Shown here in pieces: positions 1-43,415 of a stretch of 43,415 nt of DNA. The notes below the pieces were generated by a model. It was not told the DNA's origin. It was given only the letters and a program-made list of their open reading frames with translations, and ran no database searches. The position numbers and the translations under genes were made by a program. Within the stretch, counting starts at the first letter, position 1, and each line of letters opens with the position of its first letter. Source of the stretch: a virus; IMG/VR virus record IMGVR_UViG_3300034198_012655, positions 1-43,415 of that record. One strand, given 5' to 3'.

Positions 1-123
1 CCTGGCAAAGTTATTCACGGCGGAGCAGTTACCACTGCAGATGGCGAAAAGTTGCGAGACATATATCCTGGCGGTAGTGCCCGAATAGACCAACGACAAG
101 GGGAATTTAAGCCTCAGTCGTAA
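1..123 (+). CDS. 3' end of an unidentified gene (partial)
   Basis: Reading from base 1 in frame 1 gives 40 codons without interruption, ending in TAA at 121-123. The tail is Gly-rich (PGGSARIDQR) with no recognisable domain. It converges on the HNH gene, and the two 3' ends overlap by 10 bases, which is common in compact phage genomes. Its N-terminus lies outside the window, so no function can be assigned. It could also be a chance open frame. Confidence 0.45.
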   Translation, partial: PGKVIHGGAVTTADGEKLRDIYPGGSARIDQRQGEFKPQS

Positions 124-413
124 GCATGTTTTGCTAGACCAAGGTCAAAAGCAAGTTGCGGATAGTTGCCAATTCTATTATGGCAAGGCCGGCATACGCA
201 TAAAAGATTTGATTCATCAAGGATAGAACCGCCTTGTGAGCGTCTCATTATCTCGTGAACGTCAACAGAGCGATTCTGGACAAAGGTGGCAACCCCGTCA
301 TGCTCGGCAAATACCTTACAAGCCTGACAATGAGGGTATTCGTCTAGAAGTTTTTCAACTAGCGGACGCCTGAGGCGGTATTCCGCTTCCTTCTTCTTTG
401 ACCTGTGACGCAC
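114..413 (-). CDS. HNH endonuclease
   Basis: This 99-aa protein has the small HNH nuclease pattern: a CxxC pair (HCQAC) near residue 30, a VDVHEI segment near residue 51 supplying the first catalytic His, then DESNL and a second zinc pair followed by the last His (CVCRPCHNRI). HNH proteins of this size are metal-dependent DNA-nicking or cutting enzymes. Encoded near phage terminases, they often take part in genome packaging; others are homing endonucleases. The start is GTG at 413 with an AGAGG element six bases upstream, inside the 3' part of the preceding 59-aa gene. It is the last gene of the minus-strand operon that begins with the terminase. The family is clear; the role in packaging is inferred from position. 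Confidence 0.85.
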   Translation of the reverse strand: MRHRSKKKEAEYRLRRPLVEKLLDEYPHCQACKVFAEHDGVATFVQNRSVDVHEIMRRSQGGSILDESNLLCVCRPCHNRIGNYPQLAFDLGLAKHAYD

Positions 414-534
414 GTAAAACCTCTAGTTCTTTTTGTTGCTTTTCAATAATTAAACGCAAAAGAATGCTGTCTTTTGTCATCTGAGCAACCTGATTGCTAA
501 GTGCTTCAATTACTTCTTCAAGGTTTACTTGCAT
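355..534 (-). CDS. Small coiled-coil hypothetical protein (59 aa)
   Basis: The ATG at 534 shares one base with the TAA stop of the upstream gene (TAATG), which suggests translational coupling. The 59-aa product starts MQVNLEEVIEALSNQ, is rich in Leu, Glu, Gln and Lys through residue 45 and looks like one amphipathic helix, followed by a Gly/Pro/Ser tail. Its last third overlaps the start of the HNH gene in another frame. Such a helical protein beside an HNH gene and a terminase could be an accessory subunit, but nothing in the sequence identifies one. Confidence 0.6.
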   Translation of the reverse strand: MQVNLEEVIEALSNQVAQMTKDSILLRLIIEKQQKELEVLRASQVKEEGSGIPPQASAS

Positions 535-1058
535 TAAATATTACTCTCATTAATTGAGTCAAATTCCCATCTATTTTCAAGAGCAGCCCAAAGCGCCCTA
601 TCAACAGAAGTATCTTCTAAATCATACTGGTTCAACAAGGAGCGATGTGTAGATATCGCCCGCTTCAAAAAAGCGACTTCATCCCAACCGTCTGATTCAA
701 TTGATTCACCAGTTTCCATCATCAACATTAAATCATCTAAGCGACGATTGACGTGGAATTTAAATCGGTCAATCTTGACAATCTTTGCTTGATAAGCCTT
801 TGCTGCTTCTCTGGCTAATTTTTCACCGCTACGCCCCATAGAGCCATATCGGTCAGCGTCTGCTTCTGCATCTTCTTTAATTAGGTCAATCTGTCTGTCA
901 AGATTGTCAATCAGAATAAGAAGGCATTCTTTCCACTTATCCCAATTTTCGGGAGAAGAAAGAATCTTCTTCTGCTGAGGAGAAAGTTTATTTTTTACTT
1001 CCTCAGCAACCATTCGGGCAAAAGTGTCGTCGTTAATCATTACTTCCACGCTGGACAT
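534..1058 (-). CDS. Hypothetical helical protein in the recombination operon
   Basis: I do not recognise this 174-aa protein. It is strongly charged and predicted largely helical, with heptad-like stretches around residues 50-110 (for example DNLDRQIDLIKEDAEADAD), and it has no Cys motif or membrane segment. Its start overlaps the 3' end of the exonuclease gene by 19 bases, and its stop overlaps the next ATG by one base, so it is embedded in an operon with recombination genes. A DNA-metabolism or packaging accessory role is possible from context only. Confidence 0.7.
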   Translation of the reverse strand: MSSVEVMINDDTFARMVAEEVKNKLSPQQKKILSSPENWDKWKECLLILIDNLDRQIDLIKEDAEADADRYGSMGRSGEKLAREAAKAYQAKIVKIDRFKFHVNRRLDDLMLMMETGESIESDGWDEVAFLKRAISTHRSLLNQYDLEDTSVDRALWAALENRWEFDSINESNI

Positions 1059-1798
1059 ATTGTCTTATATGAGCACCATCCGCAAAGTACGGACTTTACT
1101 GGCTCAAACTCCTCTGTTTCACATCGTTTGTCAATTTCTGATTTAACAGAAACAACTACATTTTCTACTTCGTCAAGTTCTTCTTGAGTTACATCATGGC
1201 TGTACTTAACGCCATCCTTAAGATAAAGAAGTTCAACCTTCTTTGCTTCTCCATATCCAAGAGAATCCAAAAGATGGGAATAGACAAGCAATTGAAAAAA
1301 CTTGTCCTTTACCCATTTACCTTTTGGTGTCTTTCCGGTTTTGTAGTCAGAAATTACAAAACCTTCTTCAAGTTCAGAAAATCGGTCAATAAAACCTTTA
1401 ATTTGAACTCCACCAATTTGACCATTCAATTCTTCTTCAAGACCTGATGGTTCAATCAATAAAGGGTTCTCAATCTTCCATAGGTTTTCAATACACCACC
1501 ATGAGTTCCATCGGAACATGCGAAGGTTTTCAACGCCTTTTACCCAAGGAGCAACTCGCTCTCCCCATCCCGTGTTCCATAGTTCGGAAGATATTTCTTT
1601 TGCTGTTTGCTGAGTGCGTTGCTCTGGAGAAAATCCATACATTGTTTCAAGTACATCATGAACAAAATTGCCCATAAGTGTTGCTTGAGTTGGGTCGTCT
1701 GTTAGCCCATCAATCTTGTTGTACTTAAACTTGAGTGGGCACTGCTGGAATGAACCGATAGAAGACGGGGAAAGATGTGGAGGGGGCGTGAGCGCCAT
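1040..1798 (-). CDS. RecB/Cas4-like PD-(D/E)XK exonuclease with Fe-S cluster
   Basis: This 252-aa protein matches the RecB/AddB/Cas4 nuclease lineage. It has SxSxxxxFxxCPxKFKY at the N-terminus with Cys20, a helix with His47, GFIDRF with Asp138, the core DYKTG with Asp151 and Lys153, a downstream Gln169, and a C-terminal cysteine cluster (CGWCSYKTIC; Cys239, 242 and 248). With Cys20 these would give the four ligands of a 4Fe-4S cluster, as in AddB and Cas4. Such enzymes resect DNA ends. Sitting directly after the RAD52-type annealing gene, whose stop it nearly abuts, it is the likely exonuclease partner in a phage recombination pair. The start at 1798 is an ATG that overlaps the upstream stop region. 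Confidence 0.88.
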   Translation of the reverse strand: MALTPPPHLSPSSIGSFQQCPLKFKYNKIDGLTDDPTQATLMGNFVHDVLETMYGFSPEQRTQQTAKEISSELWNTGWGERVAPWVKGVENLRMFRWNSWWCIENLWKIENPLLIEPSGLEEELNGQIGGVQIKGFIDRFSELEEGFVISDYKTGKTPKGKWVKDKFFQLLVYSHLLDSLGYGEAKKVELLYLKDGVKYSHDVTQEELDEVENVVVSVKSEIDKRCETEEFEPVKSVLCGWCSYKTICPAWK

Positions 1799-2445
1799 TA
1801 CTCTGCATCCATACTGATTCTAAGGCACTCGCCAGTAAGTGCATCAAGGTCATCTTTTGTGGCAGTGTTCTTTGTCGGCTTTGGACGACTACCAGCGTAA
1901 GTCACCCAAAAGTCATTAAGGGTTTTCTTTCCATCTGCGGTGAGACCTTTTGACAGTTCAACAAACTGTGTCCACATTGATTCAATAAGTGGGTCAATAG
2001 ACGCTTCTGCTTCAATCTCCATTGCTTCTTCCGAGCGCGCAAGGTAAAGACCAACACCCAAAGCCTGAGCGGCTTTTTTAAGTGCGTCAGAAACGGCACC
2101 CTTCATTTCGTCCCCAAGGTCGACAATGTCGCCATTCTTTGTGCGCTTGATTTTTTGACCGCCGAATCCATCTTTTGTTGTAGTCATGAAAGAGTCTTCA
2201 TTCAACGAATGAACAACAAGACGGACATGAGCAACAATAAAATCTGGGTCAATAGCGTCTCGTTCACACTTGATGATTTCATAAGACCAACCCTCAAATC
2301 CGAGGACCTTGTTAAGTCGTGTGATTACTTCACTGACAGGAATGTAAGTAAGTGAAGCGCCACCTTTTTTTAGTTGTCGCTCAACCTCTTTGGGAAATTG
2401 CTCATTTAGTTCGTTTTGCATTTCTTTGATGTTGTTAGTAGTCAT
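1798..2445 (-). CDS. RAD52-family single-strand annealing protein
   Basis: The first 140 residues match the RAD52/RAD22 annealing core found in phages: FPKEVERQLKKGG, then YIPVSEVITRLNKVLGFEGW, a beta-rich middle, and the helix EMKGAVSDALKKAAQALGVG, which is characteristic of the family. The roughly 60-residue C-terminal tail is variable and acidic, as is usual for phage versions that bind a partner SSB. The protein would anneal complementary single strands during recombination-dependent replication or repair, working with the neighbouring exonuclease. It is 215 aa long, normal for the family. Its ATG at 2445 overlaps the end of the 166-aa gene by four bases. Confidence 0.87.
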   Translation of the reverse strand: MTTNNIKEMQNELNEQFPKEVERQLKKGGASLTYIPVSEVITRLNKVLGFEGWSYEIIKCERDAIDPDFIVAHVRLVVHSLNEDSFMTTTKDGFGGQKIKRTKNGDIVDLGDEMKGAVSDALKKAAQALGVGLYLARSEEAMEIEAEASIDPLIESMWTQFVELSKGLTADGKKTLNDFWVTYAGSRPKPTKNTATKDDLDALTGECLRISMDAE

Positions 2446-2942
2446 TTTTTCTCTCCTTTGAGATAAATAGCAATATTTGTTTTCGGTTCAGCAACTTCAC
2501 AGAACATGTCTGCGTTAATGCCTAGTTCGCTTAGTGCTCCAACCCGCCAGTATGAAGGTTGGACATAATCAAGTATCTTATTGACAATTTCTTCAGTTGA
2601 CAACGTAACTTCGCCAGTATCCATATCAACTGAAGACTGCTGAAGGCGTTCAAAAACCTGCACCATAAGACCCTTGTTATCCCATGACTTTCTCGCAGAG
2701 CCAACCTTGCATTTAATTTCAGCACCGGTACTAAGGGTTAATTCTGTCTTTTTTTCGGACTGCATTCTGTCAACCATCTTGGCTGTGAATGAATCGTAAA
2801 TCGCAGCAATGTCTTTCTTGACATGGTTGAGCATTACGAGATGCTCTGACCAAACGTCAATGTCTGCTTCGTTAACGCCTTCGCTGTTAAGGAAGTCATC
2901 AAGGGTTATAAGCATGATTCGTAAATCTGCTGGGGTTATCAT
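2442..2942 (-). CDS. Hypothetical protein upstream of RAD52-like gene
   Basis: This 166-aa protein is unrecognised. It is mixed helix and strand: a helical N-terminal 60 residues, then a beta-containing middle (TELTLSTGAEIKCKVGSARKSW) and a C-terminal part ending IYLKGEKK. It has no signal peptide, membrane segment or metal motif. It lies between the terminase large subunit and the RAD52-type gene, with an overlapping ATGA junction to the latter, so it is presumably co-expressed with the recombination genes. Genes in this place sometimes encode nuclease inhibitors or host-exonuclease modifiers, but nothing here shows that. Confidence 0.7.
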   Translation of the reverse strand: MITPADLRIMLITLDDFLNSEGVNEADIDVWSEHLVMLNHVKKDIAAIYDSFTAKMVDRMQSEKKTELTLSTGAEIKCKVGSARKSWDNKGLMVQVFERLQQSSVDMDTGEVTLSTEEIVNKILDYVQPSYWRVGALSELGINADMFCEVAEPKTNIAIYLKGEKK

Positions 2943-2967
2943 TTTGTCTCCGTCTAGTAGTGGGTAC

Positions 2968-4272
2968 CTAGACGATAATACTGACGATTTTCCTTTGTGG
3001 CAACCCGAGGCCAGCCAAATGTGTAAAAGCGCCTACAGCAGAGTCAACCTGGTCATCGTGGTCACATGCTTCAGGGAAAGACGAAAGTTCATCCAGCCAA
3101 TCACTCAACCAAGGACCTCTAATAATTCTTACGTTGCCATTAGCGACAGCAGCAGCAAATGGTCTTGCTCTTGTGACCTTGTCTCCAGTAGACCTAATCC
3201 CACCAAAATCATACCCAGGAAGTACGTATCTAGCGTATTGGTCAACTAGTGCTTTTCCTGACGAGCCCGGTTCTTGCTCCATACGGATTGCCACTCCCCG
3301 ACCGTCTTCGTATGCGGTTTGGGCAATCATCTGCTCTACTTGAGCGCCTTTGACTCGGGCTTTTTTAACATCCAAAATGTAAGCAACTCCGCCGTCAAAC
3401 AACATTAATGTACCAACGGTCCAGTCAGGGTTTGGGGTGACATGGGACGGCTCCGTGGCCGCAAGGTCCCAAAACCTTACGACTCTGGCTGCCGATGTGA
3501 CCTGCGGCACCTCATTTTGGTCAATAATGACTACTGAGGTTCTGTCAAACAGTGTTCCGAGCGTCGTGCTCCACCAGTCACCTTCCTCAAGACGCCTACG
3601 CTCAATAGGGTCCAAGGCTTGAAGTGCTTGACGATATGAATCTGCGTCAATTCCAGGGTTATCAGTCAACTTTGAAGGAACAAATATTCTTCCCTTTTCC
3701 AATCCTTCAACAATGAACCTTTGCCTAACCCAGTTTGGAGCAGGGTTTGAGGCGGCCCTCATCCTCAACGGAACCTGAGATAGTGGTCCTGTGGCTGGTC
3801 GACGGAGACGAGAGAAAAGGTATCTATAGTCAGATTCACGGATTTCGGTAACTTCGTCCATGCCGATGAATTGGAATTCTGAACCCTTGTAGCGAAGGTA
3901 GTCGTTTGTATTATTCAGGTATCCGAATGAAATTCTTGCTCCTGAGGGAAATGTTGCAACATAGGAGTTAGCGTTCCAGTGGATGTCGTCATGCAGGTCA
4001 ATCCATGTCTTAAAACGGTCCATCAGGGCTCCGGGTAGCGATAGGTCGGCAAATGTACGACGGAAAAGAATTGCCGAATACCCAGGAACATCAACGTATT
4101 GAAGTGCCGCCATCAAAAGGGCAGAAGATTTACCTCCACCCGCCGCACCACCAAACAAGGCTTCAATCCCGTACGTTCTTAAAAACACCTTCTGGGTTAT
4201 TGACGCTTCTTCAGGACAGAAGGGTGGTTTTTTAGGTTCTAGATACTCAAGTACCTTTAGCCAGTCTGTCAT
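2968..4272 (-). CDS. terL: Terminase large subunit
   Basis: This is the packaging motor ATPase and nuclease (434 aa). The Walker A motif GGAAGGGKS lies at residues 41-49, Walker B FIGMDE at 135-140, and a coupling motif SNPAP near 175-179. The C-terminal RNase H-like nuclease domain shows its acidic residues in RFWDLA (Asp269), the MEQEPG segment (about 332-334) and HDDQVDS (407-411). The length is somewhat short for the family but complete. It starts with ATG at 4272. It is encoded opposite to the portal and capsid operon, which starts just 43 bases away on the other strand, and it heads an operon with recombination genes. No small terminase subunit is evident beside it. Confidence 0.95.
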   Translation of the reverse strand: MTDWLKVLEYLEPKKPPFCPEEASITQKVFLRTYGIEALFGGAAGGGKSSALLMAALQYVDVPGYSAILFRRTFADLSLPGALMDRFKTWIDLHDDIHWNANSYVATFPSGARISFGYLNNTNDYLRYKGSEFQFIGMDEVTEIRESDYRYLFSRLRRPATGPLSQVPLRMRAASNPAPNWVRQRFIVEGLEKGRIFVPSKLTDNPGIDADSYRQALQALDPIERRRLEEGDWWSTTLGTLFDRTSVVIIDQNEVPQVTSAARVVRFWDLAATEPSHVTPNPDWTVGTLMLFDGGVAYILDVKKARVKGAQVEQMIAQTAYEDGRGVAIRMEQEPGSSGKALVDQYARYVLPGYDFGGIRSTGDKVTRARPFAAAVANGNVRIIRGPWLSDWLDELSSFPEACDHDDQVDSAVGAFTHLAGLGLPQRKIVSIIV

Positions 4273-4314
4273 GTTTCTCCAAAATTATTAGTGCTCTCAC
4301 ATTAGACCACACTT

Positions 4315-4557
4315 ATGCGCTACGGTATAGACATGCCTTTTTCGCTTAAAGCAGTGCTTACTGCAACAGTAAACAGATTAGCAAAGTTGTCTTTATTCGT
4401 CCGAAAGAGCGCAACTCGTCAATTCTTCACATATTTTATGATGGTAGGGTTTATACTGTTTACCAGTGTCGGAGCAGGGATATTTTCCCCTGCTCTTGGT
4501 TTTATTGCGGCAGGTATTACATGCGGTATTTTTGGTTTTCTATTAGGTCTTGAGTAA
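4315..4557 (+). CDS. Small membrane protein upstream of portal
   Basis: This 80-aa protein has a basic N-terminus (KAVLTATVNRLAKLSLFVRKS) followed by two hydrophobic stretches, about residues 40-55 (FFTYFMMVGFILFTSVGAG) and 60-78 (GFIAAGITCGIFGFLLG), consistent with a helical hairpin in the membrane. The ATG at 4315 is used here; a second ATG six codons later (MPFSLK) is an alternative. It ends seven bases before the portal start, so the two are probably co-transcribed. Two short membrane segments would also suit a holin or a virion membrane protein, but there is no lysin nearby to support a holin call. Confidence 0.65.
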   Translation: MRYGIDMPFSLKAVLTATVNRLAKLSLFVRKSATRQFFTYFMMVGFILFTSVGAGIFSPALGFIAAGITCGIFGFLLGLE

Positions 4558-4563
4558 AAAATA

Positions 4564-6600
4564 ATGCCCTGGAATCCATCACAAAACAAATCGTTAGGCA
4601 ACCAGTCGTCAAAAGCCGCTGTAGGTCCTGGTGCTCCCATTGCCCAAAACCTTGCCTATCAAGGAAAAGCATATAGAGACTCATGGGATATTGAGCGGGT
4701 ATACAAAGAAGGAATGCAAAAAGTCACTTGGGTGGCTCGTTGTATTGATGCGATTGCCGGAAACCAAGCAAGACTGCCAATCATCTTAAGAAAAGACAAT
4801 TCTCCAGATGGAGAAATAGTTATTGGCTCAAAGGCAAAAAACTCAAACGTTTTAAAGATTTTGAACACAAAAGCCAATATTGGTGAAAACTCGTTTATTT
4901 TTAGGTACCGCTTGTCTTCTCAACTATTAATGAGTTCCAGAGGCGTTTTTATTGAAAAGATTAGAGGGCGCGATGGAAGCGTTATTGCTTTGAGCCTTCT
5001 CCCCCCTCAATCAACCGCACCGATTCCTGACCCAAGAAATTTTGTTTCTGGCTATGAAGTTCTAATGCCAAATGGCGGAACAGTGGTTATGAAGCCAGAC
5101 GATGTCGTATGGATTCGCAAGCCACACCCATTGGACCCATATCTATCCATGACTCCGCTTGAGGCTGCTGGCATTGCTGTCGAAATTGAAAACTTAGCAA
5201 AGGTCTACAACCGCAACTTCCTTCTCAACGATGGCCGTCCTGGTGGTCTTCTTGTTCTTCGTGGAGAAATCGATGATGACGACAAGGAAGAACTTAAAAG
5301 TCGATTTAGGGGAAACCTAACAAAAGTTGGCGCAACAAGCGTTATTTCGTCAGACGACGGTGCAGACTTTGTTGATACATCTTCAAGCCCAAGAGATGCC
5401 GCATATATTCAAATGCGACAAATCACAAAAGAAGAAATCCTTGCTTCATTTGGTGTTCCCGAGTCGGTCATCGGAAACGCTTCGGGCCGTACGTTCTCTA
5501 ATGCCAGCGAGGAAATCCGAGTATTTTGGAACGAGACAATGCTTCCTCACTTGGAGCCAATCGCTAGAGCACTAGATGAACTAGACGAAGAACACTATGT
5601 TGATTTTAATACTTCTCAAGTTCCTGTACTTATCCTCTACGAGCAGGAGCGTCAGAGATACATCAAGGAAGAACTCTCTCAGGGCTTAATCAGTACAAAT
5701 GAGTACAGAATTGCTTCTGGCAGAAAAGAAGTTGATAGCGACCTCGCTGATTCCCTTTTGATGAATCCAAACTTGACGCCAATCGCAAACACCAAGAAGA
5801 AGATGGAGGAGCCACCCCAGGCTCAAATACCTGGAACACCAGGAAACAATCTTCCCCCTGGCATGCCAGGCGCTGCTCCTATGGGTATGCCTGGCGCTGA
5901 AGGGGCACCACCAGACCCAACCACGATGCAAGGTGCACTTGCTTTAGCAAACCAACAAGAAGCACCTCAGGCAGCCGCAGAAGCATCTGCACCCCCAGAA
6001 GCAGCAGCAATGCCAACCGCTCCCGGACAGATGACTGGGTACTTCTCAGGCATCAATAGTAAGGCTGATGAAGAGTGGATGGAAAAAGTCACGACAACAT
6101 GTAATCGTTGGACCGAGATTCTTGACCGAAGTCTTGAGCGAGTCTTTGAACGACAAATGCGAGTAGTACTTGAAAAAGCCGCTGGTGTAAAAGCCAGAAA
6201 ACAACTGTCGGTTGGAAATCTTGATACCGAGAGTGTTTTTACTCTTGAAACATGGTCAAAGCAGATGGATGAAGACATCCGTCCTGTATTGACATCAATC
6301 ATCAATGACGCTCAAAGCACCTATGCGGAAAAGAGCCTTGTTCGTGTTCCTATGAAAAAGGAAGACATTATGGCCAGTGTTGATGCTCAGATGAACAGAA
6401 TTAAGTCAATTAACGAAGAAACCGCTCAAGAAATTAGCAATTCTATCTTTACGACACTTTCGGTTCTTGGTGAAGAAGAGCGAGCAACAGCATTTAGAAG
6501 TGCACTCGTAACTACATTCACAAATCTTTTGGCTAAAAAACGTGGACAAGTAGCAGAAGACGAAACCCGCCGAGCATGGATGGTCGGTTCGCAGATTTAA
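4564..6600 (+). CDS. HK97-family portal protein
   Basis: The 678-aa product has the HK97-type portal layout: a variable N-terminus, an alpha/beta core with WVARCIDAIAGNQARLP near residue 55, a clip/stem region with YEVLMPNG and DVVWIRKPHPLDPYL, the segment NFLLNDGRPGGLLVL near 218, and EEILASFGVPESVIG near 290. The core portal domain ends near residue 405. A roughly 90-residue Pro/Gly/Ala/Met-rich linker (for example MPGAAPMGMPGAEGAPP) follows, then a charged helical C-terminal domain of about 180 residues. This tail makes it longer than a standard HK97 portal of about 400-500 aa. It forms the ring through which DNA is packaged, and it opens the head operon just before the prohead protease. 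Confidence 0.92.
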   Translation: MPWNPSQNKSLGNQSSKAAVGPGAPIAQNLAYQGKAYRDSWDIERVYKEGMQKVTWVARCIDAIAGNQARLPIILRKDNSPDGEIVIGSKAKNSNVLKILNTKANIGENSFIFRYRLSSQLLMSSRGVFIEKIRGRDGSVIALSLLPPQSTAPIPDPRNFVSGYEVLMPNGGTVVMKPDDVVWIRKPHPLDPYLSMTPLEAAGIAVEIENLAKVYNRNFLLNDGRPGGLLVLRGEIDDDDKEELKSRFRGNLTKVGATSVISSDDGADFVDTSSSPRDAAYIQMRQITKEEILASFGVPESVIGNASGRTFSNASEEIRVFWNETMLPHLEPIARALDELDEEHYVDFNTSQVPVLILYEQERQRYIKEELSQGLISTNEYRIASGRKEVDSDLADSLLMNPNLTPIANTKKKMEEPPQAQIPGTPGNNLPPGMPGAAPMGMPGAEGAPPDPTTMQGALALANQQEAPQAAAEASAPPEAAAMPTAPGQMTGYFSGINSKADEEWMEKVTTTCNRWTEILDRSLERVFERQMRVVLEKAAGVKARKQLSVGNLDTESVFTLETWSKQMDEDIRPVLTSIINDAQSTYAEKSLVRVPMKKEDIMASVDAQMNRIKSINEETAQEISNSIFTTLSVLGEEERATAFRSALVTTFTNLLAKKRGQVAEDETRRAWMVGSQI

Positions 6601-6709
6601 ATCTGTAAACAACCAAAAATAAAATACAGAAACTGCAATATCTGTATTTAATACTTGCAATCAAACGCCATTCCGTCCTTTATTATCAATGAAGACCTCA
6701 TGGAGTTTT

Positions 6710-9700
6710 ATGTCATCATCTAATATTGCCTACAAATCAGTGCCGGGCCAGTTCAATATTGACGCTGCTCAAGGTATTGTTGAATGTTTTGTAGCCGGAA
6801 TCGGCAACAAGGACTCAGTTGGCGACGTTCTCGTTACTGGTGCGTTTACAAAGAGCCTTACGCGCCGCAAGCCAAGAGTTGTTTGGGGCCATAATTGGAA
6901 TGACCCAATTGGTAAAGTCCTTGAAATCTACGAGGTTCCGCCAAGTGACTCACGTCTGCCAATGAAGATGAAGGTTGCTGGAATTGGTGGTCTTTACGCA
7001 CGAGTGCAGTTCAATCTCAACTCCGAAAAAGGAAAAGAAGCATTTGCCAATGTTGCCTTCTTCGGGCAAGAACAAGAATGGTCAATTGGGTACAAGACCC
7101 TTGATGCAATTTTTGACCCAAACCTTCAGGCTAATATTCTTAAAGAAGTGGAACTTTATGAAGTTTCTCCAGTTCTTCACGGTGCAAACCAGTTGACTGG
7201 AACAATTTCTGTAAAGTCGGATGACACTGCCGAAAAGTGCGGTCCTGGCGGGATGATGCCTCACCATATGAATATGGAGCAAGGTCCAAAGATTGTTGTT
7301 CTCAGAACAGAAGACGAAGAAGACGATAAGCCAATCTTCTCAGAAGGTCTTGCTCAGCCAATTGGTGGAAGCGAGAGAGAAAGACTCTCCCGAGAACTTC
7401 AGTCAAGAAGTGGCTCACCAATTCAATTGATTCAGGCTACGGAGAACACTGCAATCTTTAGAAGAAACACTTCTGACGGGCGCTCAACCATGTATCGCAT
7501 CGGATACCACACGCCAGACAATTATGTGACATTTATGTTTGGTAAGCCAGAACTTGCTGATGGCGGTTCAAGTGGCTCTCGCACTGTTGTTCCTTCTCAG
7601 ATGCCATCAATGCCCATGCAGGTAAAGCCTCAAGCAGCAATGCCAGAGCCACAAGGGGTAGTTAGTCCTTCTTACGTGATGCCAAAAAGTGACGGTTTTG
7701 AAAAGTCTGCTTTTGATGAAGAACTTGAAATGCTTGCAGACTTGCTTGACGAAACGTTTGACGCCAAAGTTGGTAGAACTTTAAGTTCAAGAAATATGTC
7801 AAAACTGAAGACAGTCCTTGAGACGCTTCAAGAGATTGTTGCTTCCGCTGATAAAGATATTGAAGTCAAGACAGACGAATACATTATTCCCGTTGCTCTT
7901 GAAGATGCATTCAGTACAAAGCAACTGCTTGACCCAATTTTTGACTATCACAGAGTTGAAAGCCATGTTTCCGAAGACGGAATAATTATTACATCGGGCG
8001 TTACCAAGGACTTCCTGGACGCAATGGAGACCGCACAGAAAGCACTCGGCGGCAGTATAGGCGGTGGCGGGGGAAAAGTGCGAGGGGTGGCACGATTCGC
8101 CACCGAAGCATTTGACCCAAACGCTGTTGACGGCGACAACGACGGGTTAGTCCAAGAGGGCTCCGCGTTTGAGCGACCTGCTACACCAAGTGTGAGCGGC
8201 CTTAGGTCTTTAGACGACAAGCAAATTTTTAACAAGCCTCGGTCAGAAAAAAACGACCAAGGAATAAACGTTTTTGACTCACATATTCTCGCTGACAGAA
8301 TGAAGGGCATGTCTCTTGAAGAAGCGGCAAAAAAACACGGAATCCCAGCAGAGAAAATTCGTCAACGCGAAGCCCGTGAAATGGCGAGACTTCGTAAAGA
8401 CGGAAGTACTAACGACATCATTGCCTACAGAATGATGGGCGTATCTCTGCAAGATGCTGGAAAGATGTTTGATAAGACGCCTCAGGAGATTCGTCAAATT
8501 GAGGCAAAAGAACTAGCAAAGTTTAGGGAAAATCCATCTGATGATGTAATTCTTGACTTCAGAGAGCGTGGTCTTAGTCTTGATGAAGTAGCAAAAATGA
8601 CAGGCTTAAAGAACACGGAAGTTCGCAAGCGTGAGCAGATTGCTCGTAGAGACAGGCCGGAGATTCCACCACCGGACAAAGAATTAACTGACGAACAACT
8701 CGCGCAGTGGGCAAAAGACAGAGAACAAGGCGGCCTTTCATCTCGTGGCGACGACTCTGAATATGCTCGTGAACTTGCAAAACAACGAGAAAAAGACAAA
8801 GCACGCGGAGCAAATGCTACTAATCCTATAGGTCCACAAAAACCTTCAGGTGAAAGTGGACTCCGTTCCAGCAATGCAGAGATTGTCTCAAAAGATGACC
8901 TACCAAAAGAACTAGTAAACGACGTATCAAATGCTGCAGTTCGCGCCGTTGGTTCCAATGGTGATGAGACGCGACTTATTGATGGGGCTAAAGAAGCATT
9001 AGCAAACCTTACTGACGAAAAACTCAAAGACAGTGTCGGAACGTCTGTATCTGATGCAAGAAAAAAATTAGCAGAAATGCTTTCTGATGAAAACATTATT
9101 GAACAATTTGAGTCAAGACAAGCAATTGAAGATTTTATGGACGAAGTAGGATATTCCGTTCAAAAAATGCTTGATTCACATGTTTCTTCTGTGAAAAAAA
9201 CAGGAACTTCTATTGAAAAAGAAGAAATTGAAGACATCGTAGATAATGCAAAATCTAAATTTGATGATGATTTTAATAAATTAATTAAAGCGTCTAAAGA
9301 ATTCTGGAGCAAGAGACGCAAACCAGGCAGGCTTGATAACACTCCAGAAGAAGCAAAAAAAACAGCAGCAGAAGATAGAAAGAACTTGATGGCATCCCTC
9401 AGGGCAGGTGGGGAGCCAGAAGACCTTGCAGCAACTCTTGGTTCCATTTCTAAACTGTTTGGGGATAGTTCTGAAGGAATAACCTCTGGAACAATTTCTC
9501 TTGAAGATTTAAACTATGAAATAGAAAAAGCAATTGACCAAATTGTTGAAAATGACCCATCAATTGATTCTGAAGAATTAGTAAATGAATTTGCTGATGC
9601 CCTCCGTGAAGGAGCATCTAAAGACGACGCAAACCCACTGATTGTTGCTTTGGCAAAAGAGTTTGGCGATGAAAAGATTACTGGTGGAGACTTAATTGAC

Positions 9701-12700
9701 TCCCTAAATGACACTCGTCAAAATTCTGTGTATAGGCCAGACAGGGGCAAGATTGAAAAAGAAAACATTCGTGGCCTTGCATCTCGCGATAGCAAGCCCG
9801 TGCTTGGTCGTGACATTTCGTACTTTGAACCACCTGATGATGCAAATGAACAAATCTGGCAAAATGCCGTAGAAGAGGCAAAAGATTTAACACGCAAAGA
9901 CTTTGACAGTGACTACAACGAACTTCTTGCAGACACTATTGATGATGAGGTAAGAATTGCTCTTCGTGGAAAAGGTTTCAAGGGCGAAGCACTTACTCCT
10001 GGACAAAAAGAACTTCAAGACGACCTTGTGAATAATCTTGGAAAAGTCATAGAGGACTCTATTGCCCTCAATGGCGATGACAAGTTCTACGACGAACTTA
10101 AAAAAATAGCGGCTCTCCCTAAAGAGGAAAGACTTGCTGCGCTTAAAAAGTTTACGGAAACAGACGGTCTTTCAAAGAAAGACAGACAGTCTCTTGATAA
10201 TTCAATCACACGTCTCGGAGCAGGTATCCAGGAAAATTATGTCTCTGGTGGAGACAATGCTTTTGATACCGAACTTGACGGGCTGATGAAGAACAATGCT
10301 GCTGAACAGTTATACGATAGTGCGATTAATTTCGACCCCAATGACGGTGAAAGCGGTCTTTCATCCCGCGGTTCAAGAGACCCCAAGAAAGTGCCTTATG
10401 GAAGTGGCTACAGCGCCAACCTGAGCGAAGACGAAATATCTCAACTCAAAGAAGACCTCAAAGACATCGATGGCGTGCAAGACATCGTAAAGCGCCTGAA
10501 CGAAGCAACCCCATCGCAGGCTATGGATTCACAGCGAATCCGCATGACTCCGCAAGAACTTGATAAGTGGCTTAAAGATATTGAAACTGCCCGTGAGGGA
10601 ATGTCAGGCATTGAAAGCAATGTCCTTGGTGATATTGAAGACATCCTTACCCGAGCAAAAAATGATGCTTATAACAACTTCACTTCTCCGTCTGTATCTA
10701 GACGCACACGCCCACTTCGTACTGAAAGTGGAACAATCAATGCTCATCCAAAACTTGACATTGAACTCTCGCAAGACGAAATTGGTCTCCTTCGTGAAGA
10801 GATTAAAGGTCTAATTAAAAACGCAAGTAAGCCTGAGGCGTTGACCGCTTTAGATGAAACTCTTTCAAAAGCAAGTAATGGAAAATTCTCTATTTCTGCA
10901 GAAGAATACAATTCGCTCATACCAAGCATTGAGGAATCTAAGAAAAAAGGTAACTTGGTAACGTCCGACTTGCTTGGACTTCTTGAAGACGTTGCTGATA
11001 GTAAAGATGGAAAGTATTCCAGTATTGAAATTGCAAAGACTGGTGCAGAAGGCGGAATTGGAAAGCCAAAGCGTCTTAATTCTGGCGCGCCGGCAGATAT
11101 AACTGTTGGAAGACAACGTGAACTCATTGATTGGGCTCGTCAACAGAAGGGTCTGAGAATTGCTCAGTCTCATGTTTCTGACTTTGACAAGAACAAGGGA
11201 CAACTGTCTCCAAGCCAGTGGCGTGCCCTTGAAACATTGCACACAAACTTGGGACCAGGTGGTGGAGGGCTTCGTTCATCCAATGAAGGAGATGCCCCAA
11301 CGCCTCGCTCTTCAAAACCTGGCGGCGGAGCAAGAGGAATTGGCGATGTAACCAGAGGAGAAACAAGCCGTGGACGTCAAATGGGCGGCGAGCAACTTGG
11401 TGAAAGAGATAAGGGCAAGGTTTTTGATGACCTAAAGCCAGACAACTGGGACGACCTTGACAATGAAGAAAAACTTGACTGGATGCTTTACGAAGGAAGC
11501 CCTGCCAAGTCAGGAATGAAGCCAATTGACCACGAACGAGTCCTTAAAGAACTGTTTGCTGAAGAAGAAAAAATCAATGCCCGCAAAGAACGTGACGCCC
11601 GTCGTGCTGCACGTCCTGCGGACTGGATTCCTCCAAAAATTGAATCTAAGCCTCTTGATGAAGCAAAGCCAGCAAAAAAACGACCTACAACAAAAGAAGC
11701 AGCCGCAAAACAGCGTGATAGCGAAATGACAAGCCTTGTAGATTTTGTTTCTTCATCTGCATCAAGAGTTGACTCAGCAAAACAGACTGACGACATTGAA
11801 GCAGCCCACGAAGACATTTGGACAGAACTTGATGACGTCCTTTCTGGAAGCGAAGATTTAACTCGTTCAAATATCAGCGCAATGATTGAGTCGTTAAACA
11901 CTTATATCGACGATTATTCCGGCAACACAAACAACTCAGAAGAAGGAAAGAATGTCACAAGGGCAAAGAAACTTCTTAAGACCCTTGAGGACCTTGATGT
12001 CTACTACGAAGATGACACGTTCATTTCTGACGGTGATGTTGTTTCGGGCGAAAGACCTTCATTTGGAACTGGCGGATTAGACAGCAGAAGCGGATTAAGC
12101 AGTTTCAGTATTAGACGCAATAAGCCCGAAGAGTCAAAAACCCCCAAAGTTGTTAAGCCGAAGAAAAAACTAGTAACTGATAACTGGAAGAAAGTTGGCG
12201 GCCAAGGCGGTTCTCAACCAGGCGGCAAATTCGCTGACGAGAATGGTAAAGAGTTCTACGTTAAAGAACCTAAAACTCTCCTTCATGCTGAAAATGAAAG
12301 TCTTGTATCAAAACTCTATGCAGCGCTTGGTGTAAAGGCAGCAGATGTTGAGGTTGGCGAACACAAGGGCAAGCCAAAAATTGTCTCTGAATGGGTTCCT
12401 GGAGCAAAAACAGGAATCATGGGTTCAAAGAGAAGCGACCCAGAATGGCGTAAGAAGGTTCAGTCTGGATTCGTTGCAGATGCATGGCTTGCCAACTGGG
12501 ACGCCCTAGGTAATGCTGACAATATCGCTATCGGCGGAGACGGAGAGGCGTACCGTGTAGATACCGGTGGCGGCATCTTGTTCCGTGCAAGAGGAGCAGA
12601 AAAAGGTTCCCAGTTCGGCAGCACCGTTGGGGAGATGGAATCGCTTAGAAACCCAAGTGTAAACAGCCTGGGAGCCTCGTACTACGGAGATATCACCCCA

Positions 12701-13501
12701 GAACAAATTGCCGCTCAGGTAAAAACCGTTGGTGCTCTTTCGGACACAGACATTAGAGACATGGTTTCTGCTTCAATCTCCGACCCTTCTCAAGCAAAAA
12801 AGATTTCAGACACTCTTATTGCCCGCCGTGACGACCTTGTAAAGAACTGGTCAACCGGAGTTAAGGGTGGACGCAGTGGAATGAGTTCACGTTCAGAAAA
12901 ACTTGACATTGACAAAACTATTGGCAAGTCTGGAATTACTCCTGCATCATTAAAAAAGCAAGCAGAACTTAAATCGACTATTGACGAATGGAAAAAAGCC
13001 AACGAAGCAAAGTATGGCAAGCCTGGAACTCTAGATAGAACTTCAGGTCTTCGTTCGTCATCAGCCAAGCCAGGAAGAACAATGATTACCGATGAAGCCA
13101 CTTACTTTGGTGAAGTTGAAAGTTCTCTTCCCAAGGAAATTGAAGCGGCTCGTAAAGCAAATGACAAAGCAACAGCAGAAGGTTTGCAAAAACTACTTGA
13201 CTTAATTAAGAAGCAAGAAGCATCAAAGACTGGCAGTAGAAGAACAAACGTTGGAAGCATTTATGCAACACGCGATGAAGTTGACCAAATACTTGACGCA
13301 ATGATGGTAGCCCTTGACAGACAAATGGAACGTGGCGAAGGTAAGGGCGAAAACAGAATAAAGATGTATTCAAAACTTATTGAGATGCTTGCTGCTGCGG
13401 GAATGTCAACATTTATTGACAGAGATACAGACGAGATTGGTTCTCGTACAACTAAACGAACAAATTCTCAAGGAAGAAATATAAGTATTCCGAATACGTA
13501 A
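6710..13501 (+). CDS. Giant prohead protease fusion / candidate polyprotein
   Basis: About 2263 aa. The first 175 residues are an HK97-type prohead serine protease: WGHNW carries the predicted catalytic His, EWSIGY the Ser, and VELYEVSPV follows. After a low-complexity linker come a DxDxDGxxxE loop (DGDNDGLVQEG, about residue 475), three HTH-like repeats of about 45 aa (about 525-650), long charged coiled-coil or scaffold-like regions, and near 1830-2050 a HipA-like kinase domain with a nucleotide-binding Lys (FYVKEP), a catalytic loop NWDALGNADNI and a VDTGGG metal motif. About ten SGL[SR]S[SR]-type peptides divide it. Start: ATG 6710 has GGAG four bases upstream; ATG 6689 would add seven residues but lacks a ribosome site. 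A protease of about 200 aa is usual, so the fusion is extreme. Ordinary capsid proteolysis is known for the family; self-processing of this chain is inference. Confidence 0.85.
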   Translation: MSSSNIAYKSVPGQFNIDAAQGIVECFVAGIGNKDSVGDVLVTGAFTKSLTRRKPRVVWGHNWNDPIGKVLEIYEVPPSDSRLPMKMKVAGIGGLYARVQFNLNSEKGKEAFANVAFFGQEQEWSIGYKTLDAIFDPNLQANILKEVELYEVSPVLHGANQLTGTISVKSDDTAEKCGPGGMMPHHMNMEQGPKIVVLRTEDEEDDKPIFSEGLAQPIGGSERERLSRELQSRSGSPIQLIQATENTAIFRRNTSDGRSTMYRIGYHTPDNYVTFMFGKPELADGGSSGSRTVVPSQMPSMPMQVKPQAAMPEPQGVVSPSYVMPKSDGFEKSAFDEELEMLADLLDETFDAKVGRTLSSRNMSKLKTVLETLQEIVASADKDIEVKTDEYIIPVALEDAFSTKQLLDPIFDYHRVESHVSEDGIIITSGVTKDFLDAMETAQKALGGSIGGGGGKVRGVARFATEAFDPNAVDGDNDGLVQEGSAFERPATPSVSGLRSLDDKQIFNKPRSEKNDQGINVFDSHILADRMKGMSLEEAAKKHGIPAEKIRQREAREMARLRKDGSTNDIIAYRMMGVSLQDAGKMFDKTPQEIRQIEAKELAKFRENPSDDVILDFRERGLSLDEVAKMTGLKNTEVRKREQIARRDRPEIPPPDKELTDEQLAQWAKDREQGGLSSRGDDSEYARELAKQREKDKARGANATNPIGPQKPSGESGLRSSNAEIVSKDDLPKELVNDVSNAAVRAVGSNGDETRLIDGAKEALANLTDEKLKDSVGTSVSDARKKLAEMLSDENIIEQFESRQAIEDFMDEVGYSVQKMLDSHVSSVKKTGTSIEKEEIEDIVDNAKSKFDDDFNKLIKASKEFWSKRRKPGRLDNTPEEAKKTAAEDRKNLMASLRAGGEPEDLAATLGSISKLFGDSSEGITSGTISLEDLNYEIEKAIDQIVENDPSIDSEELVNEFADALREGASKDDANPLIVALAKEFGDEKITGGDLIDSLNDTRQNSVYRPDRGKIEKENIRGLASRDSKPVLGRDISYFEPPDDANEQIWQNAVEEAKDLTRKDFDSDYNELLADTIDDEVRIALRGKGFKGEALTPGQKELQDDLVNNLGKVIEDSIALNGDDKFYDELKKIAALPKEERLAALKKFTETDGLSKKDRQSLDNSITRLGAGIQENYVSGGDNAFDTELDGLMKNNAAEQLYDSAINFDPNDGESGLSSRGSRDPKKVPYGSGYSANLSEDEISQLKEDLKDIDGVQDIVKRLNEATPSQAMDSQRIRMTPQELDKWLKDIETAREGMSGIESNVLGDIEDILTRAKNDAYNNFTSPSVSRRTRPLRTESGTINAHPKLDIELSQDEIGLLREEIKGLIKNASKPEALTALDETLSKASNGKFSISAEEYNSLIPSIEESKKKGNLVTSDLLGLLEDVADSKDGKYSSIEIAKTGAEGGIGKPKRLNSGAPADITVGRQRELIDWARQQKGLRIAQSHVSDFDKNKGQLSPSQWRALETLHTNLGPGGGGLRSSNEGDAPTPRSSKPGGGARGIGDVTRGETSRGRQMGGEQLGERDKGKVFDDLKPDNWDDLDNEEKLDWMLYEGSPAKSGMKPIDHERVLKELFAEEEKINARKERDARRAARPADWIPPKIESKPLDEAKPAKKRPTTKEAAAKQRDSEMTSLVDFVSSSASRVDSAKQTDDIEAAHEDIWTELDDVLSGSEDLTRSNISAMIESLNTYIDDYSGNTNNSEEGKNVTRAKKLLKTLEDLDVYYEDDTFISDGDVVSGERPSFGTGGLDSRSGLSSFSIRRNKPEESKTPKVVKPKKKLVTDNWKKVGGQGGSQPGGKFADENGKEFYVKEPKTLLHAENESLVSKLYAALGVKAADVEVGEHKGKPKIVSEWVPGAKTGIMGSKRSDPEWRKKVQSGFVADAWLANWDALGNADNIAIGGDGEAYRVDTGGGILFRARGAEKGSQFGSTVGEMESLRNPSVNSLGASYYGDITPEQIAAQVKTVGALSDTDIRDMVSASISDPSQAKKISDTLIARRDDLVKNWSTGVKGGRSGMSSRSEKLDIDKTIGKSGITPASLKKQAELKSTIDEWKKANEAKYGKPGTLDRTSGLRSSSAKPGRTMITDEATYFGEVESSLPKEIEAARKANDKATAEGLQKLLDLIKKQEASKTGSRRTNVGSIYATRDEVDQILDAMMVALDRQMERGEGKGENRIKMYSKLIEMLAAAGMSTFIDRDTDEIGSRTTKRTNSQGRNISIPNT

Positions 13502-13571
13502 AGGTCTTCGTCCTGTAGTACCCATACGTGCTAAGTTATACTCTTACAAAGAAGATTCATGTTTTGCTATT

Positions 13572-13589
13572 GACGGCTGTGCCGTCTTT
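13572..13589 (+). terminator. Short GC hairpin with T tract in the gap before the 459-aa gene
   Basis: GACGGC-TGT-GCCGTC followed by TTT forms a six-pair stem with a three-base loop in the 114-base gap 13502-13615. It could be a weak terminator or an mRNA-stabilising hairpin dividing the head operon. An AT-rich TTATACT lies about 30 bases upstream and could be a -10 box, but no good -35 is visible. Confidence 0.35.
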
Positions 13590-13615
13590 ACAAATCAAAA
13601 CCCTAGGAGCAAACA

Positions 13616-14995
13616 ATGGGCGAAAAAGTCGAAGTCAGTATTGACAGTGAAGGTCAAGTATTAAAGTGCGCGAAAGACCTTGCCGGTAGCGAGTGCGGTT
13701 TTACTCCGGGCGCAAAGGTGTGCGGCAAGTGCGGAGCAATGCCTGTAGAAATGAAGATGGTTCGTGCCGACCTCCTTGAAAAGGGTCTTCCCATGATGGA
13801 CGACGAAGAAATGGCCATGATGCCGCAAAAGAAGAAGATGAACGCTCCTGTAGTTGAACTTGGCACTGACGAACAAGAAGAAGACACTCCAGACGACGAA
13901 GCAGCAGAAGCAGCATCAAAGAAGAGCGCCCGCGCAGCAGCAATGCGCTCAATTGACATGGATGTTCCAGAAGGCGAAGACGAAGAAGTTGATGCACTCA
14001 ACGAAGGCGACGCCGAAGAAGAAGAGTCAATGAAGGGTTACGGAGTTGACCTTGAGGGTGCCCGCAAGAAGCGTCTCGCCTCTATGGGCGCAAAGTCAGC
14101 AGAACTTGGAAGAAACGCTTACCTTTGCGGTATTGAGCGCAAAGTTTATCCTGGTGGTGTTTCAGTATGTGATGACTGCCCAGGCGGATGTGTTTCAGAA
14201 AAGGGTATGCCAGGACTTCTTTCTGTTGAAGGCATTGCCGAGGACATGTTCCAGGGCAAGGTTCTTGACTCTGGATACTCATCAGACGCAGACATGTTTG
14301 TTGTTGATGTTCAGGCAAAAGATGGTCGCGCTGTTGAAGTCTTTGTTGACGGAACAACTGCAGAGGTTCTCGGATGGCACAAGTTGGACGACAATGCGTT
14401 TGAGCAGAAGTCAGCACTTGATTCAGTGATGGTTATTGACTTCACTGAAGCAGCAGATATTGCTGTTAAGTCAATTCAGGGTTCAGTCATGGCAGTTGAG
14501 CCAGACATTTTTGAAGGCTTTGATGCTTATGCAGTTGAAATTGAAGGCATTGATGGAAAGTCATACGATGTTTTTGTTTCTCTTGATGGTGAGGTTCTTG
14601 GATACGACAAGTACGAGCCAGAAGAAGCACAAGATATTGAAGCAGAGGCTGCAGAAATCGCTCTCAAGCGTGCTTTCTCTGAAGAAGACCGTACCAAGAT
14701 GGCTGACGAAGGAATGGCCTTGCCAGACGGTTCTTTCCCAATCAAATCTACGGACGACCTCAAGAATGCAATCTCAGCATTTGGCCGCGCAAAGGACAAG
14801 GAAGCAGCAAAGCGTCACATTATGAAGCGTGCAAAGGCTCTTGGCGCTGAGAAGATGATTCCTTCAACATGGTTGACTGGTGGAGCAACGGTTATTGAAG
14901 AGAAGTCAGGTGAAGTTGATTCTGAATTGATGTCATCATTGCTTGAATTTGAACTCCTCAACGCAGAGGTCAACGAGCAAGACTCGTCTAACTAA
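13616..14995 (+). CDS. Virion-associated protein with zinc-ribbon-like, PepSY-like and DUF6582-like parts
   Basis: 459 aa. Residues 18-40 hold four cysteines (C..C..CGKC) resembling a zinc ribbon. Residues 60-135 are very acidic. A second Cys cluster (VCDDCPGGC) lies near 185. Two similar beta-rich units follow (DMFVVDVQAKDGRAVEVFVDG and DAYAVEIEGIDGKSYDVFV, each leading to EVLG), which look like PepSY-type repeats. Residues 375-420 (ALPDGSFPIKSTDDLKNAI, then AKDKEAAKRHIMKRAKALG) match the short helical domain known as DUF6582, common next to phage prohead proteases and scaffolds. AGGAG seven bases before the ATG supports the start. A scaffold or minor head role is likely from position. The acidic region and the lack of SGL motifs set it apart from its giant neighbours. 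Confidence 0.8.
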   Translation: MGEKVEVSIDSEGQVLKCAKDLAGSECGFTPGAKVCGKCGAMPVEMKMVRADLLEKGLPMMDDEEMAMMPQKKKMNAPVVELGTDEQEEDTPDDEAAEAASKKSARAAAMRSIDMDVPEGEDEEVDALNEGDAEEEESMKGYGVDLEGARKKRLASMGAKSAELGRNAYLCGIERKVYPGGVSVCDDCPGGCVSEKGMPGLLSVEGIAEDMFQGKVLDSGYSSDADMFVVDVQAKDGRAVEVFVDGTTAEVLGWHKLDDNAFEQKSALDSVMVIDFTEAADIAVKSIQGSVMAVEPDIFEGFDAYAVEIEGIDGKSYDVFVSLDGEVLGYDKYEPEEAQDIEAEAAEIALKRAFSEEDRTKMADEGMALPDGSFPIKSTDDLKNAISAFGRAKDKEAAKRHIMKRAKALGAEKMIPSTWLTGGATVIEEKSGEVDSELMSSLLEFELLNAEVNEQDSSN

Positions 14996-15015
14996 AAAAG
15001 AAAGCGTGGCCCGTT

Positions 15016-18000
15016 ATGACGGGGGTGAACTATAACAAAAGTCGCCATTACGCGCCTGGGTTCAACAAAAGGACTACTCGTCTTGATGTAAATTCTCGCG
15101 CAATAGTCTTCAAGGCTGGAACTTCAGTTATATCAAGTACTGAACGCTTAATCGCAGACGTATCAATCAAGGCTGCAATGCCTGGAGATACTGATGGTAA
15201 AAAGCGAGGGCTTGAAGGAAAACGCTCAAAATTTGTAAACCATTACGGAATGGTTTTTGACCCTACTGCAACAAAGAAGCCAGGACAATACTTTAAGCAT
15301 TATGTAACTGAAACAGAACGTATTCAGGCAATGATGGTTGATGAACCGTATCCAAACTTTGGATGGGTTGATGTTGGTTATGAACGAAATGGAATAAAGC
15401 CAAACCCTAAAGCCAAGGTCAGAAGAAAAAGATACAAAATTGACCCACGTACTGGCCAGCCGTTAAAAAGCACCGGGATAGAAATAAAAAATCTTGGTCC
15501 CAAAATAGGCGAGACAACTGGTGGAAATATTGGTTCCAGAGCAGCACGGTCTGCAGGACTAATTGTTGATGCTCTCGGTAAGTTTAGATGCCCTCCAGGA
15601 ACTCCTGCAGCAAACAGATTTACAAACGCAAGAGGAGAGGGCTGTGCTGCGTTGAGCGTAAGCGGTCTTCGTTCAGCAAGCGAAAGAATAACAGAAGCAC
15701 TTGGAAGAATTCACCCTAAATTACCGGCGATGGTTGGAAGAGCAAACCCACGCACAGGAGCATCGGCCGCCCAGTTTATAGCGCAACACAACAGAGAAAT
15801 TGCGGCAGCAGGAAGAATTGGAATAATTGCCGGAACAACTGCAATTGGCGCAGGGCTCGCTGCTAGAGACTACGTTCAAGAGGTAATCGGCGGCGACCTT
15901 ACAGACGAATTTACAGACGCTATAATTACCGTTCTTCAAGACCCAACACATTTATCAATTGTTCAGGCTCTTATTGCTGCAGGTGCATCTGCTTTCATGA
16001 TTAGAAAAAGAATGGAAGAAGACGAAGACGGTCCTGCAAGTGGTCTTAGAAGTCTTGCGTCAAGCATGCTTATAGATATTGACGACATGCTTGTTGGAGA
16101 CAAGGGTCTTGATGGAACATACATGGGTTCTGCGATGACAAGACTGCGCGAGCGCTCTATGGACATTCAGCATTCAGTCGCCGGCATCGCAAGAAGGACT
16201 CAAGACAGAGAAAGAATGATTAAAGACCTTCTTGCTCGTCACGGAATAGCAGAAACTGGCGATGGAACAGACATTGCTGAACTGATGGTAAAACTTGCCG
16301 AAGAAGGAATACTTCATCCAGATACAGAATTTGGCGATTTCTTTGTGGGTGGAACTCTTGAGTCTCATCAAGACTGGGCTGCACAAAGAGTTATTTCTGG
16401 TCTTGACATTCTTGCTGACGGGATGAATGATGTAGAAACATTCCAAGAATATAAGCGATTAAAACTTGCTAATGAAGTAACGCCATTGACTGAACTTGTA
16501 GACATGGCTTTAACCAGAGAGCGCACATACGTAAACGGTGCGCTTGCTGGAATTATTGAGCAAGCACAAAAACATCCAGATATTGCATCAAAGACAAGAA
16601 TTAAAGTTGGGTCTTACTTTGTGGAATCCCCTAGTGGAATGAAACTTGGAGTAGATAGAGGAAGAGACGTTTTTGACCCTACATGGCATGGTGAATCAGG
16701 ACCAAATATGATTTTGATTAGGTCCGATACGGCGTTTAAAGGTCTGCCATCACTCCCAGGGCCAGGAGAAGTTGACCTTGTTGATGCAGTTGGCGGAAAC
16801 TATGAAGACCAACTTGCGTCAATTTCTGCCGCACTTTCATCTGACGAAAGAATGCGCACATGGACTTTTACGCACATGACGGACCTTGCTGCTGCGCAAG
16901 GTAATGGATGGGCTGACATGGGTTCAGAGGTAGGAATCCATGAGTTCTCTCACTTAATCCAGTTTGACAGAATTCTCACTTGGGCTGAAGCAAACGGTCA
17001 AGACATAGACGGTATGAGCAATGTTCAATTAATGGGCGTTGTCAACGGATTTTTAGCAGCGTCAAATCCTGAAGACATGAGATATGTTTTTGGCAACGAC
17101 ATTGAAGATATTATTGAAAAACGTCTTGACGCTCTGGCTGGAGTTTATTCATACACCGAGCAACAAAAAGCATTGGAATTGCTAAATGCTAGTGACGTAG
17201 ATGGTTTTAATAAAGCAAAATCTGTTGCCATGCTTGAAACACTCGCTGAACTTTACTCAGCACGAGAAATGGGCCTTATGGATGGGCCAGATATTGATGA
17301 CGCCCTAGGGTGGGCCAGACCTCATTCTGGTCCTGTTTCTAGTGGTCTTCCATCTGCAGCACCTAGGCCAATAATTCCAATGAGCACGCCGGTACCACCT
17401 GCCCCAAGACCTCTTATACCTATAGATTCTCCACGCCCGATTATCCCAATGCGCCCAGACCCTATTGATGGTTCTGGAAGTGGAATGTTTGGTCCAAAGT
17501 ATGTTGACCCAGACATTCAGGCATTTATTGATTCTGTTAAAGATATGGAATTTCCAAGCACCGAGGCACTTGATAACCTCGTAAAAGAACACAGCAAGAA
17601 ACTTTCAAAAGAAGAATTTGAAGCATTAATAAATTCTCAAAAAATTCGCGGTGGCTCATCTGACGGGTTTGGATTCTCAAGCCTGACTAACACTTCGGAC
17701 AATCTTGATTCAATTGCCGAAATAACTGGGGCATTTGAAAGAAACGGTCTTGAAGCACCTAAAAATATTGGCGAAGACATGATTCAACAGGAATCATTGG
17801 TTCTTGAAGCGCTTGATAAAACACAATTACCTATGGACATGGTCGCTGAAATCCAAATTGAAATTTCAGAAGACGTATCAATTGGCGATTCAATTGACAT
17901 AAATGAACCTATAACTGGAAATATCATTACAAACGAACCAACCAGCGGTCTTTCTTCAAAACTAGGAATAGCATCTAAATTGTTAGGTTCAAAACGGGGT

Positions 18001-20604
18001 CGTAAGATTCTTGAAAAAATTGGCGTCGGAGAAGAAAGACAAGAATCTCTTGAATTTGTAGCAGAAATGGCTGAAGCGTTTACTGCTTTTGGACCTCCAG
18101 GAGTTGCTGCCGTTCTTGCTAGACGAGGCGGAAGAGATGCCGCAGATAAATTCCTTACTGTTGCTGTTGAGCGCGGATGGATTGACCCGTCTACAGCAGA
18201 AAAAGCAAAGCCCTTTATTGAAAAAATTGCACCGGAAGGTCTTCCTGACGACGTAATGAAAGGTCTTGAAAAATCAGCAGACGTTCTTGCTAGTGAAGGA
18301 ACAAGAGAAAAAGCAAGAGAAATTGCCAGTGCTGCCAGAGAAAGAATTTCCGAACTTGATGTATCTGGAGCAAAAGACAAAGCAAAAGAAATTGCCGAAG
18401 GCGCTAAAGACAGGGTTGTTGATGCAACAGAGTCCTTGAGAGACAGAGTCCGCCGTAGAGGGGATAAAACTCCAGAATTAGGTTCATCAATTCCTGAACC
18501 ATCATGGTTTCCAGACCCGGTTGACTCAACCAGAAAAAGATGGTGGGACGGCGAGCGATATACGGAACATATTGTAGGTAGTGATGGAATTCAGGGAATT
18601 GACGCTGACCCTCGCCTTCATAAACCAAAAGATGTTGACCCTTTTTCTGATGCTTCAACAGAAATGCCAACATGGGAAAGTGACACTTTTGTAACTGACC
18701 CAATTTCTATTGACCCATTTTCTTCAACTGACGCATTTGGCGATACAACTAGTGGCATGTCGTCTCGTTCTGTTAAGCCAAAAACAACTGCTGACCTAAT
18801 TGATGCAATTCGAACAAGCAACATGTCAACAGAGGAACTACTTGAAGCAGGATTTTCTCAATCGCAAATTGATTCCGTACGTAAAAGACTGAACGAAAAA
18901 TCAATACTTACCGATTTGGTTACGTTTAAAATACCAGCAAATATTAACTTCAAAATTCTGCCACCCACTCCAGATTTAAAGAAAAAGAAAAATTCAGTAA
19001 GACTCGTTTTGCCTAATGGCTCAAACGCGGCGGTAACAAATATGAATGGAAATACGAACGGAATTACTATTCCTCCTGGGAAGATGAAAATTACAGGTCG
19101 TGGTGAAGATGGTGTTCTTGAAGCAGAAATATCTCATCAGGTAACATCAGATGAATATTTGAAAGAAACACAAAATAATTTGTCTTTAATATCGTCTTCC
19201 CCAATTAGCGAAAACAGAAAATACGCAGATAGTCTTCTTGGTTTTGTCAAGGAAAAACGCAAAAATAAAACTATTTCTGGTGCTAGGTCAATGTCTACCG
19301 CGTCAAAAAATACACTTGCGCGTTCAAACGAAATAATTTCTGATTTAGTTAAAATTAACAATAAGCCGTTTGGTCAAAATGAAGTAACAAAAGGCGAACA
19401 AACGATGCCTTACGATAAGTATGCGGAAAGATATTCAATTGCTATCTATGCTCTACTAAGAGAAGCAAGAAATAAATCTGGCGCTTCCTTGTTTGGAGAA
19501 GAAGTTCCAGAAGAAGTGTCTAAGATTCTTGAAAAGTATTTAGACAAGCAGATTAAAGAACTAATTACAAAACTGGCAGTTGATGTCCATAATGAATTTG
19601 ATAGAAGAGCCAGGTTCTCTATTGACAATGAATTGCTACAAAAGTTTGTAAGCGCAAAGAAAATAAGCGGAGAAAGTTCAAAATCAAAATCTATTTCAAG
19701 ACTGCGTCAATCTCGCAATAATGCTATTGGCATAAGAGACTTAAGTACAAAAATAACAAATGTTTCGCTAATTAACGGTTCTTATATTCAAAAAATCGAA
19801 GAGGGTTTAAGAGAAAAAGGAACACTTGTTGGTTCTGAAGAATTTATGGATTACGACCGTGGAATGGAACTTGTTCTTCGCGGCGAAAATGCACCGAGAA
19901 TTTTTTACGGAAGAAAAAATGCTTACAACTCCGGCGGGTCCTATGTCCTGCTTAACGAAAATGACGAAACAGCAATTGAGTTAGCAATTTTTGGAATGAT
20001 TGGAGCAAGCGGTAGAGACTCGGTGTCCGAACTATTTGACATACTTTTGACTCTTTCCGACGGAAATCACGACAGAATATTGAACAATAACGGTACTTCA
20101 GAATTTGAAGCATTTATAATTGACGAAATAAGAATAGAAGATGTTGAGCACGTAAAAATTCCGACTTCTATTTTTAATTCACAAATGAGCAAAATCCCAG
20201 AAAATGACATGATTGCTGGAAGAATATTTATTTCTGAAATGCTTAAATCTCGTGGCGCTACGGATGAAGAACTAAAAGCATTTTTTGAAAAAGGTGGACA
20301 GGTAGGCGGAGGGTTTACTCCAAAGTTCTACAACATTCTTTCCGACATAGGCAAGGCAGAAAAATTAAAGAAAAAACTTATTGACTTAGGGATTGAAGAA
20401 GTTATTTTCACAAACAAAGATGGAGTTGATATTCTTGCTGAAGACACGTGGGTGAGCCCTAGTCCGAATAGGGAAAACGGAAGAATCGGCCTCTACGGAA
20501 TGGCGATGCAAGAAATGGTTAGATTTATTGACAAAATCAAACCTCCTGATAAAGAAAAGCCAAAGCCAAAGCAAAAACCAAAGCCTAAGGAAAAAGCCAA
20601 ATGA
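15016..20604 (+). CDS. Giant virion protein with HEFSH metallopeptidase domain
   Basis: 1862 aa, candidate polyprotein. The N-terminal 170 residues are basic. A Cys-pair peptide (RCPPGTPAANRFTNARGEGC) lies near 192. Two hydrophobic glycine-rich helices (about 268-290 and 313-332) could insert in a membrane. A metallopeptidase-like domain has HEFSH at about 642-646 and a downstream ETLAEL near 745 that could supply the third zinc ligand. A Pro-rich stretch lies near 775-815. A W..DP...RWWDG..YTEH segment at about 1158-1180 matches the DUF2510 motif of actinobacterial proteins. The C-terminus is a mixed alpha/beta region ending in a Lys/Pro tail. SGL-type peptides occur near 215, 341, 776, 977 and 1246. 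Its stop overlaps the next ATG by four bases. The zincin call is fair; the substrate is unknown. Confidence 0.8.
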   Translation: MTGVNYNKSRHYAPGFNKRTTRLDVNSRAIVFKAGTSVISSTERLIADVSIKAAMPGDTDGKKRGLEGKRSKFVNHYGMVFDPTATKKPGQYFKHYVTETERIQAMMVDEPYPNFGWVDVGYERNGIKPNPKAKVRRKRYKIDPRTGQPLKSTGIEIKNLGPKIGETTGGNIGSRAARSAGLIVDALGKFRCPPGTPAANRFTNARGEGCAALSVSGLRSASERITEALGRIHPKLPAMVGRANPRTGASAAQFIAQHNREIAAAGRIGIIAGTTAIGAGLAARDYVQEVIGGDLTDEFTDAIITVLQDPTHLSIVQALIAAGASAFMIRKRMEEDEDGPASGLRSLASSMLIDIDDMLVGDKGLDGTYMGSAMTRLRERSMDIQHSVAGIARRTQDRERMIKDLLARHGIAETGDGTDIAELMVKLAEEGILHPDTEFGDFFVGGTLESHQDWAAQRVISGLDILADGMNDVETFQEYKRLKLANEVTPLTELVDMALTRERTYVNGALAGIIEQAQKHPDIASKTRIKVGSYFVESPSGMKLGVDRGRDVFDPTWHGESGPNMILIRSDTAFKGLPSLPGPGEVDLVDAVGGNYEDQLASISAALSSDERMRTWTFTHMTDLAAAQGNGWADMGSEVGIHEFSHLIQFDRILTWAEANGQDIDGMSNVQLMGVVNGFLAASNPEDMRYVFGNDIEDIIEKRLDALAGVYSYTEQQKALELLNASDVDGFNKAKSVAMLETLAELYSAREMGLMDGPDIDDALGWARPHSGPVSSGLPSAAPRPIIPMSTPVPPAPRPLIPIDSPRPIIPMRPDPIDGSGSGMFGPKYVDPDIQAFIDSVKDMEFPSTEALDNLVKEHSKKLSKEEFEALINSQKIRGGSSDGFGFSSLTNTSDNLDSIAEITGAFERNGLEAPKNIGEDMIQQESLVLEALDKTQLPMDMVAEIQIEISEDVSIGDSIDINEPITGNIITNEPTSGLSSKLGIASKLLGSKRGRKILEKIGVGEERQESLEFVAEMAEAFTAFGPPGVAAVLARRGGRDAADKFLTVAVERGWIDPSTAEKAKPFIEKIAPEGLPDDVMKGLEKSADVLASEGTREKAREIASAARERISELDVSGAKDKAKEIAEGAKDRVVDATESLRDRVRRRGDKTPELGSSIPEPSWFPDPVDSTRKRWWDGERYTEHIVGSDGIQGIDADPRLHKPKDVDPFSDASTEMPTWESDTFVTDPISIDPFSSTDAFGDTTSGMSSRSVKPKTTADLIDAIRTSNMSTEELLEAGFSQSQIDSVRKRLNEKSILTDLVTFKIPANINFKILPPTPDLKKKKNSVRLVLPNGSNAAVTNMNGNTNGITIPPGKMKITGRGEDGVLEAEISHQVTSDEYLKETQNNLSLISSSPISENRKYADSLLGFVKEKRKNKTISGARSMSTASKNTLARSNEIISDLVKINNKPFGQNEVTKGEQTMPYDKYAERYSIAIYALLREARNKSGASLFGEEVPEEVSKILEKYLDKQIKELITKLAVDVHNEFDRRARFSIDNELLQKFVSAKKISGESSKSKSISRLRQSRNNAIGIRDLSTKITNVSLINGSYIQKIEEGLREKGTLVGSEEFMDYDRGMELVLRGENAPRIFYGRKNAYNSGGSYVLLNENDETAIELAIFGMIGASGRDSVSELFDILLTLSDGNHDRILNNNGTSEFEAFIIDEIRIEDVEHVKIPTSIFNSQMSKIPENDMIAGRIFISEMLKSRGATDEELKAFFEKGGQVGGGFTPKFYNILSDIGKAEKLKKKLIDLGIEEVIFTNKDGVDILAEDTWVSPSPNRENGRIGLYGMAMQEMVRFIDKIKPPDKEKPKPKQKPKPKEKAK

Positions 20605-21008
20605 AGGCAGTATTAGTTGGGATAGTCGGAAAAACCAAGAAACTTTATTACGTAATTGACGCTTCAGACCAAAACTCTGATGGCGTATACGACAATGGAG
20701 AGAAGCCAACTATTGTAAACTTCTGGCAGACCGCTATGAATGAAGAAAATCTAGTACCATTACGTACGGCGAAGTTTCACGACTGGCTGTGGGACGGCTT
20801 AGATGGCGACGAGTCTGACAGATGGAAAAGGGTCTTTGTAAATAAAACTCAGAACATTGACCCCGAACTCTTAAAAGGAGTTCCCTTGTCTACGGATGTA
20901 ATGAAATCTAAGACAAAGCAAAAACACTTAACATCTAGAGCCTTTGAGTTCAAGACACTGCTCCAAACACAAAACACGAGCATGATTAGAAAGAAAACTG
21001 GAAGATAA
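20601..21008 (+). CDS. Hypothetical head-operon protein (135 aa)
   Basis: Not recognised. It is a mixed alpha/beta protein whose N-terminus (MKAVLVGIVGKTKKLYYVID) looks like strands, with an acidic loop DASDQNSDGVYDNGE that resembles a calcium-binding or EF-hand-like loop, and a basic C-terminal 40 residues. It overlaps the upstream gene by four bases and the downstream one by one base, so all three are probably translated in a coupled way. A minor virion component is the simplest guess. Confidence 0.7.
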   Translation: MKAVLVGIVGKTKKLYYVIDASDQNSDGVYDNGEKPTIVNFWQTAMNEENLVPLRTAKFHDWLWDGLDGDESDRWKRVFVNKTQNIDPELLKGVPLSTDVMKSKTKQKHLTSRAFEFKTLLQTQNTSMIRKKTGR

Positions 21009-21610
21009 TGAGCACATATGAATATAAGGCTCCACAGGACGTAGTCATCCCAGATGTTCTTCCTCAGGAAAGAGTCACTGGAGACATCCTAAAGGGTCGT
21101 GGGCCGCGAAGAGGAAACCTTGAGCGCCTTTTACGCTACTGGCGTCCAATCATGAAGAAAGATGGTGGATTCCGCCGCTGTAAAGTCATTTTGGCTGACC
21201 ATCCAGAACTATTCCCATTGAACAACATTTGTGCTTGGTTGCATCACGAGACTACTGGTTTATGGCCAAACGAAGGATGCCATCATCCAACAATGAAGAA
21301 CTGTCGCAAAAAAATCAAAAAGGGAATCAACGGTTCGCTTTGGTCCGATTCTCAGTTCTCTTCACGCATTAGAAAAGAAGTTGGCAAGAAGTCTGGAATC
21401 CCAGAAGTAATCGACGACAACATGGACAATGTAGTAACAAACGATGACGTGAAGCACGCAATGATGGTTCTTCGTGATTTTGCAGAGATGGAACCAACTT
21501 TTTGCAAGATGATTGGTGATGACGACAACTGGGAAATTGAAGGGGAAGACGCTGTTGATGGTATGACAAAGTCTCTTCCGTACACTAGAGAAGAAGGCGA
21601 TTGCTGCTGA
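21008..21610 (+). CDS. Conserved-looking hypothetical phage protein (200 aa)
   Basis: The N-terminal half is well ordered and rich in aromatic and basic residues: GNLERLLRYWRPIMKKDGGFRRC, DHPELFPLNNICAWLHHETTG, then LWPNEGCHH. This resembles a protein family I have seen in head modules of actinobacterial and uncultured phages, but I cannot attach a function. The His/Cys-rich centre (LHHETTG...GCHH...NCRKK) could bind a metal. The C-terminal 60 residues are acidic. Its start shares one base with the previous stop (TAATG). Confidence 0.72.
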   Translation: MSTYEYKAPQDVVIPDVLPQERVTGDILKGRGPRRGNLERLLRYWRPIMKKDGGFRRCKVILADHPELFPLNNICAWLHHETTGLWPNEGCHHPTMKNCRKKIKKGINGSLWSDSQFSSRIRKEVGKKSGIPEVIDDNMDNVVTNDDVKHAMMVLRDFAEMEPTFCKMIGDDDNWEIEGEDAVDGMTKSLPYTREEGDCC

Positions 21611-21611
21611 C

Positions 21612-23618
21612 ATGAGAGGCGACGGGTACATCACTTACGTTAGAAAACGAGTTTCTATGTCCACCAAATCACTTGGTGGTGGTGTGACCATTATTCGCAT
21701 GCCCCTAAACGGGCACCAGAGCGTTATTGATTATAAGGCTCTTGCCAAGCGCTCAGGGTTAATGAGAAAATATGACGTCAAAGTAGGAATAATTGGTTCC
21801 CACTCAACAATTGGTCAAGCCGCTCAAGCAATTGGTTCTATGGCTATTCCGGGAAATATGAGTCCTTTGAGAAACCCGGTCAGAGCCGCTGGCTGGTCTG
21901 CTATTACTCCAGGTAAACCAAACCTTCCAGGCGGAGTGAATGCAGTTAGAAACCAGACAACAAGATGCCCAGAGGGCTATCAGTACGGTGGACGCTTTAC
22001 GGACAACAGGCTAAGCACGTGTGGGGCGCAGTTGTTTGATATCCCTTCAGCGCTTGGTTTGGCTATTGGAGCGCTTAGAAGACTTGCTAGAGGTGCTAAG
22101 AACCCTGGTCAAGTAGAAACAACACCGGTGACAGGAGTTGATATTGGTGATTCACTCATCAATGCTCGTCGTCCTACTATCCCTAGAGTGGGGAATCCAA
22201 ACCCTAAAGCCTTCTCTCTAAATTCACGCCAGATTATTCGTGATATGGGTCAAAGCCCAACGCCGGTAGCAAGAATGGTTAGAAAAGACGGGTTCGTGCT
22301 TGAGCCGGTTGTTCCTGCACAGGTATTGAGGGCAATCCCGGACAACAGAGACATGGAAGGCGCTAACTACTTAACGAGCATTGCCAGTGTTGATGCTCTG
22401 GGTGGTCAAGAGTTGGGTCTACTTTCCAATACTGGAGTAACTAAACTTACGTACGTACTTCCTGGTGGTTCTTCAATAACTTTAGATAAAAAACGCCCCC
22501 TTACTGTTGGCGAAAGAAGAAAACTAGGCAGAACAGTAAACAGTGCAGCAAACATTGATATCACAGATGACCCGACGGCAAGACTCAAGGAAGTAGTTAA
22601 TCAAACTGGTGACGGAATTGGGTATAGCGAAAGTTTTGTAGGAATCAAAAACCCAAATGAAGTAGTTGCTAAGTCAAACGGAAAATCAATGCCTCGCTGG
22701 GTTGATGAAGTATTCGGAAAAGGAAAAAAGGCAAAGCCTATTGCAGAATCAATGCGTCAAAATGATAGCGAATCCGCTATTGGAAAAGACATTACAAGCA
22801 TTGACGAAGCGGTATCACAAATCGCTAGCGGTGGTTCTCTTGCGAATATTGACCCAATGATTCTACAAGAAGCAATCAACAAGGCAAACTCATTTAAGAG
22901 AGAGAAACTTGACGCATCAAGGGAAATAATCACAGCGCCAGATGGAAGAAAATATATCCAATACAGCAGTGGTGGACAATTTGAACATATTGGTCAAAAA
23001 TTTGCATCAGACCTACAGCAACACCTCGGACTTGAATCTCCAGATGTATTCTTCGTTGGCGAAGGGGACAAGCGCAAATACCTAACAGAAGAACCAAGTC
23101 AGATACTTCGCGGTTTTCAAGTTGATAGAAGAAAAACTCTCAAGGACTACGAACCTGAAGATATTGCTAAACTCATGGTCTCCGACTGGCTTACAGACCA
23201 AAGACAGCGTGACCCAGGCTCAATTATTCCGATGTCAAACGGTGAGAAGATAAAGCCCGTTATCACAAACAACACAACATCAGGACTCGCTGCGCTTGAT
23301 GAACTTAAAATTGTTGAAAGACAAAAAATGACAATTGCGGAATTTTTTGATAGTCCAGAAGGCGAAAGATACGCCAAATACTTTATGGAACTTCAACAAG
23401 AACAAAGATTTTCTTTCAGAAGAGAAATTGACGCACTGTTGCTAAAAGCAAGACAGTTCAACTTTACTCAATTTAAGACAAGACTTTACAACGACGGAAA
23501 ACTGAGTAGCGCCGAGAAGGCTCACCTCAATATTATTGGTAAAATATTAGAATCTAGAATTAATCGCTATGCAAGTAGCCGTGATACTTTAATGAAAATC
23601 CTTGGAGCAAACAAATGA
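21612..23618 (+). CDS. Virion protein with Cys-pair motif and possible degenerate HipA-like kinase domain
   Basis: 668 aa. Residues 115-140 carry RCPEGYQYGGRFTDNRLSTC, the same Cys-pair pattern as in the 1862-aa protein, followed by a hydrophobic helix. The middle is Ser/Gly-rich with a beta character. From about residue 435 a kinase-like arrangement appears: RKYIQYSSGGQFEHIGQKFA (candidate nucleotide-binding strand and helix), then SDWLTDQRQRDPGSIIPM (candidate catalytic loop resembling the NWDALGNADNI loop of the giant protease fusion), then KPVITNNTTSGL. The residues are not all canonical, so the domain may be inactive or only superficially similar. One SGL peptide (TTSGLAAL) lies near 557. 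The start at 21612 gives MRGDGY; an internal ATG at 21657 (MSTKSLGG) is an alternative. Confidence 0.75.
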   Translation: MRGDGYITYVRKRVSMSTKSLGGGVTIIRMPLNGHQSVIDYKALAKRSGLMRKYDVKVGIIGSHSTIGQAAQAIGSMAIPGNMSPLRNPVRAAGWSAITPGKPNLPGGVNAVRNQTTRCPEGYQYGGRFTDNRLSTCGAQLFDIPSALGLAIGALRRLARGAKNPGQVETTPVTGVDIGDSLINARRPTIPRVGNPNPKAFSLNSRQIIRDMGQSPTPVARMVRKDGFVLEPVVPAQVLRAIPDNRDMEGANYLTSIASVDALGGQELGLLSNTGVTKLTYVLPGGSSITLDKKRPLTVGERRKLGRTVNSAANIDITDDPTARLKEVVNQTGDGIGYSESFVGIKNPNEVVAKSNGKSMPRWVDEVFGKGKKAKPIAESMRQNDSESAIGKDITSIDEAVSQIASGGSLANIDPMILQEAINKANSFKREKLDASREIITAPDGRKYIQYSSGGQFEHIGQKFASDLQQHLGLESPDVFFVGEGDKRKYLTEEPSQILRGFQVDRRKTLKDYEPEDIAKLMVSDWLTDQRQRDPGSIIPMSNGEKIKPVITNNTTSGLAALDELKIVERQKMTIAEFFDSPEGERYAKYFMELQQEQRFSFRREIDALLLKARQFNFTQFKTRLYNDGKLSSAEKAHLNIIGKILESRINRYASSRDTLMKILGANK

Positions 23619-26470
23619 AACAAGTAGCGGTACTATTTGACGCACTACGTAACGAGCAATTTGCCGTTGCAGTTCGTGACAATTCTGGAACTATTTATTA
23701 CGGAGCAGAAGGACAGGGTCGCGAGTGGGCACAATGGGTTAACTCAAATAACACCAAGAGCCTTAATACATCTGAACTTCCATCAGGAATTGTTCTTGGA
23801 ACATATAAGCCTCTCAATGATGTAGCAATTAAATCATTGATTAACGAACTTGGATACAACGAAAATCCAATTAGTAACGCTTTCACCAATTCACAAGCGT
23901 ATATTTCATGCAAATCTGTCAAGATGGCAAATACTTCTATTGTTCCAGCAGTAATGGACACACCTATTAGTCATTTTACAAAAGAACAATACTTGTCGGT
24001 TATCGGCTACAAAGGTCTTACTTTCAGAACTCAAGTCAAAGAAGGAAGTTTTCTTTTTGAAGCAAGAGTAAATCAATACTCATACGACTTTGAACGTGAA
24101 ATGTTTAATGCATTGCCGTCAAAAGCAAACATTAAGTCACTGCGTCAACGCCTTGATTCAAACTTAAGCAGAAGCACAGAAAGAAGAATTGGCGCAAAAA
24201 TGAAGAGCGCAATTCTTGACGAGGGTGGACGTACCCATGTTGGTGCATCTTTTAGTCTTGAAACAAAGAGCCTTGATTTTGAAACAAAAGGCATTGGCGA
24301 AAGAATCGGCGGAAGTGCCGGAAGCGGAAGTCGTGGAGCAAGAAGAATTGCAAGAATGGCTTCTGAGCCATTTGACCCAAAGGCTGTCGACGGAGACAAC
24401 GATGGCTTAGTACAGGAAGGCTCAGCATTTGAGCGTCCTGCAACACCAAAAGTTCCTGGTGCAATTACACGCATGGGTGCATCTGTTGGTGACGGATTTG
24501 ACCCTAAGTCATCACGTAATGGAACTGGTACAAGAAAAGCCAAGCCAGGTGAAAGAATTAAACTTAAGCCGGCTTCTGCTCTTGGGGCAGAATTTGACCC
24601 AGAAAAAGCAAGCAGGCTTGAGGGAAGAAGAACAGCAAAGCCAGCGGGAAGACTAAGCAACACCGGTCAGAGAAGCAGAGTTAGCACTGCGCGTACAGAT
24701 ATCACTACTTCTGGTCTTTCTTCTCGTTCAGAAAGAGCAAAGAAGAAAGCACTCAAGAAGGCAATTCCCGGAATTAACAAAGTTGACGACAACGACGGCT
24801 CAACTTGGGATTCTCTTACTTCTGACCAGAAAATACAGGTTGCCGAGAACCTTCGCCAACGCAGAAAAGATGTTGAATCAAGAATTAAAAAGACTTTCCC
24901 TGGATGGTTTGAAGGATTTACTGAAGCCAATAAAGACAAGAAAGACCCGGATGGCGTTAATTGGAATAAAGATTCACGCATAGTGGGCGCTGTTCTTGCT
25001 GACCTTGACGTGGAGGTTGCGGACGCTATTGAAGCAATTGATGCCGACACGGAGATGGACGACGCAACAAAAGCAAAAAAGAAAAATGATATTCAAAAGA
25101 TGCTTGACGACCTCAAGACACTTACGAATATGGAAGAAAGAGACGACTACTCTCTTCTTGAGCACCTACACCCTGCTTCTCGTAAGGCTGCAGCAGGAAA
25201 AGTAAGAGCAGCAGGAAAGAAAGATTCTTACAAAGACGTTTTCTCTGGTGGAAAAACTCCTTCATTATTTACCTCAACAGTGAAGTCTTCAATCTTTGGA
25301 GAACCAGGTGGAGTAACAAACGAAAAACCACTTGTTGGAAAGAAGGGTGACGCAAAACTTAAAAACCTTGTTCGCCGTCTTGCTGAACCAAACCCTGAAA
25401 GAGTTCGTCGTAGAGAACTTAGAAAACTCAAAAAGAAGAAGGGTAACGTCGGAGCCTTTGAGGTTGGTGAAGACGCAGGTAGAGACCCAATCGGTGATAC
25501 CAAGAGAAGAATCCGTAAAGCAAAGCGTGCTCTTGCAGCAAAACTTCGCGGAACTCGCAGCGATACCTCAATTGAAAAGGCCATCAAGAAGGGTCAAATA
25601 GGAACGATGCTTAAAAACGATGAAGGAAAGATTACTCTTACTCCGGAATCTATTAAAGCAATGGGCGACATTCTTGGCGGAGTTAGAAAAGCGTCCAAGG
25701 GAGACCGTGCTGACACGCTTCTTGGTGGACTATGGGACGCCAATAACTTCAACGGTCTCGCTACCCCTGTTACTGAAGAAGAAGCACACATGCTTATTGA
25801 AGCAGGATGGATGCCAATTCAGCGTGGACACAAGGTAGAGAAGTATGCCGACGACTACATCAGCGACCCGGTTAGATTTATTACTGGAGAAGGCGGAGAA
25901 GCGGTTGGTCCTGGAGAGTATTGGGCACACCCAGAAAGTAGCGGTTGGGATAGTTGGATTAAGGGTCAAAGCGGAACGATTGCTTTCTTGCCTCCAGCAT
26001 CAAAAATTACTACTCGTGAAGAAATGGCCAAACATGCTTCCGATAACCGCAAGATTACAGAAGCGGTTGACGCTTTTGTTTCGGGTTTCCCTAAGGGCGA
26101 AGCAGAAAAAATGGAGCCAGCAGACTTTATCCGTGAACTAAAATCATATCTAGCGAAAGGTGCTATATCTGACAGTGACTCCGTATGGGGACGAGAGATG
26201 GGTCAAATGTGGAGCCAAATCTATAGTCTGTACGGAAGCGCCGAAGGTGGAGAAAAAGCACAACTGTGGACTGCAATTAAGTTCATGCGTGACATGGCTA
26301 GAGCAGATAAAAACCAGTACGCAACACTTCTTGGATATGACGCAATCAACCTTGGAAAGGGAGATGGTAGAGTCCTTTTAATGAACAGACCAGGTATAGC
26401 AATTCTAGACCGGACGCTTACTCTTCCTGAGATTAAACAAGTTGCCAAAAAGATTACCCTCGGAGCATAA
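23615..26470 (+). CDS. Virion protein with calcium-loop motif and ADP-ribosyltransferase-like C-terminus
   Basis: 951 aa. The N-terminal 230 residues form an unrecognised alpha/beta domain. Near 252 comes the DGDNDGLVQEG calcium-loop peptide shared with two other proteins here, then a basic low-complexity stretch and an SGL peptide (TTSGLSSRSE) near 366. A long charged helical region follows to about 700. The last 220 residues look like an ADP-ribosyltransferase fold: WMPIQRG (candidate NAD-binding Arg) near 731, GPGEYWA, a central beta region with TIAFLPPASKIT, and GYDAINLGKGDGRVLLMNRPG near the end, which is typical of phage ART-like domains. A clear catalytic ExE is not obvious, so activity is uncertain. 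The start overlaps the previous gene by four bases. Confidence 0.78.
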   Translation: MKQVAVLFDALRNEQFAVAVRDNSGTIYYGAEGQGREWAQWVNSNNTKSLNTSELPSGIVLGTYKPLNDVAIKSLINELGYNENPISNAFTNSQAYISCKSVKMANTSIVPAVMDTPISHFTKEQYLSVIGYKGLTFRTQVKEGSFLFEARVNQYSYDFEREMFNALPSKANIKSLRQRLDSNLSRSTERRIGAKMKSAILDEGGRTHVGASFSLETKSLDFETKGIGERIGGSAGSGSRGARRIARMASEPFDPKAVDGDNDGLVQEGSAFERPATPKVPGAITRMGASVGDGFDPKSSRNGTGTRKAKPGERIKLKPASALGAEFDPEKASRLEGRRTAKPAGRLSNTGQRSRVSTARTDITTSGLSSRSERAKKKALKKAIPGINKVDDNDGSTWDSLTSDQKIQVAENLRQRRKDVESRIKKTFPGWFEGFTEANKDKKDPDGVNWNKDSRIVGAVLADLDVEVADAIEAIDADTEMDDATKAKKKNDIQKMLDDLKTLTNMEERDDYSLLEHLHPASRKAAAGKVRAAGKKDSYKDVFSGGKTPSLFTSTVKSSIFGEPGGVTNEKPLVGKKGDAKLKNLVRRLAEPNPERVRRRELRKLKKKKGNVGAFEVGEDAGRDPIGDTKRRIRKAKRALAAKLRGTRSDTSIEKAIKKGQIGTMLKNDEGKITLTPESIKAMGDILGGVRKASKGDRADTLLGGLWDANNFNGLATPVTEEEAHMLIEAGWMPIQRGHKVEKYADDYISDPVRFITGEGGEAVGPGEYWAHPESSGWDSWIKGQSGTIAFLPPASKITTREEMAKHASDNRKITEAVDAFVSGFPKGEAEKMEPADFIRELKSYLAKGAISDSDSVWGREMGQMWSQIYSLYGSAEGGEKAQLWTAIKFMRDMARADKNQYATLLGYDAINLGKGDGRVLLMNRPGIAILDRTLTLPEIKQVAKKITLGA

Positions 26471-26472
26471 AA

Positions 26473-26811
26473 ATGGAATCAGAAAATACAAAATCAACCT
26501 TTTATGAAAAGCATGTTGAGTATTCCGTGCTCTCTTCCTATCCACCGTTTTCTATTAGTCTCAAGAAGCGAGATGAATATCGTGAGGACCTGACAGCAGA
26601 AGACCTTCGCATTTCTAGCAAGGTAAAAGCGGAAGACCAAGACGCAGAAGAGCGCATGTATTCCACTCTTGAGGTCAAATGGTCTGACGACCTTGAAGAA
26701 GCACGTTTATACCAAAAGAGATATGGCAAAGACGTTCGCGAAGCACAAAAAGTGGCTGTTGAACGAGAAGGACTTGACCCCGAAGGTCTTGACGTCCCTA
26801 GCGACATTTGA
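26473..26811 (+). CDS. Hypothetical acidic protein (112 aa)
   Basis: Unrecognised. It is highly charged and mostly helical after residue 35 (AEDLRISSKVKAEDQDAEER), with no Cys, metal motif or membrane segment. It lies two bases after the 951-aa gene and six bases before the 627-aa gene, so it is in the same transcript. It could be a chaperone or linker for its large neighbours, for example an antitoxin-like partner for the zeta-type domain downstream, but it does not resemble the known epsilon antitoxin and this is only a positional guess. Confidence 0.65.
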   Translation: MESENTKSTFYEKHVEYSVLSSYPPFSISLKKRDEYREDLTAEDLRISSKVKAEDQDAEERMYSTLEVKWSDDLEEARLYQKRYGKDVREAQKVAVEREGLDPEGLDVPSDI

Positions 26812-26817
26812 TAGGCA

Positions 26818-28701
26818 ATGTTTTCCGAACTATCACAGAAGGTACTTGCAATACGCAATGCCACATCTATTGGCTGCACTGGTGCTCATCGTGCCCCTAG
26901 TGGCGATTGGATGCCATGTTCATCAACCAACGAATTGATGCATACTGTTTTTGGTGAAGAAGTAAAGTCTCGTCTTTCGTTTGAAGAACTTAGTTCATGG
27001 TCAGAAAGACGTTCCGCCAAAGGTAAAAGACGTAAAAGAAAACTTGGCAAAGGTTGGGAAAAACTTCGCGAACGTGGAGTTATGGGTTTTGAAAATATTG
27101 AGGGTGGAGGAATAGTCTCTCAGACCAGTCCTTCGTCTTCTCCACAAAAAAACCCTTCATCATGGATTACTGGCGGAACAATCGCTCCAATGATAAATGG
27201 AAACCCGAACCCGCCGAACATGCCTAGTGGCATTCCTGTTCCTGGTGGACGTTCTGGCTCAAACGGAATGTCTGTAAAAAGCATTGAGCAAGCATCTTCA
27301 CCTAGAGACAACGACGTAGACGTATTTACTGACATTGAGTCTGCTCGTGCTCGTTCAAGACAGATGGGATGCATCGGCGTAAGCAGAAGAATCTCAAAGA
27401 CAGGCAAAATTGTGTGGATGCCATGTACCAACATGAGCGACTATGCAAGAGTCTCTGGAAGCACTGCTCTCGGAAGAAGACATCAAACTGAAGAGATTAG
27501 AAAAGTAGTAAGAACGGTTCTAAAAGACACTCTTAAGGTTCGCAAAAAATCAATCAACGAAGAAATTCTTGGTAAATCACTAGGAAGAACTCTTCGCGGA
27601 GCAACTAGTAGATTGACCGAGCCATTTGACCCTAAAGCGATTGATGGAGATAACGATGGATTGATTCAAGAGGGTTCATCATTTGAGCGTCCGGGATTGC
27701 CTAGTGTTCCTAAGGTTCCAGAAGTACTAAAAACTCCTAAAACCGAAAAACTTAAAGACCCAGTTCTTTCGGATATTGAAGTGAGAGCAGCAAGCGATTG
27801 GCTCGGAAAATTGACTCCAACAAAAAGAGAGCAATTGTTTTTCCCTCCAATTGATGCAGTTGAAAACGGAGCGACAAGCGGTCTTTCTTCTTTTGCAATA
27901 AGCCGTGATAGAAACCCACAAAAAGCAGGAAAACTTCCTCGCTTATCATTGCCGAGTAACCCAGATGCAACAGATACAAATCCGTTTGTAAATCTCGGCG
28001 GAAAAGCAATGGGAAAAATTATTCGTAAAAGAGTTAAGCCGGAACATAAAGGTAAAAAAGATAGAAGAGCCTTTATTGTTGGAGGAACAACCGGAGCCGG
28101 TAAAGGCGTAGTTACCGAATGGCTGCAGGAACGTGGTCTTCTCCCTAAGGATGACGAGGCTGCGCATATTGACCCTGACTTCATCAAACTTGGACTCAGG
28201 GGGTACGACGACGGAAGAGGTGCTGAACGAGTTCATCAAGAATCACGCCGTTCTACTGACCTCACCATCCGTGACGCAGCGAGTGATGGTATGGATTTAG
28301 TAATTCAAGGTGTCGGGAAAAGAATTGAACACTTTGAGGATGCTAAAAAACGTGGGGAAAAAGTTACTGCTCACTATGTTTACGCCCCATCGGACATTGC
28401 AAAACAAAGAATGATTACAAGAACACAGCAGACAGGAAGAGGTCTCAGTCCTCACCATGCTTCTTCTATCGCAAGACAAATACCTCCTGCAATATCGCAA
28501 TTGTTTGACAAAAACTTAATTGACGAGTTCTATCTTTGGGATAATTCCATTGATGGAGGGGTGCCGAAACTCATTGCATCAAAGGTTCCAGGCAAAAAAA
28601 TGGAGATTTTTGACAACGATAAGTTTGTTGATTTTGCCGGTGGACAAAGCGTTGTTGACTCATGGATTCGCAAGACGACACGAGGCGACAAAACAATCTA
28701 A
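26818..28701 (+). CDS. Virion protein with zeta-toxin-like kinase domain
   Basis: 627 aa. Two related Cys peptides occur: IGCTGAHRAPSGDWMPC near residue 18 and MGCIGVSRRISKTGKIVWMPC near 181. A DGDNDGLIQEG calcium-loop peptide lies near 275, and the SGL peptide ATSGLSSFAI near 353. The C-terminal 220 residues are a zeta-toxin-like P-loop domain: Walker A GGTTGAGKG near 421, HIDPDFIK near 449, a following DLTIRDAASDGMDLVIQG helix/strand pair and TRTQQTGRGLS further on. Zeta toxins phosphorylate UDP-N-acetylglucosamine and poison cell-wall synthesis; related kinases have other substrates. Its presence in a head operon just before the major capsid gene suggests packaging in the virion, which is inference. 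The kinase fold is well supported; the substrate is not. Confidence 0.83.
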   Translation: MFSELSQKVLAIRNATSIGCTGAHRAPSGDWMPCSSTNELMHTVFGEEVKSRLSFEELSSWSERRSAKGKRRKRKLGKGWEKLRERGVMGFENIEGGGIVSQTSPSSSPQKNPSSWITGGTIAPMINGNPNPPNMPSGIPVPGGRSGSNGMSVKSIEQASSPRDNDVDVFTDIESARARSRQMGCIGVSRRISKTGKIVWMPCTNMSDYARVSGSTALGRRHQTEEIRKVVRTVLKDTLKVRKKSINEEILGKSLGRTLRGATSRLTEPFDPKAIDGDNDGLIQEGSSFERPGLPSVPKVPEVLKTPKTEKLKDPVLSDIEVRAASDWLGKLTPTKREQLFFPPIDAVENGATSGLSSFAISRDRNPQKAGKLPRLSLPSNPDATDTNPFVNLGGKAMGKIIRKRVKPEHKGKKDRRAFIVGGTTGAGKGVVTEWLQERGLLPKDDEAAHIDPDFIKLGLRGYDDGRGAERVHQESRRSTDLTIRDAASDGMDLVIQGVGKRIEHFEDAKKRGEKVTAHYVYAPSDIAKQRMITRTQQTGRGLSPHHASSIARQIPPAISQLFDKNLIDEFYLWDNSIDGGVPKLIASKVPGKKMEIFDNDKFVDFAGGQSVVDSWIRKTTRGDKTI

Positions 28702-28859
28702 CAACGATATAACTATTGACAATTTAGTATTATCAATAAAGTCGCAAATGTTGCACTAAACATATGCTGCATAAGTTATTATCGTTACTAGAGGGCTGGG
28801 TGCTTACCTAGGCCATTAACAAACCCCAACCCCAATTAATCTCAATCAGGAGAAAAAAA
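28702..28859 (+). promoter_or_regulatory. Leader region of the major capsid gene
   Basis: This 158-base gap precedes the capsid gene. It contains an imperfect inverted repeat at about 28716-28736 (TTGACAA, seven bases, TTATCAA) whose left arm also reads as a consensus -35 TTGACA, but no matching -10 lies 16-18 bases later. A purine-rich AGGAG eight bases before ATG 28860 is a strong ribosome binding site. A separate promoter for the highly expressed capsid gene is plausible but not proven. Confidence 0.35.
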
Positions 28860-30209
28860 ATGTCAGATAACGCAAGACTCAGCGAACTGCAGAGCGCCCT
28901 TCGTGCCAAGATGGCCGATAACAAGGCAATCGCAGATTCGTTCCGTATCGAAGATGGAACCGTCGTTGTAAACGCTCAGCAAAAGAGCGCTTTCGACAAG
29001 AACATGACCGATATCAAGGAAATCAAGGGCCTCATTGAGGGCATTGAAGCAATGAACACAGTTGAATCATGGGGCTCACAGGCTCCAGTTGAGTCAATCG
29101 CAACGGCAGCAGCCGCCGGTTACTCATTGAAGGGCCTCGGTTCTTCTGCTTCAATCGGTGACTTGTTCCTTGCTTCAGCAGAGTTCAAGTCCCTTCAGGG
29201 TGGTAAGAACGGCGCAAACATGCCTTCACCATTCCAGTTGGGTGCATCACTCACAACTCAGAACGGCTTCCACGTCAAGGACGTGTACTCAGCACTTCCA
29301 TCAGGCACAATGGGCCGTGGCGCAGACGCGCAATTCGGAACAATCCAGCGTGACCCAATCGTAATCCCACCAATGCGTGTAAAGCGCGTACGTGACCTCT
29401 TCCCAAGCCGCACCACAACTGCTGCTGTTGTTGAGTACTTCCGTATGCTCGGTTTCACAACCGCTGGTGGTGGCACGAACAATGCAGGTACAGTTGCTGA
29501 GCGTAACGGTGGAAACACCGCTTTCGCTGCTAAGCCACAATCAAGCATGGTCTTTGAAGGTCATCAGGCTCCAGTACGCACCATTGCTCACTGGGAAGCA
29601 GCACACCGCAACGTGCTTGCTGACGAGCCACAATTGCGTTCAATCATCGACAACGAATTGATGTACGGTCTCCGTCTTCAAGAAGATGCTCAAATTCTTA
29701 ATGGTGACGGCACCGGCGAGAACTTGACTGGTGTTCTTCAGACTTCTGGTATCCAGGAGTACGATTGGTCATCAGGTGCAGTGACACCAGTTCCAGACAA
29801 CAAGGCTGACGCAATCCGTCGTGCTGCAACTCTTTCGTTCTTGGCTTACTACGAGCCATCAGGTGTAATTATGCACCCGAACGATTGGGAAGACATTGAA
29901 CTTACCAAGGATGCATACGGTCAGTACCTCGTTGCTGTATCAGTTGCACTCGGCGGTGAGCCAAAGGTTTGGCGCTTGCCAGTCGTTGAGACCCCTGCAA
30001 TCCCAGAAGGCACCGCACTTGTCGGCGCATTCGGTACAGGTGCTCAGTTGTACGACCGTGAGCAGGCTTCAATCCGCATCTCAGAACAGCACTCAGACTT
30101 CTTCGTTCGCAACGCAATCGTTGTGCTCGCAGAACAGCGTCTTGCCCTTGCGGTCAAGCGTCCTGAGTCATTCGTGAAGATTTCATTCGATAGCGCTCCA
30201 GAAGCCTAA
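28860..30209 (+). CDS. Major capsid protein, HK97 fold
   Basis: 449 aa with the HK97 layout. The first 65 residues are helical and charged (delta-domain-like scaffold), followed by a flexible Ala/Gly/Ser linker. The mature domain starts near residue 95, with the N-arm and E-loop region, then VIPPMRVKRVRDLFPSRTTT, the P-domain helix region with EDAQILNGDGTGENLTGVLQ near 277-296 (a hallmark of this family), and the A-domain with GVIMHPNDWEDIELTKDAYG. A peptide KGLGSS occurs at 91-96, near where the HK97 delta domain is cut. Codon use is visibly biased to fewer, C-ending codons than in the giant proteins, as expected for high expression. It is followed by a strong terminator. Confidence 0.95.
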   Translation: MSDNARLSELQSALRAKMADNKAIADSFRIEDGTVVVNAQQKSAFDKNMTDIKEIKGLIEGIEAMNTVESWGSQAPVESIATAAAAGYSLKGLGSSASIGDLFLASAEFKSLQGGKNGANMPSPFQLGASLTTQNGFHVKDVYSALPSGTMGRGADAQFGTIQRDPIVIPPMRVKRVRDLFPSRTTTAAVVEYFRMLGFTTAGGGTNNAGTVAERNGGNTAFAAKPQSSMVFEGHQAPVRTIAHWEAAHRNVLADEPQLRSIIDNELMYGLRLQEDAQILNGDGTGENLTGVLQTSGIQEYDWSSGAVTPVPDNKADAIRRAATLSFLAYYEPSGVIMHPNDWEDIELTKDAYGQYLVAVSVALGGEPKVWRLPVVETPAIPEGTALVGAFGTGAQLYDREQASIRISEQHSDFFVRNAIVVLAEQRLALAVKRPESFVKISFDSAPEA

Positions 30210-30232
30210 TCCGAATAAATATTCAATTGAAG

Positions 30233-30266
30233 GGCCCCACGTTCCGAAAGGGCGTGGGGCTTTTCT
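30233..30266 (+). terminator. Rho-independent terminator after major capsid gene
   Basis: GCCCCACG pairs with CGTGGGGC around an 11-base loop and is followed directly by TTTTCT. It begins 24 bases after the capsid stop and ends about 15 bases before the Dps-like gene, so it should separate capsid mRNA from the downstream genes. Confidence 0.9.
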
Positions 30267-30281
30267 ATTAGGAAGGCCAAA

Positions 30282-30821
30282 ATGGAAGACAATCTATACG
30301 AAGAACTAATTTCACTTCAGGGAAAGATTCAGGAACCAGTGGTTACACAAAAATCAGGAAACAAGGTTGAACTTGTTCGCTCATTAAATGTTCTTTTGGC
30401 AAATACTGTTGTCCTTTCTCACGAGGCTCATGGATTTCACTGGAATGTAAAGGGTCCTGACTTTGTTCAGTACCATTCTCTTTTTGATGAGGTTTACGGC
30501 TTTTTGTCAGAAGCAATTGACCCGACTGCTGAAAACATTCTCAAGTGTGGGTTTGATGCACCATTCCATATGTCAACATTCGTCAAGTTGAGCACAATCC
30601 CCGAGTCTGACCCGGACGACAATCCTGCTGCTATGGCTATGGAATTACTCAAGGGTATAAACGCTTTAATCCTTAGTCTTGACGAAGCGTTCTCTATTGC
30701 TTCAGATGCAAATGAACAAGGAATTGCTGACTTTATTGCAGGAAATATTAACGAAGCGCAAAAACTTGCGTGGAAACTACGTGCGTCTCTAGGTTTACAG
30801 AAGCCGAATAGACTTATATAA
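30282..30821 (+). CDS. dps: Dps-like ferritin-family DNA-protection protein
   Basis: 179 aa, the usual length for Dps. The ferroxidase-site residues of the family are present: HGFHWNVKGPDF with His53, His65 and Asp69 in YHSLFDEVYGF, and Asp80 and Glu84 in AIDPTAENI. The remaining helices (AMAMELLKGINALILSLDEA, then ANEQGIADFIAGNINEAQK) match the four-helix bundle. Dps proteins form 12-mers that oxidise and store iron and protect or compact DNA. Here it sits just after the capsid gene in a phage, preceded by a GGAAGG ribosome site. Protection of phage or host DNA from oxidative damage is a reasonable role; virion incorporation is speculative. Confidence 0.92.
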   Translation: MEDNLYEELISLQGKIQEPVVTQKSGNKVELVRSLNVLLANTVVLSHEAHGFHWNVKGPDFVQYHSLFDEVYGFLSEAIDPTAENILKCGFDAPFHMSTFVKLSTIPESDPDDNPAAMAMELLKGINALILSLDEAFSIASDANEQGIADFIAGNINEAQKLAWKLRASLGLQKPNRLI

Positions 30822-30842
30822 AATACCACTATCTTAGCAATA

Positions 30843-30878
30843 CCCCCGAGCACTACTAGTACTAGAGCCGGGGGTTTT
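30843..30878 (+). terminator. Terminator after Dps-like gene
   Basis: CCCCCG pairs with CGGGGG around a loop containing the palindrome TACTAGTA, and TTTT follows. The A run before the stem means it may also act in reverse. The TTG that would extend the next gene lies inside it, which argues for the ATG at 30901. Confidence 0.85.
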
Positions 30879-30900
30879 GCTATACACGGAAAGATTTTTT

Positions 30901-31434
30901 ATGAAAGAAAACGATGCATTCCTATTTATAGGGGACATGCCATTCTTTGATGAACTGCTCAATGATGTTTTATCCCTTACGCAAAAAGACTGGTCGGAAT
31001 ATAAAGAAAGAAAAAAAGCAGGCGGTGCTGCTGCTGAAAATACAGACACAATTCCATTAATTTACGACTTAAAGCATCGTCTTAACTCAAGAATTATGCA
31101 TAAAAACTATGAAATATTCAGTAAATACATAGACGAAGTTGTTTTGAGCGCTAAGCAACATATTGGAGAAGTCCATGTACGTCAAGCAATGCTCACAAAA
31201 CTAAAATTTAACACCACTATCCCTAAACACAAAGATAAAGGACCACTAACTGCCAAGACGCACAGAATACATGTACCTGTCGTAACAAACGCATCATGTA
31301 TTTTCAGTGTTGGCGATGAATCTAAAAACCTGGAAGCAGGACAAATTTGGATTATAGACAACGTCGACAGGTACCATAGTGTCGTAAATAACGGCACTCA
31401 AGACAGGGTTCACTTAATTATAGACGCCACATAA
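30901..31434 (+). CDS. Aspartyl/asparaginyl beta-hydroxylase-like Fe(II)/2-oxoglutarate oxygenase
   Basis: About 177 aa from ATG 30901, which has GGAAAG upstream. The C-terminal half has a double-stranded beta-helix pattern: IPKHKDKG supplies the HxD iron ligands (His110, Asp112), followed by HRIHVPVVTN, LEAGQIWIIDN, and RYHSVVNNGTQDRVHLIID with the distal His159 and the 2-oxoglutarate-binding Arg169. This matches the Asp/Asn beta-hydroxylase branch of the cupin oxygenases. Such enzymes hydroxylate protein side chains or small molecules; phage copies are frequent but mostly uncharacterised. The N-terminal 90 residues are helical and unassigned. The gene lies between two terminators and so forms its own unit. 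Confidence 0.82.
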   Translation: MKENDAFLFIGDMPFFDELLNDVLSLTQKDWSEYKERKKAGGAAAENTDTIPLIYDLKHRLNSRIMHKNYEIFSKYIDEVVLSAKQHIGEVHVRQAMLTKLKFNTTIPKHKDKGPLTAKTHRIHVPVVTNASCIFSVGDESKNLEAGQIWIIDNVDRYHSVVNNGTQDRVHLIIDAT

Positions 31435-31475
31435 TGTGAGATAATTAAAACATGCCTACCTTAGGGCTTATCCAG

Positions 31476-31516
31476 GAAATCCCTCGTCCTTGTTTTGAAG
31501 GCGGGGGATTTCTTGT
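31476..31516 (+). terminator. Terminator after oxygenase gene
   Basis: GAAATCCC pairs with GGGATTTC, and the interior CCTTG/GAAGG can extend the stem around TTTT. A short T-rich stretch (TTGTCT) follows. It lies 40 bases after the oxygenase stop. Confidence 0.7.
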
Positions 31517-31586
31517 CTAACAAGGTACCTGGGGGCATTATATTTCTATACTAAACTTGTAATATGAACAGGTATTGGTTATAACA

Positions 31587-31754
31587 ATGTCTCAAAGAGA
31601 AAATGAAGACCATTTTGAGGAGTACGCTAAGTACGCCAAAAACTCACGCGGCATCCCCGAAGAGTTTGATGATTGGGCATTGGACAATAACATTAAACTC
31701 CCACCTAAAAAGAAGAATTCAAAAGAAGAAGAGATAGATGACACCTGGTCCTGA
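31587..31754 (+). CDS. Small acidic hypothetical protein (55 aa)
   Basis: ATG at 31587 to TGA at 31752-31754 gives a 55-residue charged protein starting MSQRENEDHFEEYAKYAK and ending in a Lys/Glu-rich tail with IDDTWS. Its end overlaps the next small ORF by 17 bases. It is unrecognised and has no clear domain. It is the first of a chain of overlapping small genes leading to the Cys-rich 388-aa protein, which supports it being real. Confidence 0.55.
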   Translation: MSQRENEDHFEEYAKYAKNSRGIPEEFDDWALDNNIKLPPKKKNSKEEEIDDTWS

Positions 31755-31902
31755 AGCGCTAAAAGATGAAGAATCCTACAGAAAGTTCCTTAACAGCAAG
31801 TTTCGCCAAGGAAAGACTTCAGAAGAAATCCTAGAGCAACGAAAAAAGTTGAATATGGACGCTATTAATAATCCGAATAATCCGTTTAGGAAGAAAAAAT
31901 AA
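31738..31902 (+). CDS. Small basic hypothetical protein (54 aa)
   Basis: ATG at 31738 to TAA at 31900-31902; the stop shares a base with the ATG of the next gene (TAATG). The 54-aa product has a helical segment with KFRQGKTSEEILEQRKK and ends PFRKKK. Unrecognised. The one-base overlap with the next gene and the overlap with the previous one argue for translation. Confidence 0.5.
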   Translation: MTPGPEALKDEESYRKFLNSKFRQGKTSEEILEQRKKLNMDAINNPNNPFRKKK

Positions 31903-32153
31903 TGACTGTTGTTACTGGCGATGACCCGAACTACAGAGCACGAGTAATGAACTCTGTTCGCAAGGTAGAGCAGGAGATGCTTGACGTATCAACTCTTTCG
32001 GAAAAAATTGGATTACGTGCTGCATGGAAAGCAGTGCATGGAGTTGACAACCCTTCACTTGACGAAGATTCAGAAGAATTTAAAGAAGAAATCCGACTCC
32101 TTGAAGAGCGTTATGGTGTTTCCAAGAATAAAGAGATAACCAAAGATGTCTGA
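31902..32153 (+). CDS. Hypothetical protein (83 aa)
   Basis: 83 aa, helical and charged, with an N-terminal MTVVTGDDPNYRARVMNSV and a C-terminal EEIRLLEERYGV. No catalytic motif. It overlaps the previous stop by one base and the next gene by eight bases, which suggests coupled translation with the 388-aa protein. Function unknown. Confidence 0.65.
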   Translation: MTVVTGDDPNYRARVMNSVRKVEQEMLDVSTLSEKIGLRAAWKAVHGVDNPSLDEDSEEFKEEIRLLEERYGVSKNKEITKDV

Positions 32154-33312
32154 CATAATTTTTTCTCTAGGCGAAAGCCAATGGACTTCTTTTGATGTTT
32201 CCTACGCCCATGACTTAAAAAATGAATACCCAGAAATTTGGGAAATGAGCGGCGGTACAAAATCCGACGAAGCATATGAAATTCTTATGGAAATTGTTGC
32301 TAACGATGGAATCGCAATGACTCCAGAGCAAGTTGATGTCCTTCAGTTAAGAGAGTCGTGGATTAGTCGTCACAAAAATGATTCAACTCCAGCCGGCGTT
32401 ATTGCTCAAGTTAAATGGCTTGCCGTTGGACCAAACGGAGAAGCAATGATGAAGAAGTCAATCAATGGAGAAGTAACAAAACTTCACCAAAGAACAAATT
32501 GGCTTCAAACAAAAGGCGCTAATACTCCATTGAAGGACCCCAAGGGTGGCCTTACAGCCGCTGGCAGAAAGTTCTACAAAAGAACAGAAGGGGCAGACCT
32601 TAAACCAGGAGTTATGGGTGCTGCAAATACGCCGGAAAAACTCCGTAGAAAAGGTTCTTTCTTAACTAGATTCTTCTCCAACCCGTCTGGACCCATGAAG
32701 GACTCAAAGGGTCGCCCTACACGCTTGGCTCTTTCTGCTGCTGCATGGGGAGAACCAGTCCCTCAAGACATGTCGGACGCAGCAAAACTTGCTGCAAAAG
32801 GCAGAAGGATGCTTGAACGCTACGGCAATGCAAAAGATAACCAGAAGAAAGAATACGAAATTCCTCGTTATCAGGTGAAAGCCGCTCAACCCAAAGCATG
32901 CCCTCCAGCAACCCAAGACATCGCAGTAAACATTAAGAACCGCCAGAAGGCTATCGATACTGCCGCATACGGACCACTGAACCCAAATGAACCGAATGAA
33001 GCCTTCTGGAAAAAGAAGGAAGATAGGTGGGATGTCAGTCTTGAATCAGCCAAGAAACAGAAGTGTGGAAACTGCATCCTCTTCGTACGTTCTCCAAGAA
33101 TACTTGACTGCATTGAAAGCGGGCTAGGAAACGAGTCTGGAGCAGCGTGGGACGTTATTGACGCCGGCAAGATTGGTTACTGCGAAGCATTTGACTTTAA
33201 ATGCCACTCAGAACGCACCTGCGACGCCTGGGTTGTCGGCGGGCCTACCACTTCCGATAATGACTCACGTAAGCCTGGAGCGCCTGGCAACGACCAAGAC
33301 GAAGACGACTAG
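32146..33312 (+). CDS. Phage protein with DUF6321-like segment and Cys-rich C-terminus
   Basis: 388 aa. The middle carries GGLTAAGRKFYKRTEGADLK and PEKLRRKGSFLTRFFSNPSG, then RPTRLALSAAAWGEPVP, a segment I associate with the phage family DUF6321. The C-terminal 80 residues hold seven cysteines (CGNC, DCIE, YCEAFDFKCHSERTCDAWV), similar to a Cys-rich motif seen in many phage virion-linked proteins that may bind an Fe-S cluster or zinc. The tail is acidic (DQDEDD). It ends the + strand block before a bidirectional terminator. A head or neck role is suggested by position but not shown. The domain names are from memory and should be treated as tentative. Confidence 0.75.
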   Translation: MSDIIFSLGESQWTSFDVSYAHDLKNEYPEIWEMSGGTKSDEAYEILMEIVANDGIAMTPEQVDVLQLRESWISRHKNDSTPAGVIAQVKWLAVGPNGEAMMKKSINGEVTKLHQRTNWLQTKGANTPLKDPKGGLTAAGRKFYKRTEGADLKPGVMGAANTPEKLRRKGSFLTRFFSNPSGPMKDSKGRPTRLALSAAAWGEPVPQDMSDAAKLAAKGRRMLERYGNAKDNQKKEYEIPRYQVKAAQPKACPPATQDIAVNIKNRQKAIDTAAYGPLNPNEPNEAFWKKKEDRWDVSLESAKKQKCGNCILFVRSPRILDCIESGLGNESGAAWDVIDAGKIGYCEAFDFKCHSERTCDAWVVGGPTTSDNDSRKPGAPGNDQDEDD

Positions 33313-33335
33313 ACTTCGCACTGCCCTAAAATAAC

Positions 33336-33371
33336 AAAACCCCCGCCCCTAGGTTCAGGAGCGGGGGTTTT
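33336..33371. terminator. Bidirectional terminator between convergent genes
   Basis: AAAACCCCCGC pairs with GCGGGGGTTTT around a 14-base loop. T runs on both sides allow it to end the + strand 388-aa gene and the minus-strand 127-aa gene, whose stops flank it. Confidence 0.9.
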
Positions 33372-33384
33372 GTAATTAAAGCGA

Positions 33385-33768
33385 TTAGTCGTTGTATGAA
33401 GCGTCTGCGGTATGAGTTGCTTCAGAAACTTCAACAACAGTGAACGCAACGGTCATGTTTGCACCTGCTGTTGAAGAACCAATTTGTGAAACATCAAGGC
33501 TAATCAGGGCACCCTTTGCAAAGTCAACATTGGCTGCCGTAAGGCTGCCCTGGTCTGATGTGCCGTTGATTGCGATTGAGAAAGCAGCAGCAACATCAGT
33601 ACCAACCTTGAGGTCAGCGGTAAGCGCTGCACCGGTAGGAGCCGTGGTAACAGCAACATAAGCATCGGTGATGACACCCTTAAAAGGCATTGCTGCCGTG
33701 ACGATGCTGTTGGTTGTAAGTGTCCCAGGAATTGTGAGGGTAATGGTTTGTGGTGCAATGATTGACAT
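33385..33768 (-). CDS. Small beta-rich protein, possible virion decoration protein
   Basis: 127 aa, almost all short beta-prone segments rich in Thr, Ala and Val (for example ITLTIPGTLTTNSIVTAAM and ISLDVSQIGSS), without Cys. It resembles small jelly-roll or Ig-like phage decoration or fibre-base proteins in composition, but no specific family is recognisable. A good ribosome site (AGGAG) precedes its ATG. A small hairpin CGCC-GAAA-GGCG lies in the 84-base gap after the reductase gene and may stabilise its mRNA. Confidence 0.75.
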   Translation of the reverse strand: MSIIAPQTITLTIPGTLTTNSIVTAAMPFKGVITDAYVAVTTAPTGAALTADLKVGTDVAAAFSIAINGTSDQGSLTAANVDFAKGALISLDVSQIGSSTAGANMTVAFTVVEVSEATHTADASYND

Positions 33769-33852
33769 TGGTTTCTCCTACGTGCCGAAGTTGGTTTCGC
33801 CTTTCGGCGCTCTTGGTAAATAATACATCATCAGGCGGCTAACGCCGAGTAA

Positions 33853-35898
33853 TTACCCCTGATTGTCTTTGACAAATTTTATCTCACAAGAGTCGGTTGT
33901 GCAGTATGCCTCTCCGATTGCATCAGCCGCCATGCCTGCATAAACGCCAGAAAAATCAATAGGAAACAACTCCATTGTTGCTGCTTTGTACTCTTCTTCG
34001 GTTATCTGCGTGTAAGGCATTTGCGGATAAGTGAAGTTACCTTGCGGCAAAAACGAAACCGTTTTAAGTTGACCGTCATACATATGGAGTACAGTGCCCA
34101 CATATTCTTTTTCTTTTTCCGCATCAAAAGAAATTGTAACCGACACAGAGTTGTCCGACCAGTAACGTTGAGCGGCTGCTGCAAGTGACATCTTTTCAAA
34201 GATAGTTACATCATTTTCTGACCGAACAGCGTCAGATTCAATTGGGAAAAAAACGACAGATGTTGTTTCCGGTGATTCGGATGCCGGTTCCACACGGTAG
34301 TTAGCCATTGTGAACAATGGGAGCATTGGGTCGTCGTTTGCAAAACGAATTGCGCGATTGAAAAACTTTCCACCCGGTGTCCAATGAACTCCTGGAGATT
34401 CTCCTGCGAGAATTGAAACCGTTCCAGAAGGCTTTACGGTTGTCATCTTGATTGACTCACGAATTCCAAGCCACTCTGAGTATGAAACGTCATACGCTTT
34501 AACGGTGTTGTATCCAGTATCCATCCATTCGCGAAGAACTGGCATTCCTGCATTGTCAGCAAAGTTTGCAACGCCTGACATTGAGGTTCCGATGCGACGA
34601 TTACGTTGCATAATTGCGTTTGTCTCTTCCCAGTGTGTTGGAAGAAGCGTTACGGTCTTTGCGTAAAGATAGGCGAACTTAAGAGTGCGCTTGTAGTCGT
34701 CTAGGGAATCGTGACGATTTAAATATGTTTCAACAAGTGTGCAACATTCGTAAGATTCAAGAGACTGTTCTGCGCATGGATTGTATCCAGCAACTCGCCA
34801 GTCCTTATTATTAGGTGGGTCAATTAGGCGACCATACTTACGAGACATGTCAAGCCAGATAACGCCAGGTTCGCCATTGAGGGCAATTCCTTCAACAATT
34901 CCGGAAAGGTCTTTGCCTACAGATGTTTCTACAGAGTTGTTTGACATCCATCCCCATCCTGGAGCAGAAGAATCATAAGAGTTACGCTCTGGAAAAACAG
35001 CGGAGTTCTTCAAGTTTAAGAATTCTTCATCATCAAGACTGCCAATAAGGAGTTCGGCAGAGCGGCGTACGTTCCCGGAAACAACACATACACCAATCAT
35101 GTTGCCGATATCTGCAATGTCAACACGCGTTAACTTGTCACCATTACGCCCTTTAAACATTGAACGAATATGCTTATGAAGACGCTCAAGAGAAGCATGT
35201 CCAGCAGCAGTGCCACCAAAAGTTTTGATAGGTGTTCCCGCAGGACGGATGAGAGAGTAATCAAACTCAACAGGGTTCTGCTCTGGCTTTAGATACGAGT
35301 TGAGAATCGAAATTAATGATGCAACCCATCCCTCACGACTGTCTTCAATAACTTCAGTAACTACTGGCTTTGTTGGTTCATAAATAGTGAAGTCTTTATC
35401 TGCTCCCTTATTGTCAAAACCAACGCCTACACCAAGCATTGATGCTTCCATAAGAAATGCAAATGGTTTTGCAGGGTTGTTCTTGTTCATCTCCGATGTT
35501 GAAACAAACGCACAGTTTTGTAATGCGGCAGAGTTCTTTTGAACATTGACAAGAGGTGTTCCCATTACCCAAAGGCCGCGACCCGGTGGTGTCCACTTGA
35601 GGTTAAAAAGACGGTCAAATGCTTCTTTTGCACTAGCCTGCGCTTTTGCGTCATTCCACGGAAGACGGTTTGTCTTACAGTGGTCTTTCTGCAATGAATA
35701 CATTCCATTGATTACACGCTCGCAAACATCGACCCATGTTTCTTTTGTTCCGTCTTCTTTCAAACGAGAATATGTGCGGAGAAAAGTAATCTCACCAACA
35801 GAGTTCCCGCCAGCGTCTCTATATCCAAAAGGTGCTTGTTTTTCCTTGTATCCAGAGAGGAATTCTTCGGTGAGGCGGAAGGAAAAAATGGAAGACAC
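33853..35898 (-). CDS. Adenosylcobalamin-dependent (class II) ribonucleotide reductase
   Basis: 681 aa, normal for the monomeric class II ribonucleoside-triphosphate reductase type. Landmarks: GRGLWVMGTPLV near 108, ALQNCAFVSTSEMN with the substrate-site Cys near 128, GNVRRSAELLIG near 280, NPCAEQSLESYECC with the catalytic-site Cys and Glu near 380, PSGTVSILAGESPGVH near 493, and a C-terminal Cys pair (CTTDSCEIKFV) for re-reduction by thioredoxin. It makes deoxynucleotides for phage DNA synthesis and needs host or environmental B12 but no oxygen or second subunit. The start is GTG at 35898. No cobalamin riboswitch is visible upstream. Confidence 0.93.
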   Translation of the reverse strand: MSSIFSFRLTEEFLSGYKEKQAPFGYRDAGGNSVGEITFLRTYSRLKEDGTKETWVDVCERVINGMYSLQKDHCKTNRLPWNDAKAQASAKEAFDRLFNLKWTPPGRGLWVMGTPLVNVQKNSAALQNCAFVSTSEMNKNNPAKPFAFLMEASMLGVGVGFDNKGADKDFTIYEPTKPVVTEVIEDSREGWVASLISILNSYLKPEQNPVEFDYSLIRPAGTPIKTFGGTAAGHASLERLHKHIRSMFKGRNGDKLTRVDIADIGNMIGVCVVSGNVRRSAELLIGSLDDEEFLNLKNSAVFPERNSYDSSAPGWGWMSNNSVETSVGKDLSGIVEGIALNGEPGVIWLDMSRKYGRLIDPPNNKDWRVAGYNPCAEQSLESYECCTLVETYLNRHDSLDDYKRTLKFAYLYAKTVTLLPTHWEETNAIMQRNRRIGTSMSGVANFADNAGMPVLREWMDTGYNTVKAYDVSYSEWLGIRESIKMTTVKPSGTVSILAGESPGVHWTPGGKFFNRAIRFANDDPMLPLFTMANYRVEPASESPETTSVVFFPIESDAVRSENDVTIFEKMSLAAAAQRYWSDNSVSVTISFDAEKEKEYVGTVLHMYDGQLKTVSFLPQGNFTYPQMPYTQITEEEYKAATMELFPIDFSGVYAGMAADAIGEAYCTTDSCEIKFVKDNQG

Positions 35899-35968
35899 GG
35901 TATTGCAACTTTCTATAGTGACGACTTGGAGATACCAATGATACCTCTGTCAGTCCAAAAGGATGCGT

Positions 35969-36271
35969 CTAAGCAATGCCCAAATTTTTTGCAACATCTA
36001 TCGTCACGTAGGAGCCTTTGTGGTGGACAATAACACGTGCTTTTGTGAAAGGAGTGATTTGCCTGTCCTCGTAAATGTCCTCTTCAACAAGAACAGTTTG
36101 TGCTGCTTTAAGAGTTTCAATGACTCCATTAAGACCTGCAATTTTTGAAGGCGGAGGACTATCTCCAGTGCAGTCTCCAGTCGGGTGACCGCATACTGGA
36201 CATGGCTCACGACTGGCTCTTAGAATGCTCATGTTCTGGCCAAAGTTCTCGTTGGCTGAATCTCTAAACAT
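35969..36271 (-). CDS. Hypothetical protein with CxxC..C motif (about 100 aa)
   Basis: The N-terminal part carries EPCPVCGHPTGDCTG, which looks like a small zinc-binding knuckle. The C-terminal half (FTKARVIVHHKGSYVTIDVAKN) is beta-rich. I use ATG 36271 (MFRDSAN); a GTG at 36286 adds five residues and abuts the tRNA-like gene exactly, and an ATG at 36232 (MSILR) is also possible. None has a strong ribosome site. The family is unassigned, but similar small zinc-knuckle proteins occur in actinophage genomes. Confidence 0.65.
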   Translation of the reverse strand: MFRDSANENFGQNMSILRASREPCPVCGHPTGDCTGDSPPPSKIAGLNGVIETLKAAQTVLVEEDIYEDRQITPFTKARVIVHHKGSYVTIDVAKNLGIA

Positions 36272-36286
36272 AGACAATTTTATCAC

Positions 36287-36358
36287 GCCCCTGTCGTCTA
36301 CTGGTTAAGACTTGACTCTTATAAGGTCACTAAGATGGTTCAATTCCATCCAGGGGTA
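36287..36358 (+). tRNA. tRNA-Ile (anticodon TAT), probable
   Basis: The sequence folds as a cloverleaf: acceptor GCCCCTG with CAGGGGT (first pair G-T), D stem GTCT/AGAC with GG in the loop, anticodon stem TGACT/GGTCA around CTTATAA, and T stem GATGG/CCATC around TTCAATT. The anticodon reads TAT, decoding AUA. The body resembles actinobacterial tRNA-Glu with a changed anticodon. No CCA is encoded. It fits exactly between two minus-strand ORFs. Confidence 0.8.
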
Positions 36359-36994
36359 CTAGTAAATAACCTGAACATGGAAACCCATTGCAACTAGTTT
36401 GTCAAGCACTTCATCTTCTTCGTCATCATCAATCGGATAATTTTCAGAGATTGTTTTATAAAGCATCGCCGGATAACTTTTGTCTCTCAAGATGTTCACA
36501 GCACCCTGTGGATAAACCCTAACGGTGTCAAACTCAACTATGTTTCCCGCACCGTAGGAGTATGGAACAGATACAAGAGTTACGCCCAACTCTTTGTCAA
36601 AGTCTGTTTCAATGTGGGTTACGGTTATGCATTCAAAAACATCATGTGTAGGGTCAATAAATGCTTTTTGAAGGTCTAGACCTTTGGTCCGGCCTGGGTC
36701 TTCTGAGCAATACCCTTCGGCAATCATTGAAATAGCATCAATATCCCAAAATCCCTTGACGATTCGGCACATATCCATGCATCTTCCGAGCCTGAGGGCA
36801 GGGCTTTCCTTCATGTATTCCTTGTTTAACTGCAGAATTATGCCAATTTTGCCGTCTTTCCAGCCAATAAAGTTAAAAGCAAGGTCTTCTCCAACCCCAA
36901 ATTCCTTGACAAAGTCTTTTTTGGCAATTTGGGCAGACGTCAACGCAAGGGATATCTTGCCAAATTCGTCTGTATAAATGTCTTCCACTTCCAC
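36359..36994 (-). CDS. Hypothetical acidic protein (211 aa)
   Basis: Unrecognised 211-aa alpha/beta protein with no cofactor motif or membrane segment. The N-terminus alternates strands and helices (NFIGWKDGKIGIILQLN), and an acidic DDDEEDE run lies near the C-terminus. The start given is GTG at 36994; no strong ribosome site is visible. Its stop directly abuts the tRNA-Ile-like gene on the other strand. It looks like a genuine gene by length and amino acid composition. The function is unknown. Confidence 0.68.
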   Translation of the reverse strand: MEVEDIYTDEFGKISLALTSAQIAKKDFVKEFGVGEDLAFNFIGWKDGKIGIILQLNKEYMKESPALRLGRCMDMCRIVKGFWDIDAISMIAEGYCSEDPGRTKGLDLQKAFIDPTHDVFECITVTHIETDFDKELGVTLVSVPYSYGAGNIVEFDTVRVYPQGAVNILRDKSYPAMLYKTISENYPIDDDEEDEVLDKLVAMGFHVQVIY

Positions 36995-37061
36995 ACACTA
37001 ATACATAAAGTGGTAAATTGTGGAGTACCATAAAGGCTCATCTCAGGACTAGGATATAACT

Positions 37062-37385
37062 ATGGCTAAGAACACACCAAAGAAGACTGCTGCCAAGAAG
37101 GCAGTCGCCAAGAAAGCACCGGCAAAAAAGAAGGCTGTTGCAAAGAAGACTGCTGCGAAGAAGGCACCAGCAAAGAAGGCTTCTGCAAAGGAAACAATCA
37201 AGAAGGTTGAAGATATCGCTTCTACTCTTGGCGTTGACCTTGAAGTTATTGAAATTGCTGTAGAGGAAAATCTTGACAAGGCTATTGATGAAGCGGATGC
37301 GGCTATCGATGCTGAAATTCAGCGCGCTGTTGATGCCGTACGAAGGGCTAAGAAGGGCTTTTTTGCCCGTCTTTTTAAGCGCTAA
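37062..37385 (+). CDS. Histone H1-like Lys/Ala-rich DNA-binding protein
   Basis: 107 aa. Residues 1-48 are built of Lys, Ala and Pro in KKA, AKK and APAKK units, like the tails of eukaryotic H1 and of bacterial H1-like and HU-extension proteins. Residues 49-95 are an acidic helical region (VEDIASTLGVDLEVIEIAVEE), and the C-terminus is basic and aromatic (RAKKGFFARLFKR). Such tails bind DNA non-specifically. In a phage it could compact the genome or bind the host chromosome. It stands alone with its own ribosome site and a strong terminator, suggesting high expression. The DNA-binding role is inferred from composition only. Confidence 0.8.
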   Translation: MAKNTPKKTAAKKAVAKKAPAKKKAVAKKTAAKKAPAKKASAKETIKKVEDIASTLGVDLEVIEIAVEENLDKAIDEADAAIDAEIQRAVDAVRRAKKGFFARLFKR

Positions 37386-37394
37386 ACAAATCTA

Positions 37395-37443
37395 AAACAA
37401 CCCCCATGCTCGGAAAACCTGAGTGTGGGGGTTGTTGTTTTTT
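37395..37443 (+). terminator. Strong terminator after H1-like gene
   Basis: AACAACCCCC pairs with GGGGGTTGTT, with further partial pairing inside and a GGAAAACC apex, followed by GTTTTTT. It starts about ten bases after the H1-like stop. Confidence 0.9.
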
Positions 37444-37490
37444 ACAGCCTAGGTAGGCTTTTATCAACGACAAGTTGAGGAGTTACTACT

Positions 37491-37718
37491 ATGGCTCGTG
37501 ACCACGGAAGCAAAGAGATTAAAAGTCTTTTCAAAGAGATGGAAAGACTGGGTTTCAGGGTTGAGCACGTTAAAAACACGTACCGTATATATCCACCTCG
37601 TTCAATACAGGGGCGCATATATACAACTCACGGAACACCAAAGGCTATTAAGGCCATCTATTCCGACTTCCGTAAACTTTACGGTGTTGAACTTGACCCA
37701 AGATGGAAGAACACATGA
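37491..37718 (+). CDS. HicA-like small protein
   Basis: 75 aa with the compact beta-alpha pattern of HicA-type double-stranded-RNA-binding-like folds: MKEIKSLFKEMERLGFRVE-type helix (here KEIKSLFKEMERLGF), then VKNTYRIYPP strand, GRIYTTHGTP, and a C-terminal helix KAIKAIYSDFRKLYG. HicA toxins cleave mRNA and use a His in a GSHH-like segment; here the equivalent strand has NTYRIYPP, so the catalytic His seems absent and activity is doubtful. AGGAG upstream supports the ATG. Its stop overlaps the HTH gene by four bases, like a HicA-HicB pair, but the partner is not a HicB protein. Confidence 0.65.
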   Translation: MARDHGSKEIKSLFKEMERLGFRVEHVKNTYRIYPPRSIQGRIYTTHGTPKAIKAIYSDFRKLYGVELDPRWKNT

Positions 37719-38050
37719 ACGAATTACCCCCAGATACATTTGAAGATGAAGCCAGACTTCCCATTGAACCACTTGTAAAAATGTGGGAAGACGATAGAGA
37801 ACACCTTGGCTTAGAGCATGTTGCTGAAGTATGTGGAGTTGGTAGACGCTCAATAATCAGATGGAAAGAGTCCGGTATACCGATTAACTTCGCAGAAAAA
37901 ATTGCTGACGAACTAGGGATTCACCCCACCAGAATTTGGGGAAGTGAATATCATATCGCCGGCTATTACGAATACCAGAGATTCTTGCAACGCAAACGAG
38001 TCGCAGGGCTGAAAACACGAACAAAAGAAAAGGCATCAAAAGATTCATGA
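37715..38050 (+). CDS. Helix-turn-helix DNA-binding protein
   Basis: About 111 aa from ATG 37715 (ATGA overlap with the previous stop; GGAAGA five bases upstream). An in-frame ATG at 37703 would add four residues. A helix-turn-helix lies near residues 38-75: GLEHVAEVCGVGRRSIIRWKESGIP, then NFAEKIADELGIHPTRIWG. This resembles the MerR/Cro-like small excisionase or phage repressor class. The basic C-terminus (RKRVAGLKTRTKEKASK) may also bind DNA. It is the middle gene of a three-gene regulatory-looking operon. Confidence 0.8.
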   Translation: MNELPPDTFEDEARLPIEPLVKMWEDDREHLGLEHVAEVCGVGRRSIIRWKESGIPINFAEKIADELGIHPTRIWGSEYHIAGYYEYQRFLQRKRVAGLKTRTKEKASKDS

Positions 38051-38283
38051 AAAAAGCAACAGAAGACACCCGTGCAAACACCATACGGTTCATTGTCTCG
38101 TTTATGAAAGAACGAAACTACCCACCAACAGTACGTGAGATTTGTGGCGCAGTTGGGGTTGATTCGTCGTCAACAATGCACAAAATCCTAAAGCAATGCG
38201 TCACTGAAGGATTTATTGAAATTGATAAGGGAGTATCACGCGGAATTCGCGTACTTCCTGAAGGCAAGAAAATAATTAAGTAG
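38047..38283 (+). CDS. LexA-type winged-helix DNA-binding protein without protease domain
   Basis: 78 aa, corresponding to the LexA N-terminal domain: RFIVSFMKERNYPPTVREI, then CGAVGVDSSSTMHKILKQC with the recognition helix, and GFIEIDKGVSRGIRV for the wing. The C-terminal autoprotease domain of LexA is missing, so it cannot respond to RecA by self-cleavage. It overlaps the HTH gene by four bases. It could recognise LexA-type operators and thereby modify SOS control; a matching operator exists at 43010-43025. The fold call is strong; the target is inference. Confidence 0.85.
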   Translation: MKKATEDTRANTIRFIVSFMKERNYPPTVREICGAVGVDSSSTMHKILKQCVTEGFIEIDKGVSRGIRVLPEGKKIIK

Positions 38284-38356
38284 CGCCCTCGGTAGGATTT
38301 GAACCTACGACCTGCGGATTAGAAGTCCGTTGCGCTATCCACTGCGCCACGAGGGC
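38284..38356 (-). tRNA. tRNA-Arg (anticodon TCT)
   Basis: On the minus strand: acceptor GCCCTCG/CGAGGGC, D arm GCGC...GCGC with TGGAT in the loop, anticodon stem ACGGA/TCCGC (one mismatched end pair) around CTTCTAA, and T stem GTAGG/CCTAC around TTCAAAT. The anticodon TCT decodes AGA, a codon used very often in the giant head proteins. CCA is not encoded. Confidence 0.95.
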
Positions 38357-38387
38357 AATATTGACACAATACCTTTCGGCTGTGTCT

Positions 38388-38900
38388 TTATTTGTATCTA
38401 GATATTACTTCGTCTAGAAGAATTGGTCTAAACCCCGTCTGTTCAACGCTTACACACTGAAACCACGGGTCACCCATCGTCTGGGAATGCAAGTGTCCAT
38501 GAATGTTTCCGTCGTACCTATCTTTGCCTCGTTCATGAACAGGGATATGCGTAAGAAGAAACTTCATTCCCTCACTCTTAACAACATGAACTCCGGCAAT
38601 GTCTACAAAGTGAGGCGTGTATGTAGCAAGGTCAAAAGTGTCATGGTTTCCTTTAACGAGAATTTTTCTCCCATTACAGCGGCTCATTGTCTCTACATGA
38701 CGCTTTTGTTTAGCAACGTCACCAAGATGAATAACATTATCTACAGGACGAACTGTCTCATTCCATAGAGTAACCATTGCTTCGTCCATCTCTTCAGGCG
38801 TAGCCCAAGGACGGAGCGCTGCTCCATGTTTACTATTGAATTCACATATCGATGCATGACCCCAGTGGGTGTCCGCCGTAACAAATGTTCTAATGCTCAT
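38388..38900 (-). CDS. Calcineurin-like metallophosphoesterase
   Basis: 170 aa with all the blocks of the calcineurin-like phosphoesterase family: ADTHWGH (Asp10, His12), HLGDV (Asp61), KGNHD (84-87), LLTHIPV (His118) and GHLHSQ (135-138), giving the two-metal site. It belongs to the small group found widely in phages. Substrates vary from nucleotides to cyclic dinucleotides and RNA ends, and this sequence does not show which. It lies between tRNA-Arg and tRNA-Ser on the same strand. The ATG at 38900 begins only three bases after the tRNA-Ser 3' end, so it may be expressed from the same transcript after tRNA processing. Confidence 0.92.
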   Translation of the reverse strand: MSIRTFVTADTHWGHASICEFNSKHGAALRPWATPEEMDEAMVTLWNETVRPVDNVIHLGDVAKQKRHVETMSRCNGRKILVKGNHDTFDLATYTPHFVDIAGVHVVKSEGMKFLLTHIPVHERGKDRYDGNIHGHLHSQTMGDPWFQCVSVEQTGFRPILLDEVISRYK

Positions 38901-38902
38901 AG

Positions 38903-38989
38903 CGGAAGAGAAGGGATTTGAACCCCTGGTGGGCGCAAACCCACTCCTGTTTTCAAGACAGGTGCATTCGGCCGCTCTGCCACTCTTCC
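38903..38989 (-). tRNA. tRNA-Ser (anticodon TGA)
   Basis: Minus strand: acceptor GGAAGAG/CTCTTCC, anticodon stem CCTGT/ACAGG around CTTGAAA (anticodon TGA, codon UCA), a long class II variable arm (GTGGGTTTGCGCCCAC), and T stem AGGGG/CCCTT around TTCAAAT. The long variable arm is typical of tRNA-Ser. Confidence 0.95.
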
Positions 38990-39028
38990 TGGTTTGAAGC
39001 CAGGTTTTATCCTAGCAGCAAATTGCAT

Positions 39029-39826
39029 TTATGCAAACGGATTAGTGCTTGTCCACGCAGCGTTTGAGGTGACAAGCGTACAGGTATTTGTAGAGTCCAA
39101 GAAAGCATCTGTGGTGTTATCTGCATACATCATTAGCACTGATTTATTGGTCATTCTCAAAGGAGTAGTGCTTGGTGTAAATGGTGCAACGTATCTAGCC
39201 GCACCTTTCATAACATGGAAATTTGTTATGTTGCCACCGAATGAAGAACTATTAGAAGGAACTCCCTCTACTCCAATCATAAAATTATTTGCTGATGTGG
39301 TGAAATTATAAGTATAGTTTTCAACAGTTGAAACAAGTGTTCCGTTGTAGAAAAATCTCAACTTATTGTTAATGCTTCTTGTGATAGCAAAATGTTTCCA
39401 TGAGTTCTTGTAACTGCCGATAGTGCCCATTGGGTTTGCGCCAGCGTCCCAAAAGTACACGCCTCCGCCTTCAATAGAAAGACCAATAGTTGTAGACCCA
39501 TATGTTCCTCTAGCAAATACGCGTGGGAAAGAGTTATTATCGGTCTGGTACTGCCACCATTCAATAGTGAACGGCCCGGTTCCAAAATCAAATCCTGCGT
39601 TAGCCGAGAAACCAACAGAAGAAGACGAGTTCCCTGCTAGTACAAAACTTCCGCAAGTTGATGGACCAGTTGTCTCTACAAAGTCTTCAGCAGGTTCGCC
39701 GCCTCCGCCGCCACCTCCACCGGAAACAGGGCTAGAAACAGTTATATTGCAAATACCGCCGTTGGTGCCATTACTCCATGAGTTAGAAACGGTAACCGAA
39801 CCATCTTCTTGAACTACGACTTTCAT
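39029..39826 (-). CDS. LamG/concanavalin-like adhesin, possible receptor-binding or decoration protein
   Basis: 265 aa. A short beta N-terminus is followed by a glycine run (GGGGGGGG) near 38-45 acting as a hinge. From about residue 58 to the end there is a LamG/concanavalin-A-like jelly roll: FGTGPFTIEWWQYQT, VYFWDAG, WKHFAITRSINNKLRFFYNG and FMIGVEG, then NFHVMKGAARYVAPFTPST, all typical of the LamG-type lectin domain. Such domains occur in phage fibres and head decorations and bind sugars or cell surfaces. It follows the 94-aa gene with a one-base overlap, so the two may be parts of one structure. No transmembrane segment or cleavage signal is present. Confidence 0.82.
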   Translation of the reverse strand: MKVVVQEDGSVTVSNSWSNGTNGGICNITVSSPVSGGGGGGGGEPAEDFVETTGPSTCGSFVLAGNSSSSVGFSANAGFDFGTGPFTIEWWQYQTDNNSFPRVFARGTYGSTTIGLSIEGGGVYFWDAGANPMGTIGSYKNSWKHFAITRSINNKLRFFYNGTLVSTVENYTYNFTTSANNFMIGVEGVPSNSSSFGGNITNFHVMKGAARYVAPFTPSTTPLRMTNKSVLMMYADNTTDAFLDSTNTCTLVTSNAAWTSTNPFA

Positions 39827-40110
39827 TACATGCTCATTCGGAGCACTGCACCAACCGACTCATCAACGCTAGAAATTGCATAAAGGCCAGACACTCTTGA
39901 AACTCCTTCAAAAGAAGCAGTAGCGCCAGGAATAAGTTTTACACCGTAAGAAGATGAGGAAACAGAAGAGTCACCGATGTATACGACGGCTGTCTCGTCA
40001 ACGTTTTGTAACGAAAAACTCACCGTGTACTGTACAGTATCGCCAAAGTCTTGAGGAATCTGAACAGGCGTTGTATCGCTCAACGTCATCATGGAATGTC
40101 TGATTTTCAC
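39826..40110 (-). CDS. Small beta-rich protein paired with the LamG protein
   Basis: 94 aa from GTG 40110, chosen because a full AGGAGG lies six bases upstream; the longer frame to 40149 would place that site inside the gene. The product is beta-rich (TVQYTVSFSLQNVDETAVVYIG, trimmed here to its main features) with a Ser-rich turn SSVSSSSYG and a C-terminal half typical of small phage head-fibre or decoration proteins. The stop shares one base with the ATG of the LamG gene (TAATG). Function unknown beyond a probable virion role. Confidence 0.7.
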   Translation of the reverse strand: MKIRHSMMTLSDTTPVQIPQDFGDTVQYTVSFSLQNVDETAVVYIGDSSVSSSSYGVKLIPGATASFEGVSRVSGLYAISSVDESVGAVLRMSM

Positions 40111-40148
40111 GGAATGCCTCCTGGGGACAACTAAACCCCAATTATACA

Positions 40149-40361
40149 TTAGGCGTAATAGTCAGGAGTGCGCTTACCCTTATATTCGGGGTCATAGAAG
40201 GGGTTACCGTCTTTTTTGTGAACGAGTTTGGCGTATCCAGCCTGAAGGTATTCTCCCCATTCCCTATCCATATAGTCCCACCACGCCCGACGGTCAGCAT
40301 CTGACATGTCTTTCCATACGGAAAAAACAGCACCTATCTCGCCTTCACTCCCTATTGCCAT
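40149..40361 (-). CDS. Hypothetical protein (70 aa)
   Basis: About 70 aa from ATG 40361 (MAIGSEGEIG). It is Trp- and Tyr-rich (WKDMSDADRRAWWDYMDREW) with an amphipathic helix and a basic tail ending in KRTPDYYA. The longer frame to 40409 adds a hydrophobic stretch that is probably an artefact of reading through the 30-aa membrane ORF. Unrecognised. Confidence 0.6.
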   Translation of the reverse strand: MAIGSEGEIGAVFSVWKDMSDADRRAWWDYMDREWGEYLQAGYAKLVHKKDGNPFYDPEYKGKRTPDYYA

Positions 40362-40437
40362 GAGTGCTTTCGGAAATAAATACGCCAAGACCCATGAAGG
40401 CAAAAGCAAAAATTACAATACAGATTAAATCTATCAT
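40345..40437 (-). CDS. Possible 30-aa membrane peptide
   Basis: ATG at 40437 to TGA at 40345-40347 encodes a 30-residue peptide starting MIDLICIVIFAFAFMGLG, a single hydrophobic helix with a short polar C-terminus. AGG lies about ten bases upstream, and its end overlaps the start of the 70-aa gene by 17 bases. Single-helix micropeptides are common in phage early regions, but the evidence is thin. Confidence 0.4.
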   Translation of the reverse strand: MIDLICIVIFAFAFMGLGVFISESTHGNRE

Positions 40438-40443
40438 AAGGAC

Positions 40444-40650
40444 CTACTTTATTAATTTATCCAGAGTAGACCAAAGTCTTGGCCATTCTGAACGATGCTT
40501 ACGAAGTACGTGGCGGTGATATTGAGGCACTGGGCCTTCAATATAAATCGCATCCCTCACGTCGGCAATTAACTTACGCAATCTGTTGATTTCTTCCTCT
40601 GAACGCATAAGGCTAGTTTGAAGTTCACGGTTTGTTGCTTCGTCACTCAT
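40444..40650 (-). CDS. Small coiled-coil hypothetical protein (68 aa)
   Basis: 68 aa: an N-terminal heptad-rich helix (LQTSLMRSEEEINRLRKLIA) followed by a basic His/Arg segment (QYHRHVLRKHRSEW). No family recognised. It overlaps the preceding gene by eight bases within the small-gene operon. Confidence 0.62.
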   Translation of the reverse strand: MSDEATNRELQTSLMRSEEEINRLRKLIADVRDAIYIEGPVPQYHRHVLRKHRSEWPRLWSTLDKLIK

Positions 40651-40879
40651 CTACAGAAACCACCCTGCTATAAACATGCTCTTTCAAGTACGACTCATAT
40701 TCGTCTTTTGATAGACCTGCGTATACAGCCAAGTAACGACACTCGGACTTCCATTTATCTCTCTCAATGATTGCCGCATCTCGCTCTTCACGGTAGAAAA
40801 CTTCGCGCTCATAAGCCGCTTCAAGAAGTTCTTTAACGATTTGCAGTTCTGTCTTTGGTACTTCTTCGTTATTGCCCAT
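40643..40879 (-). CDS. Small helical hypothetical protein (78 aa)
   Basis: 78 aa and almost entirely charged helix (QIVKELLEAAYEREVFYREE, then RDAAIIERDKW), probably a coiled coil, with a Tyr-rich C-terminus (KDEYESYLKEHVYSR). Its start overlaps the previous gene by 11 bases, its stop the next one by eight. Unrecognised. Confidence 0.63.
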   Translation of the reverse strand: MGNNEEVPKTELQIVKELLEAAYEREVFYREERDAAIIERDKWKSECRYLAVYAGLSKDEYESYLKEHVYSRVVSVDE

Positions 40880-41078
40880 TCGTGTTCCATTCAGAATCTT
40901 CGTAAGCCCCCAGATTCATGAGAACTTCTAGTTTTTCATCTTCCGTCATGCTCTTGCCTTTTTCAGTGACAGAATAAACCCATTCACCGTCTTCACGCAT
41001 GTTTACATCAAGGATTCCAGCCTTAACCATGAGAAAAAGGTCTTTAGATAAATCTTCCCGACGATATTCATCAGCCAT
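40869..41078 (-). CDS. Small hypothetical protein, possible winged helix (69 aa)
   Basis: 69 aa from ATG 41078 (MADEYRRED), with AAGGA about 11 bases upstream; ATG 41090 would add four residues and overlap the preceding gene. The order helix, helix, then a strand pair (ILDVNMREDGEWVYSVTEKG) fits a small winged-helix fold, with VYSVTEKGK as the wing end, but the identification is weak. Confidence 0.6.
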   Translation of the reverse strand: MADEYRREDLSKDLFLMVKAGILDVNMREDGEWVYSVTEKGKSMTEDEKLEVLMNLGAYEDSEWNTNGQ

Positions 41079-41079
41079 G

Positions 41080-41292
41080 TTATTGAGCATCCTTATTCTT
41101 TGTAATTGTTAAACCGAGAGAGTGAGCAAATGCTCGTGCTTCGTCTGGAGATGAAAATATTGCAGATTGAAAAGATGTTCCCTTGCGCAAGCGTAAGAGA
41201 ATCCACTCGTCTTTGTCTTTCAGTCTCATGACATGAAAGGAATCGTCTCCCTTAATGAGGATGCCATCTGATGAAAAATCATAATCAGTCAT
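41080..41292 (-). CDS. Small beta-rich hypothetical protein (70 aa)
   Basis: 70 aa with an N-terminal beta part (GILIKGDDSFHVMRLKDKDE, then WILLRLRKG) and a C-terminal helix (PDEARAFAHSLGLTI). The pattern of an anti-parallel sheet plus helix is common among small phage proteins, but no family is clear. It starts within the stop region of the 22-aa membrane ORF. Confidence 0.62.
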   Translation of the reverse strand: MTDYDFSSDGILIKGDDSFHVMRLKDKDEWILLRLRKGTSFQSAIFSSPDEARAFAHSLGLTITKNKDAQ

Positions 41293-41353
41293 TGATTACC
41301 ACATACAGGAGAGCAAACGTCAAAACGACGATTAGTAGTTCCAATTTATGCAT
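41285..41353 (-). CDS. Possible 22-aa membrane peptide
   Basis: ATG at 41353 overlaps the end of the 81-aa gene by eight bases, and the TGA at 41285-41287 overlaps the next start. The 22-residue product (MHKLELLIVVLTFALLYVVI plus ND) is one hydrophobic helix. The overlaps on both sides suggest coupled translation, but the ORF is too short to be certain. Confidence 0.42.
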   Translation of the reverse strand: MHKLELLIVVLTFALLYVVIND

Positions 41354-41591
41354 TATTCATTTCCTTATACTCTTGCATTGCTTTGTTTAAATCTCCGTAG
41401 TGCGCATCACGAACATGTCCAAAACCGTCTATTTCACATGCTTCCACAAATGCTTCAGTCACATTTTTCCATTGGTTTATCTCATGCATGTAATCAGAAA
41501 TTAGTTTCTCAAGAGCCCATAAAGCAAACACTCCCAAAAACGCGCTTGCAGACAAAAGCACCAAAACAGTATCTGTGGATATCTCAATCAT
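41346..41591 (-). CDS. Single-pass membrane protein (81 aa)
   Basis: 81 aa. Residues 8-27 (TVLVLLSASAFLGVFALWAL) form one N-terminal membrane helix; the rest is a soluble helical tail (SDYMHEINQWKNVTEAFVEA). The short acidic N-terminus outside and the long tail inside suggest an anchor or spanin-like arrangement, but without a lysis cassette I do not call it one. It overlaps the 86-aa gene by eight bases. Confidence 0.62.
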   Translation of the reverse strand: MIEISTDTVLVLLSASAFLGVFALWALEKLISDYMHEINQWKNVTEAFVEACEIDGFGHVRDAHYGDLNKAMQEYKEMNNA

Positions 41592-41844
41592 TTCTGCTGT
41601 TCACAATCTTGGCAAAAGCCTTTACGGCTGAACACTTGCGACAAGTATCAACAGTGTCGTAGTCATCATGCAGAATACGACAGGTGTCCATCGCCGGCAA
41701 TGCGACATCAGCGAGCATGTCTACCTTTTCATTCAAATCATCAACTTTTCCAGCGAGACACTGACAGTACATCTTCCATGTACGGAGTTCTTCTTCAAGT
41801 TCAGAACTATGTGTTATCCACCATTTAACTGTTTGCCTATCCAT
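41584..41844 (-). CDS. Small Cys-containing hypothetical protein (86 aa)
   Basis: 86 aa: a coiled-coil helix through residue 45 (SSELEEELRTWKMYCQCLAG), then DTCRILHDDYDTVDTCRKC with cysteines that could pair or bind a metal. Unrecognised. Its ATG shares one base with the stop of the 125-aa gene. Confidence 0.62.
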   Translation of the reverse strand: MDRQTVKWWITHSSELEEELRTWKMYCQCLAGKVDDLNEKVDMLADVALPAMDTCRILHDDYDTVDTCRKCSAVKAFAKIVNSRND

Positions 41845-42221
41845 CAGTTATCCTCCGATAATTCTTGACATTGCTCGTTATCTAACTTGATAACAGTTCT
41901 CCTGCGGAATCTGTTGTACACAGAACGCTCAGGGCCGTCCTCCATCCACAAGTGAGAAGAACGATAGTTCTTGCTTTCAGCGTAAGCGTCGTACTTGTCT
42001 ACCCATTCATCAAGACCACAGGTGCAGTCGTCGTCTTCAAGGTATTCTTCACTGACGCTTCTACAGTGTTCGCGATGCCAACCAGAAAAGCAGAGACCAG
42101 ACGCTAACTCGCGCCACATGTCACGCTCTTTGGTCATTTCCTGGAGTTGTTCCCAATACGAAGGGACGCCAGTAATCGTGTGCATCTTCTCAATCCGGTC
42201 TTTGTATTCATCAATATCCAT
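41844..42221 (-). CDS. Hypothetical protein heading the small-gene operon (125 aa)
   Basis: 125 aa, acidic, with a helical N-terminus (YWEQLQEMTKERDMWRELAS) and a Cys/His group (LCFSGWHREHC, then DDDCTCGLDEW) that could bind a metal. It is the first gene of at least ten small minus-strand genes running down to the LamG protein. An AT-rich TATAGT lies just upstream on the minus strand and could be a -10 box, but no matching -35 is clear. Function unknown. Confidence 0.66.
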   Translation of the reverse strand: MDIDEYKDRIEKMHTITGVPSYWEQLQEMTKERDMWRELASGLCFSGWHREHCRSVSEEYLEDDDCTCGLDEWVDKYDAYAESKNYRSSHLWMEDGPERSVYNRFRRRTVIKLDNEQCQELSEDN

Positions 42222-42267
42222 AGCGGAAAACTATAACGCCAATTTGAAGATATTGCTACTAGCAAAT

Positions 42268-42280
42268 ATTGGATAAATCT
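42268..42280 (+). repeat. 13-bp direct repeat, left copy
   Basis: ATTGGATAAATCT occurs at 42268-42280 and again, identical, at 42865-42877, so the two copies flank the nuclease-like gene 597 bases apart. The left copy includes the TTG start used for that gene. Confidence 0.75.
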
Positions 42281-42865
42281 AACCACCACACACAAGCGGG
42301 TATATGTCTAGAGGGTCCTAAATGTAGGGAAAAGGAAAAATCGCCCGTATCCTTCTACCATGTCTACGAGCCTGGAGAGATTGTGATTATAGAACTAGAA
42401 CCCTGGGAGTATGTACACGCCTCTAATGTCGGTATAGCACGATTTGCAGCCAACTGGGGCAAAAAGGACGCGCTTCATTACAAGAAAGAACTAATGGAGG
42501 ATGACCGCACAGCGACTGTCGCAGCAGCAATATGCGAGTTAGCAGTAGCCAAAGCCACCAACAGATTCTGGAGTGGACACGTATGGTCAAAGGAAGACCA
42601 CCGCAAATACAAAGACGTACCAGATGTGGGCAGGAATATAGAAGTCCGCCGAGTACGAAAAGGAACGACGGTAGCCCTTCGCCGGCACCAACTAGGCAAA
42701 GGACTCATACTCTTTGCAGCACAACCAGTAGCACCAGAGTTCATGACCGTAGACGTCTGGGGATGGATTGACTACGACCAAGCCTGGGAACTGGCAGAAC
42801 CATCGCACTATGCACCTGAAACAACTCTGCTGCTTGACCGTATACACCTGAAGACCGAATGGTGA
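42269..42865 (+). CDS. PD-(D/E)XK-like nuclease-fold phage protein
   Basis: 198 aa. The pattern fits a restriction-endonuclease-like core: Glu90 in a helix (TVAAAICELAVAKATN), Asp119 and Glu125-Val-Arg127 in PDVGRNIEVRRV, then GTTVALRRHQLGKGL with a candidate Gln and a following strand. The ExK Lys is Arg here, so catalysis is uncertain. The only in-frame start giving this full length is TTG at 42269, inside a 13-base repeat (ATTGGATAAATCT) that also occurs right after the gene; no strong ribosome site is visible, and the true start may be further in. The C-terminal half is the best conserved-looking part. Phage proteins of this type act in DNA end processing or host DNA degradation. Confidence 0.68.
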   Translation: MDKSNHHTQAGICLEGPKCREKEKSPVSFYHVYEPGEIVIIELEPWEYVHASNVGIARFAANWGKKDALHYKKELMEDDRTATVAAAICELAVAKATNRFWSGHVWSKEDHRKYKDVPDVGRNIEVRRVRKGTTVALRRHQLGKGLILFAAQPVAPEFMTVDVWGWIDYDQAWELAEPSHYAPETTLLLDRIHLKTEW

Positions 42866-42877
42866 TTGGATAAATCT
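42865..42877 (+). repeat. 13-bp direct repeat, right copy
   Basis: Identical to 42268-42280; it begins at the stop codon of the nuclease-like gene. It may mark recombination of a gene cassette or be a binding site. Confidence 0.75.
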
Positions 42878-42883
42878 ATTCAA

Positions 42884-42904
42884 GGGGTTTTGAAACCCAT
42901 TTTA
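42884..42904 (+). terminator. Weak terminator after nuclease-like gene
   Basis: GGGGTTTTGAAACCC forms a five- to six-pair stem with a very small loop and is followed by ATTTT. It is weak, but it is placed about 20 bases after the stop. Confidence 0.45.
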
Positions 42905-42998
42905 GGTATATTGGTCCCCCCAGGGCGGGTGGAGAAACCCAAAAAGTTGGTTGGCAGTCCCGTAGATGGGGTTTTGTTTCCGACCTTTTTGACGAGAG

Positions 42999-43007
42999 TT
43001 ATCCACA
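42999..43007 (+). promoter_or_regulatory. DnaA box
   Basis: TTATCCACA is a perfect match to the bacterial DnaA-binding consensus. It lies immediately left of the LexA box in a non-coding stretch. A single 9-mer can occur by chance, and no second perfect box was found nearby. Confidence 0.55.
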
Positions 43008-43009
43008 GG

Positions 43010-43025
43010 GCGAACACACGTTCGC
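43010..43025. promoter_or_regulatory. LexA (SOS) box
   Basis: GCGAACACACGTTCGC is a 16-base palindrome-like site whose core CGAAC-N4-GTTCG fully matches the Gram-positive SOS-box pattern CGAACRNRYGTTYG and the actinobacterial GAAC-N4-GTTC core. It is in non-coding DNA beside a DnaA box. It could be bound by host LexA or by the phage LexA-like protein encoded at 38047-38283. Confidence 0.7.
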
Positions 43026-43038
43026 TTTGCCTTTGATG

Positions 43039-43052
43039 TTAGGTCAGCCTAA
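43039..43052. promoter_or_regulatory. Short inverted repeat
   Basis: TTAGG-TCAG-CCTAA is a perfect five-base inverted repeat 13 bases after the LexA box; TTAGG recurs near 43073. It may be a protein-binding site in the same control region. Confidence 0.35.
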
Positions 43053-43383
43053 TACGTAAGGTAACCCTATCGTTAGGTGCCCCTTACAAATACCCTACCC
43101 CTGTCAGGTGTGCCTATCATGATGTGTCAGTATCATCATGCAACCATCTAGTAGTCAATCAAGTCAGTCACCACTGTTTGTTTAATAATAACTTGACAAT
43201 CAATCATCAATCTGTTTAGTAAATCGTAACCATTTGATGTAAAGAATCAATTGATAGTGATAGACATTCAATCGTAATGACTCAATCATTTTATTCATAT
43301 CATTCATCTCTATTCATTAATGGTAATCACATTATGACCATGACTACTCTCATGACTCATAACTCATAACATACAATAGTCAC

Positions 43384-43415
43384 ATGCCATTCTCTTATGA
43401 TGTAGACCCAACACA
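43384..43415 (+). CDS. Start of a gene running off the window (partial)
   Basis: ATG at 43384 opens a frame (MPFSYDVDPT) that is still open at the last base. TACAAT at 43372-43377, six bases upstream, could be a -10 box giving a leaderless transcript. The piece is too short to identify. Confidence 0.4.
   Translation, partial: MPFSYDVDPT

What the first reader, a model, noticed from the sequence alone, without database searches (positions are those of the whole stretch)
6710..28701. Recurrent SGL[SR]S[SR] peptide punctuates five giant head-operon proteins: candidate prohead-protease cleavage sites in polyproteins
Seen: about ten copies in the 2263-aa protease fusion (for example GGLSSRG, ESGLRSSN, RGLASRDS, ESGLSSRG, GGGLRSSN, SGMSSRSE, SGLRSSSA), at least five in the 1862-aa protein (VSGLRSAS, ASGLRSLA, TSGLSSKL, TSGMSSRS, SSGLPSAA), and one each in the 668-, 951- and 627-aa proteins (TSGLAAL, TSGLSSRS, TSGLSSFA). 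The codons differ between copies, so selection is on the peptide, not on a DNA repeat. They fall in low-complexity linkers between domain-like blocks. Known: HK97-type prohead proteases cut capsid-assembly proteins at defined sites. Inference: the protease at the N-terminus of the largest chain matures the set into separate virion proteins at these sites. Alternatives are a docking peptide for the capsid or scaffold, or a flexible linker.
Basis: partly seen in the sequence, partly recalled or inferred. Interest (0 to 1): 0.88.

Follow-up and report, generated by a model that had tools for sequence, protein, structure and literature searches.

The report
Phage polyproteins with genome-specific cut marks
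A group of uncultured aquatic phages makes giant multi-domain proteins whose domains are separated by a short peptide 'spelled' differently in each phage lineage but alike throughout one genome, which is best explained as a processing site for one phage protease that cuts the giants into the proteins a virion delivers into its host.

Summary
The motif is real in four of the five proteins (SG[LM].S: 13 copies, about 0.3 expected). The 668-aa copy (TSGLAAL) is not one: it is conserved in relatives whatever their motif.

In 27 related head operons most genomes have their own over-represented motif of the same shape: SGL[RS]S, GFAS, RGLRSST, GMRSR, RLSSG, SISGRM, STRS. Evidence that one trans-acting factor reads all copies in a genome:
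- At aligned positions, 44% of sites carry the other genome's own spelling (control 2.7%).
- 1 of 139 sites lies inside a known domain (20.8 expected); sites sit just before ArdC cassettes and flank helicases.
- Tested linkers are low-confidence in AlphaFold2.
- Models trained on head-operon giants find 39 hits (foreign models 2.1) in unlinked proteins: other giants and, unexpectedly, tape measure proteins, at a homologous N-terminal position.

Best explanation: processing sites for a phage protease, most likely the conserved S78 prohead protease, releasing polyvalent cargo (ArdC, helicase, zeta kinase, CtkA-like kinase, DnaJ, NUDIX). Cleavage itself is not shown. The major capsid protein does not generally carry the genome's motif, and covariation does not single out the protease. 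A tail protein carrying the motif argues against pure capsid docking.

The parts
6689..7231 (+). Prohead protease domain (Peptidase_S78) at the N-terminus of giant 1 (P0001, 6689-13501, 2270 aa)
   Evidence: Pfam PF04586 E=1.5e-10; PHROG head maturation protease E=4.8e-27; WSIGY and ELYEVSPVLHGAN in 28 of 28 relatives, VVWGH in 27
8111..8179 (+). DGDNDG acidic-loop module (FDPNAVDGDNDGLVQEGSAFERP) of giant 1, just before the first motif
   Evidence: part of an 81-base stretch 85% identical to 24369-24449
8195..8215 (+). Motif SGLRSLD (P0001 aa 503)
8303..8398 (+). Sigma70 region 4-like helix-turn-helix (P0001 aa 539-570), a cargo unit
   Evidence: Pfam PF04545 E=1.2e-9
8729..8749 (+). Motif variant GGLSSRG (aa 681)
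   Evidence: below the motif-model threshold
8855..8875 (+). Motif SGLRSSN (aa 723)
9770..9790 (+). Motif variant RGLASRD (aa 1028)
   Evidence: below the motif-model threshold
10352..10372 (+). Motif SGLSSRG (aa 1222)
11264..11284 (+). Motif variant GGLRSSN (aa 1526)
   Evidence: below the motif-model threshold
12071..12109 (+). Double motif GGLDSRSGLSSFS (aa 1795 and 1801)
   Evidence: pLDDT below 50
12179..12850 (+). CtkA-like kinase-fold cargo domain (aa 1831-2054), with motifs 28 aa before and 11 aa after
   Evidence: tblastn to phage proteins; Foldseek CtkA 3akl E=8.6e-6
12875..12895 (+). Motif SGMSSRS (aa 2063)
   Evidence: pLDDT below 50
13043..13063 (+). Motif SGLRSSS (aa 2119); aligned with GFSSST, GLASTS and GMRSER in relatives
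15661..15681 (+). Motif SGLRSAS in giant 2 (P0002 aa 216)
16039..16059 (+). Motif SGLRSLA (P0002 aa 342)
17341..17361 (+). Motif variant SGLPSAA (P0002 aa 776)
   Evidence: below the motif-model threshold
17944..17964 (+). Motif SGLSSKL (P0002 aa 977)
18751..18771 (+). Motif SGMSSRS (P0002 aa 1246)
24371..24439 (+). Second copy of the DGDNDG module, in giant 3 (P0004)
24710..24730 (+). Motif SGLSSRS in giant 3 (P0004 aa 366)
27625..27693 (+). Third copy of the DGDxDG module, in giant 4 (P0005)
27877..27897 (+). Motif SGLSSFA in giant 4 (P0005 aa 354), in the linker before the zeta-kinase domain
   Evidence: pLDDT 26-32
28054..28503 (+). Zeta-toxin-family kinase domain (P0005 aa 413-562), a cargo unit
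   Evidence: Pfam PF06414 E=1.5e-13; Foldseek zeta 1gvn, PezT 2p5t
28860..30209 (+). Major capsid protein; KGLGSSAS at aa 90-97 resembles the motif but is not conserved as such

Best explanation
The peptide is a proteolytic processing site read by one phage-encoded protease, most likely the S78 prohead protease that heads giant 1. The phage encodes its virion-delivered proteins (kinases, ArdC antirestriction, helicase, nuclease, zeta kinase, HTH, NUDIX and J-domain units) as a few giant polyproteins. Each starts with a conserved part; in many giants this is followed by a DGDxDG module, then motif-separated cargo. The protease cuts in the disordered linkers and releases domain-sized cargo. Because it is one enzyme, all sites in a genome share its current specificity and drift together, giving the dialects (SGL[RS]S, GFAS, GMRSR, RLSSG, SISGRM, STRS and others). 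The tape measure protein appears to be processed at its N-terminus by the same specificity. Shown by computation: dialects, positional homology, domain-boundary placement, occurrence outside the operon. Inferred: cleavage itself, the identity of the protease, the scissile bond (perhaps hydrophobic-x-Ser/Gly| at P3-P1), packaging and ejection of the cargo.
For: De novo motif per genome with one common shape in most of 27 related operons, far above shuffles in the clearest cases, and in about 28 of 32 further protease loci, with new spellings PLGSR, RGMASR and RSLRSSG. Sites are confined to giants: 2.39 per 1000 aa against 0-0.25 in portal, 459-aa, 668-aa and small ORFs. Orthologous positions: 44% of 710 site-alignments carry the other genome's own spelling, control 2.7%. 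Leave-one-out: 69% of 420 sites assigned to the right genome (chance 4%), 91% to the right clade (17%). 1 of 139 sites inside known domains, 20.8 expected, P=0.0002. ArdC cassettes are preceded within 6-19 aa by the local spelling. 0 of 97 sites before the DGDxDG module although 24% of the residues lie there. Linkers are low-pLDDT. Out of sample: 39 own versus 2.1 foreign hits in unlinked giants and tape measure proteins; homologous tape-measure site, Fisher 0.0013 on clade medians. Protease conserved in all 28. Precedent: SPN3US gp245 cuts after A-x-E (P3-P2-P1) with Ser favoured at P1' (PMC10052503).
Against: No cleavage data. The major capsid protein does not carry its genome's motif in general; only the GMRS clade scores significantly. 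Partial Mantel tests support protease and capsid distance equally, and portal and 668-aa distances better. Three genomes with the protease (G009, G030, G031) show no motif, although G031 has a 3497-aa protein. Cultured relatives have the protease but no motif. No depletion of motif-like sequence in other head proteins. Enrichment at positions equivalent to protein termini is weak: 11 of 52 versus 6.0 expected for C-termini, none for N-termini.
Confidence: 0.6

Rival explanations
1. Docking (cargo-loading) peptide: the motif binds the inside of the procapsid or its scaffold and is not cut; many copies keep the giants inside the head.
For: Would also give genome-wide concerted spelling and linker placement. 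[quoted passage not shown]
Against: Local-dialect sites also occur in tape measure proteins, which are tail proteins. Sites are numerous, about one per domain-sized unit, and avoid domain interiors. The conserved N-terminal parts before the DGDxDG module hold no site (0 of 97). Cargo encoded as separate genes in cultured relatives lacks any such motif.
Confidence: 0.15
2. Processing sites cut by another protease: the HExxH zincin-like domain of giant 2 or a host protease, rather than the S78 prohead protease.
For: HExxH domains are present in nearly all motif-bearing genomes, including G032, and Iyer et al. proposed that zincin-like metallopeptidases process polyvalent proteins (PMC5512222). 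The capsid protein lacks the motif.
Against: The HExxH domain is poorly conserved (24-36% identity even among close relatives of the window) and also present in the motif-less genomes G030 and G031. The ArdC-type MPTase-PolyVal was found only in a subset of the genomes scanned. Spelling that drifts between related phages argues against a host protease (inference).
Confidence: 0.13
3. Ejection or translocation tag: the motif is recognised during delivery of proteins through the tail, so that head cargo and tape measure protein share it.
For: The shared feature of motif-bearing proteins could be that all enter the host; tape measure proteins carry it.
Against: No known precedent (own knowledge). 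It would not need repeated copies at successive unit boundaries of one chain.
Confidence: 0.06
4. No specific function: composition-driven linker sequence that diverges with the lineage.
For: The motif is rich in G, S and R, as linkers are; dialects partly follow phylogeny.
Against: Scoring was against local composition with shuffled controls; positions are conserved while spelling changes; spelling agrees between unlinked proteins of one genome.
Confidence: 0.04

Closest known systems
Polyvalent proteins of phages and conjugative elements (Iyer et al. 2017, PMC5512222)
   Same: Multi-domain proteins combining ArdcN, MPTase-PolyVal, helicase, zeta kinase and other domains, encoded near head genes and predicted to be delivered with DNA.
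   Different: There the assemblin-like peptidase is described as always C-terminal and processing is attributed to zincins; here the S78 protease is N-terminal. The passages read describe no repeated genome-specific inter-domain motif.
Prohead-protease maturation of ejected head proteins in SPN3US (gp245, A-x-E|) and T4 (gp21)
   Same: A phage protease related to herpesvirus assemblin cuts several head proteins at a short P3-P1 motif; some propeptides hold several motif copies (PMC10052503).
   Different: There most cuts remove N-terminal propeptides of separate proteins, the motif ends in Glu, and the capsid protein is a substrate. Here sites separate domains inside giants, end in Ser or Gly if read the same way, and the capsid protein does not match.
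P1 Dar proteins (DarA, DarB)
   Same: Capsid-packaged antirestriction proteins, DarB about 250 kDa with a capsid localization signal; DarA trimmed by the protease Pro.
   Different: In the passages read no inter-domain repeated motif is described, and the only processing described is trimming of the DarA N-terminus.
Bendigovirus and Cantarevirus myophages of Gordonia and Brevibacterium
   Same: Nearest cultured relatives by capsid protein (47-53% identity) and S78 protease, with many ORFs between portal and capsid genes.
   Different: Those ORFs are mostly separate genes; no such motif was found.

Membership tests
HK97-type prohead protease (Peptidase_S78) | S78 profile match with conserved sequence blocks | tested here: met
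   PF04586 E=1.5e-10, PHROG_80 E=4.8e-27; WSIGY and ELYEVSPVLHGAN in 28 of 28 relatives, VVWGH in 27
HK97-type prohead protease (Peptidase_S78) | Encoded between portal and capsid genes | tested here: met
   Portal 4564-6600, protease 6689, capsid protein 28860
HK97-type prohead protease (Peptidase_S78) | Proteolytic activity on the capsid protein | not testable with these tools
   Needs expression or virion proteomics
Prohead-protease substrate carrying a shared cleavage motif | Same motif in several virion proteins of one genome | tested here: met
   Giants 1-4 here; giants, unlinked giants and tape measure proteins in relatives
Prohead-protease substrate carrying a shared cleavage motif | Motif also at the maturation site of the major capsid protein | tested here: not met
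   Own-dialect score no better than foreign or shuffled in most genomes; only the GMRS clade matches. The true capsid cleavage site is unknown.
Prohead-protease substrate carrying a shared cleavage motif | Cleavage at the motif | not testable with these tools
   No proteomics available
Prohead-protease substrate carrying a shared cleavage motif | Motif spelling co-varies with the protease rather than with other genes | tested here: inconclusive
   Partial Mantel: protease given capsid 0.37, capsid given protease 0.36
Polyvalent proteins | Several unrelated effector domains in one chain near head genes | tested here: met
   S78, HTH, kinase fold and zeta kinase in the window; ArdcN, MPTase-PolyVal, UvrD, RNase_T, NUDIX, DnaJ, pentapeptide repeats in relatives
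Polyvalent proteins | Delivered with DNA on infection | not testable with these tools
   Inference only
Capsid-targeting or cargo-loading peptide | Restricted to capsid-internal proteins | tested here: not met
   Own-dialect sites in tape measure proteins at a homologous position
Capsid-targeting or cargo-loading peptide | Binding to shell or core | not testable with these tools
   No binding assay or complex prediction available

The most novel reading that the evidence does not exclude
A DNA phage lineage uses RNA-virus-like polyprotein logic with a genome-wide, drifting cleavage code: one protease matures several giant cargo polyproteins (up to about 4.7 thousand residues) and the tail tape measure protein, and its specificity has diverged into many dialects that all sites in a genome follow in concert.
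Probability: 0.5. Interest if true: 0.9.

Novelty: new variant of a known kind. Interest (0 to 1): 0.82.

Why it matters
Polyvalent phage proteins are known, but how chains of 2000-4700 residues would be packed and passed through a tail is unexplained. A readable processing code would give the boundaries of each delivered effector directly from sequence, in phages known mostly from metagenomes. The drifting dialects are a natural experiment on protease-substrate co-evolution, with hundreds of sites and many specificities on a protease that stays 72-90% identical to the window's. Local-dialect sites in the tape measure protein suggest that head and tail maturation share one enzyme, for which I found no precedent.

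Tried and rejected
(1) Global-background motif discovery was captured by low-complexity composition and was replaced by local-background scoring. (2) The capsid-protein match looked convincing by eye (KGLGSSAS, QLSSRE, GLREAR) but failed the own-versus-foreign test. (3) Partial Mantel tests to name the partner were inconclusive. (4) Avoidance of the motif in other head proteins: no signal. (5) Protein-terminus equivalence: weak for C-termini (11 versus 6.0), none for N-termini. (6) The Gordonia phage Gray repeat RLTDARTP is confined to one minor tail protein and unrelated. (7) The HExxH domain could not be excluded as the protease: it is present also in G032. (8) DNA-repeat origin rejected (codons differ). 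(9) The 668-aa copy rejected. (10) Literature searches found no prior description of such a motif; the library lacks most subscription papers.
Full report
WHAT IS THERE. The window is a 43.4-kb virus record of IMG/VR type. Its head operon runs portal (4564-6600), giant 1 = S78 prohead protease fusion (6689-13501, 2270 aa), 459-aa protein, giant 2 (15016-20604, 1862 aa), two small ORFs, 668-aa protein, giant 3 (23615-26470, 951 aa), small ORF, giant 4 (26818-28701, 627 aa), major capsid protein (28860-30209). SG[LM].S occurs 13 times in giants 1-4 against about 0.3 expected from composition. Synonymous codons differ freely, including Ser AGY versus TCN. The 668-aa copy (TSGLAAL) is not a member: TSGL[ATIV].L stands at that place in relatives of quite different motif.

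RELATIVES AND DIALECTS. 396 capsid-protein and more than 580 protease relatives were found among IMG/VR contigs. I assembled 27 portal-to-capsid operons; gene order is broadly the same, but the giants range from about 500 to 4736 aa. An unbiased count of gapped 4-residue words per genome gave, in most genomes, a top word of one shape but different spelling. De novo motif models scored against local composition agree: RGFAS, SGLAST, SGFSST, RGLRSST, GLRS, SGL[RS]S, GMRSR, RGFSSRR, DGFASRG, GLSSGR, R[LF]SSG, KLSSG, SISGRM, TITGxM, STRS. Log-likelihood gains in the clearest genomes are several times those of shuffled controls (up to 244 versus 27); weaker cases (G014, G025, G027) rest on the spelling they share with their clade. 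In G022 the algorithm picked another word although LSSG occurs 8 times. G009, G030 and G031 gave no motif. A second set of 32 protease loci gave the same family in about 28, with further spellings PLGSR, RGMASR and RSLRSSG; some of these loci belong to genomes of the first set.

ONE READER PER GENOME. Leave-one-out assignment puts 69% of 420 sites in the right genome (chance 4%) and 91% in the right clade (chance 17%). Caveat: sites were chosen with the same models, so this number is optimistic. Independently, when a site lies in a region alignable to a genome of different spelling, 44% of 710 cases have that genome's own motif within 12 residues of the aligned position, against 2.7% for control positions. 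For example TSGLRSSS at window aa 2119 aligns with RMGFSSST, RVGLASTS and GGMRSER. Position is conserved while spelling changes in concert; this is what recognition by a single trans factor predicts.

WHERE THE SITES LIE. They are essentially confined to giants (2.39 per 1000 aa; 0-0.25 in portal, 459-aa, 668-aa and small proteins), with a median spacing of 176 aa. They avoid blocks conserved between genomes (0.57 covered versus 0.69 in circular shifts, lowest of 500 shifts 0.64). In 14 giants with Pfam or equivalent domains, 1 of 139 sites is inside a domain against 20.8 expected (P=0.0002). ArdC cassettes (ArdcN + MPTase-PolyVal) are preceded by a local-spelling site 6-19 residues upstream and are not split; UvrD helicases have sites about 20-30 residues from their ends in most cases; J-domains have one 12-13 residues upstream. 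New loci repeat this, including ALGSR in a PLGSR genome. In giants with the full FDPxAxDGDxDGxxQEG module no site precedes it (0 of 97, although 24% of residues lie there), and in 19 of 21 cases the next site follows within 31-119 residues. In AlphaFold2 models the sites at aa 354 of giant 4 and at aa 1795/1801, 2063 and 2119 of giant 1 lie in linkers of pLDDT below 50 between ordered blocks; the blocks resemble zeta/PezT and the kinase CtkA.

OUTSIDE THE OPERON. Motif models trained only on portal-to-capsid ORFs were applied to other proteins of the same genomes. They found 39 hits against 2.1 for models from other clades. Most are in unlinked giants (3112 aa in G003, 10 hits; 3222 aa in G005, 8; 2948 aa in G014, 7). 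The rest include tape measure proteins: GLASST, GMRSST and [RK]LSSG near residue 40-75 and, in some, again near 560-720. At the N-terminal tape-measure position several genomes without a full hit carry look-alikes of their own spelling (LAGRMG, LTGAM, ALASKG, STRS); clade-level Fisher P = 0.0013. Some genomes (G008, G016, G018) do not. In the parts of G024 and G032 read outside the operon there were no hits.

INTERPRETATION. The pattern fits processing sites of one protease: many sites per chain, at unit boundaries, in flexible linkers, absent from the conserved part where the module marks it, drifting in concert, and shared with a tail protein. A capsid-docking peptide explains the first features less well and the tape measure hardly at all. 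The register hydrophobic-x-[S/G] resembles the P3-P1 logic of SPN3US gp245 (A-x-E with Ser favoured at P1'; PMC10052503); this is an analogy. The S78 domain is the best candidate: phage-encoded, present in all 28 genomes with its conserved blocks, and fused to a major substrate, while G032 shows that it need not be fused to the motif-bearing chain. But the capsid protein does not carry the genome's motif in general, distance correlations do not separate protease from capsid, no avoidance in other head proteins was seen, and an HExxH domain is nearly always present as an alternative. The identity of the enzyme and cleavage itself remain inferred.

KNOWN VERSUS NEW. The cargo fits the polyvalent proteins of Iyer et al. 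2017 (PMC5512222), which compares them with viral polyproteins but credits zincins for processing and reports assemblin-like peptidases only at C-termini. Prohead proteases cutting internal head proteins are known in SPN3US, T4 and P1. I found no description of a lineage-specific inter-domain code, of an N-terminal prohead protease on kilo-residue cargo chains, or of such a code in a tape measure protein; the paper library is partial.

Noticed in passing
8111-8179, 24371-24439, 27625-27693: Acidic loop module FDPxAxDGDxDGx[VI]QEGSxFERP (like an EF-hand or dockerin Ca loop, by eye) in three of the four giants and in many relatives, marking the end of the conserved N-terminal part; may anchor giants in the procapsid.
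   Followed up: partly
L287-L299, L304, L237, L236 (tape measure proteins of relatives): Tape measure proteins of several relatives carry a local-dialect site near residue 40-75 and, in some genomes, another near 560-720.
   Followed up: yes
L300:356-9691 (-), L301:9561-19226 (+), L302:5738-14581 (+), L227:1954-5601 (-): Further giant polyvalent proteins outside the head operon in relatives, with the same DGDxDG module (in three of the four) and dialect motif.
   Followed up: partly
26818-27500, 15590-15660, 21960-22030: Small Cys-containing modules in N-terminal parts: DUF3721-like CxGxH...WMPC (two in giant 4) and CPPG/CPEG...FT...C in giant 2 and the 668-aa protein (by eye).
   Followed up: no
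32146-33312: The free-standing 388-aa protein has segments that resemble stretches inside the protease fusion proteins of the motif-less relatives G009 and G030: the same module free in one genome and fused in another (by eye).
   Followed up: no
G009, G030, G031 (L213, L226, L192, L193, L194, L195, L225): Relatives with the same protease (72-75% identity) but no detectable motif; G031 has a 3497-aa protein with no Pfam match. Possibly a state without this processing.
   Followed up: partly
30282-30821 and 33853-35898 (-): Dps/ferritin-like protein just downstream of the capsid gene and a ribonucleotide-reductase-like gene on the other strand (by eye, not searched).
   Followed up: no
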